Source of the DNA: Amylostereum areolatum
Lineage: Eukaryota; Basidiomycota; Agaricomycetes; Russulales; Stereaceae
DNA length: 64,000 nt
Direction of reading: 5' to 3'
Assembly (NCBI GenBank): GCA_012932865.1
Contig: SAXG01000023.1
Location: 186,001 to 250,000, forward strand
Positions 1 to 64,000 of the stretch are shown here, in pieces (the stretch's first letter is position 1; the number at the start of each line of letters is the position of its first letter). Both the position numbers and the translations under genes were made by a program. The notes under the pieces are model-generated. The model saw nothing but the letters and a program-made list of their open reading frames with translations. It had not been told where the DNA came from and did no database searches.

Positions 1-2074
1 AAAACTCACCACAACATTAAAAGGGACCCCGCCATCCAGGAGAGAGTCGTCCGTATAGGGAGCGCTTGGAGAACCATGTCGAGAATGGTGATAAAAATTC
101 TGGCCGGAGTCCAACACCTGCGTTGGGTGAGTATGCACATGGTCGGGATTATCGAGGCCCGAGAAATCCATCGAACTGTGGGCCGAGACCGTAACCAGAG
201 TGGAGGAATTTAAGTACCGCTGCTCTGAAGGTGGGAGGGAGGGAGGACGTGCAAGGTCGACAGAGGAAAGATGAGGCATAGCCTGTGAGGTATACGAGTA
301 GTTCATAGGATGAAGGAGGTGGGTACGAGTACGAGTGGACAGATGTAAAAAGTCGGAGGCGGGAAGAGTAAGTGACAGATGGAAGAGAGCGCGACACAAC
401 GAGCTCGTGGGGGGAAGAAGAGAGAGGTAAGGAAAAAGGGAGGCTTGTTGATACCGAGGCGGGAGCGACCGATCTTGGAATCGAGCGGCACGTGAGTTAA
501 CAAGAATCGAGCTCAGGTAAGCATCGCAGATTCAACTGAATAATGTGGAGTCGCGATGGACGAGCGCGGTTTGGCCTTACGGTCAGCTGTATCGGGAGCG
601 TTGGCTCGGACTGCGCGCAGATGGATGGATGGATCGACGAGGAGTCTGGTATTGTAGGCCACTCCTAACAAACCAAGATGTCAGGCGGATTCACATCATC
701 TGAGCCGCGGGACGGATAAGGGCGAGGTTAAGGATACTCACGTCGCCAGAAAGTTCTATCTCCCTGGCTCAGCGGCTGAGCGATTTGGTCGCTCTCATTG
801 TGGTCTGCAAGAAACGCGGGATGGTGGTCGCACGCTACCCAGCTGAGACCATTGACGTCACTCGCGACCGGCGAGAGGATCGCGTTGATCCCCGTAAGTG
901 GCTAATGCACCAGCGTCACAGCTTTTCAATCGGCTGAAGAACAAAGGAGACAGCAGGGCGGACGTACCGTTGCCCATATGCACGAGGAAGATGGCGGTGG
1001 GGGGGAGGGGGCCTTGGCGAGCGCGTTCGCTTGCGGATTGGCTAACAGCGGGGTCGCACGGCCTTCTGCACTTGCGGAGGATGCTGCCTTGCCAGGCACT
1101 CGGCGCTTGGTTAGAAAGATGAACTTCAGCTGTGTTCGAGAGGCCGCCATCCTTTGGGTTGGATGCGTAGGGAGGGACACGAAGAGGTCGTCGAGGTCCG
1201 TCGGCGCGCCGCCCGGGGAGGTGGGAGAACAGGAGGGTGTGCTTGCGAGCACACTGGTGTCCAGTGCTAGTGCGCGGACTTATGTAGAGGAATGTCTGCC
1301 GTTAGTGCTTTCCGGTTGCAAAAATGACACACGTACGTGTCATCCCACGCCGCGGGTGTGTCGCGCTCGTCTCCATGTGTTTGCATTGCACGCGTCGTCC
1401 TCTTTTTGCGCTCGTATCCCTCGGCTTTGCCTCCCTCACAGACACTGTGACTTAGCGGAGGACGGTGCCAGGGTGGCTCCGGGTTGCGGATTTCGACGGG
1501 CCCGGGTGTGTTAGTGTTGGCTGCAATGCGGGGAAGGGAGGACACCGAGTGAGCGTGAGGGATCCTTGGACCTCGATCAAACTCACTGCTTGGTGCCCTA
1601 CCCACCATACATGCAGTCTCCTATCTTGAGCACTTCTGCCGCACTGCTCGTAACGCCGGCGGCGGCTACCTAAGTGCAGGAGAATGTGGGGAAGAGAAAC
1701 TGAGACACGAACCGGTCGCGGCGACGCGTCTCGTTCGATGACGTAAGCGTGAGAGAGGTGCCGCTCTCAAACATATCAAGTCGACAGTTTCACGGGGACA
1801 CTTTCTCTCTACATATTTTTGCTTGGTAGATAGTATGTATAAAGATGTATATCCCAAATTTCCGGGCAGTGGGAGCATTGTGCTCGATCTTCGGAATCCA
1901 ATTGTTGCTCGCGCTTCGGACTTCTCGAGACGAGTTGCCGCCGGTTTCACTCCGCCCTTCGTCGGTCTCTCGTGCAACAACCATGTGCACGCCGCTTTGA
2001 ACGGAAACACAGCGAGATCCAGTGAGTGTCTTTAATGAAGATGTCATACATGTCTCGCCTCCTGATTATCACCT
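1..2074. other. no recognised gene
   Basis: I see no convincing coding signal here. The open frames present, for example on the plus strand around 978-1514, have low-complexity or unnatural composition and no recognisable motif. The part next to 2074 may contain the terminus of the Tnp2-type transposon whose transposase ends at 2075, but I found no matching terminal inverted repeat on the other side. Confidence 0.5.
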
Positions 2075-5000
2075 TCAAGCCTCGTCAATCCCTTCCATCC
2101 CCGCTCGTTCGTCTTCGTCATCCGGTTCTTCGTCGTCCTTGTCGACTAACATTGTCATATCCAGGCCCGGCTTCTCGTCCAGAAAATATAGAGACGTGTT
2201 CGCAGGATTCTCGTGTTTCCACGGAATCATCGCGACAACGGACTGGATATCTTTTACCTCAACCACAGCAAGGTGTTTGTCGGCTTCGTATGACGCCACC
2301 CAAACCGTGTTGTACGATGACTGAAGCAATGCTTGGTCTGGCTCCCCAAAGACGGAAATTAGGGCGAAGCTCTGGGTGATATCATCCTCCATCTGGGCAT
2401 TAAAGTATGCTTGGATCTCAGCAATAAATGTGGCACCGTCGGAGATGACCTGACCGTCCCATCAACAGGTAGCTCTCCCATGATTGTAGGTTAGAAGCGC
2501 ACCTTCACATTGCGGCTGCGACGAATCTGATCCTGGCGGCGTAACCCTTCCTTCCACAGGGCGGTAGTGGTCTGGCCGTTTGGGAGACGGAGGCGTGCCC
2601 ATCGCCTATACCTGGGACGCCAACCATCTTTGAGCTCGATGTTTGAGTTCTCCATGTACGTGCGGATTGCAGCAGCGGCCTCGTTGCGAAATGTGTGTGG
2701 ATAACGGTCCTTTGCGGTGAGGAGAACAAATCCATCTCCTAGGTCATATGCTCCGCGCGGGAGTCGTCGTGTTTGATTGTAAGGTCGATCTGGTTCTATA
2801 TCCGGCATCCCAACTTTGAGGGCATTGACGGATGCACGACGGACGGCGCGCTGCTCCAGGTTAGCGTAGTAATGGTGATCTTGCTTGATTTCACGACCCA
2901 GGTTCCCGATTGTGTTCTCTAGGGTCCACTGTGAAGCGAGTGCACCAGGGCCAATTCGCATAACCTCCGGTGCGAGATGGGATAAGCCGTGAACGCACTG
3001 TCGCACGAAGTGGAGTCGTTCGGGCTTGCCTTGGCAGTAGAGCTCCTCAAACTCCTCCGTAAACTCCAAGATGGCCTGGTGAGCGAGAGGGATTTGTGTG
3101 GCTTGTATGCTGCGCTGCTGGAGAATCCTGATTGCATACACGAGTTTGCAAAAATTCTGCCAATATGGGAGTGGGAGTATTCCATACAGCAGTGCTGGTG
3201 CTAGTCCAAAAATCCAAAGGCAGAATTCCCAAGCCTTGTAACCGCTGTTGATGGTTTCTGCAGGATCCCGCGGTGGACGATCGAATGAACCTGGAAGATA
3301 GCATCGAGCCGCTGCGACGGCTGCTCCATGCGCTTTCCAAACCGCTCCGACGAGAGTCATCCAGACCCATGTTTCTCTCGAGTCCTTGGGATCGCAATCA
3401 ATTGTACCGCGCCACAATGCAATGAGGAGAGATGTGATGTTGAGGGTGAGAATATGCATGATGTCTATTGCAAAACAACCCGGGACACCCAGGAAACGAT
3501 TGCGCGGGAGCGCGCTGAAGATACTCGGCTTGCATATCCCTGTGGCCTTGCGTTGTTCTTTGAATTCCGCATTTGTCTCCGATGCAAGTACTTTTTTGAG
3601 GTTCTCCTGATAGTTGGCATCTGACCGTGTTGGAAGTTGGTAGACATCGTATGAATCATGATCGCAACCTGCAATCGAATAGCCGGGAGGTTTTGCAAGG
3701 GCAGGGAAGTAGTGGGATGCCCCTTGTTTGTGTCTCCCTTTTAGCCCACAATAAAGACGGCACCCATAGGCGCCGTGGTGGGGGACTTGTCCATTCATAA
3801 AAGCTAAACCGGGGCCGTCCGCGAGGCCGAGGTAGAAATATATGAACGATGTGTAGACCTCATTGATGCGAGCGTCCCACACGCGCAGGCCCTCCTTTTG
3901 CAGAGCAACAAGATGGTGTAGCCCAGGGAACATGAAGGAGTCCAAGTTCTTCGGCTTTCGTGGTCCCCGAATGAGCCCCCCGATGATCACATACTCCTTC
4001 TTGTATCGCAGCTCCGGGGACAGATTCATGTTGACCCAGATGTAGAACCAGCAATCCGACTGCTTGTAACGATAGAGCTGGGCCCCATCCCATGATGCCA
4101 TTACGACGATATCGTGCTCGGAGAGGTCGCCTCGGTCGACTGCAGCGAGGTAATCGCTACCGGCATAGACATCGTCGTAGACTTTGATACCCTCACCACG
4201 TGCAAGGCCTTCGCGGATCTGGACTGTGCGATTATGACGGTGTTGCATATTCACTGCGCCTTCCGGGGAACGATACAGTGCCTGCAGTTGCGGACCGAGG
4301 GGAAGTGTAAGGTATTGTTTGACTGGGTGCTGTTCCATCCTACCCGTCCGTCCAGTCGGCTTCATGCACCACCGTGGTTTCTTGCACTCGGGGCACACCT
4401 CCCGCTCCGAAAAGGGACCTGTAAAAGCGACACAAGAGTCTTCACACATGTCCGTCATAACCGGAACCACTCCTGAGATAGCCGCAATTTTTTTTTGCAT
4501 TTCATGTAGGGAGAGAACATCTGTAGAAGCCGTATGGCGGTGGATGGCGTTGATAGAGTCGACGTAGGAGTCATTGGAGCCGGGGGTAGAAGCTAGAAAA
4601 ATATCGAGACAGAGGCGGTGGTCCTTGGACAGCTCCGGCTGAAACTCGTATGGGCGAGCCATCCGAACACGCGCATCCTCCGGTAGGCAGTCAGACTCCA
4701 GAGTTGCATCCTTCAACTGATTGATAAACTCCAGCGCCGTCTTTAATCCAGGAAGATGTGCCACAATCGCGTCGGGCCCAAGATCGAGCGGCCCATTGGG
4801 TTGATCGTCGGGTACAGCATCGGGCTGAACATGACGCAGTGTTCCCCCGCCCTCGCGGACTGCCCGGTCTTCGGCACGATCAATGAGCGGCTCGATGTCC
4901 TCCCCATCGGGTGTCTCATTTTGTGGATCCGGTTCGGGATATTCACGCTCGCGTGCATCTGGATGAACGACTGTGTCGTCTCCGTCTAGAGGCAGAGGAG

Positions 5001-5758
5001 AACTTTGACTCACAGTATTCTAGTCGGAGGATGGTTAGCCTAGCTATTGAAGGCATTTTGTATACGGTTAGGTACCTGGGTGTGCGGCAGCGTGGCATCA
5101 ACCAATTCCACATCTTCGGCCGTGGCATGTTCGTCACTAACCTCCTGTCACCGCCGACCGATGTCGAGTCAGTGACTTGAGGCTGAGAGAAAATGGAATA
5201 CCCTACGTCTGAATTGGTGCCCCTTCCATCCACGTTGAGACTGCCGTCATTGCCATCTTCATCCAAAATGTCCTAGAGAAACGCAGCAGGTTGTATTAGC
5301 AGACAACTCGGAGGCCACACCGGCGACCGATGACCACGAAGTGGAAACAGGTTTGCTCACCATGGAATCATTTTTTGGGTACGCTTCATGTGTGACACTG
5401 TCCCCTGCCAGTAATTGAGGGACCTCGAGATGTAGACGCTTTGCATCCCGGTCATTGTCATCCTCTCGGTCCCTGTGTGGAGTACGAGAACGACGCGAAC
5501 CCCCCTCTGTACTGAGTGTAAGTTCTTCGAAGTACAACGATACAGGGGCACCCGAAACGCACCTTGATTGGAGTCCTCTCGGTCCCCCTCGTCCAAATCC
5601 GTGACAGGAAGGGGGGCCTGTGTCGATATTTCCTGGGCTGCGTTGGAGTCCATGTCCATGATTCTCTTGTGCTCGTACCATGTCGTCCGAGAAACGCTGT
5701 GGAGAATCTTGCAGTATCGTGGACAGTCGCACCAGAATTGCCGCTTTGTGTGGTCCAT
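2075..5758 (-). CDS. Tnp2-type (CACTA superfamily) DDE transposase, multi-exon
   Basis: This encodes a cut-and-paste transposase of the Transposase_21/Tnp2 family, which acts on its own transposon ends. The chosen ATG at 5758 is followed at once by a short Cys-rich segment (CDCPRYCK), as is usual at the N-terminus of fungal Tnp2 proteins. Short exons follow (about 5260-5500 and 5100-5260), then a large exon of about 840 codons (5012-2503). It carries a Cys pair motif (CPECKKPRW), the region around SWDGAQLY that should hold a catalytic Asp, a conserved HHGAYGCRLYC segment, and FAIDIMHI. The frame would stop at 2491, but a 53-base GT-AG intron just before it joins a natural acidic C-terminal exon ending at 2075. 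The large exon contains no internal stop, so the gene may be functional. The family call is strong; the exact 5' exons are less sure. No partner gene or terminal repeats were identified. Confidence 0.8.
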
Positions 5759-6030
5759 GCGGCAGAATGTATCACAAGACGGGGAAGGTGGGACGCAGGT
5801 CAAGACGACAAGTAGTATGTGGATGCAGCAAACTTCGCGTTACGCGCTACTACACATCCATCATATGACCGTACCTACGTGCGCCTGTCAAATTCTTAGA
5901 CACTCTCACCGGCCTGTCAAAGAAACCGAAAAGCTCGCTTCATACTAAGACGACTTGCCGATGTATCAAAAAAAGTACAACTGTATTCGTGTACACTAGC
6001 ACGCGTCCCTACACATCTACCGAGCCCTGC

Positions 6031-6770
6031 TCACTGGATCTCTTCCTGCTCCTTCTTTATCAGTCCTTCGCGTGATACAACGCGTGCACGCTTGCTGCCT
6101 GCAGGAGGTGCAGAGAACATGCCGCGGACACCCTCGCAATATCCGGCATTGTCCTCGTCATCCTCGAGTCCTAGCATTTGCAAGGTCGTCCGTTTCTTTC
6201 TTTTACCAACAGAATGGCGTGGGCTCTGCATCATGGTCCCCGTGGGACGCATCGGGACTGGCGCGGTGTCAACTTGAGCGGGCATGATGTTCTCTATCGG
6301 CAATCAGTTGGATAGTGTACAGATCGCACATGAAGAACGACGCACCTTTGCCTACGTCCACCTCCGAGTAACTCGTGCTTGCTTTGAGAGCAGGGGCTAG
6401 CGGCGGAGGTGTAGCTGATGGAGAACCTGCTGTGATCGACACATGAGCTTGACGAGGTAACAGACAAACAGTAAATTACGCACCCAGTGGTAGTACCAGA
6501 GCTTCCTCTTTGACCCCGGCCTCGCCGACAGGAGAGGTAGGCTTCAGGAGTGCCCCCTTTTTGGCACGCAAGCTGCCATCCTCTTGGAAAATGCGTAGCC
6601 TCTGGAAGAATCGTCCAAGTATCGTCGGTAAGCCAGGATGAACACAGAGTCAAAAGACAAACACCTACGATAGGTTGAAGGTACTTGGGGTCGAGTACCA
6701 GTTCAGGGATGTTGACAGAATTGTCCGTGAAGATCGTGACGTTCGATTCGTTGCGATCGTCGGAAGACAT
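6031..6770 (-). CDS. small four-exon protein of unknown function
   Basis: I do not recognise the family. Four exons join cleanly. The ATG at 6770 opens MSSDDRNESNVTIF; introns with donors GTAGGT, GTGCGT and GTGCGT and normal AG acceptors join in matching phases, and the stop is at 6031. The product is about 190 residues. A hydrophilic first half ends in a Pro/Ala-rich linker. The C-terminal half has a basic patch (GKRKKRTT) followed by LGLEDDEDN and a second basic patch (GSKRARVV), which look like nuclear localisation signals. The three consistent splices make a real gene likely. It lies in the same direction as the Tnp2 transposase but about 270 bases upstream of it, and I see no reason to link the two. 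A nuclear role is inference only. Confidence 0.6.
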
Positions 6771-7076
6771 TGTGCGGTAGGCGACGAGGAGGAGGCCGTG
6801 TGATACTTTCAGTAGTAGTAAGTAGAGGCCACTTCGGAGAGATTGCGAGGGACGGACCTACCGCAGAAAACAGTGACGTTCCCACGCCAGAACTGCATCT
6901 CACATCGCAAAACATCGACAAGGCAAGGGCCAAGTAGACCAGAATCGGAGGCTGTATTCGAAAAGAGGAGATGGATGGGGTGGGAGGAAGGGCAAACGAC
7001 GCGGCATTACATCTGACTCGCTATGATTACTTTCCCATCACTTCTCACGCCTTCCATTCCCTTTGTTTCCGTCTCA
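6771..7076. other. intergenic, nothing recognised
   Basis: This is the gap between two minus-strand genes. It should contain the promoter of the small gene starting at 6770 and the 3' end of the coiled-coil gene stopping at 7077. No distinct motif was seen. Confidence 0.5.
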
Positions 7077-9070
7077 TTACGGTGCGTTTTGACTGGGAGG
7101 CCTCAGCGCCTCGTTGTCCACCCTCAGCGTCGTATTCTCCTGCTCCAGCCGATCGAGTTTCTTCTGCGCAGCGTCCAGCGCCGCCGCCGCCCCCACGTAC
7201 TGCGCCCGCGCTGCCCGCAGCGCATCCTCCTGCTGCGAGAGGACATTGGCGTGTTCGGCCTGGAGCGCAGCCATCACGACGACGTGCTCGCGCACCTGAG
7301 CGTGGTACCGTTCCTCCTGCTCGTCGATCGTCGCGCGCGCGCCCCGGAGCGCCACGACGCCGCCCGCATGCTGGAAGCGCGCAGCCTGGAGGCTGTCCTT
7401 GCACTCCGCGAGCTCGAGCACCACTTCGACCTCTTCCTCCTCCCGCAGCGCGGCCAGCGCCTCGAGCGCCTCGAGCTGCGCCATCGCTTCGCTGTACCGC
7501 GTCTGCGTCGCCGCGGACTGTGCCCGCGCGTCCTCGCGCCGCATTTCGCATTCCAGGAAGCGCGCCTCGAGCTCGGCGTGCCGCTGCTTGGCGCTGCCGA
7601 GCTGGCGCTCGAGCCGCTTGCGGATCTCCTGACAGGCGCCGTATTTCGGTTGCCAGTCGGAGGGCGAGGGGGCGGCCGTCGGGGGCTGGGAGAACGTCGG
7701 GGGACCGAACTGGGGCTGGGCTGGCATGTCGACTTCCATGGCCTCGTCTGGCGCGGGCGGGTCGAGGATTGCGCGCGAGGAGCCCCGGCGGGTGGGCGAG
7801 GGTGGGACGTCGTCGAGGATCAGCGTGGGCTGTCGTGCGGGGAGGCGGGGCGCGGATTCGGGGGTGGGCAACGATGCCGCGGGGTCGAAGGAGGTCGGTT
7901 TGCGAGGGGTCGTGGTGGATTGACTGGATGGTGTGGGGGTCAGCGTCGGTGAAGACGAACGGGAGACGGATGAGACGTACAGAGTGTGGGTGTCAGGAAT
8001 GAGGATGGAGGGCATGGGTCCGTCTTCGAGCGTGTGGCTGGTGGTTCTTACCGTCAGGGATGCAGAGGAGCAGGACGGGCAAAGGGACGCACGACGAGCC
8101 CGACGGTCCTGCGGCGGAGAACGATCCTTGTGGACTGTGATGGGCGGTGCGGTCGCTCTCCTCGACGCGGATGGCGCGCTTCTCGGCGGCCTGGAGGGCT
8201 TGGATGGTTTGCTTGAGGTCCGCGACGGCCTCCTGCAGCTCCGCGCGCGCGTCGTCGCGGTCGTCCTCGGTTGCTTTCAGCTGGGCCTTCAGCGCGCGCA
8301 AGCTCTCCTTCGCCTCAAGCAGCTCCGCGCGGATCTGCCATCGTTCGACGGGTGTGACGATGGCATACGCAAAGGAAGGAAAAGAACGACACGTACCTCC
8401 GCTTTCGTGGCATCCCGCTTGCCCGGGAATTGTCGGCGGATCTTCGCCATGAACTGGTGGTACGCGTCTGCGCCGCCGTAGCGGATGTCCCGCGCGACGG
8501 CGGTCTCTGCGAGCCTGCACGCGCCCGCGTCAGCCTTGCTACTAGACATACACGCGCTCTCCTTGGAGAGGACGTACCCTTCCTTCACCGCGTCACAGAG
8601 CACGTAGCCGTTGCCTTCAAGGCGTATGTATCCCGAGCGCTCCTGCAGGTGCAGCGTGTACACGTCAGCTGGGAACTGTCATTGAGAAACGTGGGCTGGG
8701 TGGACGTCACGTACGGCTTTGCCGATGCCGAGTGTATTGATGTAGCCATTGATCCTGCCCACGGAGCCCGGGAGGTGATCGTGGTTCCGTGCGGCATGTT
8801 GTCGTACTGAACGTCGAACGACGAGAACCGTTTGTACTCTGCGTTCTGTAAGTAGGAAGATGGTGGTTGTGAGACGCACGTTGCTGCTGTATTTGTTCCG
8901 TCGTGAGAGGGTCGGGAGCGACGTCGTTTCCGGAGGGGTCAAACGTTGGGTAGGCGAAGGTGCCCAGCGTGCCTGCACGAGAGTCAAACGTCGAGGGTCA
9001 GGATGAGAGCTCTAAATGGGCATGGAAAGCAGGATACGAGGTACGTACGAGCGAGATAGGATGGTTGCAT
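7077..9070 (-). CDS. coiled-coil protein of unknown function, multi-exon
   Basis: I do not recognise the family. The gene reads from an ATG at 9070 through at least six exons to a stop at 7077. The N-terminal exons give a compact globular-looking part (GRINGYINTLGIGKA, then a segment around YTLHLQERSGYIRLEG, then RYGGADAYHQFMAKIRRQFPG). Next comes a Glu/Ala/Arg heptad region (RAELLEAKESLRALKAQL), then a Ser/Thr/Pro-rich disordered linker. The C-terminus is a long coiled coil of about 170 residues with repeated Glu, Ala, Arg and Gln and very high GC content. Plausible introns include one at about 8340-8395 (donor GTACGT) and one at about 8655-8695. A scaffold or cytoskeletal role would be a guess. 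The exon chain in the 5' third is less certain than the coiled-coil exons. Confidence 0.6.
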
Positions 9071-9960
9071 GTGGCACGAAAGCTGCTTGGGTGTACCGGG
9101 GGATCTTGAAGAATCTTGATGGGTGAGGGAGCACTATTCCAGCCCACCATCCGATGTCATTTTATGGGCCGAGCGTCACGAAGGGGAGTCGACGGCGTGT
9201 TTTGCACGAGACGATGGAACGAGGAATCAGGATACGCTCTTGCATATGTCGGCGCAATGCTCGCTTAGGCCAAGTCGCGAGGTGATAACAAATCTGCCCA
9301 TTGACATCCATTGGTTCATTGCATCGGTATTGATATTGAGGCCTTTTGTGGTCTTATCCTTCTTTGGTTGTGCCAAGGAAAAGAACACTGACATGAGGAG
9401 GTCGTGAGATAATGAACGCGCACTGAAGAGCGCGCAGTGTGCATGCCGCAATGGCTGGGGGATTCTGGAGTGGGATATCCCGTGAGGGAGGCTGCTTCAT
9501 GCTTATCTCTCCCTTTGTATCCGAAATCGAAATCGATAGGCTGGTCAGAACAGTAGCGAGACAGCCAAGAGGAGGAAGGGGGTGTACGGACCGCTGAAAA
9601 CCGAGTGAGCAAGTACCCTATCCGAATTCGAAAGAGCACAAAAGTTCCAAAGGGAGGAATTCTCAGCAAACGAACTTGAGTTACAAACGCGGCGACGCCA
9701 CAATGGACCCACATGGACCCACTACTCCCGCCTGTCCTCCTCTGCATTCCCTACAAGCAGCGCCACCCGCACGTCTCCTCCTTGAGGCCCCACCGGCGCT
9801 ACTCCGTCCCGTGTATATCTTCAATGTCGAGCCCGACGGAGCAGGTTTCGACGACGTCGTCCGTCTCATGGGATTACTCGGGCAAGACTGTAAGTTACGA
9901 TATGCATACAACACTAGTAGATATACACCGACACGAAACACGAAGCGCAATCCAACTCAC
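9071..9960. other. intergenic, nothing recognised
   Basis: There is no convincing gene. The short minus-strand frame at about 9316-9747 lacks natural composition. The stretch should contain the promoter of the coiled-coil gene (ATG at 9070) and the 3' end of the DUF427 gene (stop at 9961). Confidence 0.5.
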
Positions 9961-10868
9961 TCAACCAAAGTGCGTCTTCGGCCGTGGTACCTTGTCCCCG
10001 TCGACGAACACGTCCACCTTCTCGTCGTAGAAGGCGACGAAGCCCTTGATGTCCGCGCACTCGAGGTTCGGATTGCGGTACCACCACACGATGCCTTCCG
10101 CCTTTTCGTGGCCGGGGACCTTGAGGTCGTAGTAATTCGCGACGCCCTTCCAGGTCGAGGTGCGTGAGCGTGCGTTGCGCACAGAAGGAAAACGCGGGAG
10201 ACAGACCTTGTAGGGACAGGCCGACATGAGGTCGGAGGACTCGAAGTACTCGAGGCGACAATCGGTTTTCGGGATGTACGTCCGCGTCGGCAGGCCGGTC
10301 TCGTACAGCAAGCGGGCCTTGGTGGTGTTCGCGACCTCGACGCCGTTGAGCTCGACGCGGACGTGGCGCGAAGATTGGAGGACGTCCACACGCTGTTCGG
10401 GAAGGCATCGGCGCCGGATCGGGAAGGGGGGACGGAAGAAACGCACCTTGTACGGATCCTTAGGGTGCACAAAGATCTCCTCGTCCTCCTCGAACCAAGC
10501 GTCGACCTTGTCGAAGCCGATCTTAAGCCAGCCGTTGTGCTCGCCGGACTTGAAGAGCTGGGCGGCGTGCGACGCGCGTCGGTCGCCGACGACGATGTCG
10601 TACTGGTCGGCCTCGGTGGTGCCGCCCGCGTGCTCGAAGTAGATCTCGTCAACGTCGTTGATGGGGATGTAGTAGCTCGGGTAGAAGACGTGCTCCCAGC
10701 TGCGGGGCATCCGATCGAATCAGCGCGCATGTCTGGGTGAGGGGGAGGACCGAAAACGTACACAAGCTTCGCCTTGCGCGTGTCCGCGAGCACCTGGCCC
10801 GACTGGAACACGCGGATGCGTTTGCGCGACTTTTCGGCGTATCCGACGTGCGGGAATGGGATGGACAT
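9961..10868 (-). CDS. DUF427 (NTP_transf_9) domain protein
   Basis: This protein belongs to the DUF427 family, which is mainly bacterial and fungal and has no established biochemical role despite the 'nucleotidyltransferase-like' name. The ATG at 10868 begins MSIPFPHVGYAEKSRKRIRV. Three short introns (about 10695-10755, 10390-10446 and 10158-10206) are needed to keep the domain intact. Two related halves are visible. The first contains WEHVFYPSYYIP. The second contains the family's signature stretch, a Trp-Trp-Tyr-x-Asn-Pro segment followed by IKGFVAFYDEKVDVFVDG. The stop at 9961 follows directly. A tandem arrangement of two DUF427-like units is common in fungi. No targeting signal was seen, so it is probably cytosolic. 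Confidence 0.8.
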
Positions 10869-13800
10869 GGCGATTCGTTGGTGGGGTGGAGGGAGGGGCT
10901 GATTGGGGGAAAGGCGGGGCGGAGGGTGGTCCGGGCAGTCGTCAACGGGGGTCTATTTAGGGCACGTCGTGGGCCGCAGCGAGCACCGTCGTTTTGCAGC
11001 TGTGCGGTGCTTGGTGATGTGCTCGGGCGAGATCATGATTCATGATGTCGAGGGCGGAGGTGGGCGTGGCGGTGCAACGGTTTGACAAATCGTCTGAAAC
11101 GCGCGCCTTTGTTCTTGACGTTCGTCTCATCGCTTGCAGAGACGGTCATGACGATGGCGTGTGGTGGCGGGCGGTCTCGTATCGTCGGACGTGGGAGGAA
11201 GAGAAGACCAAGCAGAATATCGAATACCGCAAAGTCGTCCCGCGAACAAACCGTGACTCCGGACGACACACGCTGCGCTCCGCATCTCCATCACTGACAC
11301 AACAACGCAACGCTCTTCACCAGACTCGAGTTTCATCTCGCACAAGCTCTTTCGTTTGGACCCTCGTCTCCTCGCTATATTTCCGCCTCTGGACCTTGTG
11401 ATATCATCCCGGGATGGTCGTCGACTCGTCGGTCGAGAGCTGGTCGAGACGCCGACTGTATCACTGCAGGCAACGCATCCTTACCACTTGAGCCGGATTG
11501 TTCTCCTCCGTGACTGCGTGGACTCAGGCTGGGCGGCACTAGACGTTGGTGCCTTTGTTTCTTTTCGCAGGAATTTCCGATGTCGGACGATGTCAGCGTG
11601 CACGACTCTCTTCAAAGCTTCAAAAGTGAACGCAATTGCCTCATTCAATAAGGCTCAAGTGGTTCGTCCTTTCGATTCATTTTTACACTGACATATTCTG
11701 TAAGTATATACTGAAATGCATCCTAATCCCTCACGGACACGCCGGCCTACCCAGGCTACCCTCTTCAGAGGCCTTTTCTGTCTCTCACTCGGCTCAAACC
11801 CTCTCGCCGGCGTGCCGTCCAGACACTGTCCGGCCTGGCAGTGGCCTGGCTCAATGTCGTTGTCGGAATCTTCAAGAAGTCTGGGCTTCGCCTGTTCCCA
11901 GATGGAGGCGCCCTTGCTATGCTTGGAAACCAAGGCCCCGACGACCGAGTCGCCAACTTGGATCCATCACGCGGTCTACTGACATACTATAGCGTTAGGA
12001 TCCAGCTCGGACACTGACAGCCACACCGACCGCTTGCTCGTCCTCGTCCTCGTTGAGTCGCTTAGGGGTGTCGTACTGCCAATACCCTTTTCCCCGCACG
12101 AGGCAATGGAGCGTGCGGACTGCGTGCACGCGTTTAAACGCTTACGGCTTGTTCGGGTGCGGATCGACCTGCGAGCCTGGCCTCGCGTCTGTGATTTCGT
12201 TCATGACAGACGGACCGATAATGATACGGCAAGACACCATGCACATGGAACAAACATCTAGCTGCTACAGGATCTCCCGCCCGCTGGTCATCTGCATCGT
12301 CCTCGAGATTCAGGAAAAAGAAGGCAGGTCCGTCTTCCGCGACATCCTGCTCCCTTTCTCACCGCGTTTCCTTTCTCCGCGGACGAAGCTCCCTGCACGC
12401 GCGCGTTTCAATTGCGGGTTTCGTTGTGATAACGGGAGAAGCCGGATGGCGGGGGTTGGGCGGATAGAGAAGGGGAAAAGAAAGGACGTGAGCACAGAAG
12501 GCCTCGATGGGAAATCATGCATCATGAGAGGAAGACGCCGGGAAGGTTATTGGCGGGTTATGGTGTGTGCTTTGTTTGGATTAGGATTGGGACTCCGTCT
12601 TCATCTTGACCTGGGTCGTACTTACCCAGATCTCCTTGTGTTCAATATCTCAAGTTGGCCGATGTGCGTCGCCTCTAGGTCTTAGTAGGCTTGGGCTGCT
12701 GGCTCGTCCTCTCGCAAACGTAATGCTGTCGCCTATCACCAAGTTCCAAAATACCGTGTTGGGATCGGACGCTCGTGAAGATTTACTCTGTATTACTTAG
12801 ACGGGAGCGAAAAAGATGAACGCGCCATGGTGGTACCACGGTCACCAGTGGAGTGTGTCGTGAGTACAATATGCTTCGTCGTGATAAGACATACTCATGG
12901 ACTATATCACAGCACACGCTGCCGTTGTATCGATTAAGCTCCACTTCTGCTCCGCCGTCAACTCGCTTTGGGAACACAGGTCTCTTGAAAAGGCGTTGGA
13001 AAGGCATGTTCGTCAAAACCCCAAGGGGATCAAACGCAGCCGTGACGTCGCGGGCCCGCGCGGCCGGAGATCATGCATCGGTAGGCGACGTCAGCGTGGT
13101 GGGAACGTGGTCTAAGGCGAATGCGGCCAGTCGTGGGCGGGATCGGAGAATGAGGACTCTACGCAGGATGCGGACTCCTCCCGCCGCACACGGACGGCGG
13201 CGCGCCATTGCAACATAAGAATATCATGGAATCGGAGTCGTTTTCTTCGAGGACTCGCGCTACATAAACCCAAGCGCTAACAGTGCCTATTCAGAAGGAC
13301 TCGGGCGTCCTGGACATGTCTAAGATTAAGGCTTTCGCAGGACCGAGGACTCTTTATTTGTGAAAAGTTGAAGCCATACCACAAAGACTCCAGTGGCGGT
13401 CCACGTCTCGGGCTCGCAGTCAGCGAACGGGGACTCGGCGCAGAACAAGCAGAGAAGACGCCGAAGGCCGTTTGGAGATCTCGCGTAATTGAAAAAACTG
13501 CTGAGAAGCAGCAGCAGCTGCGCGGTCGAGGTCACGGCGCCTTACGTTGTCCTCACGACGTCCACCTCCATCGGCTTCGACTCCACTTTCTGTACCACGA
13601 TCGCCTCCCCAGGCTCTTCTCGTGTGCCCTGCAATCTTGCTTGTTCATCTCGTCGGCGGACCACATATGCCTGAGGGCCTCCAGCTCGCTTTGGGGACAG
13701 ACAAGAGATACTTTGCTTCCATCAGTGTCGTACGAGGTCGTTTCAAGCTCCCCGACCAGTGATCTACATCTGTTCCGGCCAAGCAACGCGCTTTTCATGG

Positions 13801-14139
13801 TAAATTTAGGGAGCCTTCTTTACCAACGGCAGCACACCCAATTGGCTCCGCCGTTCCGCTCTGCACGCCTTCGCCAGATGTGATCGATGGCGGGGAGGAA
13901 ATATGTAATCTCGTCGGCAGACGGCCGTGCTTCCTCCTTCGCGTAAACGCACCGAGCCCCACCGGCGAGGCTCAGGCGCCCTCCATAAAGCCAGGATTTT
14001 GGGGGGATGGAAAGCCCAACTTCCCTCTTGAAGGTTTCCCCCCCTCCTCTCCGCCTCCCTTTCATCCCGTCCGTCGCCTCGACCCCGTTGGGTCAATTCC
14101 AGTCTTTTCCTCCTTACTGTCTTTTCCGCTCTCTAGACA
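10869..14139. other. 3.3-kb gene-poor stretch
   Basis: I found no gene I can support on either strand. Open frames around 11042-11401, 12053-12685 and 13368-13883 overlap each other on several frames and have unnatural composition. The left edge should hold the DUF427 promoter. The right edge holds the promoter of the PriA-like gene, with a pyrimidine-rich leader at about 14030-14135 just before its ATG. Confidence 0.5.
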
Positions 14140-16310
14140 ATGAAACTCTCCTCCTCATTACCCCTCATCCTTGCGGGCGCGTCCACCGCGTTCGCGTCCC
14201 GCCATACCCATGACGCGATTGCCCGCCGTCAGGCGCATATCCAACGCTCTCTCGTTGACGTCTGCGCAGCCCTTGATCTCGACCTCGAGCTCCTTGACAT
14301 TCTTCCTGGTGGTACGTTGATCACCTACTCGCAGATTAACAGTGTTTGACCCGTCTCATTTTCCAGGCAAGCCTTTGATCGCCGGTCACCTCGACGTCTG
14401 CTTGTGCCTTTCCGTTCTCCCCAACTTCGTCAGCAGCGACCCCACCTGCCAAAAAGCCGCTCAACATATCGGCAACGATGGCGTCCAGAAGATGCTCCAA
14501 GACAAGGTATGTGCCATCTCTGGCTTTTGTCTGGCGTCACAGTTATTCATCGTTGCATCCTTCAGATCAACAACTCCACCGCCAAGCAAAACTGCCAGTA
14601 CCCTGCGCACGCCCAACCCCTCTCTGTCTGCGACAAGTCCGACCTGTGCAAGTTCCAATGTCAGGACGGCTATGAGGTCAGCGGCGACCAGTGCGTGTGC
14701 CCGTCCCCCAAGACGGAGTGCAACGGCAAGTGCAGCTCCTCCGCTACTTGCGGCTCGTCCACCCCCGGTCACGGTGGCTCTTATGGTGGTTCCGGTGGTT
14801 CTTACGGTGGCTCCGGTGGCTCTTATGGTTCGGGCTCTGGCAACTCTTACGGTCGTCGTGCGGGCAAGCGTGCTCCCCTCTGTGACGAGGGCAAGACCCT
14901 CTGCGGTATCCCTGGTGGCAGCAAGGGCAAGGGCTACGACTGCGTTGACACTCAGACCAACGCGGAGTCTTGTACGTGCCGTCTTCTATTTGCTCGTTGA
15001 GCGAGATGTTCATCTTTTTTTTTCGATATCCAGGCGGCGCCTGCACTGTCAACTCCCCCTTCTCCACCTCTGCCGACGCCCCCGCCGGCAAGGACTGCAC
15101 TTCCATCGCCAACGTCGCCGACGTCCTCTGCCAAGCAGGCGAGTGCGTGATCAACAAGTGCCAAGACGGATTCGACCTCACTCCCGCCGGTGACGCATGC
15201 GCCGCCGTCCCTGCTGGCAAGCGCGGTCTCGTCGATGCCCACGTCGTCGAGGGCGCAGTTGCAAACGTTGCTGGTCTCGTCGGTGTCAAGGAAGCGGGCG
15301 TTGTTGATGCGCATGTCGCCCGTGGTCTCGTTGATGCCCTTGTCCCCGAAGCTGTTGCCGCCAACGTTGGAAACCTCGTCGGCGTCAAGGAAGCCGGTGT
15401 CGTTGGTGCACATGTCGCTCGCGGTCTCGTCGATGCCCACATTCCTGAAGCTGTCGATGCCAACGTCGCCGGTCTTGTCGGCCTCAAGGAGGCTGGCGTT
15501 GTCGATGCCCATGTCGCCCGCGGTCTCGTCGACGCCCACGTTGTGGAGGGTCTCAACGCCAACGTCCTCGGCCTCGTCGGTGTCAAGGAGGGTGCCAACG
15601 TCGACGCCCATGTCGCTCGTGGACTTGTCGATGCCCATGTCGTCGAGGGTCTCAATGCCAAGATCGGAAACGTCGTCGGTGTCCAGGAAGCCGGCAACGT
15701 CGCCGCCCATGTTGCCCGCGGTCTCGTCGACGCTCATGTCCCTGAGGCCGTTGCCGCCAACGTCGGAAACCTCGTCGGTGTCAAGGAGGCCGGTGTTGTT
15801 GACGCGCACGTCGCCCGTGGCCTTGTCGACGCTCATGTTGTTGAGGGCCTCAACGCCAACGTCGCTGGTCTTGTTGGTGTCAAGCAGGGTGCGAATGTTG
15901 ATGCCCACGTCGCCCGCGAGATTCTCGGTGCGCACGTTGTCGAGGGTCTCGGCGCCAACGTTGCCGGACTTGTCGGAATCAAGGAGGGTGCTGTCGTCGA
16001 TGCCCACGCCCGTGGACTCGTTGATGCTCATGTCGTCGAGGGTGCCGCTGCCAATGTCGCTGGCTTGGTTGGCGTGAAGGAGGGTGCCAAGGCTGACGCC
16101 CATGTCGCTCGCGAGATCCTTGGTGCTAACGTCGTCGAAGGCCTCGTCGCGAAGATCGGTGGTCTTGTTGGTATCAAGGAGGGCGCCAAGGTAGACGCAC
16201 ATGTCGGCCGCGGTCTCGTTGATGCGCACGTCGTTGAGGGTGCCGCTGCTAACGTCGCGGGCCTCGTTGGCGTGAAGGAGGGTGCCAAGGCTGATGCCCA
16301 CGTCCTCTAA
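14140..16310 (+). CDS. PriA-like Cys-rich secreted protein with 11 x 33-residue tandem repeats
   Basis: This is a predicted secreted or cell-wall protein related to basidiomycete PriA (first known from fruiting-body primordia of Lentinula). Four exons (14140-14311, 14367-14506, 14566-14971, 15034-16310) join in frame to give 664 residues. It starts with a signal peptide (MKLSSSLPLILAGASTAFA). A Cys-rich region follows, with CKFQCQDGYEV, CVCPSPKTECNGKC, a Gly/Ser/Tyr linker and a C-G-I-P-G ... YDCVDTQ segment, then a second Cys cluster to about residue 295. From residue 303 to the end it is built of eleven head-to-tail 33-residue units starting RGLVDAHV; one unit is a residue short. A Lys-Arg pair at 302-303, a possible Kex2 site, marks the border. 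The repeats contain no Cys. The function of the family is not established. A role at the hyphal surface or during development is inference. Confidence 0.8.
15222..16307 (+). repeat. coding tandem repeat, 11 units of about 99 bp
   Basis: Eleven near-identical 33-codon units, one with 32 codons, make up the C-terminal half of the PriA-like protein. The consensus starts RGLVDAHVVEG and continues with ANVAGLVGVKEG and VDAHVA. Two variants (REILGAHVVEG and REILGANVVEG) occur as units 8 and 10. DNA identity between units is lower than protein identity, with many synonymous changes. That points to selection on the peptide rather than very recent duplication. Confidence 0.9.
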
Positions 16311-19016
16311 AGGACTCCCTCCCCCGTAACCCCTTCCGCTTCTTGCCTACCCTCCCTCGTCTCCGTCGCACGCTACCCATACGTTACCCCTCGTTCGCTG
16401 TTGGATTGCGCGTTCGTTGTTTTGATGTTTACCCGTACATTACCCGTCTGTCATTAGTTTTTCTCAGTCTCATTGCAAATCAAACGAAGTATACCTGCTG
16501 TTACGAATTGGCATGAGTGCGTCACTGTCTCCTGTGGTTCCCACGTGTGGACGACTAAGTCAGGAGCTGTGCGGTTGAGTGTATTCGGTGACGTTCGGGG
16601 TGTTTTAGGCGGCCGGCCGCGTTGTCACGTTCAACTCCTACCACCACCTTCGTACTCCTTTGTCTTGTCCCTATGTCCCATATGATCTCGTACTACGACG
16701 TTCACAAAGGTTGCGGTCGTTGATCGTACTTGCTACGAGTTGAGATGTTGTTGACGTCACCAGTGCTAGAGCGGGCGAAGGTGCGAAACGGCCCGTCATC
16801 GTACCGTCGTTCATTCAATTGAGTCTGACTGCAGTACTCTCCAGTGGCGGGGGGCTGACTACCAGTACCCGGTTCCAGAAACCAGACGACACCAACGAGA
16901 TGCGTCCTGATGTATGTCTTGTGTTTCCAGTCTGCTGTTCACACATAGCGTCATTGATCGTTTCCTCGGGACAGTCGACGAGTCTGCCTACCCTGCCGCA
17001 GGCCCCTACAATTCCCTGTGACCCGTGCATCTGGCTGTCAAGCACTGGGAAGATCTCAGCGGGCGTTTGAACTTCCATCATCGTATTCCTTAGAATTGCA
17101 AGGAGAGCCGGGTGAGTTCTCTTTTGCGTTTTCACGCCTCATCTCATACTTGGTCGTTTATCAGCCTGAAAACGACGAGAAGGCAACGTGGACTTCAACT
17201 GGTCATCCTAGGCGACGAAACCCCGAGGATACCAGGTGGAATAAGCAACGAAAATACGCGGAATGAGGGTAGTGGGGGAGTACCAGCAGATCTGACGTTT
17301 TGGGTGCGTTTCATGCTTGGTCAAACAGAAGCCACCTCCTATCTAACGGGCCCTCTTTGAGGTTAGCAAGGCATGGCACGGGTCACACGTTACTTCCACC
17401 ATCGCGCCTTCTACCATTATACGGAAGAACAAATGCCACACTTCCAGCTCCAGCGTTCAAGAACTTGTCACCCATCTCGAGTCAATGTTTAGAAATCATC
17501 CCGCGCTCCGAAGACGACTTGAAGCTTGCTCACAGACGTTCGTGATAAATCAATGACCGCGGAGGAGAACATGGAGCCCTTGACACATCTTATGGAACTT
17601 CGCCATTGCTCGCTCGAGGTAAACAGTCTTGACTTCAACTTCTACTCTTATCTCAACTTCTGACCTCTGTCGACGCCGTTTAGATGGACGCCGGACGCCG
17701 CAGCGCTGTCGTGGTGATCCTTCTTCGTGTGGTCGCTTAGGGGCGGTACCAAAACCTGGGCATCCTCTCTTACAGCCGTCGACCTCTACCAAACCCTTCC
17801 GATGTCGGTGACCGTTTCCTTGGAGCCCCAGTGATTCTTTTTTCAGTGTATTTAGGAAGCCAGTACGTCGATTGAGGGGTGTCAACCTGGAATTGCTCAC
17901 TGAGCGTGGCTTTTAGAACGGCCTTCCGAATCTCTGGCTGAAGTTCTCGAGCGAAGGGTCACAAATGTGCTCATATTCGAAATCAAGAGCGGGAGATGAT
18001 CCGCTGCCGCATCTGCAGGCGTCGCCGACGCATCGCCGCGTCAATAACAATTGGTGTAAGGCTTGCATCTCCATTTTGTCTATCGAGGCTAATTCCTTGT
18101 GATGCTCCGCCAGTTTTAGGACCATGACAGGAGGCGTTACCCGTGGATTGTGATGTTTCTACTCATGAAATTCGAAGGTGGCGGTGGTGGCGGCGGCGAT
18201 GGCGCTCGTGAGAGTGTATGAAAAGAATCATGCTGGGCATTTGGAGTCAATCGTAAGCCTGCTCGGGACATGGGTGCGTCCATCTTCTGTATTGCAGCGT
18301 TACACAGTGCGCTGAATTGGCTGTACGCAGGTCGACAGCGTAAGGGAAACCCACAGGAACTAACTCGTCGTAGACGAGGGGCTGGCGTGAGAGCTTCGAT
18401 CGTCAATCGCCAATCCAATGCAACTTGATATCAAAGGCTACAGATGGCAGATGGCAAGACAGGGCATGTCTGCGCAAGACGGTATGGATTGGGGGTATAC
18501 AGCGGTCGGCGTCCTGCATTTCTCTCTTTCAGTAACTTGTACTTATACATCCATTCAATCCAATCCAAGTCGTCCATCGTCCACCCCTGCCCCAGCTCTC
18601 GTGTCATGACAAAAAATTCGTGGAGTGGTGCATCCCTCATGGCGCTTACTATATGAAGGGGATGAATCTCACAGGAAGAGCATTGGTGCTACTTCCTATC
18701 TATAATCCTGTTCGATTTCTCAGAAGCACGTAAATGGAAGATGTGCGACTGCAGGCCATTGAATGGTCGCCTCAAAGAGTCCGAAGGAACGACCAGCACC
18801 GAAGATCGATAGCGGGTAATGAGGAAATAGGACCCCGTATTGACGCTGATTTACTTTGCTATTGGGGACTAGGCGAGGAACTCACGGACGTACTATCCAA
18901 GACCGTCAGTCCTCACCGCGAGGTTGCAACCGTGGGGTTCTCTCGGCTTTCAACAAGGCTTATCTGCGACGAGGTCTGCTCTATATAGAGGTTAACCCCG
19001 TCCTCTAGGCAGCAAG
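16311..19016. other. 2.7-kb intergenic stretch, weak coding traces only
   Basis: No gene can be supported. A minus-strand stretch at 18125-17913 has natural-looking composition (LAEHHKELASIDKMEMQALH) and could be a fragment of a decayed gene, but it does not connect to neighbouring frames. A purine-rich trinucleotide run lies at about 18178-18206. The right end carries the promoter of the acyltransferase gene. Confidence 0.4.
18979..18990 (+). promoter_or_regulatory. TATA box of the acyltransferase gene
   Basis: The palindromic CTCTATATAGAG lies 27-38 bases upstream of the ATG at 19017. If it sets the transcription start at the usual distance, the 5' leader would be almost absent. Confidence 0.45.
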
Positions 19017-20304
19017 ATGGAGAGATCCCCCCTTTCCTTCGTGCGACACATAGTCCTTCCCGACATCCTCCTCATTACCCTCATCGCAACACAACCGCCC
19101 ACCCCCACCCGGTTCCTCGGCTTTGCCGTCGTGCTTTATGCGTCTGTGACCGCCCTGGCGTGCACTGCTGGGGGGGCTACGACAAACTACTCCATTGGTT
19201 TCCTCCTAGGTATACAGGTCTTCACCGCGCTTCGCTTTCTGTGGCTCGAGAGACCGCTCGATGTGCACCGCCATGAACGCGACGGCCAACCGCCCCGCGA
19301 GATGTCGATATGGCGTCGCCTTTACTGGGCCTTCTGCCTGGATCATGGCTTCAGGGGCGTAGGGTGGACGCATCAGGTGGGTTCGTCGCGTTCGAGTGTG
19401 GGTTAAAGTTGCTGATGAGCTTGCCAGGTCAAGAACGTCCCACCGCGTCCGACCGAGCACCCAGGCGTCTTTATCGGCCAATGTCTTCTCCGAGCTCTCT
19501 GGTATTTCCTCCTCGCGGACGCAGCCAATACATACGTCTGTGCCGTCGATGGCATCCACCCGCAAGGATATGCCTTGCGGACCTCTATCAGTACGGCCTG
19601 GATTTGTGTCACGTACGCAATGCTGAACAGCGAATACCTCGCGCTGGCCGCGCTGGCCGTCGCGCTTCGAATCGGCCGTCCTGAAGACTGGCCGGACATC
19701 TTTGGAAGCGCGTCCGAGGCGTTTACGCTGCGGAATTTCTGGGGGTACGTGCTTCTTCGCGGTCTACGCACTGCTGTACGCTTGTTCACCCTCTCGTTCA
19801 CCCTCGACAGGAAAGTTTGGCATCAGAACCTTCGGAGGGTACACTATCCCCTTCCTTGCCCGCATGCCGTTCCCCAATCTGACGCCCTGCATGCAGCTCT
19901 TCGTCCCACTTGGCCAGCGTATCGCGCAAGCATGGGGGTTCAAGCGTGGCACGCTGCTTTCCTCGTATACCCAGCTGTACGCCGCGTTCGTCGTGTCGGG
20001 CGTGATCCACAGCTCCGGCGATGCGATGGTTGGACGGGCGTACACGGGGGTGTCCATGCCGTTTTTCCTTCTTCAGGCCGCGGCGATTACGGGAGAAGAC
20101 GCTGTGGTCGCGCTCGGGCGAAGGCTGGGCATTGCGCCGTCGCGGGCGGTGAAGACGCTGGGATATGTGTGGGTGTTTGGTTGGATCTCGGCCACGTTTT
20201 CGATGTACCGAGATCTGTCGATTGAGACTGGCTGGGACTGGTCGGCGGAATGGCCTATTTCGCCGTCGAGTGGGCTGTTGCGGATGGTTGGCGTGCTGAG
20301 TTGA
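19017..20304 (+). CDS. wax synthase / MBOAT-like membrane O-acyltransferase
   Basis: This is a multi-pass membrane protein of the wax-synthase-domain group of acyltransferases. The group transfers acyl or acetyl groups to alcohols and in fungi is often found in terpenoid pathways. Four exons (19017-19376, 19428-19744, 19811-19838, 19897-20304) join in frame to 370 residues. The tiny 28-base exon 3 is supported because it supplies the family motif FWGKVWHQNLRR. Later comes VVSGVIHSSGD, whose His is the expected catalytic residue. Several hydrophobic segments are visible at the N-terminus, around residues 140-200, and at the C-terminus. No other pathway genes lie nearby, so no biosynthetic cluster is evident and the substrate is unknown. 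Confidence 0.8.
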
Positions 20305-20590
20305 GGCAAGACGAACTGCATCAGTGTCGAGGGAGTACTTATGTGATAGGCTCTTGGTTTCAGCCGTTAGTACTACGATTTTCTCTGGAATCGTGAATCT
20401 TCCAAGCGTGATGCCCGTGCAGTGGTGCGCATTACAAGTTGTAGCAGTCACGGACGGTTCTTTCGCAGGCGCGTCGCGCGTCAACACGTCCTGCTTTACG
20501 CTATCATATCGACGTATAGCTTCATAACCCTTCTTGTACCACCTTTTCCTCTGCATCTACTCTTTGTCACACTAGAAGAGCTCCTTGCAT

Positions 20591-22277
20591 ATGGCCAATA
20601 CGTTGACGGAATATCTCGCCTCGCAAGAAGAGCTCGTGCAAGAAGCCGCGCTCGCGCTCCCGCACTCCTTCTCCCAATGCACCTACCCACGCGGGGCCAT
20701 CCGCCAGGCGGTCTACCTCTGCAAAACATGCAACGAAACGCGTGGGATCTGTTCCGCGTGCTCGATCGCTTGCCACACCGACCACGAACAGCTCGAGCTC
20801 TTCCCCAAGCGAGCGTTCCGGTGCGACTGCCCCACGCGCGCGCTCGGCCACGCGTGTACGCTGCACAAAGTCCTGGAGGATGTCAACGCGGGCAATGTTT
20901 ACGGGCAGAACTTCAAGGGCGCGTTCTGTAGGTGTGGCAGGCCGTACAATGCGGACGAGGAGAGGGAGACGATGATCCAATGTCTAGCGTGTGAGGTATG
21001 TGCTACTCCGCCTCTCCTTTGACCTTTCCTTCCAACCCCTCTTTCGACACGGCTTTCTGGACCAAAAATTCCATATATCTTTCCTTTCAAACACCGTGCT
21101 CATGACATGGGGCATCGGCTTACGTTTCCGGTTTTAGGACTGGTTGCACGAATCCTGCCTTCACCTCCGCGAGCGCCCGTCCTCGCGCGAGCCATCTCCT
21201 GCCCCACCAGCTATTGAACCTACCGAAACCCAAGCAAGCATCGACAACGACGACGCCCAGTCCGAAGCCTCGTCCTCCGGTCTCCCGCCGCCTCTGATCA
21301 CAGCGGACGACTACGAAGCGCTCGTCTGCGGTGCGTGCGTCGCACAGATCCCCATTCTCCAGCGTTGGGCAGGGACGCCGGGAGTCCATATCGTCATGCG
21401 TGATGCGCCAGACGCGCCGTGGAAAGTCGTGGATAGATCCCTTCCGGCCGACGTCCCAGACCAGAAGACTCACGTCAATATTGCGGAGGATGGAGAGGGA
21501 ACTGGAGAAGGCGTGCAGCTCGGTCACAAACGCGCACACTCGAACTCACTGGAGACGTCAGAGGCGAAACGAGCGCGCACGTCACCGGCGCCGGCGTGTC
21601 TTGCGCCCCCGGAGAATCCAGTCGCGCAGAGAGTGTATGCAGCCCTATCCACGTCTCCAGACGAGGCCACCACACTCGGCATGGGGGATGTCTTCCTGAC
21701 GGAAGGCTGGCGCGGGCGGTGGTGTCGATGCGGATCCGTACGTCCATCCGTCCTCTTTATGGGCGTTTTCCCGTCGGCTTACAGGGATCCACGTAGTGTC
21801 TCCCGCAACTGGAAACTCGACCATACCTCCTGGAGGAGGAGGAGACGTACGAGCCGCCCGAGGACCCCGATTCGCGTATGTTCTTCGTCTGTTTTTTCAC
21901 CTTTTTTTCTGACCTCGTTCCCTCGCAGACCTCTCGCTCGAAGAGCTCGGCATGCGCGCGCTCTCCCGCCTTCCACGCGACCGCGCCATCGACGGCATCC
22001 ACGCGTTCAACGACATGCGGTGCGTCTCTCTTTCACCCCCTTCCTTCTCATTTCCCCGACCTCCCTCTTCCTTCCTTCTCGTCTTGCCATAGGTCCCTGT
22101 TTTTCATTTTCTCGAATCATAAATGGACCTGGTTGACTGAACGATCGTGACAGGGACGGATTGCTCGCGTTTCTGCGCCCGTTCGCGCAGGAGGGCAAGG
22201 TCGTCGCGGAAGCGGACATCCACGCGTTTTTCGGTGCACGGGCTGAGGCGGATGCGGCAGCGAGGAGGGATCGGTGA
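20591..22277 (+). CDS. UBR7 / Mlo2-like UBR-box and PHD-type zinc-finger protein
   Basis: This is a candidate E3 ubiquitin ligase of the UBR7 group (fission yeast Mlo2). In animals the group acts on chromatin. Five exons (20591-20995, 21138-21737, 21797-21875, 21929-22019, 22154-22277) join in frame to 432 residues. A UBR box spans roughly residues 28-105 with dense Cys/His ligands (CKTCNETRGICSACSIACH and FRCDCPTRALGHACTLH). It is followed by FCRCGRPY and CLACEDWLHESC, the PHD-like finger, which is split by intron 1. A variable acidic/Ser-rich linker with KRAR leads to a second conserved part: VCGACVAQIP, WRGRWCRCGSCLPQL, and a short EEEETYEPPEDPDS stretch. The C-terminus is helical and ends in ARRDR. 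The start is ATG 20591; an earlier in-frame TTG is ignored. The catalytic role in fungi is inferred from homology. Confidence 0.85.
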
Positions 22278-24047
22278 CGGGTCTTTGTGCTTCGAGTGCG
22301 GTTTCTCAGAGTCATACTGCGTTGTACGTTCTGTGTAATGGTATTGAGTTAATGGATTGCGGTGCACCATTCTTCGATCGCACGTTCTATCGAGAGGGGA
22401 TGTGTGTAGGAGATCGGGCGGATGTGTGTTGGTTTCCACCGAGTATGCTCTCCTCTTCTTTTTGTTCATTTTTTTCGCCGTAGTCCTGCGCACATGCACA
22501 TGCATATGCACATATTTATACACACATGTACCATACCGCAGCTCGCTCTACGATTAATATATTAATGCCTTGTCTGGTGTCTGGGTGGGGAACCACGTGA
22601 TTGCATGATAGCCAACGATACTCGGTGTACGGGTAACAAAGCTTTCCCTTTCCCCCACTACTACTACCTTCACATTCAAGCCTCTCCCTTCGACCTCCAT
22701 GTCTGGAGAGTGCTGGCCCAGTATCGGTGGAACAGGACGCATATACTCTTCTCTGAAGGACCCGAGGCCATCAAGAGCAATATGTACATCACATCGGCGT
22801 GTGCTATCGACTCACGCGAACTCCCTTCCGCGACAATTCTATCTACCTCTCTATCCCCCGGAATCTAGGATCAAACCCTCCATCATAAACTAGCGTTCAC
22901 AATCTCCACCGAGGACCCATCACTGCTACACACCACATGCTGACTTTTATACCCATAGCGCACCTGACCGTCGACCACCAGTGGCTCAAGCTTTGTGACC
23001 TTCGACTCAAGACGGGACCTTGGGCCATACAACTCAACAGAGATATGCTCTCCAGGGGCTCTGTGCGCGTTATCCGAAGACTGTGAGGACCGGATTAAAC
23101 TCATACGGACGACTTCGTGCTTCCGCTGGGAGATAGGCTACATGACGCGCACCGGGATCATGACGCGCAGGCAAGACCTATCTGTGCTTTTCGACGGCTC
23201 CTGTGGGTGATACCAATAAGGCGTGAGGTACCTTCCTCTGGATATATCTTGTGCTGCTCATTCACTCAGTCGAAATTTGTGTGCAGGTTCTTTATTTAAT
23301 GAAGATCACCGAGACGACCGCGGCGAGGCGTTGATGGGACTTTGGAGTTTGGACTGTTCTCGCACGCTCATCTCGACTTCCCCGATGGCACACTCCACGA
23401 CGCTCGCAATCACCGTCCCCGCCCCAGAATCGACTTGGCGTAACCCCACTCCCTCATTCCAAGCCTCGGAAACCCCAAGAATGACCTGGAGACGATCCTC
23501 GGGGCCGGCGATGATCCTTCTTCAATCAAGTCGTGCAGCGGTGCATCCTCCTCTGCCTTCCTCATCCGGCCGTATCCTCCCGCTTGCATGCCACGAGGAC
23601 GGTCGCTTCCAGTCTGAAGATCTGACCCCACGTCGCCTCGCGCGCGCAACGCGTGGACACGCCCTTTATGGGTCTCTCGCCTTCTTGCCATCTATTGGCC
23701 CTTGCCTTTCTGGTGCATTTCGGAGATGCTCTTGGAATCGCGGAGGGACAAGCTCGGGTCGTTTGTGCGCTTCTGCCGCTCGGGATTGGTCCGAGGTCTA
23801 TGCGCGGGAGTATTCTGAGCGCGACGGGATGAGAGGGCTTCGTGCTGGATAGGCTGGGGCGCCGGATACGTGTGCGCACGACGACGCGCCATGTGCAACG
23901 CAAGACCCACCAAGTCCACGTCCAGGTACTTCTCACCAAACTAACCAGAAGGAAGGGTATAAGGTCTGGAGGAATATCGGCGGTAGCGATAGCTTGGGCT
24001 CTTCTCAGCTTCCCCCCCTATTCCCCCTTTATTTCCTGCCCGCAAGG
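22278..24047. other. intergenic with decayed coding traces
   Basis: No intact gene is visible. The minus strand at 22883-23104 is listed separately as a possible fragment. The region 23330-23940 has open frames on several strands, but none gives a natural protein. A TATA-like GTATAAGG at about 23957 lies about 90 bases upstream of the first chitinase ATG. Confidence 0.4.
22883..23104 (-). pseudogene. possible C-terminal fragment of an unknown gene
   Basis: About 70 codons read naturally on the minus strand (SVELYGPRSRLESKVTKLEP, then LVVDGQVRYGYKSQHVV) and end in a stop at 22883. Upstream, frames with stops carry further plausible pieces (LTPYWYHPQEP), but they do not join into one reading frame. 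This suggests the 3' remnant of a decayed gene. I do not recognise the family. Confidence 0.3.
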
Positions 24048-25579
24048 ATGGTGTCCTTCCGTAACGCGCTCGCCCGTGCTGTCGCGGTCATTTCAGTCGC
24101 GGCACTCTTTGTCGTCGATACCCGGGCGGAGTCCACTGCTGAACTCGTCGACCGCGCGAAGCACAGTTCCGACGCTACCCCGGCCGCGCCCCACTTCGTC
24201 GTGTACAGCGACCAATGGGTCTCAGGCGAGAACGGCCCTCCGGACGTATCCGTCGTAAACGTGAGCGCATCGTCCTTCGCGCCCATCGTCCTGCTCACGA
24301 CCTTTCCCGTCTTTTGCCACATTTTTCAGGGATTCAACACCTTGTACGCCCCTCCGATTCTATCCCAAAGTCTAGCTCGCTGACTCCATCCCCAGCATAC
24401 TCTCCTTCCTCCTCATCTCCGGCCCCGCAGATCAAGCTGTCGAGTGGACGCTGATCTCCGCAGATGACCGCGCCGCGATCAAGTCCCAATACGCCGCGGC
24501 CGGCGTCAAGCTCTTGGTCTCCGTCTTCGGCTCGACCGACGCGCCCACCTCCACCAACGCGGACCCGATCGCGACCGCCAACACGATGGCGGCATGGGTG
24601 AAGCAGTACGACCTGGACGGCGTCGACGTGGATTACGAGGTGGGCGTCCGCTTTCCTTTCCTGGGCGGCGAAATGGTGCCGGCTCGCTGATACCCGTCGT
24701 TTGTTATCATTTGCTTTTTTTTCGTTCGTCTCGGGCGCGTCAGGACTTCAACGCGTTCAACAGCGGCACGGACAGCGCGGTCAATTGGCTCGTGTCCTTC
24801 ACCACCCAGCTTCGCGCCCAGCTGCCAGCTGGACAGTACATCATCACGCACGCGCGTACGTCTCCACTCTGTCTTTCCATGATGACCTTGTCCACTTACG
24901 TCTGCGACGTTGTCACGCGCAGCGGTAGCTCCGTGGTTCCAGTCCTCCTGGCCTGGTGGAGGATATATCGCTGTCAACAAAGCCGTCGGAAGCCTCATCG
25001 ACTGGGTACGTGACCAACCGTTCCATCCTCCCCCCCTCTCCCCTCGACGCTCACCTCTCTTGCTCTACAGTACAACGTCCAATTCTACAACCGTAAGCCC
25101 TCCCCTCGCCGCCGCCTGCAACCGCTCTGACGTCCCGCTCCCGTTCATCCGCAGAGGGCAGCACCGAATACACCACCTGCGCCAACCTCCTCACCACCTC
25201 CGGCGGCGCCTATCCCGGCTCCTCCGTCTTCGAGATCGCCGCGAACGGCGTCCCGACGAACAAGATCGTCATCGGCAAACCCGCCGCGGCCGGCGACGCG
25301 AGCACGGGGTACATGTCCCCGTCGACGCTCGCGGGGTGCGCCGCGCAGGCGACGGCCAAAGGGTGGAGTGAGTATCACATTTTTTTTCCTTATCGCTTCG
25401 GGGAGAGCGTTAGCTGACAGTGATCGGTAAAAATAGATGCGGGGATCATGACGTGGGAGGTGAGCTTGTCGCTTTTTGCGCCTCAAGGGGATGGGGCTGA
25501 TGGGATGTATACGCTTTAGTACCCCGACGCCGCCGCCTCCTGGATCAAGACCGTGCGCGCGCAGGCCTGGCCGATGTGA
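24048..25579 (+). CDS. GH18 chitinase, copy 1
   Basis: This is a predicted secreted glycoside hydrolase of family 18, which hydrolyses chitin or related N-acetylglucosamine polymers. The ATG at 24048 starts a signal peptide (MVSFRNALARAVAVISVAAL). About nine short exons are needed. HFVVYSDQWVSGENGPPDVS starts the barrel, and GFNTL is a micro-exon at about 24330. The catalytic motif is LDGVDVDYE, with the acid/base Glu at the exon end. Next come APWFQSSWPGGGYIAV, YNVQFYN, EYTTCANLL, and VFEIAANGVPTNKIVIGKPA. The C-terminus is NAGIMTWE, YPDAAASWI and QAWPM before the stop at 25577-25579. No chitin-binding module is present. It faces a close paralogue tail to tail. A role in cell-wall remodelling or recycling is inference. 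Confidence 0.88.
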
Positions 25580-26122
25580 ACGCGATGACGCTGATGTGAG
25601 CCCGGGCGGCTTGCTTATGTTATGGGCGGTTGGGATGTGGGCCCGCGGTGGTTGTGCTACTTATCTCGTTCACGTCTATGTGTTCGCTTCTCTTCTGGGG
25701 CCATTACATAGGGTACCGTTATTGTATTTATGTAACATATTTTTCAAACCAGCGAATTGCACCTTGTATCGATGTTCGCGGGTGGAGAGGAGAGAGGATG
25801 GTCGGTTACAAGAGTACAGTACGTGGTAACTTATCGAGTTAGTTCTCAACCCGACTTTCCACAGTAATTGTTTTCTGTCAACAACGAGCAGCTTCGACTG
25901 CGTTGTTATAATTATGAATACACCCAAGTCCCAACGAAGGATATATGCACAATCGCCCTAGAAACCCCAAAGGAGTGGAAAGAACAAAGGAAGGGAAGAT
26001 CGATTGCCTCTAAGCTCGGAGCGAAGGTCGAGAAAGAAAACCCCCAGGAGAGGATCGGAGGATCGGAGGGGTCGGTGGTCGGGGAACGTGAAGTTTTGAT
26101 TTCGTGCTTGGGCTGGGGGAGA
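25580..26122. other. shared 3' region between two convergent chitinases
   Basis: This 543-base gap contains only the 3' ends of the two chitinase genes. No gene or repeat was recognised. Confidence 0.6.
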
Positions 26123-27665
26123 TCACACGGGCCATGCCTGCGAGCGGACGGTCTCGATCCAGGAGGAGGCGGCGCTCGGGTACTAGAGCAAAAAGTCAGC
26201 CTCAAGGACGGCAGAGACACTGGAAAGAAAGGGCGGACCTCCCATGCCATAACCCCCGCATCTGCAAGATAAGTAAGCAGTCGTCCGACCGTCAGCCTCA
26301 CGAAGCCTGGTACGGGGTAACAACGAATAGAACGCACTCCACCCCTTCGCCTTCGCCTTCGCCACGCACCCGGCTAGAATAGACGCGTCCACGTACCCGC
26401 TGACAGCGTCCCCAGCGGACGCGGGCTTTCCGATGACGATCTTGTCCGTCGGCACCCCGTTCGCGGCGATCTCGAACACGGAGGAGCCGGGGTAGGGCGC
26501 GCCCGAGTCGTTCAGGAGGCCGTCGCAGGTGGTGTATTCGGTCGTACCCTCTACATGGTACATGTCGGAACCAGGAGGTGAATATCGGGGGGCGGAGCAG
26601 GGTGGCGCGACGTACGGTTGTAGAATTGGATGTTGTACTTTAGGAGAGAAAAAGACCGTCGATAAGATAGTCGGGAGAAACAAGGAGTATGGAAGGGACG
26701 GACCCAGTCGATGAGGTCGCCAACGGCGGCGTTGATCGCAAGGTATCCTCCGCTGGACCAGGTAGATTCAAACCTAATATGCATCGACGATTGTCAGTAG
26801 TCGCTTACGCTCCGAGTCTACAACTACAAACGTGCGAAACACGTACCAGGGCGCGACCGCTATAAGTCCGTCAGCATCATGCATGTATGCGGCGGCTGAG
26901 TCGGGGAGAAGACGGGGACGTACGCGCGTGTGTGATCAGATATTCGCCGGCGGGGAGCTGCGCGCGCAGCTGCTTCGTGAACGCGTTGAGCCAGTCCACC
27001 GCCCTCGACGTTCCGTCGTTGAACGCGTTAAAATCCTAACACACACAATGCGTCCGAGTCAGACGTCTTTCCCACCTCGAAACGGCCATATGTACCTCGT
27101 AGTCGACGTCGATCCCGTCCAACCCGTACTCTTTCACCCACGCCGCCATCGTGTTGGCCGTCGCCACCGGGTCCGCGCCACTGGACGTAGGCGCGTCCGT
27201 CGAGCCGAAGGCGGAGACCATGAGCTTGACGCCCGTGTCGGCGTACTGCTGCTTGATCGCGGCGCGATCATTTGCGGAGATGAGCGTCCACTCGACGGCC
27301 TGGTCCGCGGGTCCGGAGATCAGGAGAAACGAGAGGATACTGTGGAGAGAAGGTGGATAGATGGGTGAGGTCGGACTGGGCGGACGTACAAGGTGTTGAA
27401 GCCCTGGAATCGCGTGGCGTCGTGAGCGATGCGTTTAATGGAGCGAAGAGATCAGACTCACGGTCACGACGGACACATCAGGAGGGCCGTTCTCGCCTGA
27501 AACCCACTTGTCGCTGTACACGACGAAATGCGGCGCGTCTTGCGCTGCAGCCGAAGCGTACTTCACCCGCTGCGTCAGGCCGCCCATCGGCTGTGCAGAT
27601 ACATTGACGGAAACGAGGGAGGCGAAGGCAACGAGACGAGCGAGCGTGTTGCGGACGGACACCAT
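26123..27665 (-). CDS. GH18 chitinase, copy 2
   Basis: This is a second family-18 hydrolase, closely related to copy 1 and in opposite orientation. The ATG at 27665 opens a signal peptide (MVSVRNTLARLVAFASL). The exon pattern mirrors copy 1. HFVVYSDKWVSGENGPPDVS is followed by LDGIDVDYE with the catalytic Glu, then PWFESTWSSGGYLAINAAVG, EYTTCDGLLNDSG, and VFEIAANGVPTDKIVIGKPA. The final exons are AGVMAWE and YPSAASSWIETVRSQAWPV, with the stop at 26125-26123. All active-site residues seen in copy 1 are kept, so both copies are probably active. The proteins differ mainly in the signal peptide, propeptide and surface positions. They likely arose by an inverted local duplication. Confidence 0.88.
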
Positions 27666-27743
27666 TGCTACGAGGGATGGAGTTGGTCAAGACAAAGGGG
27701 ATAAAAGAAAGTGAAAACTTAAGCCGTGGCTAGCGGATCCTAT

Positions 27744-28022
27744 TCATCTAGGGAGGCCCTTTATACGTCCATTTCGAACAAGACGTTGAGGAAGAATGGA
27801 CCGTGGTGGAGCTGCACGCGGTAGAATGCCCCCACTCGAAAAGAAATCGGTTGGGAATCTGACGGAGCCCGCGTGGGGTGAAGATATCGTCGTAACTTCG
27901 TCGTCAGAATCCACGAAAATTGGCCCACGCACGAAGTTGGATACATCTTCCAGCAGCACCGCCGAGAGCAGGAAAACTGTCACAAACAGAACCGTCGAGC
28001 AGTGGGTGAGAGCAGAAGCCAT
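27744..28022 (-). CDS. possible small secreted protein (92 residues), unknown
   Basis: An uninterrupted frame from ATG 28022 to 27744 starts with a hydrophobic segment (TVLFVTVFLLSAVLL) that would serve as a signal peptide, followed by a Ser/Pro/Arg-rich mature part without Cys pairs. It lies just upstream of chitinase copy 2 on the same strand and overlaps that gene's likely promoter. It may therefore be chance. No family was recognised. Confidence 0.25.
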   Translation of the reverse strand: MASALTHCSTVLFVTVFLLSAVLLEDVSNFVRGPIFVDSDDEVTTISSPHAGSVRFPTDFFSSGGILPRAAPPRSILPQRLVRNGRIKGLPR

Positions 28023-29049
28023 AGTACTCCATGTGGCTGTTGTCCATCGGCATTCATAATTCTGAGGCTAATCTTGATTCTGTGGGTGCGAAGAATGCAG
28101 CTTTTTTGACCGCTGCAGTCGTCCTCGTGAAACGCACTGTGCGTTTAGGCATCCGTTTGTTCGGCCATCACTGTGTGAAACGGATCAAGTCGAAAAGGCA
28201 AGAATCGTGTCATCCGGGCCCTTCATCGAAAGAGAGTCCATGAGCACGAGACATATTGCGAAGGTCCAAGCGAAGTTTGAGGCAGAGAAAATCTTGTTTC
28301 AGAGGCTGAAGTTGGTAACAAGGACAGACTGGCGTCGAAAAAGGCGTCGATGCAATGGAAGATTGAACTGATTGATGTCGATGGTTCTCCATATGCGCCG
28401 TGCAGAACCAGACAACAAAATCTGTACACTAGTGAGTCTCAGAATATCCACTTATATGACAGTGAGAAAGGACGGAGCTTGTAGCACGCGGTGCAGCATA
28501 TGAGGAGCATTCCGCTCGTGGCGTTGACCTGAGATCAACCTACGAACTCGCATTCGTGGGTCGTGTTATAGAAGCTGGTTGCATAACATATTGGGAGAGA
28601 ACGGATGGACGAGAAGGGAGCTATGATGGGATGGTAAGAGGTCAAAGAAGGAATGATCATCGTGGACGCTGGAGTCGGACATGAAGGAACCGAACTACGT
28701 GCCAGTGCGTAAATTGGGTCGAGGGTTCAGCGTTCAACGTTCAATGAACGACGGTGCTCAACTCGGCGCGCAAGAAAACAACTGGGTGTCGTTCATATTT
28801 GGGAGATAAAGTACATGCAAGCATTCTTCAAGCTAGATCACAGTCTGCATCGCGCCCAGAGCAGTGGGGTGGAGAGCACACGGCCCAGGAAGAAGGTGTA
28901 TCTGTGCGCACGATGTTAGAGAGTATGTCGGATACACAAGGTACACGGACGTACCACCCGTACTTAGCCCCCCGAGATCCTTGAAACCATGGTCATGAGC
29001 GATGCCGGACCGAATGATAATAGGAAAAGAATATACCTAACGCCCTTCC

Positions 29050-29402
29050 CGATCCTCCACAACATCCTCGGCTCGCCTCGGCTCGTAGCCCAGCCTCCCA
29101 AGCACCCGCACATGGACCAGCTCGTCCTCCATCGCCCTCACAATCCCATCATGCGCCTTGCCACGCGCCTTCACGCGCAACGGTCATCGACGTACCTCGC
29201 CGTGTGGTACTCGATAGAGATGCACGTCCCCTCGTCCTTTAGGCAGGGGGTCTTCGATGTCCGCCTCGAACCATCCAAAGCAGCGCGCGGTCGTGCTGCC
29301 CTGCAAACACCTCAACTCGTCGTGGAACCATGCCTCACGGGCCAGCGATGCGCCCCGGTGTGGGTTCGCGACCTCGACTACGAACGGGGAGCACGTCCAC
29401 AA
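29050..29402 (-). pseudogene. remnant of a fungal protein-kinase-like gene
   Basis: The minus strand contains FVVEVANPHRGASLAREAW followed by HDELRCLQG and RCFGWFEADI. This pattern (a Val-Lys-like strand, then an E-A-W helix, then a 'R-x-x-G-W-F' hinge) resembles the N-lobe of kinase-like proteins that are abundant in Agaricomycetes. The Lys expected in the strand is not evident. In-frame stops occur upstream at about 29440 and downstream at about 29184, and no C-lobe motifs were found. I read it as a decayed fragment. Confidence 0.35.
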
Positions 29403-30401
29403 TGATGTCCTCGAGCTCGACCACCCATCCTATGCTGTAATCTCGGTCTTCGCGCCCAAAGCGGTCTCCAGGACTAGGCCTTCATGCTTCATTTGCAGAT
29501 TTAAAGGTGGGGGCAGCGGGTCTGGGTGGTGTGGAGGGATCGATGCTCGTAGCGGATATTGTGCGGGTCCGGAAAGAAAACAGAAGGGTTGGCGAGGTTG
29601 TGAGGCCCGGTTTGGCGCGCAAATACGACGAGAGGCAGGAGGGGATGGTTCGTGGTTTGAAGTGTACCGATGGTGCTTGGTGTGGGCGAGAATGCCCGCA
29701 AGTGTGGAGGACAGCAGCTGCGAGGCTGCGCAGGAGGTAATCTATTAGAAAGGGAAGAAGGGGGAGGGTAGACGTGCTTACGATGATGGGGGCGAGAAAA
29801 TCGAAACGTCCGACGGAGAGAACTGGTCCTTCGATACACGGGAAGACGAGGATAGAGATGAAGCCTGAAGGAGCGCGCGGGTGCCAGCGAGCGCATTGTC
29901 TTCCCTGTTTGAGAGGATGTCCGACGATACCACATAGTGACGCTGGGCAAGAGACCTATGAGGAATCGGTGGATATGGCTTTAGACAACGCAGCAGTGAA
30001 CAAGCGAACGACAGCGTACTGGCTCATAAACGACCTCCCCATGGAGCGCGCTCGCCGCTCCCCAATGTCCCCATTCGACCTCGGTAACAAGTTACAACCT
30101 CCAGCCTAAGCTGCATGGCTCGATTTTCGTAAGGAGGATCACACGAGGACAGCTCGTCCATGACACCACCGCGGTGCAGCTTTCGTCAAGGCCTCGTTAA
30201 AACGATAGCTTGGGATACCCTGGTCAACGACAGTGAATATGTGAATGTGTGATGCTACACTGAGATCACATACCATAGCGACTCGAAGGTATCCAAGTCT
30301 CCATCATCTCGATCCTGTACAACGGCCGGGGCACTCTCCTTCTTCAAAAACATACTTAAGCGCACCTTCCACCCGTGAGCTCGCGTAAGCCCAGGATGGT
30401 G

Positions 30402-30620
30402 TCAGTCTGGAAAAGGCCCATGCTCGCAGTCGTCGTGCTTGACAAAAAAGCGAGCATCCGGTGATAAGTCCTTGTATCGGATATCCACGACGAGTGGGAT
30501 GACGCTACGGTATGTAGTCCTTCCAAAGCCTTCGACTGTAGAATGAGTTGGTATGAGTGGTTGTCCAAGAACGTTCACTAGCACTGTTGCCAGTTCACTG
30601 TTCAGGACGAAGTTGAATTT
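30402..30620 (-). pseudogene. short unknown coding fragment
   Basis: About 70 codons of natural-looking protein (NSELATVLVNVLGQPLIPTH, then VDIRYKDLSPDARFFVKHDD) end in a stop at 30402. There is no proper start and no continuing exon. I do not recognise it. It is probably debris of an older gene or transposon next to the insertion site of the Tc1/mariner element. Confidence 0.3.
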
Positions 30621-30897
30621 TGATTGACGTTCTCGAGAGCCCGACGGTCCCGCTGCCCGGGGATTCCGTCAGAAAAAGACGATCCGGGATTACGCACGGT
30701 TACCCACGCTTATAATCATCATTTTTTGCCATTTTTTTGCCGGGGTCTTATAGCTGGGTATAAACTGTGCAACAGCATCGCTGTCACATTGTCCACGGCC
30801 ATAGCTCGCCGGCCGATGGACACTATTTGATTACGGCGGAGGTCGAGTCCCCGTGTAACCGGACGTAAGCCGTCTAGGCAAGTCTTAAAATGCCATA

Positions 30898-30974
30898 CAG
30901 TGCTTTGCATAAGATTCCGGAATCCGCGCGCGCGATTTCGTTGTTTGTACGACCAAACAACCTGCCAAATGCGG
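30898..30974 (+). repeat. left terminal inverted repeat of the Tc1/mariner element
   Basis: Seventy-seven bases match the reverse complement of 56033-56109 with one difference at position 32 of the repeat (C against G). The preceding TA is the target duplication. Confidence 0.92.
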
Positions 30975-31042
30975 TAACCCGGGAAAATCCGAGCTCTGAG
31001 AGTGACAGCACGCGTGACATCATCTCCGTGTTCCGAACATCC

Positions 31043-31831
31043 ATGGCCCCCCGTCTATCCACACAACTCCGGGAGCGCATCGTCGCATGGAGGGAGCACT
31101 TCACCGTTGCCGAGATTGCCAACCTGGCAGCTTGTTCCATCACCACTGTCTATGACATTCTTGCACTTTATCACCAGACTGGATCAGTACATCCTCTACA
31201 GCCCTCCATGGCCCACGGTCGTCCCCGCACTCTCGATCAAGATGATCTGGGTTTCATCCACGACTTGCGCACTGCAAATCCTGGAATATATCTGGACGAG
31301 ATTCAGACTCACCTTTGGGATGACCGGGGAGTTGACATCTCACTCGCGACACTCTCCCGATCACTCCGCCGCCTTGCAGTCACACGCAAGACGATCGCAA
31401 AAGAGGCATTGGAGCGCAATGACGAGTTACGTGCGGTATGGGTAGCGGAGTATGGAAAAATCCCCATGGAGTGTATGATGTGGTTGGACGAGTCGGCAGT
31501 GGATGATCGGACAAACTTCCGCACATCAGGTTGGGCGGAACTTGGACAAGCATGTGTACGTCGTCAAACATGGATACGTGGCAAGCGGTACTCTGTGCTC
31601 CCTGCATTGTCCCACGAGGGGATTGTTGCACTGGAGATATTTGAAGGGTCAGTTACAAAGGAGAGGTTTCTTCGTTTTCTATGGGAAGATCTTGTGTGTC
31701 ATGCTACCATTACTCTTGTATCATATACTAATATCTACTAACTTCCTAAGGTCCCGCTCCTCAATCCATACACACCTGATGATCCCCAGCCATGCAGTGT
31801 CGTTGTATTGGACAATGCTTCTATTCATCAC
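31043..31831 (+). pseudogene. IS630/Tc1-type DDE transposase, 5' part (split by insertion)
   Basis: This part covers the DNA-binding half and the first two catalytic Asp residues of a Tc1/mariner-like transposase. The chosen ATG at 31043 (MAPRLSTQLRERIVAWRE) lies inside the element; the open frame to its left runs through the terminal repeat and cannot be its start. A helix-turn-helix region (FTVAEIANLAACSITTVYDI) and a GRPRTLD hook lead to the catalytic core with MMWLDESAVDD (first Asp) and VVVLDNASIHH (second Asp). A 58-base intron (about 31694-31751, ending CCTAAG) interrupts it. The frame is then broken by a Plavaka element inserted after the codon pair for His-His; the rest of the gene is at 38943-39235. 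No other disabling mutation was seen. Confidence 0.85.
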
Positions 31832-32340
31832 ATCAGGAAAACTCCCAGTACTTGACACCTACTTGGGGTCCTTGGGCAAGCTACTCAAGTCCTCAAGTCT
31901 CCAGCTACATGTGTCTTGGTCAAGCCGGGCCACTTACTGACCCCAGTCACTACTGTCCTGGGCAAGCTCCCCAAGTACCCACTAAGCATCTATCACAGTA
32001 CATTCAAAGAGCATCATAACTACCCAAGGTTGTTGTAAAGGCTGTCCCAAGTTTGAGTCCCAGCATATCCAAGCTAAACTGAAGGCCTCTGTAAACTAAT
32101 GACAGTTCTGGTCAAGTGTGTCTAAGTTACTCTCCCAGCATACACAACCTATAACTCAGTTCCCCAAGGCTACTCAAATTCATATCAAAAGGACACTTCA
32201 AGCTTATTTTTCAGCCGGAATTTTAACAATGAAAATAGATTTCAATTGGGTTTATAGTATTTTATGGAAATGGGTCACCTGACACTCTAATACTGCAACC
32301 ACCGCAGCGGTGAACCCACCGAGGTCTAAACAAAGAAGCT
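31832..32340 (+). repeat. left end and subterminal repeats of Plavaka 1
   Basis: After the terminal repeat, many short copies of CTCAAGT, CCCAAGT and GGCAAG occur within about 250 bases. Similar arrays at CACTA-type termini are known to bind the transposase. The rest is non-coding down to the accessory gene stop at 32344. Confidence 0.65.
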
Positions 32341-32343
32341 CAA

Positions 32344-34976
32344 TCAAAACCAGTGATACTACTACAGGCACAAACGACGTACCACGCATCATCCTCCTCG
32401 AGTTCATCTACATCATCTGATTCGGGAATCGGAGGATCCGATGACATCATAAAGTCATCATCATCATCTGATTCCTCGACGACCTCATCTTCGCGTTCGA
32501 CGGGCTGGTCTAGCCACTTGTAAGCACCATCAAGGATCTTGGACCACGCATCGCCAGAGAGATCGTCAACCGCGGCGAAGAACTTGCTGGCCTTGCGGTT
32601 CAGCTTGACTTGACCCTCGTTGATTCGTACGGTCTGATCACCCCAGTTCTCGGCCGAGAAGAAACCTTGTGGTCCACGCGGGATGATTGGGGTGCCCGTC
32701 CGCGAGAACTTCAGTGCCCGCTCGACCTGTTGTGGTTGATGTCAGTCGGGAACAGGCAAGCGTGTTAAAGAAGCAGATCCGGGGAAGCACGCACTGCGAG
32801 GAGACTCAATATTAGTGCTCCAGAAGGGTGCTCACCAGATCGAGGTGGCACGACCGCGAGGTGCGTGGATAAGGTCTTGAGCACTAGGTGGAATTGAAAA
32901 CGGCCCTAGAAAAGGTCAATATAGTGTCCGGTACGCGCTCCCGGAACAACTTACCTCCTTGCCTACACCACCATTCCATCGAGCCCAATACATGGGTGCA
33001 TTTTTGCCGTCTTCGCTGTGGACGGCCCATTCGACGTACTCAGTTGGGCTCGCAAAGCACCAGAGCCCTTCGACCTCGTCGGGGTCATCAGCCTCCTCGA
33101 CTTCAAGATATGCCTTGATGTTGTTGACCGCCTCGGAGCCGATCATGGACTTCCATTCATTGAGGCGTTGCATTGTCTGGGAGACATACTGTGAGTAGCA
33201 TTCACCGAAGTGAAACTGCACTTACAAGATCAAACACCACCTTGCCCTTCTCAACGACGACATCAAGGTCGGGGTACATTTTGTCGAAAAGGGTCTGGAT
33301 GGCATCCGCAGATGGCGTGGTGAATGGCGGTAGTGTCCCCGCGAGTTCCTGCACCTTGGACATGAACGGACCATTGAAAGTCGGGCGGACGGCCTCGTCC
33401 AGATGCTCTGTGGTCCACCTCGGCTTGCGTCCGCTCCGTCTTTGTGTTCCTGGTGCTGACTTCGCGTTGCGCGATTTCGGACCCAACGTTGCAATCACCG
33501 GGCGAGAGACTTGCGTGAGGGGGTTAGTATCCTTGTTGTCGTCAGTATGTTCTCACGGCGGAAGAACGACGAATGACGAACATACCTGGCGAATTGCTGT
33601 TGTCGGGATGCGAGTGCGAGTGTTCGTTACAACCGGACGGGCAAGTCTTGCAGGTACGGTTGACTTGCTCGTCACCGCGGTGCCCCCCTACGCAAAGCTG
33701 AAGACGGACAAGTTATAGGCAACGTACATGACTCACCATAGTTTCGCCCATGCCTTCCACCTCGTTCGTATTCCGACTGTTGTGAGCACCGAGGTTGGGG
33801 CATGATGAGCCTCTGGCAAGCTTCGTGTGACCTCGCGGGCGTGGAGTTGGTGTGTTGATATGGACAGAATCTCGAGTCGAGTTGTTGTCGAACTCGCCGG
33901 CGTCGGGGCCTTCATCGAAAGGGTCAGGCGGAGGGGTTGACGAAGGAGGCCGCGCTGCCTGCGCAGCATGCTTTCCGGAGGGAGTCCAATGTGAGTTGAG
34001 GCCGCCGATTGGGCGCAGCCGCTTCGAAGGCGGTCTACGTGGATGGTGCCGGTGAGGAGGAAGACACATAAGGGAAGAGAAGCCCAGCAAACGTACGCAT
34101 TGGACTTCGTAGACTTGGTCGGACGCGTGTGCGGCGTATCCGGTTCAGACCACTTTTGGAGGACGGATTTGGAAGGTGTTGATCCGGTGGCACGGCGTCG
34201 AGCATTTGGAGTTGGACCTTTCTTTGATGCAACCTCAACCTCATCTTCGTCGCCGTCCACATCCATGAACGAAGCGGGGCTATGACCGCTCGAAAATCTC
34301 GACTTGGATCTGGTGTCAGCAGTGTTGTCCTCGTCCCCGTCACCTGAAGCCTCGTCTTCTCCGTCCTTGGAACAATCCGACTCGTTCTTATCCTGAACCA
34401 TCTTAGCACTGTTGTCCTCAATCCCGCTGTCATCTCCGCCGGTGAACACCTCGTCTGTATACCGGAGCTTCTTCCCTGTTGAACTGTTGTAAGTACCTCC
34501 ATAAACTCAGCCACAGTGAAGGAGCTTACTCGGAGTCTCGGCTGTAGTAGAAGGCATCGTGACGAGTCGTTTTTTCGTGACAGGTGGCGGCGAGCTCGAC
34601 ACTTCCGGCGACTCGGCCGCTTGCTGGGTTCGTTTCCCTCCTAATCGAAGGTAAGTGTCGGTACAGACCTAACAGCAGCGAGGAACTTACTCGAGGTCTT
34701 CGTTGTAGAAGACGTCACCCATTTTTTGGTGACAGGTGGTGAGCTCGACGCCTCTGCCAAAAGGCCTTTTTCAATCTCGTCAAGACGCTTTACCTTAGCC
34801 CGCTTGGTGGCGGCAGCTGCCTGCAAGGCCTGCGACTTCGCGTTCTTCTCGGCTTGGACTTCGGTGGCCGTTTTGCGGGGTTTCGCAAGGTCTGTGAGGC
34901 CAGGATGCGCGTCCTTGTTTCCTCGACGAGTCGCAAGGGGGGGGCCGACGGGGACGCGTTTGCGGGACTGTGACAT
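32344..34976 (-). CDS. Plavaka accessory protein, multi-exon, unknown function
   Basis: It is transcribed divergently from the transposase, with 276 bases between the two ATGs. The ATG at 34976 opens MSQSRKRVPVGPPLATRRGN, followed by an Ala/Lys-rich coiled stretch (NAKSQALQAAAATKRAKVKR). Middle exons encode a disordered acidic and Ser/Thr-rich part (FMDVDGDEDEVEVASKKG). A conserved-looking C-terminal half follows: KPRWTTEHLDEAVRPTFNGP, LFDKMYPDLDVVVEKGKVVF, YWARWNGGVGKE, IPRGPQGFFSAENWGDQTVR. The C-terminus is a very acidic tail (EESDDDDDFMMSSDPP). I do not recognise a catalytic motif. Its place inside the element and the divergent layout suggest a DNA-binding or regulatory partner of the transposase, but that is inference. 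Exon borders are approximate. Confidence 0.6.
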
Positions 34977-35252
34977 AGCAGCAGGACAGTGCGAGGGAAA
35001 GGGGACGTTTCGGGAGGAAGGTCAAAGTATTGTGGTTCCTTTCATGTCCCGCTTATTAGATGTACTGAAGTTCGTCACAGGTTTTCGGCTCTGAGTCTGA
35101 ATCCTCTGCGGTCCGTAAACGCATGACTCGTTCTGTCGGATGGCTCGCCTTCAGTTCGCGTCGTCTTCCAACTCGCGTCATCGGATTCAACTTGTTCAAG
35201 AGCTCCTTGCTGCCCTCCACCGTCGCGCCGCTTTTTTGGCTCATCCTCTGAC
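34977..35252. promoter_or_regulatory. bidirectional promoter region of Plavaka 1
   Basis: These 276 bases separate the divergent start codons of the accessory gene and the transposase and must contain both promoters. No clear TATA box was identified. Confidence 0.5.
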
Positions 35253-38200
35253 ATGCCCCTTGCAAAGATTCAGTGGTCGGCGAAGCTTCGAACTCTCCCC
35301 TGCAAAGCCCCGGGATGTCGCCAATGGTTCAAGAATGTCTCCGGCCAAACGCAACACTTCAATGCACGTCATGCCATCAATTTACTGCCAGCCCCAGCAC
35401 CTCGTATCGTCCGACACCGGATACCGACGCCCATACCTGCCAATGAGGACGGTGATTTCGACCCTGCCATGCCGGGCCTTGAAGATGACGACGGCGATTA
35501 TGACGACTACAACTACAACGACTACAACTACGACGACCACGACAACAACGCGGGCGGTGTGTACATGGGAGCACGAGCGGAAACGCACCCCCATCTTGAT
35601 GGTACGCTCAAGCTCTGCTTTCGTAGCCTTTGCTCACATTATATCCAGGACGACCTTGCAACTCGCACGGGGCTCATCTTCCGGCGGGATCACCGCCTCC
35701 GGCCCCTTCACACCCTCCTGCAGACGACTACTCGCCTTTCAATAACCGTGAAGAATTCGAGATTGGCGACTTTCTGTACCGACAGGACGAGATGAGCGGG
35801 GCAAACGTCAACAAATTGATGGCCCTCTGGGCTTCGACACTTCACGAAGGCGAGGATCCACCATTTGCCAGCAACAAGGATATGCAAGAAACCATTGATG
35901 CCAGCAAGCTCGGTGACGTCGCGTGGCAGTCGTTCAAAGTGACCTACAACGGCCCCCTTCCTGCCGGCGAAGTACCACCGTGGATGCTCGCATCGTATGA
36001 GGTTTGGTTCCGGTGCCCGCTGGAGGTACTACGCATTCAATTATCGAACCCAGATTTCGCGTCGGAAATGGACTTCTGTGCGAAGAGGGTTTACGACGCA
36101 AAGAACAAACGTCACTACCGTGACTTCATGTCCGGTGACTGGGGCTGGAAACAATCAGTGCGTTCATTTTGTATCACTCATATTGACCGGAAGCTGATCC
36201 TCAACGCTATAGGATATATTGGCTGAAGATCCTCGCAACCACGGGGCAACGTTCTGTCCCGTCATCTCGGGGAGTGACAAGACGACGGTGTCCGTTGCCA
36301 CAGGGCAGCATGACTATTACCCGTTCTATCTTTCTAACGGCCTTATCACCAACGGAGCACGGCGCGCCCATCGCGAAGGTATCTCACTGGTTGCATTTCT
36401 GTCCATACCTAAAAGTACGTATACTTATTGTCCTGTACCCAAGACTGTGAGCTAACGAGCAATGGAAATCAGCGGACGAGCAATTTCACAATGACAGCCG
36501 CTTTCGCATGTTCCGTCGGCAACTATTCCACTCATCCCTTCACATGATCCTCCAGCCCTTACGTTCTGGGATGACGGATCCCGTGGTGATGCTGTGTGCC
36601 GATGGTCACTACCGCCGAATAATATTTGGTCTTGGCCCATATATTGCTGACTACCCGGAGCAAGTGATGTTGGCTTGCATAGTCCAAAATTGGTGTCCGA
36701 AGTGAGTTCCTTCTCGTGTTCAGGTCATAAGTATAAGATATAACCTTCTGTCTTTATCAGATGTACAGCACGGCCTTCGCTCTTGGACGGACCGGGAATG
36801 CGTCGTTGCGCAGAACACACCGACGCCGTCGTCAACGCGTTGGGTATCAAAGCTGCCTGGGAGAACTATGGCATCGTTGGTGAGGTCAAGGTATCCTTCT
36901 CTTCTACTTATTACCGCGGTAGTATGCAGGTACTGACAAGTGTCATAGCCCTTTACAGACGACTTTCCGCGTGCAGACATCCACGAGCTACTATCCCCCG
37001 ACCTCCTACATCAGATCATCAAAGGGACCTTCAAAGACCACCTCGTCGGGTGGGTTAATCAATACCTCGTTGAAGAACACGGCCAGTCCCGTGCGTCGGC
37101 AATTGTCGCAGACATTGACCGTCGGTGAGTTCCTATATCTGACTCGTAGGAAACCATACTGACTTTCTTTGGATCTAAAGGATTGCGGCAGCACCGAGCT
37201 TTCCTGGGCTTAGGCGTTTCCCTGAGGGGCGCGGGTTCAAACAATGGACCGGCGACGACTCGAAGGCCCTCATGAAGGTAAGAGTATTTGCTAATGACCC
37301 TGTATTTGTCCTGACGATTTCCCCTGTATCAGGTTTACCTGCCCGCTATCGCAGGACATGTACCTGGGCAAATGGTTCGCGCGCTCAGCGCCTTTTTAGA
37401 ATTTTGCTATCTTGTACGAAGGTCCACCATCGACGAGGATACCCTGGACGCTATTGACGGCGCCCTTGCGCGCTTTCACCTTGAACGCGAAATCTTCCGT
37501 GATGTCGGTGTGCGACCGGACAGATTCTCACTTCCGCGCCAGCACTCCATGGTCCACTACGTTCCTCATATTAGATTGTTTGGGGCGCCAAATGGGCTCT
37601 GTTCGTCCATAACCGAATCAAAGCATATCAAGGCAGTCAAAGATCCGTATCGGCGGACTAATCGCAATGAGCCTCTCGGCCAGATGCTGCTAATCAACCA
37701 GAGACTCGACAAGCTGGCCGCAGTCTGTGTTGACTTCACGGCTCGTGAGATGCTCAATGGGCCATGCCTCGGTCTTCCGCCCATCGTCCTCGCCACTGTG
37801 CATCGTGATGCCTTGGCCCCTGCCCCTGCCCCCATTCCTATCGCTGATCCTATCGTCCTTGACGAAGAAGGAAATGTCGACGACGATGGAGGGGATGTCG
37901 ACGGGCCTGTTGTGATGGGAGAAGTGCAACTTGCGAAGTGTCGAGGTATGTCAACCGGGTCCATAGTATTCTCTCTGAGCTAATCTGATCTTTGGTACAG
38001 TACGTCATCTTCCCCGGCCTGTAGACATGCTCGCCGCTACCATCAACATTCCTCGTCTTCAAGAACTGATCCGTCGTTTCCTATATGATCGACAGTTCCC
38101 TGACTCGGAGATCTCTCCCGTTGATGCCGCACTTGCCAGCTGTCCCCATTTTGACGGGCATGTAACTGTTTTTCCTTCCGCCGTCGCCATATTCTACGCC

Positions 38201-38665
38201 CCAAGTGACCTTTCCGGAATTGGTGGCATGCACTGCGAGCGGATCCGATCTACCGCGTCATGGCGTCACGGTCCTGCACGACGGGACTGCGTATTCCTTG
38301 AAAAGGATCCAGATGTGGTGGGGTTTAGAGGCCTGTACGCTGCCCGTGTTTTGCTTTTTTTCCAGTTCACATCAGATGGTGTCGATTACCCGTGCGCGCT
38401 CGTATCGTGGTTCTCTCCTATCTCGGAGACACCATGTCCCGATACAGGCATGTGGATTGTCGAACCTGACCTTGACAGGGATGGTGATCGTGAACTGTCG
38501 GTCATCCACATTGATTGCATTCTTCGTGGTGCACATCTGATTGGGGTGTCTGCCGGTGCCGAGTTCCTTCCACGGTCTCTATCACATACAGATAGTCTGG
38601 ATGCGTTCCATGCTTTCTATGTAAATAAATATGCAGATCATCACTCTCATGAGATTGCATTTTAG
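35253..38665 (+). CDS. Plavaka transposase 1
   Basis: This is a DDE-type transposase of the Plavaka family, known from Agaricomycetes. The ATG at 35253 leads into a C2H2 zinc finger (CKAPGCRQWFKNVSGQTQHF, ending NARH). A repetitive acidic stretch (DYDDYNYNDYNYDDHDNN) encoded by GAC/TAC/AAC codons follows. The catalytic domain shows FCPVISGSDKTTVSVATGQH, MLCADGHYRRIIFGLGPYIA, DYPEQ, NWCPKC, and ELLSPDLLHQIIKGTFKDHL. Next come WTGDDSKALMKVYLPAIAGH, SLPRQHSMVHY and the family hallmark SSITESKHIKAVKDPYRR. The C-terminal domain ends in YVNKYADHHSHEIAF. At least seven introns with good borders are visible, at about 36160, 36415, 36702, 36893, 37124, 37277 and 37947. No disabling mutation was seen, so the copy may be active. 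Confidence 0.85.
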
Positions 38666-38939
38666 AACCTTAATATATGTGTGCTTATCATCACTGTCCC
38701 AAGTCTGAGTTTGTCTGTCCAAGGAGCCTAAGTGCTTTCTGGATTAACAAGTATTTCTCATCTATGCCAAAGTAACCCAGCTAATATATCTGTCCCCAAG
38801 TGAACTTCTAAGGACCATGTGTTTGATCAAGCCCACCAGCAACTTTGTTCCAGTCCAAGTTCTGTCCAAGGTCGATCTCCAAGTTCAAGTTGTTTTGTCA
38901 AGTTCAAGTACAGCTCAAGTACTGGGAGTTTTCCTGATG
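38666..38939 (+). repeat. right end and subterminal repeats of Plavaka 1
   Basis: It contains repeated CCCAAGT, TCCAAG, TCAAGT and CTCAAGT motifs leading into the terminal repeat (reverse complement of the left end). The arrangement mirrors the left end. Confidence 0.65.
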
Positions 38940-38942
38940 CAC

Positions 38943-39235
38943 GATGCAGAGATCCGTGCAATTATTGAAGGTGTTTGTGGTACGTCTTACAGTTATCTGA
39001 TCATGTACCATTTGTTCATGAGGCTTGAATAGGCGCCAAACTGATATATCTCCCCCCATATTCTCCCGATATGAATCCTATTGAGCAAGCGTTCAGTGCT
39101 ATCAAAGCCTGGCTTCGTCGACATGAAGCCGAAGCAGTCAATCCACAGACTCGGCCAGCACTTATGCGTCGGGCAGTTGATGCCGTTCAAGCGGAGAGTG
39201 CGATTGGTTGGATTATGAACTGTGGTTATGTGTAG
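38943..39235 (+). pseudogene. IS630/Tc1-type transposase, 3' part
   Basis: This completes the transposase started at 31043. The first codons (DAEIRAIIEGVC) join directly to the His-His codons before the Plavaka insertion. A short intron (about 38980-39031, donor GTACGT, acceptor AATAG) is followed by AKLIYLPPYSPDMNPIEQAF, which contains the conserved Y-S-P-x-x-N-P-I-E motif with the third catalytic residue (Glu). The stop at 39233-39235 is 26 bases from the stop of the convergent passenger gene. Confidence 0.88.
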
Positions 39236-39261
39236 AGTAATTACAGCCCTCATTCTCTATA

Positions 39262-40358
39262 TCAAGAAAAAACATCCTCATCCCGTGTAAGAGTGCGAGC
39301 AAATGCCCGTTTCACCTCCAGACGCGCCACCCACTGGCCAGCAAAATGTTGAAACTGGTGCACCGTCTCCATGCTAATGTTAAACATATCCATCATCAGG
39401 TCGACGTCAAGTAAAGAGAGGCTCTCAGGAGAGTAGCCTGCCTCGCCAAGCACCTGCCCATATTGCAACAAGTCAAGACCCTCCTCCTGAAGCAGCATCA
39501 TCAGAAAGTAAGACATCACCTCACGCTGTGGTGGGATAGGGGAAATAGGGAGGTGTATGGAGCGAGGGCGCAAAGGCGTGGAAGGAGATGGAGTGTGCGG
39601 CGAAGGGGATAGATAATCATGGGACACAAATGATGATGACATTGGTCGGGACATCTGTGCGGATGCAGATGCAGCATGTGGGAGAGACGGAGAGTCCATC
39701 ATCCTTGCGAGGAGAGTACCCTGCTGCTTGACGATCTCAGCCATCGTCATCGCGAGAGGTATCGGCACATTGTTACGTGGCTCAACCTGAGGAGTAGGAG
39801 TTGCCGGCGCAGAGACTGGACCCCTTCAACCATGAGGACGAGGACCGATACTGCCGTCTCGAGGTCCGTCAAAGGATGGCCAGGTGGGAGGAGTCTGAAA
39901 GGTAGCATCACGGCTCTCCTAAAAATATAATGAGTTGAGCATCGGAGGTGGAATTTCGAAAGCACATACAATTGCAGCAGCCCAGTCGCAAAAGCGAGCT
40001 TTGTTGAGAGCAACATGACCTCCCTTTCCGTCGGGCCAGCAGTAGCCCTGATTGCCATGCTCACCCAAATGTTTATCGCACGGGTAAAGTTTCTGAAGCT
40101 GGAGGATGTGCTGGCCATTGATCTGAGCCTGCGCAGAGAAATCACCAACTTTTGGAACCTAAAACAAACATTAGGTTTGGGTCACCAGATCACGATTGCG
40201 CAAATATACCTTAGTTCCTGCTGCTGGTGCGTGAGGGGCAGGCTGATTGCCAATGTTCATGATCACATCAGCAGGCTGTAGAATTGATGTATTAAACATA
40301 AGGAACATATAATAGCGTACAAGGAAGCGTACCCGAATCCGAGACCGAAAGGGCTCCA
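39262..40358 (-). pseudogene. passenger gene of the Tc1/mariner element, 3' part
   Basis: This continues the gene that starts at 55905 and is cut by the gypsy insertion at the CTCCA site. Exons include PFRSRIR, ADVIMNIGNQPAPHAPAAGT, and a conserved-looking core: VPKVGDFSAQAQINGQHILQ, then CDKHLGEHGNQGYCWPDGKG and GHVALNKARFCDWAAAI. The last part is Ser/Pro-rich and then helical (LLQEEGLDLLQYGQVLGEAG, MDMFNISMETVHQFQHFAGQ). Proteins with a similar 'C-x2-HLGEHG-x2-G-x-C ... H-x2-L' core are, from memory, widespread unknowns in mushroom-forming fungi. A TGA at 39828-39826 lies in frame, but it may fall inside an intron ending CTCCTCAG at about 39788, with a weak GTCCTC donor. Function unknown; DNA-binding or element regulation is only a guess. 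Confidence 0.65.
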
Positions 40359-40778
40359 TGTCAGAAACACAGTTTATGAGACCGATGAACCGCCTAAGTC
40401 GCGATGATGGGAGGAGCGAGAAGAAAATAGATTTGAGAGTGCCAGGGTCTAGGGTAGTGCAACGTGCGCTACAGTACCGTATGACGAGATGGACAGTCTA
40501 GGGAAAAGGGAAGAGAAACACTGTCCTTATATACAAGTGGGAACAATGGTGCGATGCGATGCGATAGTGGTGCGAGCGGGGGGAACAATAGGAAAGGAGT
40601 CATGGGGCGGAGGACGAAGGTCCGGAGCAGTGATGTCATAGATAAGGATGCGGAACCCCGCTCGGAAGTCCGGGCAATGACGTCATTGAAGCATGTGATG
40701 CGAGGGAAAGTCATGTGCCGTGACATGTCGCGTGTACGAGGTCTGCAAACGAAGAGAGAAATGGAGCGATCCGTGACA
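40359..40778 (-). repeat. 3' LTR of gypsy element B
   Basis: This is 420 bases, a near-identical copy of 54552-54971. It contains a TATA motif (TTATATACAAGTG on the plus strand) near the middle. Relative to the minus-strand coding direction this is the downstream LTR. Confidence 0.92.
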
Positions 40779-40871
40779 TTACCCCCCCTTTAAGACGCGC
40801 TTTCGCCTGGAGCGCGATGTCATCTGCAAGGGTAGATGCGAGAAAATCGTCAAAGGAGATGCCGAGGGAAC
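40711..40871 (-). pseudogene. pol of gypsy B, detached C-terminal end
   Basis: The last codons of gypsy B pol were separated from the rest by the gypsy A insertion. Across the GTTCC target duplication the frame continues as VRSLGISFDDFLASTLADDI, then LQAKARLKGGVMS. It runs about 20 codons into the LTR to a TGA at 40713-40711. Confidence 0.75.
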
Positions 40872-41328
40872 TGTCAGCAACGACTAGTGCGACAGCACCA
40901 AGTTACGACAAAGCTGACAGAGGAAGAGGACGACAGAGGGGAGCCGATCAGACACGGCGACAGACAAGGGAAAGCAAGCAAAGTCGGTAGAATTGACTAG
41001 CTCGAGATAAGGAATATGTACAGCGAGAGCGAGCCTTATATACACAAGAGGAGAGAGACTTAGGTAAGCAACCAATACACGGCGATCAGTAAGCAGACCA
41101 AGTATAAGTAAGCAGTCGTATGTAAAAGAGCACAGCATGAGTCAGTATCGTACAGCATGAGTCAAGAGAAAGGAGTCAGACCCGGACCGAGATGAGTCAC
41201 GTGGGTCCGGGCGGGATATAGATGAGCCGGGTCCGGGCCAAGGTGGAGCCGGACCGGTGATAAGTCGATAAGTCCTAAAGCGTGTAACCGATGTAAAGTA
41301 AAAAGAAAATTATAGACCGTTCATGACA
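40872..41328 (-). repeat. 3' LTR of gypsy element A
   Basis: This is 457 bases starting TGTCAGCAACG and ending TGACA, apparently identical to 47929-48385. It contains CTTATATACAC, a likely TATA region. The pol stop codon lies eight bases inside it. Confidence 0.95.
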
Positions 41329-44300
41329 TCACCCCTTCCTTAGATTCGACGTCCTCGTCGTAATCAGATTCAGTTTCTTCCTCCGACAGGAGTTTCCAAC
41401 GATTAAGGCGTGCAGGTTTCGGGGCACCCGGATGTTCACGGTGGAAGTCGTCAATGCGTTTCTTGGCATTCTGGAGATTGGTGAGAGGCTCCCAAGTATT
41501 GTCATTGTCTGGGTAGCCTTTCCATTTGACGAGGTACTTGAAGCCGCGACCAACCTTCTTGGAGTCTATAATCTTTTCGACCTCATAGACTTCCTCTCCT
41601 TGGACTAACTCTGGCGGTGGAGGTGTAGGTGCTTTCTGATTGTCAAAGGCGGGACCGTTGTGTGGAGATAGGAGGGACTCGTTGAAGACTGGATGTTTTC
41701 GTGACCAGGATGTAGGGAGGCGAAGCTTGTAAGCCGATGCTCCGACTTTTTCCAGGATTTCGAAAGGACCAAAGCGCTTGTCATCTAGCTTTTGCATAGG
41801 ACGTGCCGTTTTGATTACGGTTTGGCCATCTCTGGTCTTGGCTTCCAGCCAGACGAAGTCGCCAATTTTGTAATCTATTGGTTCGTCCTTCTTGCGATCG
41901 TAAAAGCGCTTTTGATCGTCCTGTGCTGCCTTTAGCGCAGAGCGGGCTTCCTCATAGATGTCTCGCATGCGTTGTGCAAACTCGTTCGCCGATGGGTTGT
42001 CTGTCTCACGTCGAGGGTTTGTCCCCAGGTAGAGTTCCCGACCATAGTTGGCAAAGTTGGGAGACATCCCAATCGAACTATGGACCATGTTGTTGAGTGC
42101 AGTCATGGCAAGTGGGAGGTAACGTGTCCAATTGTCCTGTCGTTGATTGACGAAGATGCGAAGGTAGTTTTCCATGGTCATGTTGGAGCGTTCGGTCTGT
42201 CCGTCCGTCTGAGGGTGATACGCCGTGGACGGGTTCCCTTCAATGCCTAACAGTTGGAACAATGCTGTGGTGAATTTGGAGACAAACACGCTGCCACGGT
42301 CGCTGATGATCTTTCTAGGAATTCCATGATGGGGGACCACCTCGCGTAGGTACTCGAAGGCGAGTTCGTCCTCCGTTAGGTCTTTGGTCGTGGCCCAGAA
42401 TACAACCTGCTTGGTACCCATGCAGTTCACATTGCAGATGGCGTCTTTTCCATCCGAGACTGGGAGCGGCATGACAAAGTCGATGGATACATGCTCCCAA
42501 GGCGCTTGTGGCGGGTCATGTGGGTGGAGTGGAGCGGCAATGCGATCATGTCTAATCTTGGTACGTTGGCAGGTCTCACATCCTTCAACATATTTCCGGA
42601 CATCGTCTCTAATGGCAGGCCACCAGTAGTTGCGCGTGATGAGCTCATGGGTCTTGTATCGTCCTGGGTGACCGACAAGCGGGCCGTCATGATGAGCTTG
42701 GATGATGTCTGCACGGAGTCCTTTGTCTCTTGGGACATAGAGTCTGTGTTGCCAGGTGATCGTTCCATCTGCGTGTTCCAGCCATCCCTTCACTTTGAGT
42801 GCTAAGGCGCGTTCTACTGCATGGTCTCGGAGTAAGGTAGCCTCCTGAATCCGCTCAATGAAGACATTGTCAGGTCCATTGGTTATAATTCCTGCATGGT
42901 TGAGGGCGCGAAAGAGTTCTGGTTTCAGGAGGACAATGTTTTCATTGTCTTTCTCCCCCTTCTCAAGGCCCGCTAGTCGGGAAATAGCATCGGGTTTACC
43001 CATTGTTTTGCCAGGCTTGTGGAGTAGCGTACAATGATACTCTTGTAGCTCCGTTAACCATCGTGCTTGTCTCCGATTTAGCTTCTGCGCCTTGCGGAAG
43101 TACGTGAGATTGCGATGATCCGACCAGATTTCAAACTCCTGTCGTGCCCCCATGAGGTATTGTCTCCATTCCTCTAGCGCCGTCATGATAGCCAGTAATT
43201 CCTTGTCATAAATCTCATAGTTCCTCTCAGCTTCGCTGAGGGACTTTGAGAGGAAGGCGACCGGGTGCCATTTGCCATTGTCCTGTTGTTGCGAAAGTAC
43301 CGCGCCCGTGGCATAGTCAGAGGAGTCCGCCTCGACACGGAACTGTCCATCGTCTGTAGGGATTGCTAGAACTGGCTGCGATGTTATACGTCGCTTGAGT
43401 TCCTCAAAAGCCTCCTGCTGTGGGGTGTCCCAGACCCATTCTGTCTTCCCAGTGAGTTTAGTCATTGGGTGAGCAATGCCACTGAAGTCCTTGATAAAGC
43501 GACGGTAGAAGTTGCAAAAGCCCAAAAATGATTGAAGTTGTTTCTTCGTTTTGGGGGCTGGCCAATTGGTGATTGCCGCGACCTTTGCTGGATCCATGCG
43601 AACCCTTCCTCCGCCGACAATCATGCCCAGGTATTCGATTTCTGCCTTCTCAAACTCGCACTTTTCTGGCTTCAGATAGAGTTTGTTTTCTCACAGGATC
43701 CGAAGGACCTCCTTGACTATTTGACGATGTTCTTCTAGCGTATGTGTGAAGATGAGGATGTCGTCCAAATAGACGACCACGACTCCTTGGTGGATCAAGT
43801 CTTTGAACAGGTCATTCATCATGGCTTGGAACGTAGACGGGGAGTTGGTGAGTCCAAAGAACATGACCGTAGGCTCGTAGAGACCTTTGTTCGTGCGGAA
43901 TGCAGCTTTCCACTCGTCCCCTTCTTTAATCCGAACATTGTTGTACCCCCATCGGACATCGAGCTTGGTAAAGTGCCGTGCTCCTTTAAGTTTGTCAACC
44001 AACTCTTGGATGAGCGGGAGCGGGTAACGGTTCTTTATTGTCATCTCATTGAGCTTTCGATAGTCCTGCACAGGACGTAGCGAGCCGTCTTTTTTCTTGA
44101 TGAAGAAGAATGGGGAGGCCATGGGTGATTTGGACGGTTGGATCCGGCCAGATCTCAGGTTCTCTTCCAGAAAGGCGTCCAGTTGCTTCTGCTCGTCCAA
44201 TGTGAGGGGGTAAACTTTGCAATCAACCGGTTTGAAGTTAGGAGTGAGCTCAATGGCGTGGTCCCATGGGCGTCGCTCAGGGAGCTTGTCGAAGTCGTCT

Positions 44301-45496
44301 TTGTCAAAGATGTCCTTGAATTCGTGGTACGCCGTTGGGACTCGCTCAGAGAAGGTCTGTTCCTTTTTCTTAGCGTGTTCTTCAATTGCAATGTCCGATG
44401 CATGGGTCCGGATGTGGTATGTCGCTTTGTAGCCATCCCAGTCGAAAGCAAACAGCTGCTCGTCCTTTTCCATGTGGACTGGCTCTTCCTCCTCCTCTTC
44501 ATCCTCATCGATATTGAGGAGGGGAGGGGGACGAGAGCAGCTGATAGGGCATCGGTCAAATTCAATTGACCCGGATTTCCAGTCGATGTGAGGGTTGTGC
44601 TTCTTTAGCCACTCATGTCCAATGAAAAGGTCCGTATCTCCTAGATTGGAGACCGCCAGGTCAATGTTTTCTTCATGGTCTTGAATATTTAGGCGAAGTG
44701 TGACATATTCCGTAATGGGACCTCCTGTGTTGAGAGTGCCGTCTGCATTTCGTACTGGGATTGGGCGAGCAGTCCGTCGCGTGGGGATGTGATTTTCCTG
44801 CACAAACTTCGTGTTGATACACGAGCCAGTGCAACCACTGTCCAGGAGTGCGAGAGCTTTGACAATGCGTTTGGAATCTACCACCAGTTGTGTGGGAATG
44901 ACCGTTTGTTCCTTGGCGCTGGCGGAGCGTATGAACTGCATAGGAGTGGCGAGCTCTAGTAGAGCTTGACATGCTAACTCGTCTCCCATGCCAGTTATTT
45001 CCTTGATGGCTTCATAAGTAGCCTCGTCACGGCGTCGGTGGTGTGTCCAGATGCGAAGGATTGCAATCGCACTTTCGGGTTTGTCTTCCCTTAAGCGACG
45101 AAGCGTCCATTGAGCCGTTCCAGGTGCCATATAACATGATTTGGGCGCCGTGCCCCTTCCCTCGCACGGCGTTGTCCCTGACTTCACAGGGTCCATATCC
45201 AAAACCGAGTCCGTATCCAAAGCCGTATCCAAAACTGAAGCCGAAACCGAAGCCATATCCAAAGCCGAAGGCTCACAAATCGAGGCCTGAGTATCTAAAA
45301 TAACAACGGGACGCGTGCCCGTACCGATAGAGTCCGTAAGAGAAGTCATAATGGGGATATCCCCCGTAGTAGTACAGTCCGAATCAACAATGCGCATATG
45401 TAAACGAGAACCAGGCCACCGAGGCGCCACAAAACCAGACGAGCGAGAAACAGAAACTTGGGCTTCAGATGCCGTGTACATCGTCAGCCCCCTCAA
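41321..45496 (-). pseudogene. pol polyprotein of gypsy A (one premature TGA)
   Basis: This is a chromodomain-type Ty3/gypsy polymerase polyprotein of about 1,390 codons. In order it shows an aspartic protease (ALLDSGCTGSC), reverse transcriptase (FTKLDVRWGYNNVRIKEGDE, then VVVYLDDILIFTHT), and RNase H (DKELLAIMTALEEW). The integrase has a zinc finger (H-x-x-GPLVGHPGRYKTHELITR ... CETCQRTK) and a catalytic core (TAYHPQTDGQTERSN). The chromodomain (YEVEKIIDSKKVGRGFKYLV, then KWKGYPDNDNTWEPL) is near the C-terminus. A TGA at 43693-43691 interrupts the frame in the reverse transcriptase thumb side, where an Arg codon CGA would fit. The frame begins upstream of a gag overlap and is entered by a -1 shift. 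The stop makes this copy non-autonomous unless it is bypassed. Confidence 0.9.
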
Positions 45497-45502
45497 AAAC
45501 CC
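45493..45502 (-). promoter_or_regulatory. probable -1 frameshift site, gag-pol of gypsy A
   Basis: On the coding strand the junction reads GGGTTTTTGA. Gag ends at the TGA, and pol is open in the -1 frame across the U run. Gypsy B has GGATTTTTGA at the equivalent place. Confidence 0.55.
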
Positions 45503-46749
45503 TCCTTCTTCTCCTCCACCTTCGGCTGAGCTTGAAGCGCGTCCATCACGCTTTTCCGATCTTCGGCCGACAGGCTCCTAGCCCAGGCGGTGGGCGTCTC
45601 GAACGTCTGTGCTCGAGCCTCCCGCTTTGGTGGTTCCGTGTACCGGTCCCTCCCCCACATGTCTCGGATGTTCTTCACGTCCACCCTGCAGTCCCGCACC
45701 TGGTGGCCATTCTGTCCGCAGCGGAAGCATCGCCCCTTGATGTCGACACAGTTGACGTCCATCGGCTGACCTTTGCCACCGTGCACCGTGCCGGTTCCAT
45801 CGCGGCGCCATGGGACCTGCCCCCCTTGTTGCCCATTGGACGATCCTTGTCCTTTGGGTTTTTGGTTCTGCACGGGTCCACTGCGCTGGGTCTTAAGGTC
45901 CTCCCGCTCCTGTCGCAGACCATCGATCAGGATGATGCGCTCTTTGAGGTCCTCATATTTCTGAGGAACGTGACCGCTGTCGTAGATGGAGTCGATGGTC
46001 CGATAGTAGACGTTGTGTTTGAGCAGCTGCATGAGGTGGATAGGGTCCTGCGCCGTGGAGTATCCTGCCTTTCTTGCGAGTTGCTCGAATTTGGCGAAGT
46101 ATTCATGGGCAGTGGTACCCTTCGTCTGTTTGAACCCGTCCAGTTCGACTGCGGCACGGTGCTGCTCATTGACGTCGGTGAAGGCCCCTTTGAGTGCTTT
46201 GTGGAAGTCCACCCAGGCGACCATGGCTCCATTGGCCAAGTGTGCATCCTCATACTCGGCCTTCCAGGTGCGTGCTGCCTCCCCCGTCATGTAGGTGAGA
46301 ATGAAGAGGACTTTGTCCTTGTCCGTCACGAGGTCATCCTCAGCAGCTCGCATGTATTCCTCGCACGACCGCATCCAGTCATTGAAGTCCTCTCGTTTCC
46401 CAGAGAAGCCTTCAGGAGTTTTCGCGTGGACTTTCTTTCGGGGGGGTCTGGCGGCTGCGGCGGCTGGGGCACTAACAGTGACCGCAGGGGGGTTGACGGT
46501 GATGGGGGGGGCCGTGACGTTGACGGTGGGGGGTGGCAGGTTGAGGGCAGCAACAAGCACGGCAGGGATGGCGACCCATTGGCCATTTACTTCCATGAGC
46601 CAGGCATCGTCGGTGCCGTTATTCATGTGTTGGATGGGAGAGCCAGTTTGGCCGATGACGATGTTCCACGTTCCACCGATTTCGGTGCAGTTGGCGAGTT
46701 CGGCGGGGAGAGGGGGTTGGGGGTCGGTGCGGATCCACTGGGCAGCCAT
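45493..46749 (-). CDS. gag protein of gypsy A
   Basis: This is the capsid/nucleocapsid precursor that packages element RNA. The first in-frame ATG is at 46749 (MAAQWIRTDPQPPLPAEL). The capsid region carries GFSGKREDFNDWMRSCEEYM and FHKALKGAFTDVNEQHRAAV. The nucleocapsid has one CCHC knuckle (CFRCGQNGHQVRDC). It ends KKEGF at 45493. The frame stays open for a further 102 codons upstream of the ATG, back to a TAA at 47058-47056, and that upstream stretch reads as natural protein (FFVQLGDTTVEVAFVATQTS). Translation may therefore start further upstream or by stop-codon readthrough. Confidence 0.85.
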   Translation of the reverse strand: MAAQWIRTDPQPPLPAELANCTEIGGTWNIVIGQTGSPIQHMNNGTDDAWLMEVNGQWVAIPAVLVAALNLPPPTVNVTAPPITVNPPAVTVSAPAAAAARPPRKKVHAKTPEGFSGKREDFNDWMRSCEEYMRAAEDDLVTDKDKVLFILTYMTGEAARTWKAEYEDAHLANGAMVAWVDFHKALKGAFTDVNEQHRAAVELDGFKQTKGTTAHEYFAKFEQLARKAGYSTAQDPIHLMQLLKHNVYYRTIDSIYDSGHVPQKYEDLKERIILIDGLRQEREDLKTQRSGPVQNQKPKGQGSSNGQQGGQVPWRRDGTGTVHGGKGQPMDVNCVDIKGRCFRCGQNGHQVRDCRVDVKNIRDMWGRDRYTEPPKREARAQTFETPTAWARSLSAEDRKSVMDALQAQPKVEEKKEGF

Positions 46750-47055
46750 GATTGGTTCGTCGAGGTTGGAGAAGTCTTCGTCGGTGACAGGCGGTAGGGC
46801 GGAGGCGGCGATGAGGTTGAAGTCGGCTTCAGTGAGGTCGTCTTGGCTTTCGTTGGCGAAGTACCAACTGATGCCACTTGTTTGGGTTGCTACGAAGGCG
46901 ACTTCGACAGTGGTGTCTCCGAGTTGGACAAAGAAGTCGTTTCCTCGTTCAGTGAAGCCTAGAGGGAGGGGATATATGTAGCAGTTTTCGTCCTCAACGT
47001 CGGTGTCGGAGTCAGAACTGGAGTCGGAGCCGTTGAGTCCGAACGAGGGAATTGT

Positions 47056-47457
47056 TTATAAGTGGGTGAGGTCGATGACCTCTGGCTGGGTGAGGTCGAT
47101 GACCTCTGGCTCTGGTGTGGGGCTGGGGGTGTTGCCTGGTGTAAGGAGGCGGTGGGTGTGTCGAGTGTCTACTGGTATTTTCTCGTTGGGCGCGTAGAAG
47201 GATTTTGGGGGTTGCTCGAGTTTGTAGCGGTAGGTGACGTATAGGCAGGAGTAGACGTAGAGGTTTCCGTTTCCTTGTTCGCTTATTTTGAGGCGATAGA
47301 AGTGGATGTCTATGATGGAGTCTTCAAGTTCTTCTACACCGAGGGCGACCTTCCAATTGTGCCAGGCCCAAGGGTCTTTAGATTCGTTGATGAGGGAGAT
47401 GATAGCGTCGTGGCTGATGGGGATGAATTCTTGTACTTGCGAGCGCCAATCTTCCAT
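47056..47457 (-). CDS. pre-gag open reading frame of gypsy A with tandem VIDLT motifs
   Basis: A 133-codon frame starts at ATG 47457 (MEDWRSQVQEFIPISHDAII) and ends at TAA 47058-47056, in the same frame as gag. It contains NESKDPWAWHNWKVALGVEE and a hydrophobic YVYSCLYVTYRYKLE segment. It ends in a 27-base tandem duplication encoding PEVIDLTQPEVIDLTHL. V-I-D-L-T is the classic core of SUMO-interacting motifs. The stop codon is the only thing separating it from the open frame that leads into gag. Its family is not recognised. Confidence 0.55.
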   Translation of the reverse strand: MEDWRSQVQEFIPISHDAIISLINESKDPWAWHNWKVALGVEELEDSIIDIHFYRLKISEQGNGNLYVYSCLYVTYRYKLEQPPKSFYAPNEKIPVDTRHTHRLLTPGNTPSPTPEPEVIDLTQPEVIDLTHL

Positions 47458-47928
47458 GCACGAGCCCCCAGTCGAAATGGTTACTCTGTGCGGCAAGGGA
47501 AGATTTTGTCGAGGGAAGGTGGTTCTGTTATGAGATCGCAAGACGGTCTGCCTCAGTCTTCTCGACCTGTTGGCTGTCTCTTCGTCTAGGGGACACGAGC
47601 CCAAAGACTTCCTAAACCGCTTTCCTTTCGCCGCTTTTACTCGTTTCCTACACCAAAGGTGCACCTTCTACTGTCACCTCTGAGCTTTCAACTCCTGGTA
47701 TTGGAGAGTCTCGAGTAGGTGTAACGTTTCGAGGAAACGTCAAGCCGGCACCGGTATACGTGCGCACGACCACAATGTCAGGGTAACGAGTCGCGTACTC
47801 TGGGGGCAACGGTCTAGGGCGGCACGGGGGAAGAACAAGGTCAGTACCAGACGGGTACTACTACTACTATGCTACAGTACGTAGGGACGGTCGTAGGGTG
47901 GTGCAAGAGTAAACAGATCTCGAGCTTA
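47458..47928 (-). other. 5' leader of gypsy A
   Basis: This lies between the 5' LTR (ending at 47929 on the coding strand) and the pre-gag ATG. A longer open frame without ATG extends back to about 47664. I could not identify a convincing tRNA primer-binding site next to the LTR. Confidence 0.5.
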
Positions 47929-48385
47929 TGTCAGCAACGACTAGTGCGACAGCACCAAGTTACGACAAAGCTGACAGAGGAAGAGGACGACAGAGGGGAG
48001 CCGATCAGACACGGCGACAGACAAGGGAAAGCAAGCAAAGTCGGTAGAATTGACTAGCTCGAGATAAGGAATATGTACAGCGAGAGCGAGCCTTATATAC
48101 ACAAGAGGAGAGAGACTTAGGTAAGCAACCAATACACGGCGATCAGTAAGCAGACCAAGTATAAGTAAGCAGTCGTATGTAAAAGAGCACAGCATGAGTC
48201 AGTATCGTACAGCATGAGTCAAGAGAAAGGAGTCAGACCCGGACCGAGATGAGTCACGTGGGTCCGGGCGGGATATAGATGAGCCGGGTCCGGGCCAAGG
48301 TGGAGCCGGACCGGTGATAAGTCGATAAGTCCTAAAGCGTGTAACCGATGTAAAGTAAAAAGAAAATTATAGACCGTTCATGACA
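47929..48385 (-). repeat. 5' LTR of gypsy element A
   Basis: This is 457 bases, apparently identical to 40872-41328, flanked on the right by GGAAC. In the minus-strand orientation it is the promoter-bearing LTR. Confidence 0.95.
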
Positions 48386-51300
48386 GGAACGCACAGGGCG
48401 GGGCGCATTTGGATGGCGTTTGTGGAAGGCGTCGATCATGTCGGTGACCTTTGAGAGCGAGGAGCGAGGGAGCCAGGTATTCTCGGAGTCAGGATAGCCT
48501 GCCCACTTGACGAGGTATTGTATGCCTTTCTTGTTGCGGGTCGGCTTCGAGTCGATGATGTCTTCAACGTCATATTCTTCTTCGTCGCCAACGAGGTCAG
48601 GTGGTGGTTGTTCATAGTTTGGACCATGTGCCGTTGTCTCCTTGTACGTGGTGAGCAGCGAAGCATGGAAGACTGGGTGAATTCTCCACGTCTTCGGCAG
48701 CTTCAGGCGGTAGTTCACTGGGCTAATGACGTCAACGATCTCGAAGGGTCCAAATCGTTTGGCAACAAGCTTAGCTTTCGGCCTCGTCGTCTTCAGGTTT
48801 TTGCCTTCGAGCCAGACCTTGTCTCCAATGGCGAACAGTGTCGATTTGCTGATCGTGTCACCATTGTAGTGCTTCATTAAGTCCGATGCGAGGGCAAGGC
48901 TGGCTTTGATCTCTTGTCGGACTTCTTCAAGTTGACGGAGGCGTTCTTCAACTGCAGGGACCTTTGAGGATGGGTTTACGGATGGGTACATCTTGGGGAG
49001 GAAGCCGTAGAGGACTTCAAAGGGAGCCTTTCCAGTAGCTGCATGGGTGCGAGAGTTGTGAGAAAACTCGAAGAAGGGCAACCACTTCACCCAGTCATCT
49101 TGATGGTAGTTGCAGAATACTCGCAGAAACTGCTCGAGGTTCTGGTTCTCGCGTTCGGTTTGACCGTCTGTCTGTGGGTGATACGCTGTGCTGAGGGCGG
49201 ACTTGATCCCGAGCTTCTCGTTGAGTGTACGCATCACCTGTCCAGCAAATTGGGGTCCACGATCCGAGATGATCTTGTCTGCTAAGCCGTAGTGTCGGTA
49301 TACCTTATCGAAGAGAATGTCGGCCGTGCCATCGCTGGTGATCTTCGTTGTACATGGGGTGGTAACCACCATCTTGGTGAGGCGATCGACCACGACATTG
49401 ACGGCGTTATAGCCTTCGCAGTCAGGGAGTTCGACGATGAAGTCGGTGGAGATGACGCCAAATGGTCGATCGGGTACTTCGTTTGGGATCATGTCGACGT
49501 GGGGTCGGCTGCTCTGTGTCTTCGTCGACTGGCAGGTTGCGCATCCTGCTACAAAGTCGCGGACAAAGACAGACATGCCAGGCCACCAATATTCACGACT
49601 CACAAGCTCGTAAGTCTTGAAGCGACCGGGGTGTCCAGCCAGGGGCGATTCATGGTACATTTTGACAATGTCGCGTCGCAACTCGTCATCTGCAGGGACA
49701 TATACCTTTCCTCTAAACAGGACCAGGCCTTCTTCGTAGTTCCACTCTTGAAGGTTCTTGACGAGTGTACGTGGTCCGTTTCGCAAGATGGCGTCCAGGG
49801 CTTGAACGACCTCGATGTCCTTGGTTTTGCAGTCGCGGATACGTCGTTGGAGTTCGACATCACCGAGGGAGGTTACTGCTCCTGGCCTTGTTGCGCGTAC
49901 TTGGAAGTACTTGGGGTCAAGCAAGACGCGCTCCTTGTTGTCGTTTTCAACACCATCCTTGTGATCGGGTCGTCGAGACATTGGATCCGGGCGGTGGGAA
50001 ATTCCTGGTTTATGAACGAGCGAGAAGTCAAATCGAGTGAGGAATAGAGCCCAACGTGCCTGTCGGCGGCTCAGCTTCTGTGCCGTCTTGAAGTGCTCCA
50101 GGTTCTTGTGATCTGTCCAGATTTCGACGGTGTCGGGGGCGCCTTCGAGGTAGTGGCGCCAGGCTTCAAGCGCACGGATGATCGCAAGCAGCTCCTTGTC
50201 GTAGATGTCGTAGTTCCGTTCTGGTTCCGATAGGGCCTTGGACAGATACGCCACTGGATGCCAGTGACCGTCGTCGCCTTTCTGCGAGAGTATACCTCCA
50301 GTAGCAAAGTCCGAGGCATCGACTTCGACGAGGTAAGGCTTCTTTGGGTCGGGCATGACCAAGACGGGGGAGGAAGTAAATGCAGCTTTCAGTGCGTCAA
50401 ACGCAGTTTGGCAGTCCGTCGACCAGTCCCATGTGCAGTCCTTCTTTGTCAGATCAAATAGGGGCCGTGCCACCTTGGAGAAGTCCTTGATGAAACGTCG
50501 GTAGAAGTTGCCAAAGCCGAGGAAGGATTGCACATCTTTGACCGTTCGTGGTGTCGGCCAGTCCTGAATACCTGCTACCTTGACGGGGTCCATAGCGATC
50601 TTGTCGTGCGAGATGATGAGTCCGAGGTATTCGACAGAGTCTTGTTCAAAGACGCATTTCTCCGGTTTGAGGAAGAGGTCGTTGTCTTGCAAACGCTGCA
50701 GAACCTGCCGCACTATGGCACGGTGTTCATCCATGGTGCGAGTGAACACCAAGATGTCGTCCATGTAGATGATGACCTTGCCCGAGTCGATGAGATCCTT
50801 GAACAGTTCATTCATCATTGCCTGAAATGTCGCAGGGGAGTTCATAAGCCCAAAAAACATCACCGTAGGTTCGAAGAGACCGCGATTCGTCTTGAACGCA
50901 GCCTTCCACTCGTCGCCTTCCTTGATGCGGACATTGTTGTAGCCCCAGCGAACATCCATCTTGGAGAAGATCTTTGCACCTTTGAGACGGTCGACAATTT
51001 CAGAGATCAGTGGCAAGGGATATTCATTCTTGACAGTGCCCTTGTTTAATTCTCGATAGTCCTGTACAGGACGCAGCTTTCCATCCTTTTTCTTCACAAA
51101 GAAGAACGGACTCGCCTGAGGTGACTTCGATGGGCGGATATAGCCCTTCTTCAGGTGGTCGTCGAGGAAGGTGTCGAGTTCGATCTGCTCGGAAGGTGAG
51201 AGGGGGTAGATCTTGCACGGTTTGGGTTCAAAGCCGTCTTTCATGTCGATAGCATGGTCCCATGGCCGTCGGTCAGGAAGTCGCTCGGAGGTTTTCTTGT

Positions 51301-52321
51301 CGAATACAGGCGCAAAGTCGCGGTACGGCAGGGGGACTAAGTCTTCAAAGGTTTGCGGGCGTGCGTTCTCTTTTGAATGTTCTGCAAGCTCCTGCGCTTT
51401 TGTAAAGCCCGCGCGGATGGGTATTGCATCTGGATTAGGACCATCGGTTTCAGGGAGGATTCCGGCGCGGCGTAGTCCATTGATCTCCCAGTCTCGGAAT
51501 ACCATGGGCCGCTCGTCGTCGTCTTCAGTGAAGAGTCGTGCGGGTAGAGGGGAGCGATGGACCATGCGGACGCGAACACCTTTGACTCTGCGTGCAGGAA
51601 TAACATAAGTGGGGACTGGGGTCCAGGACACATATGTCGGCTCTGGGAAGGGATCGTCCACGACGAGGGGTGTCCTCGGGGTTTTACCTGCTTCAACCTT
51701 ACGCTGTGATTGGACCGATGATGGTTTCCGTGGCTTGGTTGCGAGGTTCGTCACAGGAGGTTTGGACAGAGTGCACGAGGGAGGGCAGCGGAGCATGTCA
51801 ACACGGTCTCGTTGCCAGTCTATGGTGGGATTGTGCTCGTCGAGCCAGTCTGTTCCAAGGATCATGTCATGATCGCCGATGTCGGTGATGAAGAACTCAG
51901 CTTCTTCCTCATGGTACGCCTTTGAATCTTGCGAGTATATCCGGATCCGCTGGGTCGTTGTGTCGCGTACCCAGCCCATGACATTCTCGGTGCCATCCAC
52001 ATTACGCACGGGGAACGGGTTTTCTAGTTTTCTTGTGGTGAGCTTCTTGCGTTCAACGAAGCTTCGGTTCAGGATAATTCCTTCTGCGCCGCTATCAAGC
52101 AGCGCGTCTGCGTCGATTTCTCTTTTGGTAACTCGTCCGATCAGCTTGACTTTGAGCGTGATCGATGGTGTTTGCCTGTTCTTGGTGACAGTAGACAGAT
52201 ACAAACACGGGGGATACGATTGCTCACAGGTATGCATGGATGATAATACAGCGAAACGATTCGACGATGATACCAAAAGTCCTTTGCCTCCACCAGACGA
52301 CGCGACTGGGGGGCGTTTCAA
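48386..52321 (-). pseudogene. pol polyprotein of gypsy B, main part (truncated by gypsy A)
   Basis: The chromodomain Ty3/gypsy pol is open throughout. Protease DALLDSGAEGIIL; reverse transcriptase FSKMDVRWGYNNVRIKEGDE and VIIYMDDILVFTRT; RNase H DKELLAIIRALEAW; integrase zinc finger (AGHPGRFKTYELVSREYWWP ... CATCQSTK) and core (TAYHPQTDGQTEREN); chromodomain (YDVEDIIDSKPTRNKKGIQY, LVKWAGYPDSENTWLP). The frame runs through VRS into the LTR of gypsy A; its last codons are at 40871-40711. Apart from that insertion I see no disabling change. It is related to gypsy A pol but clearly a different lineage. Confidence 0.9.
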
Positions 52322-52327
52322 AAATCC
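52318..52327 (-). promoter_or_regulatory. probable -1 frameshift site, gag-pol of gypsy B
   Basis: The coding strand reads GGATTTTTGA. Gag stops at the TGA while pol continues in the -1 frame, exactly as in gypsy A. Confidence 0.55.
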
Positions 52328-53343
52328 TGCGATTCCAGGATGTCCTTCAACAGCGCTACTGCCTGCTCCTTGCCTTCCGCGTCCAGATCCTTCAGCTGGC
52401 GAGTGATCGCCGCGATGGTTTTGGATGGGTCGGGAGCTGCTTTCGCAGTGGACGGAGCCGTGTTCGTTGGCAGGGGAGGGGCCTTGGACCCAGTCTCTAC
52501 TGCGCCCACCCGTCGCGCGCTCGAGTCGCGGTTGGGGCAGTCGCGAGAGACGTGACCGGCTTGTCGACACATGAAGCACTTGCCTTCGCGCATCATCTTT
52601 GCGCGCTCGTCGTCCGTCAGCTTTGCAGGGCGGGTCGAGGTGTTGGTGAAGGCACCGACTCGGCGCGACGAGGAGTCGTTGGTTGAACCGTTCGAGGTGA
52701 GCGCGACAGCCCCCTTGGACTGACTGCTCTTCCTCTCCGGGTTCTCTTCGAGCCACTGGTGGTTGATGCGGCGGGCGCGCTCCTTCCACTCCGCGAGCTT
52801 GGTGGGGAACGGGTACGACCGGGCCACCTGCTTGCCGAGGTCACGCTGAAGTCCCTTCTTGAAAAAGTGGATTAGCGCCTCGTCGTCGTACGCTGACATG
52901 GTTGCCAGCATCTCAAACTCGGTGATAAAGTCAGTGACGTCCCGGGTGGTCATCGCGAGCTCGTTGATCTTACGCTGAGCCTCTATCTTCGGGTCGACGG
53001 GCACGAAGTCTTTGCCAAACCTCTCGAAGAGCTCTTTGTAGGAGCTATAGTGGAGTGTTGGGGGCGTGGGGTCGAGGGCGTCGGCGTCTTCCTTCTCGTC
53101 TTCGTCGGCGAAGAGTTCCATGCGGCGATGCGTGGCCCAGGCTTTCGCTGTGTCGTCCTCCATCAGGCTGAGGAGAAGCATCATCTTGGCGTCATCTGTG
53201 GCATAAACATCCTTGTTAACGCGCAGGAACATGCGGAGCTCGAGGGAGAACCGGAGGGTGTCGCGTCTATCGCCTTTGAATGGCTTTGGCTTGGGGCCGA
53301 TCTCCCGCTTGGAGACGGCAGGTTTGGATTCGGCGTCGGACAT
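52318..53343 (-). CDS. gag protein of gypsy B
   Basis: This is a gag precursor with first in-frame ATG at 53343 (MSDAESKPAVSKREIG). The capsid region includes RFSLELRMFLRVNKDVYATD and RINHQWLEENPERKSSQSKG. The CCHC knuckle is CFMCRQAGHVSRDC. It ends ILESQDF at 52318. The frame remains open without any ATG for another 197 codons upstream (WYFDDRDEQPYVEESDFATA and others) to a TAG at 53937-53935. The real product may therefore start upstream. Confidence 0.85.
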   Translation of the reverse strand: MSDAESKPAVSKREIGPKPKPFKGDRRDTLRFSLELRMFLRVNKDVYATDDAKMMLLLSLMEDDTAKAWATHRRMELFADEDEKEDADALDPTPPTLHYSSYKELFERFGKDFVPVDPKIEAQRKINELAMTTRDVTDFITEFEMLATMSAYDDEALIHFFKKGLQRDLGKQVARSYPFPTKLAEWKERARRINHQWLEENPERKSSQSKGAVALTSNGSTNDSSSRRVGAFTNTSTRPAKLTDDERAKMMREGKCFMCRQAGHVSRDCPNRDSSARRVGAVETGSKAPPLPTNTAPSTAKAAPDPSKTIAAITRQLKDLDAEGKEQAVALLKDILESQDF

Positions 53344-53934
53344 CTTGTCGAAGGGGAGGGGGACGGTGAGGGATTGGGCGAGTTCTTGATCAAGGCGGCG
53401 TAGGGTTTCTCGTCGGTGTTCTTCTGCTTCTTCAACTTCGTCCTCAACTTGTTTTGCGACAAGGAAGTCGGCGGGGGTGAGGAATTGCTGGTTATGATGC
53501 CACGACCAGTGATCTTGGACGGGACTGAACGAAGTGGGCTGCCACTCAACTACTGATCGTCCTGGGGTTCCGTTCTTGTTCCGTCTATAGGCGTACCACT
53601 TCCCAGTTGTGTCGTTGTGGTTGATCCCTTCTGGGACTTCGATTACAGTACGTCGACGGGGTGGGGGCGAGTTGGTCGGAGGGGGGTTCAGGAAGCGCTG
53701 TAGAACGTCCGCAGCGGTGGCAAAATCCGATTCTTCGACGTAGGGTTGTTCGTCGCGGTCGTCGAAGTACCAGTCTCGACGTTGCCGGTTTGGTTCGTCG
53801 TGCAGCCAACGTACGGATTCCTTAGTCTGCTGCGAGGTGAGGATATAGTACTCTTCAGGACAGTAGTCTCGAAAGACGCCTGGGGGAAGGTTCAGGGTGG
53901 GGGGACGAGGGGCTGTGGAGGACGTGATGATGGT

Positions 53935-54551
53935 CTAGAAGAAGTCCGCCGCGATGGGGCGACGGCCGAGGAGTTTCTGGGTGAGGTAGCCGGCTTTTAC
54001 TGCCTGGCGGATCTTATGTTCGTGGTGGCGGCGACGAAGGGTCTTACCCTTGATGGTGGGACGGAGGACTGGTGGCGGGGTGGATTCGGGGGTCCGACGG
54101 TTAAACTGGGAGACAGAGGTGAAACTGGTTTGGATGATCGGGTTGGGGGCGTCTTGGATGAGGTATGTGTGGTAGGTGGGGGCGTGGAGGGTGAATTCAA
54201 GGCGTTCGAGATCTACGTTGATGCACGTAGTGATCCGGACGTATAGGGCGAGGACGACAGTACCGTGATCCTTGTGCCACCTCCACTCGAAGATGCGGAA
54301 GTTGAGGCCGTGCGCGGTCCAGGGATCTTTCTTGCAGAGGTTCTGTACGGGGACGAGGCAGTTGACGGTGACGGCGTCGGACCAAGGGTAGGGGAGTGGT
54401 GCGTCGTCGCGGGGGGTGATCGGCTTTCCGTTGAACGGGAGGAAGACCGGTGCGTTCGGGAGGTCCGTGGTGGGAGTTTTTAACGTCGTAGAGACGGCAG
54501 AGGTAGATGGAGAGAGGGGTGCGAGGTAGGCGTAGGGGTAGACTGTCCAGG
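53935..54551 (-). other. ATG-less pre-gag open frame of gypsy B
   Basis: From the inner LTR edge (54551) to a TAG at 53937-53935 the gag frame is completely open for about 205 codons and contains no Met codon. It reads as natural protein (LPYPWSDAVTVNCLVPVQNL, CKKDPWTAHGLNFRIFEWRW, LERLEFTLHAPTYHTYLIQD). The KDPW...H stretch resembles one in the pre-gag frame of gypsy A. Start site and mode of expression are unknown. Confidence 0.5.
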
Positions 54552-54971
54552 TGTCAGAAAAACAGTTTATGAGACCGATGAACCGCCTAAGTCGCGATGA
54601 TGGGAGGAGCGAGAAGAAAATAGATTTGAGAGTGCCAGGGTCTAGGGTAGTGCAACGTGCGCTACAGTACCGTATGACGAGATGGACAGTCTAGGGAAAA
54701 GGGAAGAGAAACACTGTCCTTATATACAAGTGGGAACGATGGTGCGATGCGATGTGATAGTGGTGCGAGTGGGGGGAACAATAGGAAAGGAGTCATGGGG
54801 CGGAGGACGAAGGTCCGGAGCAGTGATGTCATAGATAAGGATGCGGAACCCCGCTCGGAAGTCCGGGCAATGATGTCATTGAAGCATGTGATGCGAGGGA
54901 AAGTCATGTGCCGTGACACGTCGCGTGTACGAGGTCTGCAAACGAAGAGAGAAATGGAGCGATCCGTGACA
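54552..54971 (-). repeat. 5' LTR of gypsy element B
   Basis: This is 420 bases, differing from 40359-40778 at about six positions. It is followed by the duplicated target CTCCA (54972-54976). Confidence 0.92.
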
Positions 54972-54976
54972 CTCCA

Positions 54977-55905
54977 TATGTGACATGTCGAACTCAGTGT
55001 ACACCGTTGCGTTGGGCTTCTTGCTGATCGCACTGACAACACCTGCCCAGTCGGCATTGTTGTCAACTGTTGATGCTGCAGACTTCCTACTCGTATAATA
55101 TATCAGACAATGAATGTACAAGGAACAAGAGACGTACGCAATACCGGTCCAGTGCACTACAAATGGCGGCCCGTTCTCCCCCACGATGAACTGACCATCT
55201 AAGCCATGCGCAATCAACATCTTCTCAACGATCTCCACACATGTCGTTGTAGCCCCAAGCGGGGTGGTGATAGTCTTCGAGGATTTAGTTGTTCTTGTTT
55301 GTCCTGGGGCTGTGAACACAATCGTGATGACGACGGTGCGACCTTATATCATCATTAGTTCTTAGCGTAGGCACAAAGATAACCTGAGAGATACCTTCGC
55401 GTTCATTACGACATGGTGCCGCCACCACTGCCGCCGCCTGACGAGGTGCCGCTGCTGGACTGCCGCGGCTTGGTGCGCCTGCTGGCGTGCGTGGGGCATT
55501 CTGGGTCTGGGGTTGAGGAGCCGGGGGAGCAGGACCATGTTCTTGACGTGGGGGAGTGTGTGCAGCAACAGCTTGCGCGCGCTGTGCATGCTCGAGAGCC
55601 TGCTCGCGGGCTTCTTGTTCTTGTGCGGAGATGCGGGCCAGCAGGTATGTGCGGTGGTCTGGAGGGAGCTGATTGATAGCGGCTGCACGAACCTCTTCTA
55701 TTTTTTCATGGCTGTGGTAGAAGGTCGGAGGATCCACTGCGCCGTCTGAGTGGTAGTTAGCAATATGCATTTTTCGGGGCCAACCCCAAGCCTGTCACTC
55801 ACCAACCCATGCTGGCTCTGTAACCCAGACCTGTGAGACCTGATACCTCCTTCGTACTCCATTGGCAGTCTGTAGCTCGACGACGAGGGGAAAGACGGGG
55901 TCCAT
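54977..55905 (-). pseudogene. passenger gene of the Tc1/mariner element, 5' part
   Basis: The ATG at 55905 opens MDPVFPLVVELQTANGVRRR, then YQVSQVWVTEPAWVG. After a clean GTGAGT intron comes DGAVDPPTFYHSHEKIEEVR, then RTYLLARISAQEQEAREQAL. An Ala/Pro/Gln-rich linker follows. The next exons read VVITIVFTAPGQTRTTKSSK, LGATTTCVEIVEKMLIAHGL, and VGENGPPFVVHWTGI. The last is NADWAGVVSAISKKPNATVY ending DMSHME, where gypsy B entered; the next codons (PFRSRIR) are at 40358. The gene lies wholly inside the Tc1 terminal repeats and faces the transposase. Its function is unknown. Confidence 0.65.
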
Positions 55906-56032
55906 GACTCGGATGTAGGTGAGAGCGGACAAGGAAGTGCCAGCTCGACGACCCGACGCGTCGCGCTGCCGTTATGTCACTCAGTCACACCGGGATCACA
56001 CATCAGTCACTGTACCTCATTGCTGCGCATTC

Positions 56033-56109
56033 CCGCATTTGGCAGGTTGTTTGGTCGTACAAACAACGAAATCGCGCCCGCGGATTCCGGAATCTTATGC
56101 AAAGCACTG
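56033..56109 (-). repeat. right terminal inverted repeat of the Tc1/mariner element
   Basis: This is the reverse complement of 30898-30974 with one mismatch, followed by the TA target duplication. Confidence 0.92.
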
Positions 56110-56118
56110 TATCATCTG

Positions 56119-56214
56119 CCGTCCAGAAGATCTCAATCAGTTACAACCCGCCGTCCAGAAGATCTCAATTGGTTACAACTCACCGTCCAGAAGATCTCAA
56201 CCGGTTACAACGGA
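56119..56214 (+). repeat. tandem repeat, 3 x 32 bp
   Basis: There are three consecutive 32-base units beginning CCGTCCAGAAGATCTCAA. They differ at about two to four positions in the GGTTACAAC half. The array lies seven bases outside the Tc1 right end. A shorter duplicated GAATAGATCA follows. Confidence 0.85.
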
Positions 56215-58525
56215 GAATAGATCAGGAGAATAGATCAACTTGGTAGCAGGCATAATGTTTTCAATATTACAATGCTCAAATCATCAGTTCCCGCTCTTCA
56301 GATCTCAGATCTCGGACTTCAGCTACTTCTACTCAACTCTCAGCGCAATAAACAGGTAGAGCGTAGCAGAATATATTATGATTTGACAGCTAATTATGTA
56401 CAATCCGGGAGATTACACGAGGTATTATTATGTATATGATAGATGGACCTCCAGCTCAGAGAAAGCAAGCGGAGCCAAAAAGCGAGAGAACAGCCAGCAA
56501 TAGCGAAGGCGGCAGCAACAGAGACAGGAGACTCAGTGCACCTTGAATACATCAGGTACGGAGTGGGAGCCGAGGGAGCTGAGAGCTGAGGTGCGTTAGA
56601 GGAAGTCGGGAGTCAAACGGGGACGGAGTGACAGCGCGCGCGCGCTCTGCTTTATATGCTCAGACAGGGTGACGAAGGGTAACAAGTTTGTCACTGTGAC
56701 AGTGAGGTTGAGCCGGTTTGGAGCCGGTGCCGATGGGACGAGAACGAGACGCGTTGCGGCGAGACTCACCGTTGTGGACTCGAACAGCCTACCGACTGGA
56801 ATATCCTGGAACATTGACCCGCCCAGGGCATGGCCCATACCCGCAGGCCATAGGGGAAGCAGGACTTAGCCATTTTTGAGGTGTCCGCAACGTCCAGGTG
56901 ATGGTGATCAGTGGGGGGTGCGAGGATGGTGCGGAGAGTGTAGCGGTATTAGCTTGTCTCGTGCATCAGTCATTGTAGAGGACTGACTCACAGTGGTTGC
57001 TTACTCGGAATCATTGAATGACATGGGATGGACCTGAGGGAGGTGACTCGTTAGACGGTATTAAAATCAGCGCAAGGGAGAATTGTATGCGCTCGTACCT
57101 GCATTACAATGTCGTTGAGGGAGCAATATACACGATGACAACGCGTTGTCGCGAGACAAGATGAGGTTCACCCGCGTTGACATACATTGATGACGAAGCA
57201 AGGCCAAGATTACAATCGAGAACAACCCGGGTTGGGACATAATAACTAGCTTATGATCGGGTTATAAGGAGATGTTTGCCAAATTTGATTATAATCCCGG
57301 TCGCCTTTTTCTGACATACAGGAAGCACCCGCCGGCCCCGCCCTGAAGTGCATAGATGGCTTGCCTCTTACACATACCTCGCCGGCATCGCAAGTCTCTA
57401 CATACACTTGTTCAGTATCACAAGTCGGGCGCACATAGCGCAATATCATTTTCAAACGGCTTCCGATCATATGCGATTGTCCAGTTCCCCACTGCTTTCC
57501 GATAGCCTCGTCGAAAACGCATCATTCGCATTGCTCGAGCGCGACGGGTGCTCGAGGACGCGTCACACTTAGAAGAGCTGATCTCTGGGAGGTGCGTGGT
57601 TCTCTTCCCTGTGAGTTGTTCAGAACGCTGAATACGACCGCACTGTGCAGAGCATCACAAGGCCTGGAAGAGGTGTATGTCATCATGTGCTACTGTATCC
57701 TACAACATTGCACAATATCACAGTGCTTGTCGCTTTCAACTTCCGCGGTCATTCAATATACTTAAACATCATGAAGACCACGGACTCGCTGCAAACTCTA
57801 ATGCGAACCTTGAGGTGCATGAGGTGTCGCGCTTCGCCTTCCAGCCACTTGGCATTTTTCTCGCCATCACAAAGCCTTCGAAGACCACGTTGCTTCCGCC
57901 ACCGCTTCCACGCAATAAGTATATCCTTCAAATGTCCCGCGCGACTATCAAACTTCAAAGGCATATGGCGCCGGTCCACTATGCCTCGCTTCAGTTCAAT
58001 CCGCCCACTTTTTGCGCGTTACCATTGACGTCCACAAAGCAAACGGCTCCCCAGAATCCACTATCGACCGTGTAATTGTCATCTCATATGAATTGCACGG
58101 AAGCTCAACCCTTTCTCGCAGTTGGATTGTTCAAAACCTTTCTCAGTTGTCGCCTCATCCTCCACTTTACCTTGCTTCATACCCAGCTGGTCCAGAACTG
58201 GCGAATATTGCTGCGCCTGCGCAAGCAATCGTTCTTCGTCACAAGGAGCTGCGCCTGTCGAATCGGACGGTCCCATGGCAGCTGTGTGTACAAGGTTTGG
58301 ACATACGCGCAGCTGTCCTCTCGACACTATCTTAGACACGGGGCCGTCCTCGAGGCTGAATGCTGCATCAGGGAAAGCCTCTCCCGCAAATGCCGCGCCA
58401 AGGTCCTCTAATTAGTGTGCCGTTTAGATGGTGCCCTCTAAGGCGGTCTAGTACGTCAAAAGGTGTCTAAGTCAAGTCCGAGGTTTTTAGAGGTTACACA
58501 CATTGTCATTGTACGGACTCTCGGG
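56215..58525. other. repeat-like and weakly coding region between transposons
   Basis: The region 56256-56701 has a TG...CA layout and, on the minus strand, a CATATAAAG box and an R/U5-like tail. It might be a decayed solo LTR, but no target duplication was found. Downstream, plus-strand pieces at 57680-58330 read partly as protein (VTIDVHKANGSPESTIDRVI) in changing frames and may be a decayed gene. Nothing can be named. Confidence 0.35.
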
Positions 58526-61500
58526 CTAAAATACGGTCCTGTATGTATGGTGATCGAGGAATGAGCTGACACGGAATTTCGTACACTCCTCAAGGACATT
58601 ATAACTTGTCCAACGACGGGGAGCGGTCGCACCAAAACGCGGGAAGAGCTGGACACTCCATTGGATGTCTTCGATAGGGATGATTTTGGCGTCGATTCGC
58701 CCATTGTGCACGGAACGAGACCCACGGTACATCTGTGTGTCATCTTCTGGCTCCTTTGCGAACGGCGTGAACCACTCGATGTAGGCAAGGTGTTGTGGGG
58801 GTGTCGGACGTGTGGGTAGGTAGACGGTGTCAGCCGTCTTGGCAGATAGTCGGAAGACCACGCGCACTTGTGCGACGCGGTAGCCTTGGTCATGACCGGT
58901 CAGCGGTGAAATCTCAGACGAGCAGCAAAGCTCACCTGCTACGCCGCGAGCACCTCCAGCTCCCGATTTAACCAACACGGTGTCAAACCGACCGGGAACG
59001 ATACGTCCACGGGCGTCCCGCCGCTGAGGGCGAACATGGACAGCATCTTGCTCGTCTTTTCCGTCCTCGCGTTGCAGAGCGTCGTGATTCCAGAGCTTAA
59101 TCTTGTGATACACGGCGATAGGTCTGGTCAGGATGAGTGTGTTATCAGCTTTGTGACGCGCGGGCCCAGGACCGAGATCTGGGTAGTTACACTTGACAAT
59201 GAATGCTGCGAGTGCATCGGAAAAGTCAACGGCGCCGTACAGTTCATGGAGTCGATCGAACGAGAGGGCTAGGAGTGTTGGATGTTTCGTCATCTGGGTG
59301 TGCATGTGAAGGTGCACCTCTGGTGTCCGTTCCGAAGTGATAGGAGGGTGCCCCGAAGAGCGCCACTGAATGAACGCCGCATGCGCGTTGACCTTCTCGC
59401 GACGTTCAAGCCATGCCGTCATTTGTGGATATTCATCTTTTCGGTTGGTAGCCCTGTACGCGTCTTTCGCAAAGTCGATGTGCAGGCGTTCCGATTGCTC
59501 CGTGTTGCTGTTATCTGTTGTACCGAAGAGCACGATGCTTGGCGAGTAGTGCCGTGCACCATGAACTTTTGGAAGGTTGAAATCCAGCCGGATTCCGAGA
59601 TCAATGAAGATCAATTTATTGTCGTGGAAGCGCCGAAGAGCATCATCCATCTGCGCAAGGGTTTCATCGGTATGGGATGGATATTGGGCAAGGTAGAGGA
59701 AGTCGAGAATTCCTGTCATGAACGCCTCCAAATTATATACATCGGACCTTACTTTACTATAGTTTACCATCGGACCTCGCATCGGACTTCGCCTCGCTTC
59801 GCATCGCGTCCGGCCCTTCGGGCATACCGGTCTTCTCGGCTACCTCGGTCATGATCTAGACCTTGGAGTCATACTTACCCCGCCTCGTGCTGTGACCCAC
59901 TTCGTACTCCGTGGTACCCACTTCGTAGTCCGTTCTGACCCACTCCTACTCCGGCTTTGTTTGTCTTCGTTTGGGTCCTTATCCTCATGTATATAAGGGC
60001 TCACCAATCTATGAGGAGGGGTCATCTCGACCTTTTCTATTCTCCGGCTACCTGGGGGATCCTCCCTAAGTACTGTAGGGGAAGGTCCACACCTTCGTTT
60101 ATCACTCGCCCCCCTCGATCCTATCCTCGTCTCTCCTCGCCTTGTACCTCGTCGCGACGTCCTGAACCTGCATCGCAGGTAGACCGTTGCTGACAATTCC
60201 TTGAACGGCGCGGACGAGGCGGGCAGGACTGCGGCCATCTGGGAGAGGAAGATCTGCAATCAGACCAAGGAGAATGCACGCGATGTGCTTGTGCTCTATA
60301 CCCGACACCCGGACAAGCGAGCTGATCCCATGTGTGAAGAGGCGAGCGTGGTGGTTGGGTGGCATCCGACGACAACGGGCATCAATTTCGTCGGGCCCAA
60401 ATGCTTGCGGGTCCGAAATCCATGCAATGACATGCTTGATGACTCCTTGATACATCTGGTGGAGGATATCGGGTGTGCATGAGGCAAAGATGTTTACATA
60501 GGGCAAATCTTCCCAGAACGGATGGAAGATAGGGCGGAGGCGCGCCTCACGACATGCAGCGTGGTAGGTTGTGGGATCACCATCAGCCAGTTCAAAGACG
60601 TCCAATGTGTCGTCGGCATCACGGAAATCGAGGTCTGTGTCATCATCGTACTCTCCGAGAAGAGCGTGCGGAATCGGACATCTTGGACAGTCACCATAGA
60701 GTGTTGCCGTCACAAGAACCTGCTCCGGATAATCCCCAACGAATATAGCATAGATGGGATGACAGCGACGCCAAACACCATCACCGCTGACCATGGCGAT
60801 TCCGGTTTCTCCGATGTTCTTGATGGGTGCAAGAATCCGACGCATGCACTCATGGAAAACATTGCCGGTTGCACGGCGTCGGGCAGCCTTGTTGGAGATG
60901 TGGTCCAGTTTTGCTGTGGGTAGGTAGCCAATGAGGACTTGCGCCCGACGGGAGGGCTTGCGACGGATGTCCTTCGGGATGTTTCCGATTGTCATGTAGA
61001 CCGGGTATGCTGTCTTCCCGCGAAAGAGCGTGAGCTGCGTCTTGTCTGATGATATGATGAGGGGGATGATTGTTGCACCAGGGAGTTTTGCCTCAATGCT
61101 TGTCTGCGGAAGAGAAAATTTGTGTTAGGTCGGAGGAGGGAACCGTAGAAGATGATGCCAAGCACCTGCACGTTCCACCACCAAGTGCCCGTGTTCATCT
61201 CATCGTACATCCGAATCGTCATGTCGGCATCTTGGTAGTGGCGCTCCGGGACCGTGATCAGGTGTTGCGCAAATTCGGGGTCGCCGTACAGCGCGCGGAT
61301 GCAAGGAACAATGTCGCAAAAGTACACCTCAAAGTTCTCGCCGCCGACCTGGATCTCCTCCATCGTGAACTTCGGCCGACCAGGCAGTTGTTCGTCGATG
61401 ATCTTGTTGAGCTGAGCCGACGAGCAGAATGAGAGGTCGAGTTTCTCGGCAAGCTAAGTAAAAGAGGGCAATGAGCATTGAACTTGACACGTGATCACTG

Positions 61501-62371
61501 GCAATTGGATGCATACCTCGTCCATCTGGAGGAGCTCAGAGACCGCGGTCGATGTTGGCCCACGTGTTTTGGCCCAGTAAGCCATGGACCAGTCGAGTTT
61601 CGACTTGAACGGTGCCCAGATGTTTCCCGCACTCCCAGATTCCAAATGCGAACGCAGAGTGTCGTACTGTGACGCATATACCTCTAAAGTGAGAGGTGCG
61701 CCAGCGCTCTCGCTCGGGAATGGCACGATCATCGGGTGCACCCAGAGCTTTCCTTCAACACGTTGCCGTTCTTCGGGTGTAAAGAGGCGGCCAGAAGTAT
61801 CTTGCGGAGCCGCTAGTTCGTCTGCAGGCAGTTCTCCTGGCGCCGATTGGGGTGCATTCGGGTTGATTACGGGCTCCAAGACGCGCCCGAGCTCCTCAAT
61901 GTTTCGCACATCCTCCTCTTCATCCGCTTCATCTTCTTCCGTGGTTCCTTGATTCCTGTCAGAGACCGACATAGGAGCCGGAAAAACATTGTCGACATCC
62001 ATAGGAGTTGCACGAGGATTATCGGCAGTGTTGCCAGCTGGATTGTCGAGTCCGAGTTCGGCAGGTGTGTAACTTTCCGAAAAGTAGTCTGCGCCGACGC
62101 CCGTGTTCTCTGCTGATATGTTCTCTGCAACTTGAGGATTTGGCGGTGCCATAAGACTGGGGAACAGGCTTTCTTGAAGAGCCTGGTATGCGGTGTGAGC
62201 AGCTTTGCATTCCTCGCGCGCAGTCTGTCTCCAGTGGTTTGTACGCCCGCGCGGCGAGAAGTTTTTGCTGCATCTGTTGCAAACTACGGAAGCCTTGGCC
62301 GTGGGCAGCTGATACGCCATGAGGATACAGCGTGTGTTGGAGGTCATGGTGTGGAGGAGAGAAGGGTGCAT
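58526..62371 (-). pseudogene. Plavaka transposase 2, disrupted
   Basis: This is a second Plavaka-family transposase of a different lineage from copy 1. The start is ATG 62371 (MHPSLLHTMTSNTRCILMAY), followed by a Cys pair/His finger (CNRCSKNFSPRGRTNHWRQT) and an acidic linker (EEDEADEEEDVRNIEELGRV). The catalytic domain shows IIPLIISSDKTQLTLFRGKT, AMVSGDGVWRRCHPIYAIFV, GDYPEQVLV, CPRCPIPHALLGEYDD, and SCTPDILHQMYQGVIKHVIA. After ARLVRAV the frame leaves the family pattern and stops at about 60102. The expected continuation (LDFLYLAQYPSHTDETLAQM, TEQSERLHIDFAKDAYRATN) resumes only at about 59730. A 0.35-0.5-kb foreign segment therefore seems to split the gene. The last exon ends SFLDHHTYRTVF at 58526. 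Confidence 0.78.
59732..60215. mobile_element. short insertion inside Plavaka transposase 2 (solo LTR or SINE candidate)
   Basis: The segment separates two halves of a conserved transposase domain and has no coding continuity. On the plus strand it contains a TATA box (GTATATAAGGG at about 59989) and internal near-repeats of CCCACTTCGTACTCCG. It may be a solo LTR or other short element. I could not define exact ends or a target duplication, so the borders are approximate. Confidence 0.4.
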
Positions 62372-62636
62372 TATATCCAATTTCACTATGCACGGAGGAA
62401 ATCAGCCGCCTAAATTCACCAAGTCCGTCTAAAACTCACCAAGACCCCACTAGACGTGAGAGTGCTCACGCTCCGCAGAGCCCGCACTATTACGAAACCT
62501 ACGGCCATGTCAGCAAACGGCGCAGGACTTATATTTGTATGCTCACCTCGCCGTGTCGACAGGCATCCTCGCTCTTCTTCCTCTTCCCCTCTTTCCTTCT
62601 CCCCTCTTTTTCTTTTCTGTCCCCCCCGTCAACGGC
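62372..62636. promoter_or_regulatory. bidirectional promoter region of Plavaka locus 2
   Basis: There are 265 bases between the divergent ATGs of the transposase (62371) and the partner gene (62637). It contains a pyrimidine-rich tract before the partner ATG and repeated CTAAA/CTCACCAAG motifs. The spacing is close to that of Plavaka 1 (276 bases). Confidence 0.45.
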
Positions 62637-64000
62637 ATGAGTTACCAGTCGCGCACGTTGAGAATGTCACAGCGCAACACTTCCTCGGCCTCTGGGACCG
62701 CCAGCGCGGCACTCTCGCCAGCGCAGAAGGCTGCTGCTACTCGCGCTCGCACCAAGGCGTCGAAGGCTGCCGCTGCAGCGCAATTACAGCGAGAGCAAGC
62801 TCCTGTGGATGGTACGTCAATAGCTTTTTCCATCGAATCACAGACCACTTACCATTTTTTTTCCGCTGGCTCCGTGGGCCGTGGCCGAAATAGATGTTGC
62901 ATCCGAGCCTGTTACCGCCAGTATGTTGTATTGCTGTCTTTGTTGGTGTCTTCCAACACTCACACTTCCCTCCTTTAGCTGTGGGCAAGAAACGAAAGGG
63001 GGGGAAAGGTGTTCAGGCCAATGGCCCAGCGGAGAAGAAGTCAAAAACTCAGAAGTGTGAGTACGTTCGCGTTCAATCGCGTGTGTTCCCACGGGCTGAC
63101 ATTGTCGTTCCACTTTCTTTAGCGCGCGCTCCTCAGCTTGTTCTTCAAGAGGACGAGCTTCCACCGGTTGCACTCAAGCTCTACGTGGACGGGATGAAAG
63201 GCAAGGCAAAGGCGGTTACCTCGGGTCATACAGGTGTTGCCATGATTGAGGTACATAACTTTCACTTTGTATCAGGTTCCGAGTTGCTGATTGACGGATT
63301 TGTTTGTAGGACGAAAACGACGATGACGACGATAACGGCCTCTCGCCGCTCTCCGAAGACGATTTTGACGCGATCGAAGATGACAACGGGGACGAGTTGG
63401 CGAAGACGAACCTGACGCAGTTCCAGCGTCAGGTGAACCTCGAGGTATGTGTTGTCCTTAACCTCCTCAAGTGCAGCATGCTAACGGATACTATAGCGTC
63501 CTACATGGCTCTCCAGTGCAAATTCGGCTGCGTCTTCAAGCCCATCTTTCGTTCCCATTGATCCTCGCCTCGATGCCCCTCAAGCCGTTGCGGGACCGTC
63601 GACTTCTAACACAGCTCCTTCTCCTCCGTCCGCCATCCCTCCTGTTGCCCCGGTCCCGGCTCCTCTTCCTCCACCCATTCCTGTTTCTGTCCCCGCCGCT
63701 GTTCCATCCGCTGCCGCTGCCACCACCGCTGCCGCTGCCCCATCCGCTGCCACTACCGCTGCTTCTGCTGCCGCTGCCGCCACTCCATCCGCTGCCGCCG
63801 CCGCTGCCGCCGCTCCACTTGCTGCCGCCGCCGCTGCTGCCGCCGCCGCCACAGCTCCTCCTCCTGCCACGGCTCCTTCCACGGCTCTTCCTGTCACAGC
63901 TGTTGATGCTGCCCTCGGAGAGCAGGTCCGAGTTAACGAAGATACCACTGGAGGTAATGTCCGCCAGAGATACCTTTGGCGAATTTTAGGTCTCGTAGGC
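62637..64000 (+). CDS. partner gene of Plavaka locus 2, unknown, truncated by window end
   Basis: The ATG at 62637 opens MSYQSRTLRMSQRNTSSASG, then an Ala/Lys/Arg-rich helix (SPAQKAAATRARTKASKAAA). Short exons follow: DVASEPVTAS, a strongly basic VGKKRKGGKGVQANGPAEKK, and LPPVALKLYVDGMKGKAKAV. The next exon is acidic (LSPLSEDDFDAIEDDNGDEL) and contains TQFQRQVNLERPTWLSS. From about 63650 to 63900 a long Ala/Pro/Thr-rich tract is encoded by GCY-rich repeats. The gene continues beyond 64000. Position and composition resemble the accessory gene of Plavaka 1, but I see no clear sequence match. Function unknown; nuclear localisation is likely from the basic stretches. Confidence 0.6.

Follow-up and report, generated by a model that had tools for sequence, protein, structure and literature searches.

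Tc1/mariner elements are the textbook transposons that need only their own transposase. Members of the IS630/Tc1-mariner superfamily are usually shorter than 2.5 kb, carry the transposase as their only gene and share catalytic D, D and E residues, with 34–39 residues between the last two. In MuDR (mudrA/mudrB) and PIF/Harbinger, a transposase and an accessory gene lie together within the terminal inverted repeats (TIRs), mudrA and mudrB being convergent. These elements belong to other transposase superfamilies and have other accessory proteins.

The premise of the earlier note on this DNA, that Tc1/mariner elements normally carry nothing but a transposase, holds as the usual trait, but Tc1/mariner elements with extra ORFs had already been described in ciliates. 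TBE and Tec are elements of this kind with three ORFs, the TBE TIRs being ∼80 bp long (PMC7325037, accessible part), and TBE genes have been reported to be under purifying selection (PMC4724952, accessible part). They resemble the present element in adding ORFs to a Tc1/mariner transposon, and differ from it in their ciliate hosts, their three ORFs and the nature of their additional products, TBE having a small ORF alongside a zinc finger protein and Tec a site-specific recombinase; the present element has two genes, and its passenger gave no Pfam match above cut-off. Some fungal DNA transposons carry TET/JBP genes, likewise thought to serve the element, though their accessory gene encodes a dioxygenase and the word 'mariner' is absent from the main text of that report (PMC12730594); no TET/JBP dioxygenase was detected by Pfam in our passenger. 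By size and description only, the mariner-type MarorTcMar-18 of Marasmius oreades (3,972 bp) comes near to the second family described below (4,025 bp); it has a recently moving shorter derivative, and a second gene is not mentioned in the accessible part of its description (PMC9674265). For the convergent fungal passenger presented here, searches of the open-access literature brought up no earlier report.

Results

The window, that is, the whole stretch of 64,000 nucleotides of Amylostereum areolatum contig SAXG01000023.1 that was analysed, contains an IS630/Tc1-type element extending from TA to TA (30896–30897 to 56110–56111). Its inverted repeat arms (30895–30977 and 56030–56112) are 83 nt long and 98% complementary, slightly longer than the 77 bp previously given, and TA flanks both of them, in line with the proposed target duplications. 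Counted from the target TA, comparison of the arms places the left TIR at 30896–30977 (forward strand) and the right TIR at 56030–56111 (reverse strand). After subtraction of the nested insertions the element measures ∼3.49 kb and holds a transposase and a convergent seven-exon gene, here called the passenger. Mapping from an uninterrupted copy placed the transposase between its ATG at 31043 and its last stop base at 39235, and the passenger between its ATG at 55905 and its last stop base at 39262, leaving 26 bp between the two stops, all of which agrees with the earlier note.

The transposase comprises exon 1 (31043–31693, mapped from the exon at 1156–1806 of the uninterrupted copy L009), exon 2, whose two parts (31751–31831 and 38940–38979) were recognized by comparison with an uninterrupted copy, and exon 3 with the stop (39033–39235, corresponding to the L009 exon 2035–2237, offset-shifted and checked in the sequence), all on the forward strand. 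The passenger, on the reverse strand, was mapped in the same manner: exon 1, with the ATG (55803–55905), the Pro/Ala-rich exon 2 (55395–55745), exon 3 (55138–55342), exon 4 in two parts recognized by comparison with an uninterrupted copy (54972–55086 and 40333–40359), exon 5 (40210–40275), exon 6, placed also by alignment of the Cys/His core that it encodes (CDKHLGEHGNQGYCW; 39970–40158), and exon 7 with the stop (39262–39918), which would encode a linker and a SAM-like C-terminal domain, as judged from the homologue P0001. Exon borders were set by hand from reading frames and GT/AG, without transcripts.

Both genes are broken in the window copy by insertions that do not belong to the two-gene system. 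Transposase exon 2 is cut by a Plavaka element (31832–38939; PF18759, 4.2e-28) absent from the uninterrupted copies L009 and L010, and passenger exon 4 by a chromodomain LTR retrotransposon with LTRs of ∼420 bp (40360–54971, reverse strand), delimited by comparison with uninterrupted copies, inside which a second LTR retrotransposon with identical 457-bp LTRs is found (40872–48385). The last exons of the window passenger also show one in-frame stop (TGA) more than those of the other three copies of its family (fam1).

The assignment of the transposase was supported by matches to NCBIfam transpos_IS630 (151.5 bits versus a cut-off of 100) and, for the spliced protein, to Pfam DDE_3 (102.3 bits versus a cut-off of 28.6, E 2.9e-29). 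Its catalytic motifs read LDESAVDD, LDNASIHH and NPIEQ; 35 residues separate the final D from the E, a DD35E spacing that depends on the splice model of intron 2. The DDE_3 transposase, the TIRs and the TA target duplication are shared with IS630/Tc1-mariner elements such as Tc1, Fot1/pogo and impala. Unlike the norm of that superfamily, for which a single gene in <2.5 kb is a usual and not a defining trait, the elements studied here span 3.5–4.0 kb (3,487 and 4,025 bp in two families) and keep a convergent multi-exon gene together with the transposase across families.

The uninterrupted 3–4-kb copies that the earlier note proposed to look for in the same genome were found. Two whole fam1 copies (L009 and L010), with both genes open, measure 3,487 bp from TA to TA, as against ∼3,480 predicted; they are bounded by TA duplications in unlike flanks and differ at 11 positions, 11/11 of them transitions at CpG. 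The TIR pattern TACAGNNNTTTGCATAA gave 105 matches in the genome versus 0 for a reversed-pattern control. A related family of 4,025 bp (fam2) is represented by 33 transposase loci, with a facing gene in 33/33, and ten of its copies are 99.94–100% identical to an eleventh over 3,515–3,519 bp, so that the two-gene form must have moved recently. As in fam1, TA is found at both ends of fam2 copies with unlike flanks, and a 150-bp query from the fam2 left end matched only left and right ends of fam2 among the best 40 of 65 candidates. TIR pairs of ∼250 bp, which may be derivatives formed by internal deletion, are also present in the genome.

The association of the two genes extends beyond these families. 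Among 52 transposase loci with 27–100% identity, the passenger was detected in at least 39 by sequence search and in nine more by a weaker profile match; conversely, 39 of the 40 passenger loci found by sequence in this genome are convergent to a transposase located upstream, and in a further family the arrangement recurs in 6/6. Locus and linkage counts are lower bounds because only the best candidates were scored (for instance, 77 of 182). Passengers in this genome thus do not lie mainly outside transposons, one of the outcomes envisaged in the earlier note; apart from one decayed copy, no relative unlinked to a transposase appeared among the matches listed. Nor was any transposase-only copy found within these TIRs in this genome, where both genes are present in the four fam1 copies that retain their two ends and in all 33 transposase loci of fam2.

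Seven diverged transposase loci, with 356 ORFs, were scanned with a five-row profile of the passenger core, and the six best-scoring ORFs were all convergent and downstream. Two of the six belong to locus L077, as expected, since the profile includes P0002, a near twin of the L077 passenger. Without L077, the top four ORFs came one each from L079 (E 2e-4), L081 (0.0021), L080 (0.0032) and L082 (0.011), all convergent and downstream, the best reversed decoy scoring 0.64. With 84 of 283 ORFs being convergent and downstream, the probability of this placement is ∼0.007, a value preferred over 0.0007 because the latter counted L077, which is in the profile almost by construction. In the window, the ORF at 62419–62628 gave a weak match (E 0.41) and was dismissed on reading. 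A pattern search of viral contigs yielded 45 matches, of which none was confirmed.

Six introns, with phases 1,1,2,0,0,0, are common to the passengers of fam1, fam2 and a third family. Selection was analyzed, as the earlier note had suggested, by one codon test: the DNA alignment of fam2 with a decayed relative (C138) showed 74/51/198 mismatches at codon positions 1/2/3 over 307 codons, and the two best exons of this pair yielded a dN/dS of 0.048 (bootstrap 0–0.17), as compared with 0.11 for a transposase pair, which shows strong purifying selection on the passenger in the one pair tested. The fam1 dN/dS was set aside because the whole copies differ at just those 11 positions.

The family of mushroom proteins proposed in the earlier note was confirmed in kind: 12 database homologues occur in nine species belonging to the Agaricales, Boletales, Polyporales and Russulales, and every one of them is annotated as 'hypothetical' or 'predicted' and lacks a Pfam family. 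The alignment profile retrieved one protein, and the core region alone 11, the query included. Searches of the passenger against Pfam, NCBIfam and PDB sequences returned nothing above cut-off. Within the core, Cys27, Cys40, His48 and Trp59 are invariant in 8/8 aligned rows, and a fold search of this region in PDB and BFVD gave no convincing match, the rows listed being unrelated chains (Foldseek probability ≤0.18 and ≤0.41, respectively).

The C-terminus of homologue P0001 is predicted to form four helices within residues 478–547 (pLDDT 97–98 for 481–540), the SAM fold having five. Its top Foldseek rows were SAM domains, with a probability of up to 0.99 but an E value of 0.06 and NusA repeats tying, and no Pfam SAM match was found in the passenger. 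Weak NusA (E 0.41) and L7/L12 (E 1.4) rows appeared in the sequence-profile search; the NusA row maps to the domain that the top-ranking VIA row of the structural search also covers, and may reflect a common SAM/helix-hairpin-helix-like fold. The modelled structure suggests a SAM-like C-terminal domain. Alignment A2 was dropped, as its short exon-4 rows were misaligned, and A3 was folded instead; since A3 omitted the exon-4 rows, the model is poor for the central part of the passenger.

Discussion

We lean towards the view that the window element belongs to an IS630/Tc1-mariner lineage that, in this Agaricomycete genome, has two convergent genes between its TIRs as its regular layout, the passenger serving the element by aiding transposition. 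Convergent linkage is maintained over deeply diverged transposases, with the same gene structure in three families, and we read the passenger as an ancient accessory gene of the transposon. That it is a conserved gene serving the element appears very likely; that it helps transposition directly, and not via anti-silencing or regulation, is an evenly balanced matter. In such a role the passenger would act in trans as an oligomerising partner, with a SAM-like C-terminus, Pro-rich linkers and a Cys/His core contacting DNA or chromatin, and might help to assemble or target transposition complexes, a role also ascribed to mudrB in MuDR and to the Myb-like partner of Harbinger.

VANC of the Arabidopsis VANDAL elements is an anti-silencing factor, and the passenger could similarly bind the DNA or chromatin of the element and block host methylation or repression, a function also suggested for the TET/JBP genes of fungal DNA transposons. 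Copies do look methylated, given the additional stop in the window copy and the differences between whole fam1 copies, all of which are CpG transitions; moreover, the TET/JBP genes of other fungal DNA transposons are held to serve the transposon in a report that discusses methylation-based silencing (PMC12730594, accessible part). Nevertheless, the passengers scanned showed no Pfam family above cut-off, and CpGs are being lost even from the young copies, which would make any protection incomplete; we regard this function as rather unlikely.

It seems improbable that the passenger instead limits damage by repressing its own transposase or titrating it as a partner, and that convergent transcription contributes antisense control. 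Such a regulator would suit the short distance of 26 bp between the fam1 stops, and SAM domains often mediate oligomerisation, but a pure repressor should drop out of amplifying copies, whereas the gene is kept in all 33 fam2 loci. Capture of a host gene, once, as passive cargo would fit its six introns; this explanation, already disfavoured, is very hard to sustain in view of the purifying selection, the conservation of the introns across families and the lack, in the list of matches from this genome, of any unlinked relative save the decayed copy. Finally, the heavy nesting of the window copy might have led to two unrelated adjacent elements being misread as one, an artefact refuted by the uninterrupted copies at two other sites with different flanks and TA duplications and by the same layout in other families.

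A broader proposal can be put forward tentatively: Agaricomycetes may harbor a distinct two-component branch of Tc1/mariner, in which a second protein combining a new metal-binding fold with a SAM-like oligomerisation domain is needed for transposition or licenses it, the pair being ancient and co-diversified. On this view, 'hypothetical proteins' of mushrooms may include a substantial class that is in fact this transposon component. Were this true, passengers would have diverged between subfamilies to the point of being hardly recognisable. A second gene kept under selection across diverged subfamilies raises the question of whether it acts as a cofactor, in protection from methylation or in copy control. 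For work on two-component transposition, fam2 with its near-identical copies provides a natural system that is apparently recent. The finding may also identify mushroom proteins that annotation pipelines now count as host genes.

Anatomy and copies of the element

In the A. areolatum assembly (57.1 Mb, 182 contigs, written here as C plus a number), the window corresponds to C99:186001-250000, and the element within it is bounded by terminal inverted repeats (TIRs) at window positions 30895-30977 and 56030-56112, which are 83 nt long, 98% complementary and flanked on both sides by TA. Comparison with other copies delimited two foreign blocks, a nested Plavaka element (31832-38939; PF18759, 4.2e-28) and a chromodomain LTR retrotransposon, itself containing a second one (40360-54971). 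Once both are subtracted, there remains a two-gene IS630/Tc1-type element with 26 bp between the stops of the transposase and the convergent passenger gene, and the coordinates proposed in the earlier note match the mapping from an uninterrupted copy. Judged by its TA duplications and by a transposase that passes the IS630 cut-off, the element is a member of the Tc1/mariner superfamily. Tandem 32-bp repeats (n=3) lie immediately beyond the right TIR (56118-56213), and the nested Plavaka element may contain a second gene (minus-strand ORFs at about 33733-34640, divergent from its transposase). Elsewhere in the window, a diverged direct-repeat array of about 99 bp spacing (15222-16307) may encode a repeat protein, and a diverged inverted duplication occupies 24185-27537 (pieces of 68-466 bp, 77-85% identity).

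A terminal-repeat search of the assembly returned nine matches at five places. Uninterrupted copies of 3-4 kb, which the earlier note had proposed to collect, were recovered for this family (fam1) at C132 (locus L009) and C107 (L010), each 3,487 bp from TA to TA and with flanks differing from each other. Under a hand-placed splice model with introns of 51-57 bp starting in GT and ending in AG, both copies have intact reading frames for a three-exon transposase of 323 aa and a seven-exon passenger of 568 aa. The two copies differ at 11 positions, all of them transitions at CpG sites, which suggests cytosine methylation of these copies. In a third copy (C13) the passenger is interrupted by an LTR-bounded insertion with 482-bp direct repeats. 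At C8:85000-94800 (L012), similarity to the window element is confined to its left part; since this locus shares the left flank and the Plavaka insertion, at about 98.7% identity, it is either a duplication of the window place or an alternative assembly or uncollapsed haplotype of it.

Protein searches of the genome with the fam1 passenger and transposase disclosed a second family, fam2, whose element measures 4,025 bp from TA to TA (boundaries taken from copies with unlike flanks) and carries a TIR related to that of fam1. Ten copies are each 99.94-100% identical to an eleventh over 3,515-3,519 bp. In the fam2 passenger, of 575 aa, the six introns fall in phases 1,1,2,0,0,0, a series common to the passengers of fam1, fam2 and a third family, fam3, at C100:532-536 kb (609 aa without its start). 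A pair of oppositely oriented fam2 elements, separated by about 50 bp, occupies C99:485410-493510. Inverted pairs of fam2-type TIR ends at C66:118809-121858 (3,050 bp) and C140:110081-112439 (2,359 bp) are without passenger or transposase among the matches listed.

Linkage of passenger and transposase

Merging protein-search matches (last-exon matches for the passenger) gave at least 52 transposase and at least 40 passenger loci, lower bounds because the genome searches score best candidates only. Among loci found by sequence, an opposite-strand transposase lies upstream of 39 of the 40 passengers, the sole exception (C138:166 kb) being a decayed copy that other repeats interrupt. Conversely, 39 of 52 transposase loci are paired and 13 are not; all 33 fam2 loci found are paired, two with a damaged transposase (C106:1837711 and C95:2688412). 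A Suillus passenger used as query added no place to those known among the best 86 of 112 candidates.

The adjoining stretch was read for six of the 13 unpaired transposases (C158, C105, C138:158 kb, C143, C164 and C117:32 kb), C8 being seen separately. A Cys/His core profile from five passengers was scanned against 356 ORFs of at least 40 aa in these six stretches and in L077 (C100:378 kb, already paired), and the top six ORFs all lay on the opposite strand to, and downstream of, the transposase. The L077 pair carries no weight here, as the profile includes its near twin P0002. Of the remaining ORFs, L079, L081, L080 and L082 each contribute one, with E values of 2e-4, 0.0021, 0.0032 and 0.011 (best reversed ORF, 0.64), and their placement has p about 0.007, with 84 of 283 non-L077 ORFs so placed. 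Against 1,529 ORFs including the window, a 14-row profile ranked L079 (0.003), L081 (0.009) and L080 (0.03) ahead of the best decoy (1.4), and L082 (1.7) behind it. The convergent C-terminal exon of L082 has six genome matches, each convergent to that family's transposase (C164, C98, C102, C117:380 kb, C113 and C34), and none among the matches lies away from them; by this sequence evidence some gene is linked to the L082-family transposase. It is a candidate passenger by its position and appearance and by a weak match to the profile. With the profile-based candidates added, 48 of 52 transposase loci have a passenger; the exceptions are the truncated loci C8 and C158, C117:32 kb, where none was seen within 3.4 kb, and C32, which lies outside the stretches read.

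Conservation and selection

Three protein-database searches yielded 12 passenger homologues from nine species in Agaricales, Boletales, Polyporales and Russulales, all named hypothetical or predicted protein. P0001 (Coprinopsis) is 31% identical to the fam1 passenger; P0002 (Amylostereum chailletii) matches the C100:376 kb passenger at 90-92% identity along most of its length, which would fit a host close to Amylostereum; and a further ten, from Coprinopsis, Rhizopogon, Hygrophoropsis, Suillus, Paxillus, Sparassis, Collybia and Dendrothele, have cores 46-90% identical to that of P0001. A Pfam scan of the homologues (P0001 minus its linkers) gave no family above cut-off, and no match was confirmed in the viral contigs scanned. 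Besides the core pattern, passengers of the more distant subfamilies have little in common; eight aligned rows (two identical, L079 outside the alignment) agree throughout at Cys27, Cys40, His48 and Trp59, and the second Cys is absent from the matched stretch of L079.

When the passenger exons of fam2 were compared at the DNA level with the decayed relative at C138, five of the seven outscored all of 20 shuffles. Over the 307 codons of these five exons, mismatches at positions 1, 2 and 3 number 74, 51 and 198. Under a stricter score limit, exons 2 and 3 alone (143 codons) gave dN/dS 0.048 (bootstrap 0-0.17), although dS, at 4.9, is saturated; a fam2 transposase against its C158 relative gave 0.11 (0.02-0.18; 150 codons). 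The data show the linkage of passenger and transposase, their orientation, the gene structure of the passenger, its constraint, and a recent spread of the two-gene form. The central claim, that of a conserved accessory gene which very probably serves the element, draws on the 39 sequence-found pairs, the uninterrupted copies and the codon comparison.

Related systems and possible function

Accessory genes are also carried by MuDR and Harbinger. Like the two-gene element here, the TBE and Tec elements of ciliates have extra ORFs (PMC7325037; PMC4724952). Among DNA transposons of fungi, TET/JBP genes are an accessory type already described, in a paper whose main text lacks the word mariner (PMC12730594). 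No published description of the passenger was found in the open-access literature searched.

The CpG decay of copies would fit a passenger that acts as an anti-silencing factor, a reading we regard as less likely. We tentatively favor a role in transposition itself, whereby the transposase would bind the TIRs and cut at TA; the passenger, with its expression starting at the other end of the element, would oligomerise through its SAM-like end, contact DNA or a chromatin partner through its Cys/His core, and thereby help the complex or its targeting. A TIR-pattern scan of the genome also detected fam2-type TIR ends as MITE-like inverted pairs 247-260 bp apart, too short for either gene (C13:713699-713954, C49:17334-17580, C95:2347759-2348018, C105:287370-287628, C119:246725-246983 and C139:537213-537463), and such pairs suggest that the proteins of the element may act in trans.
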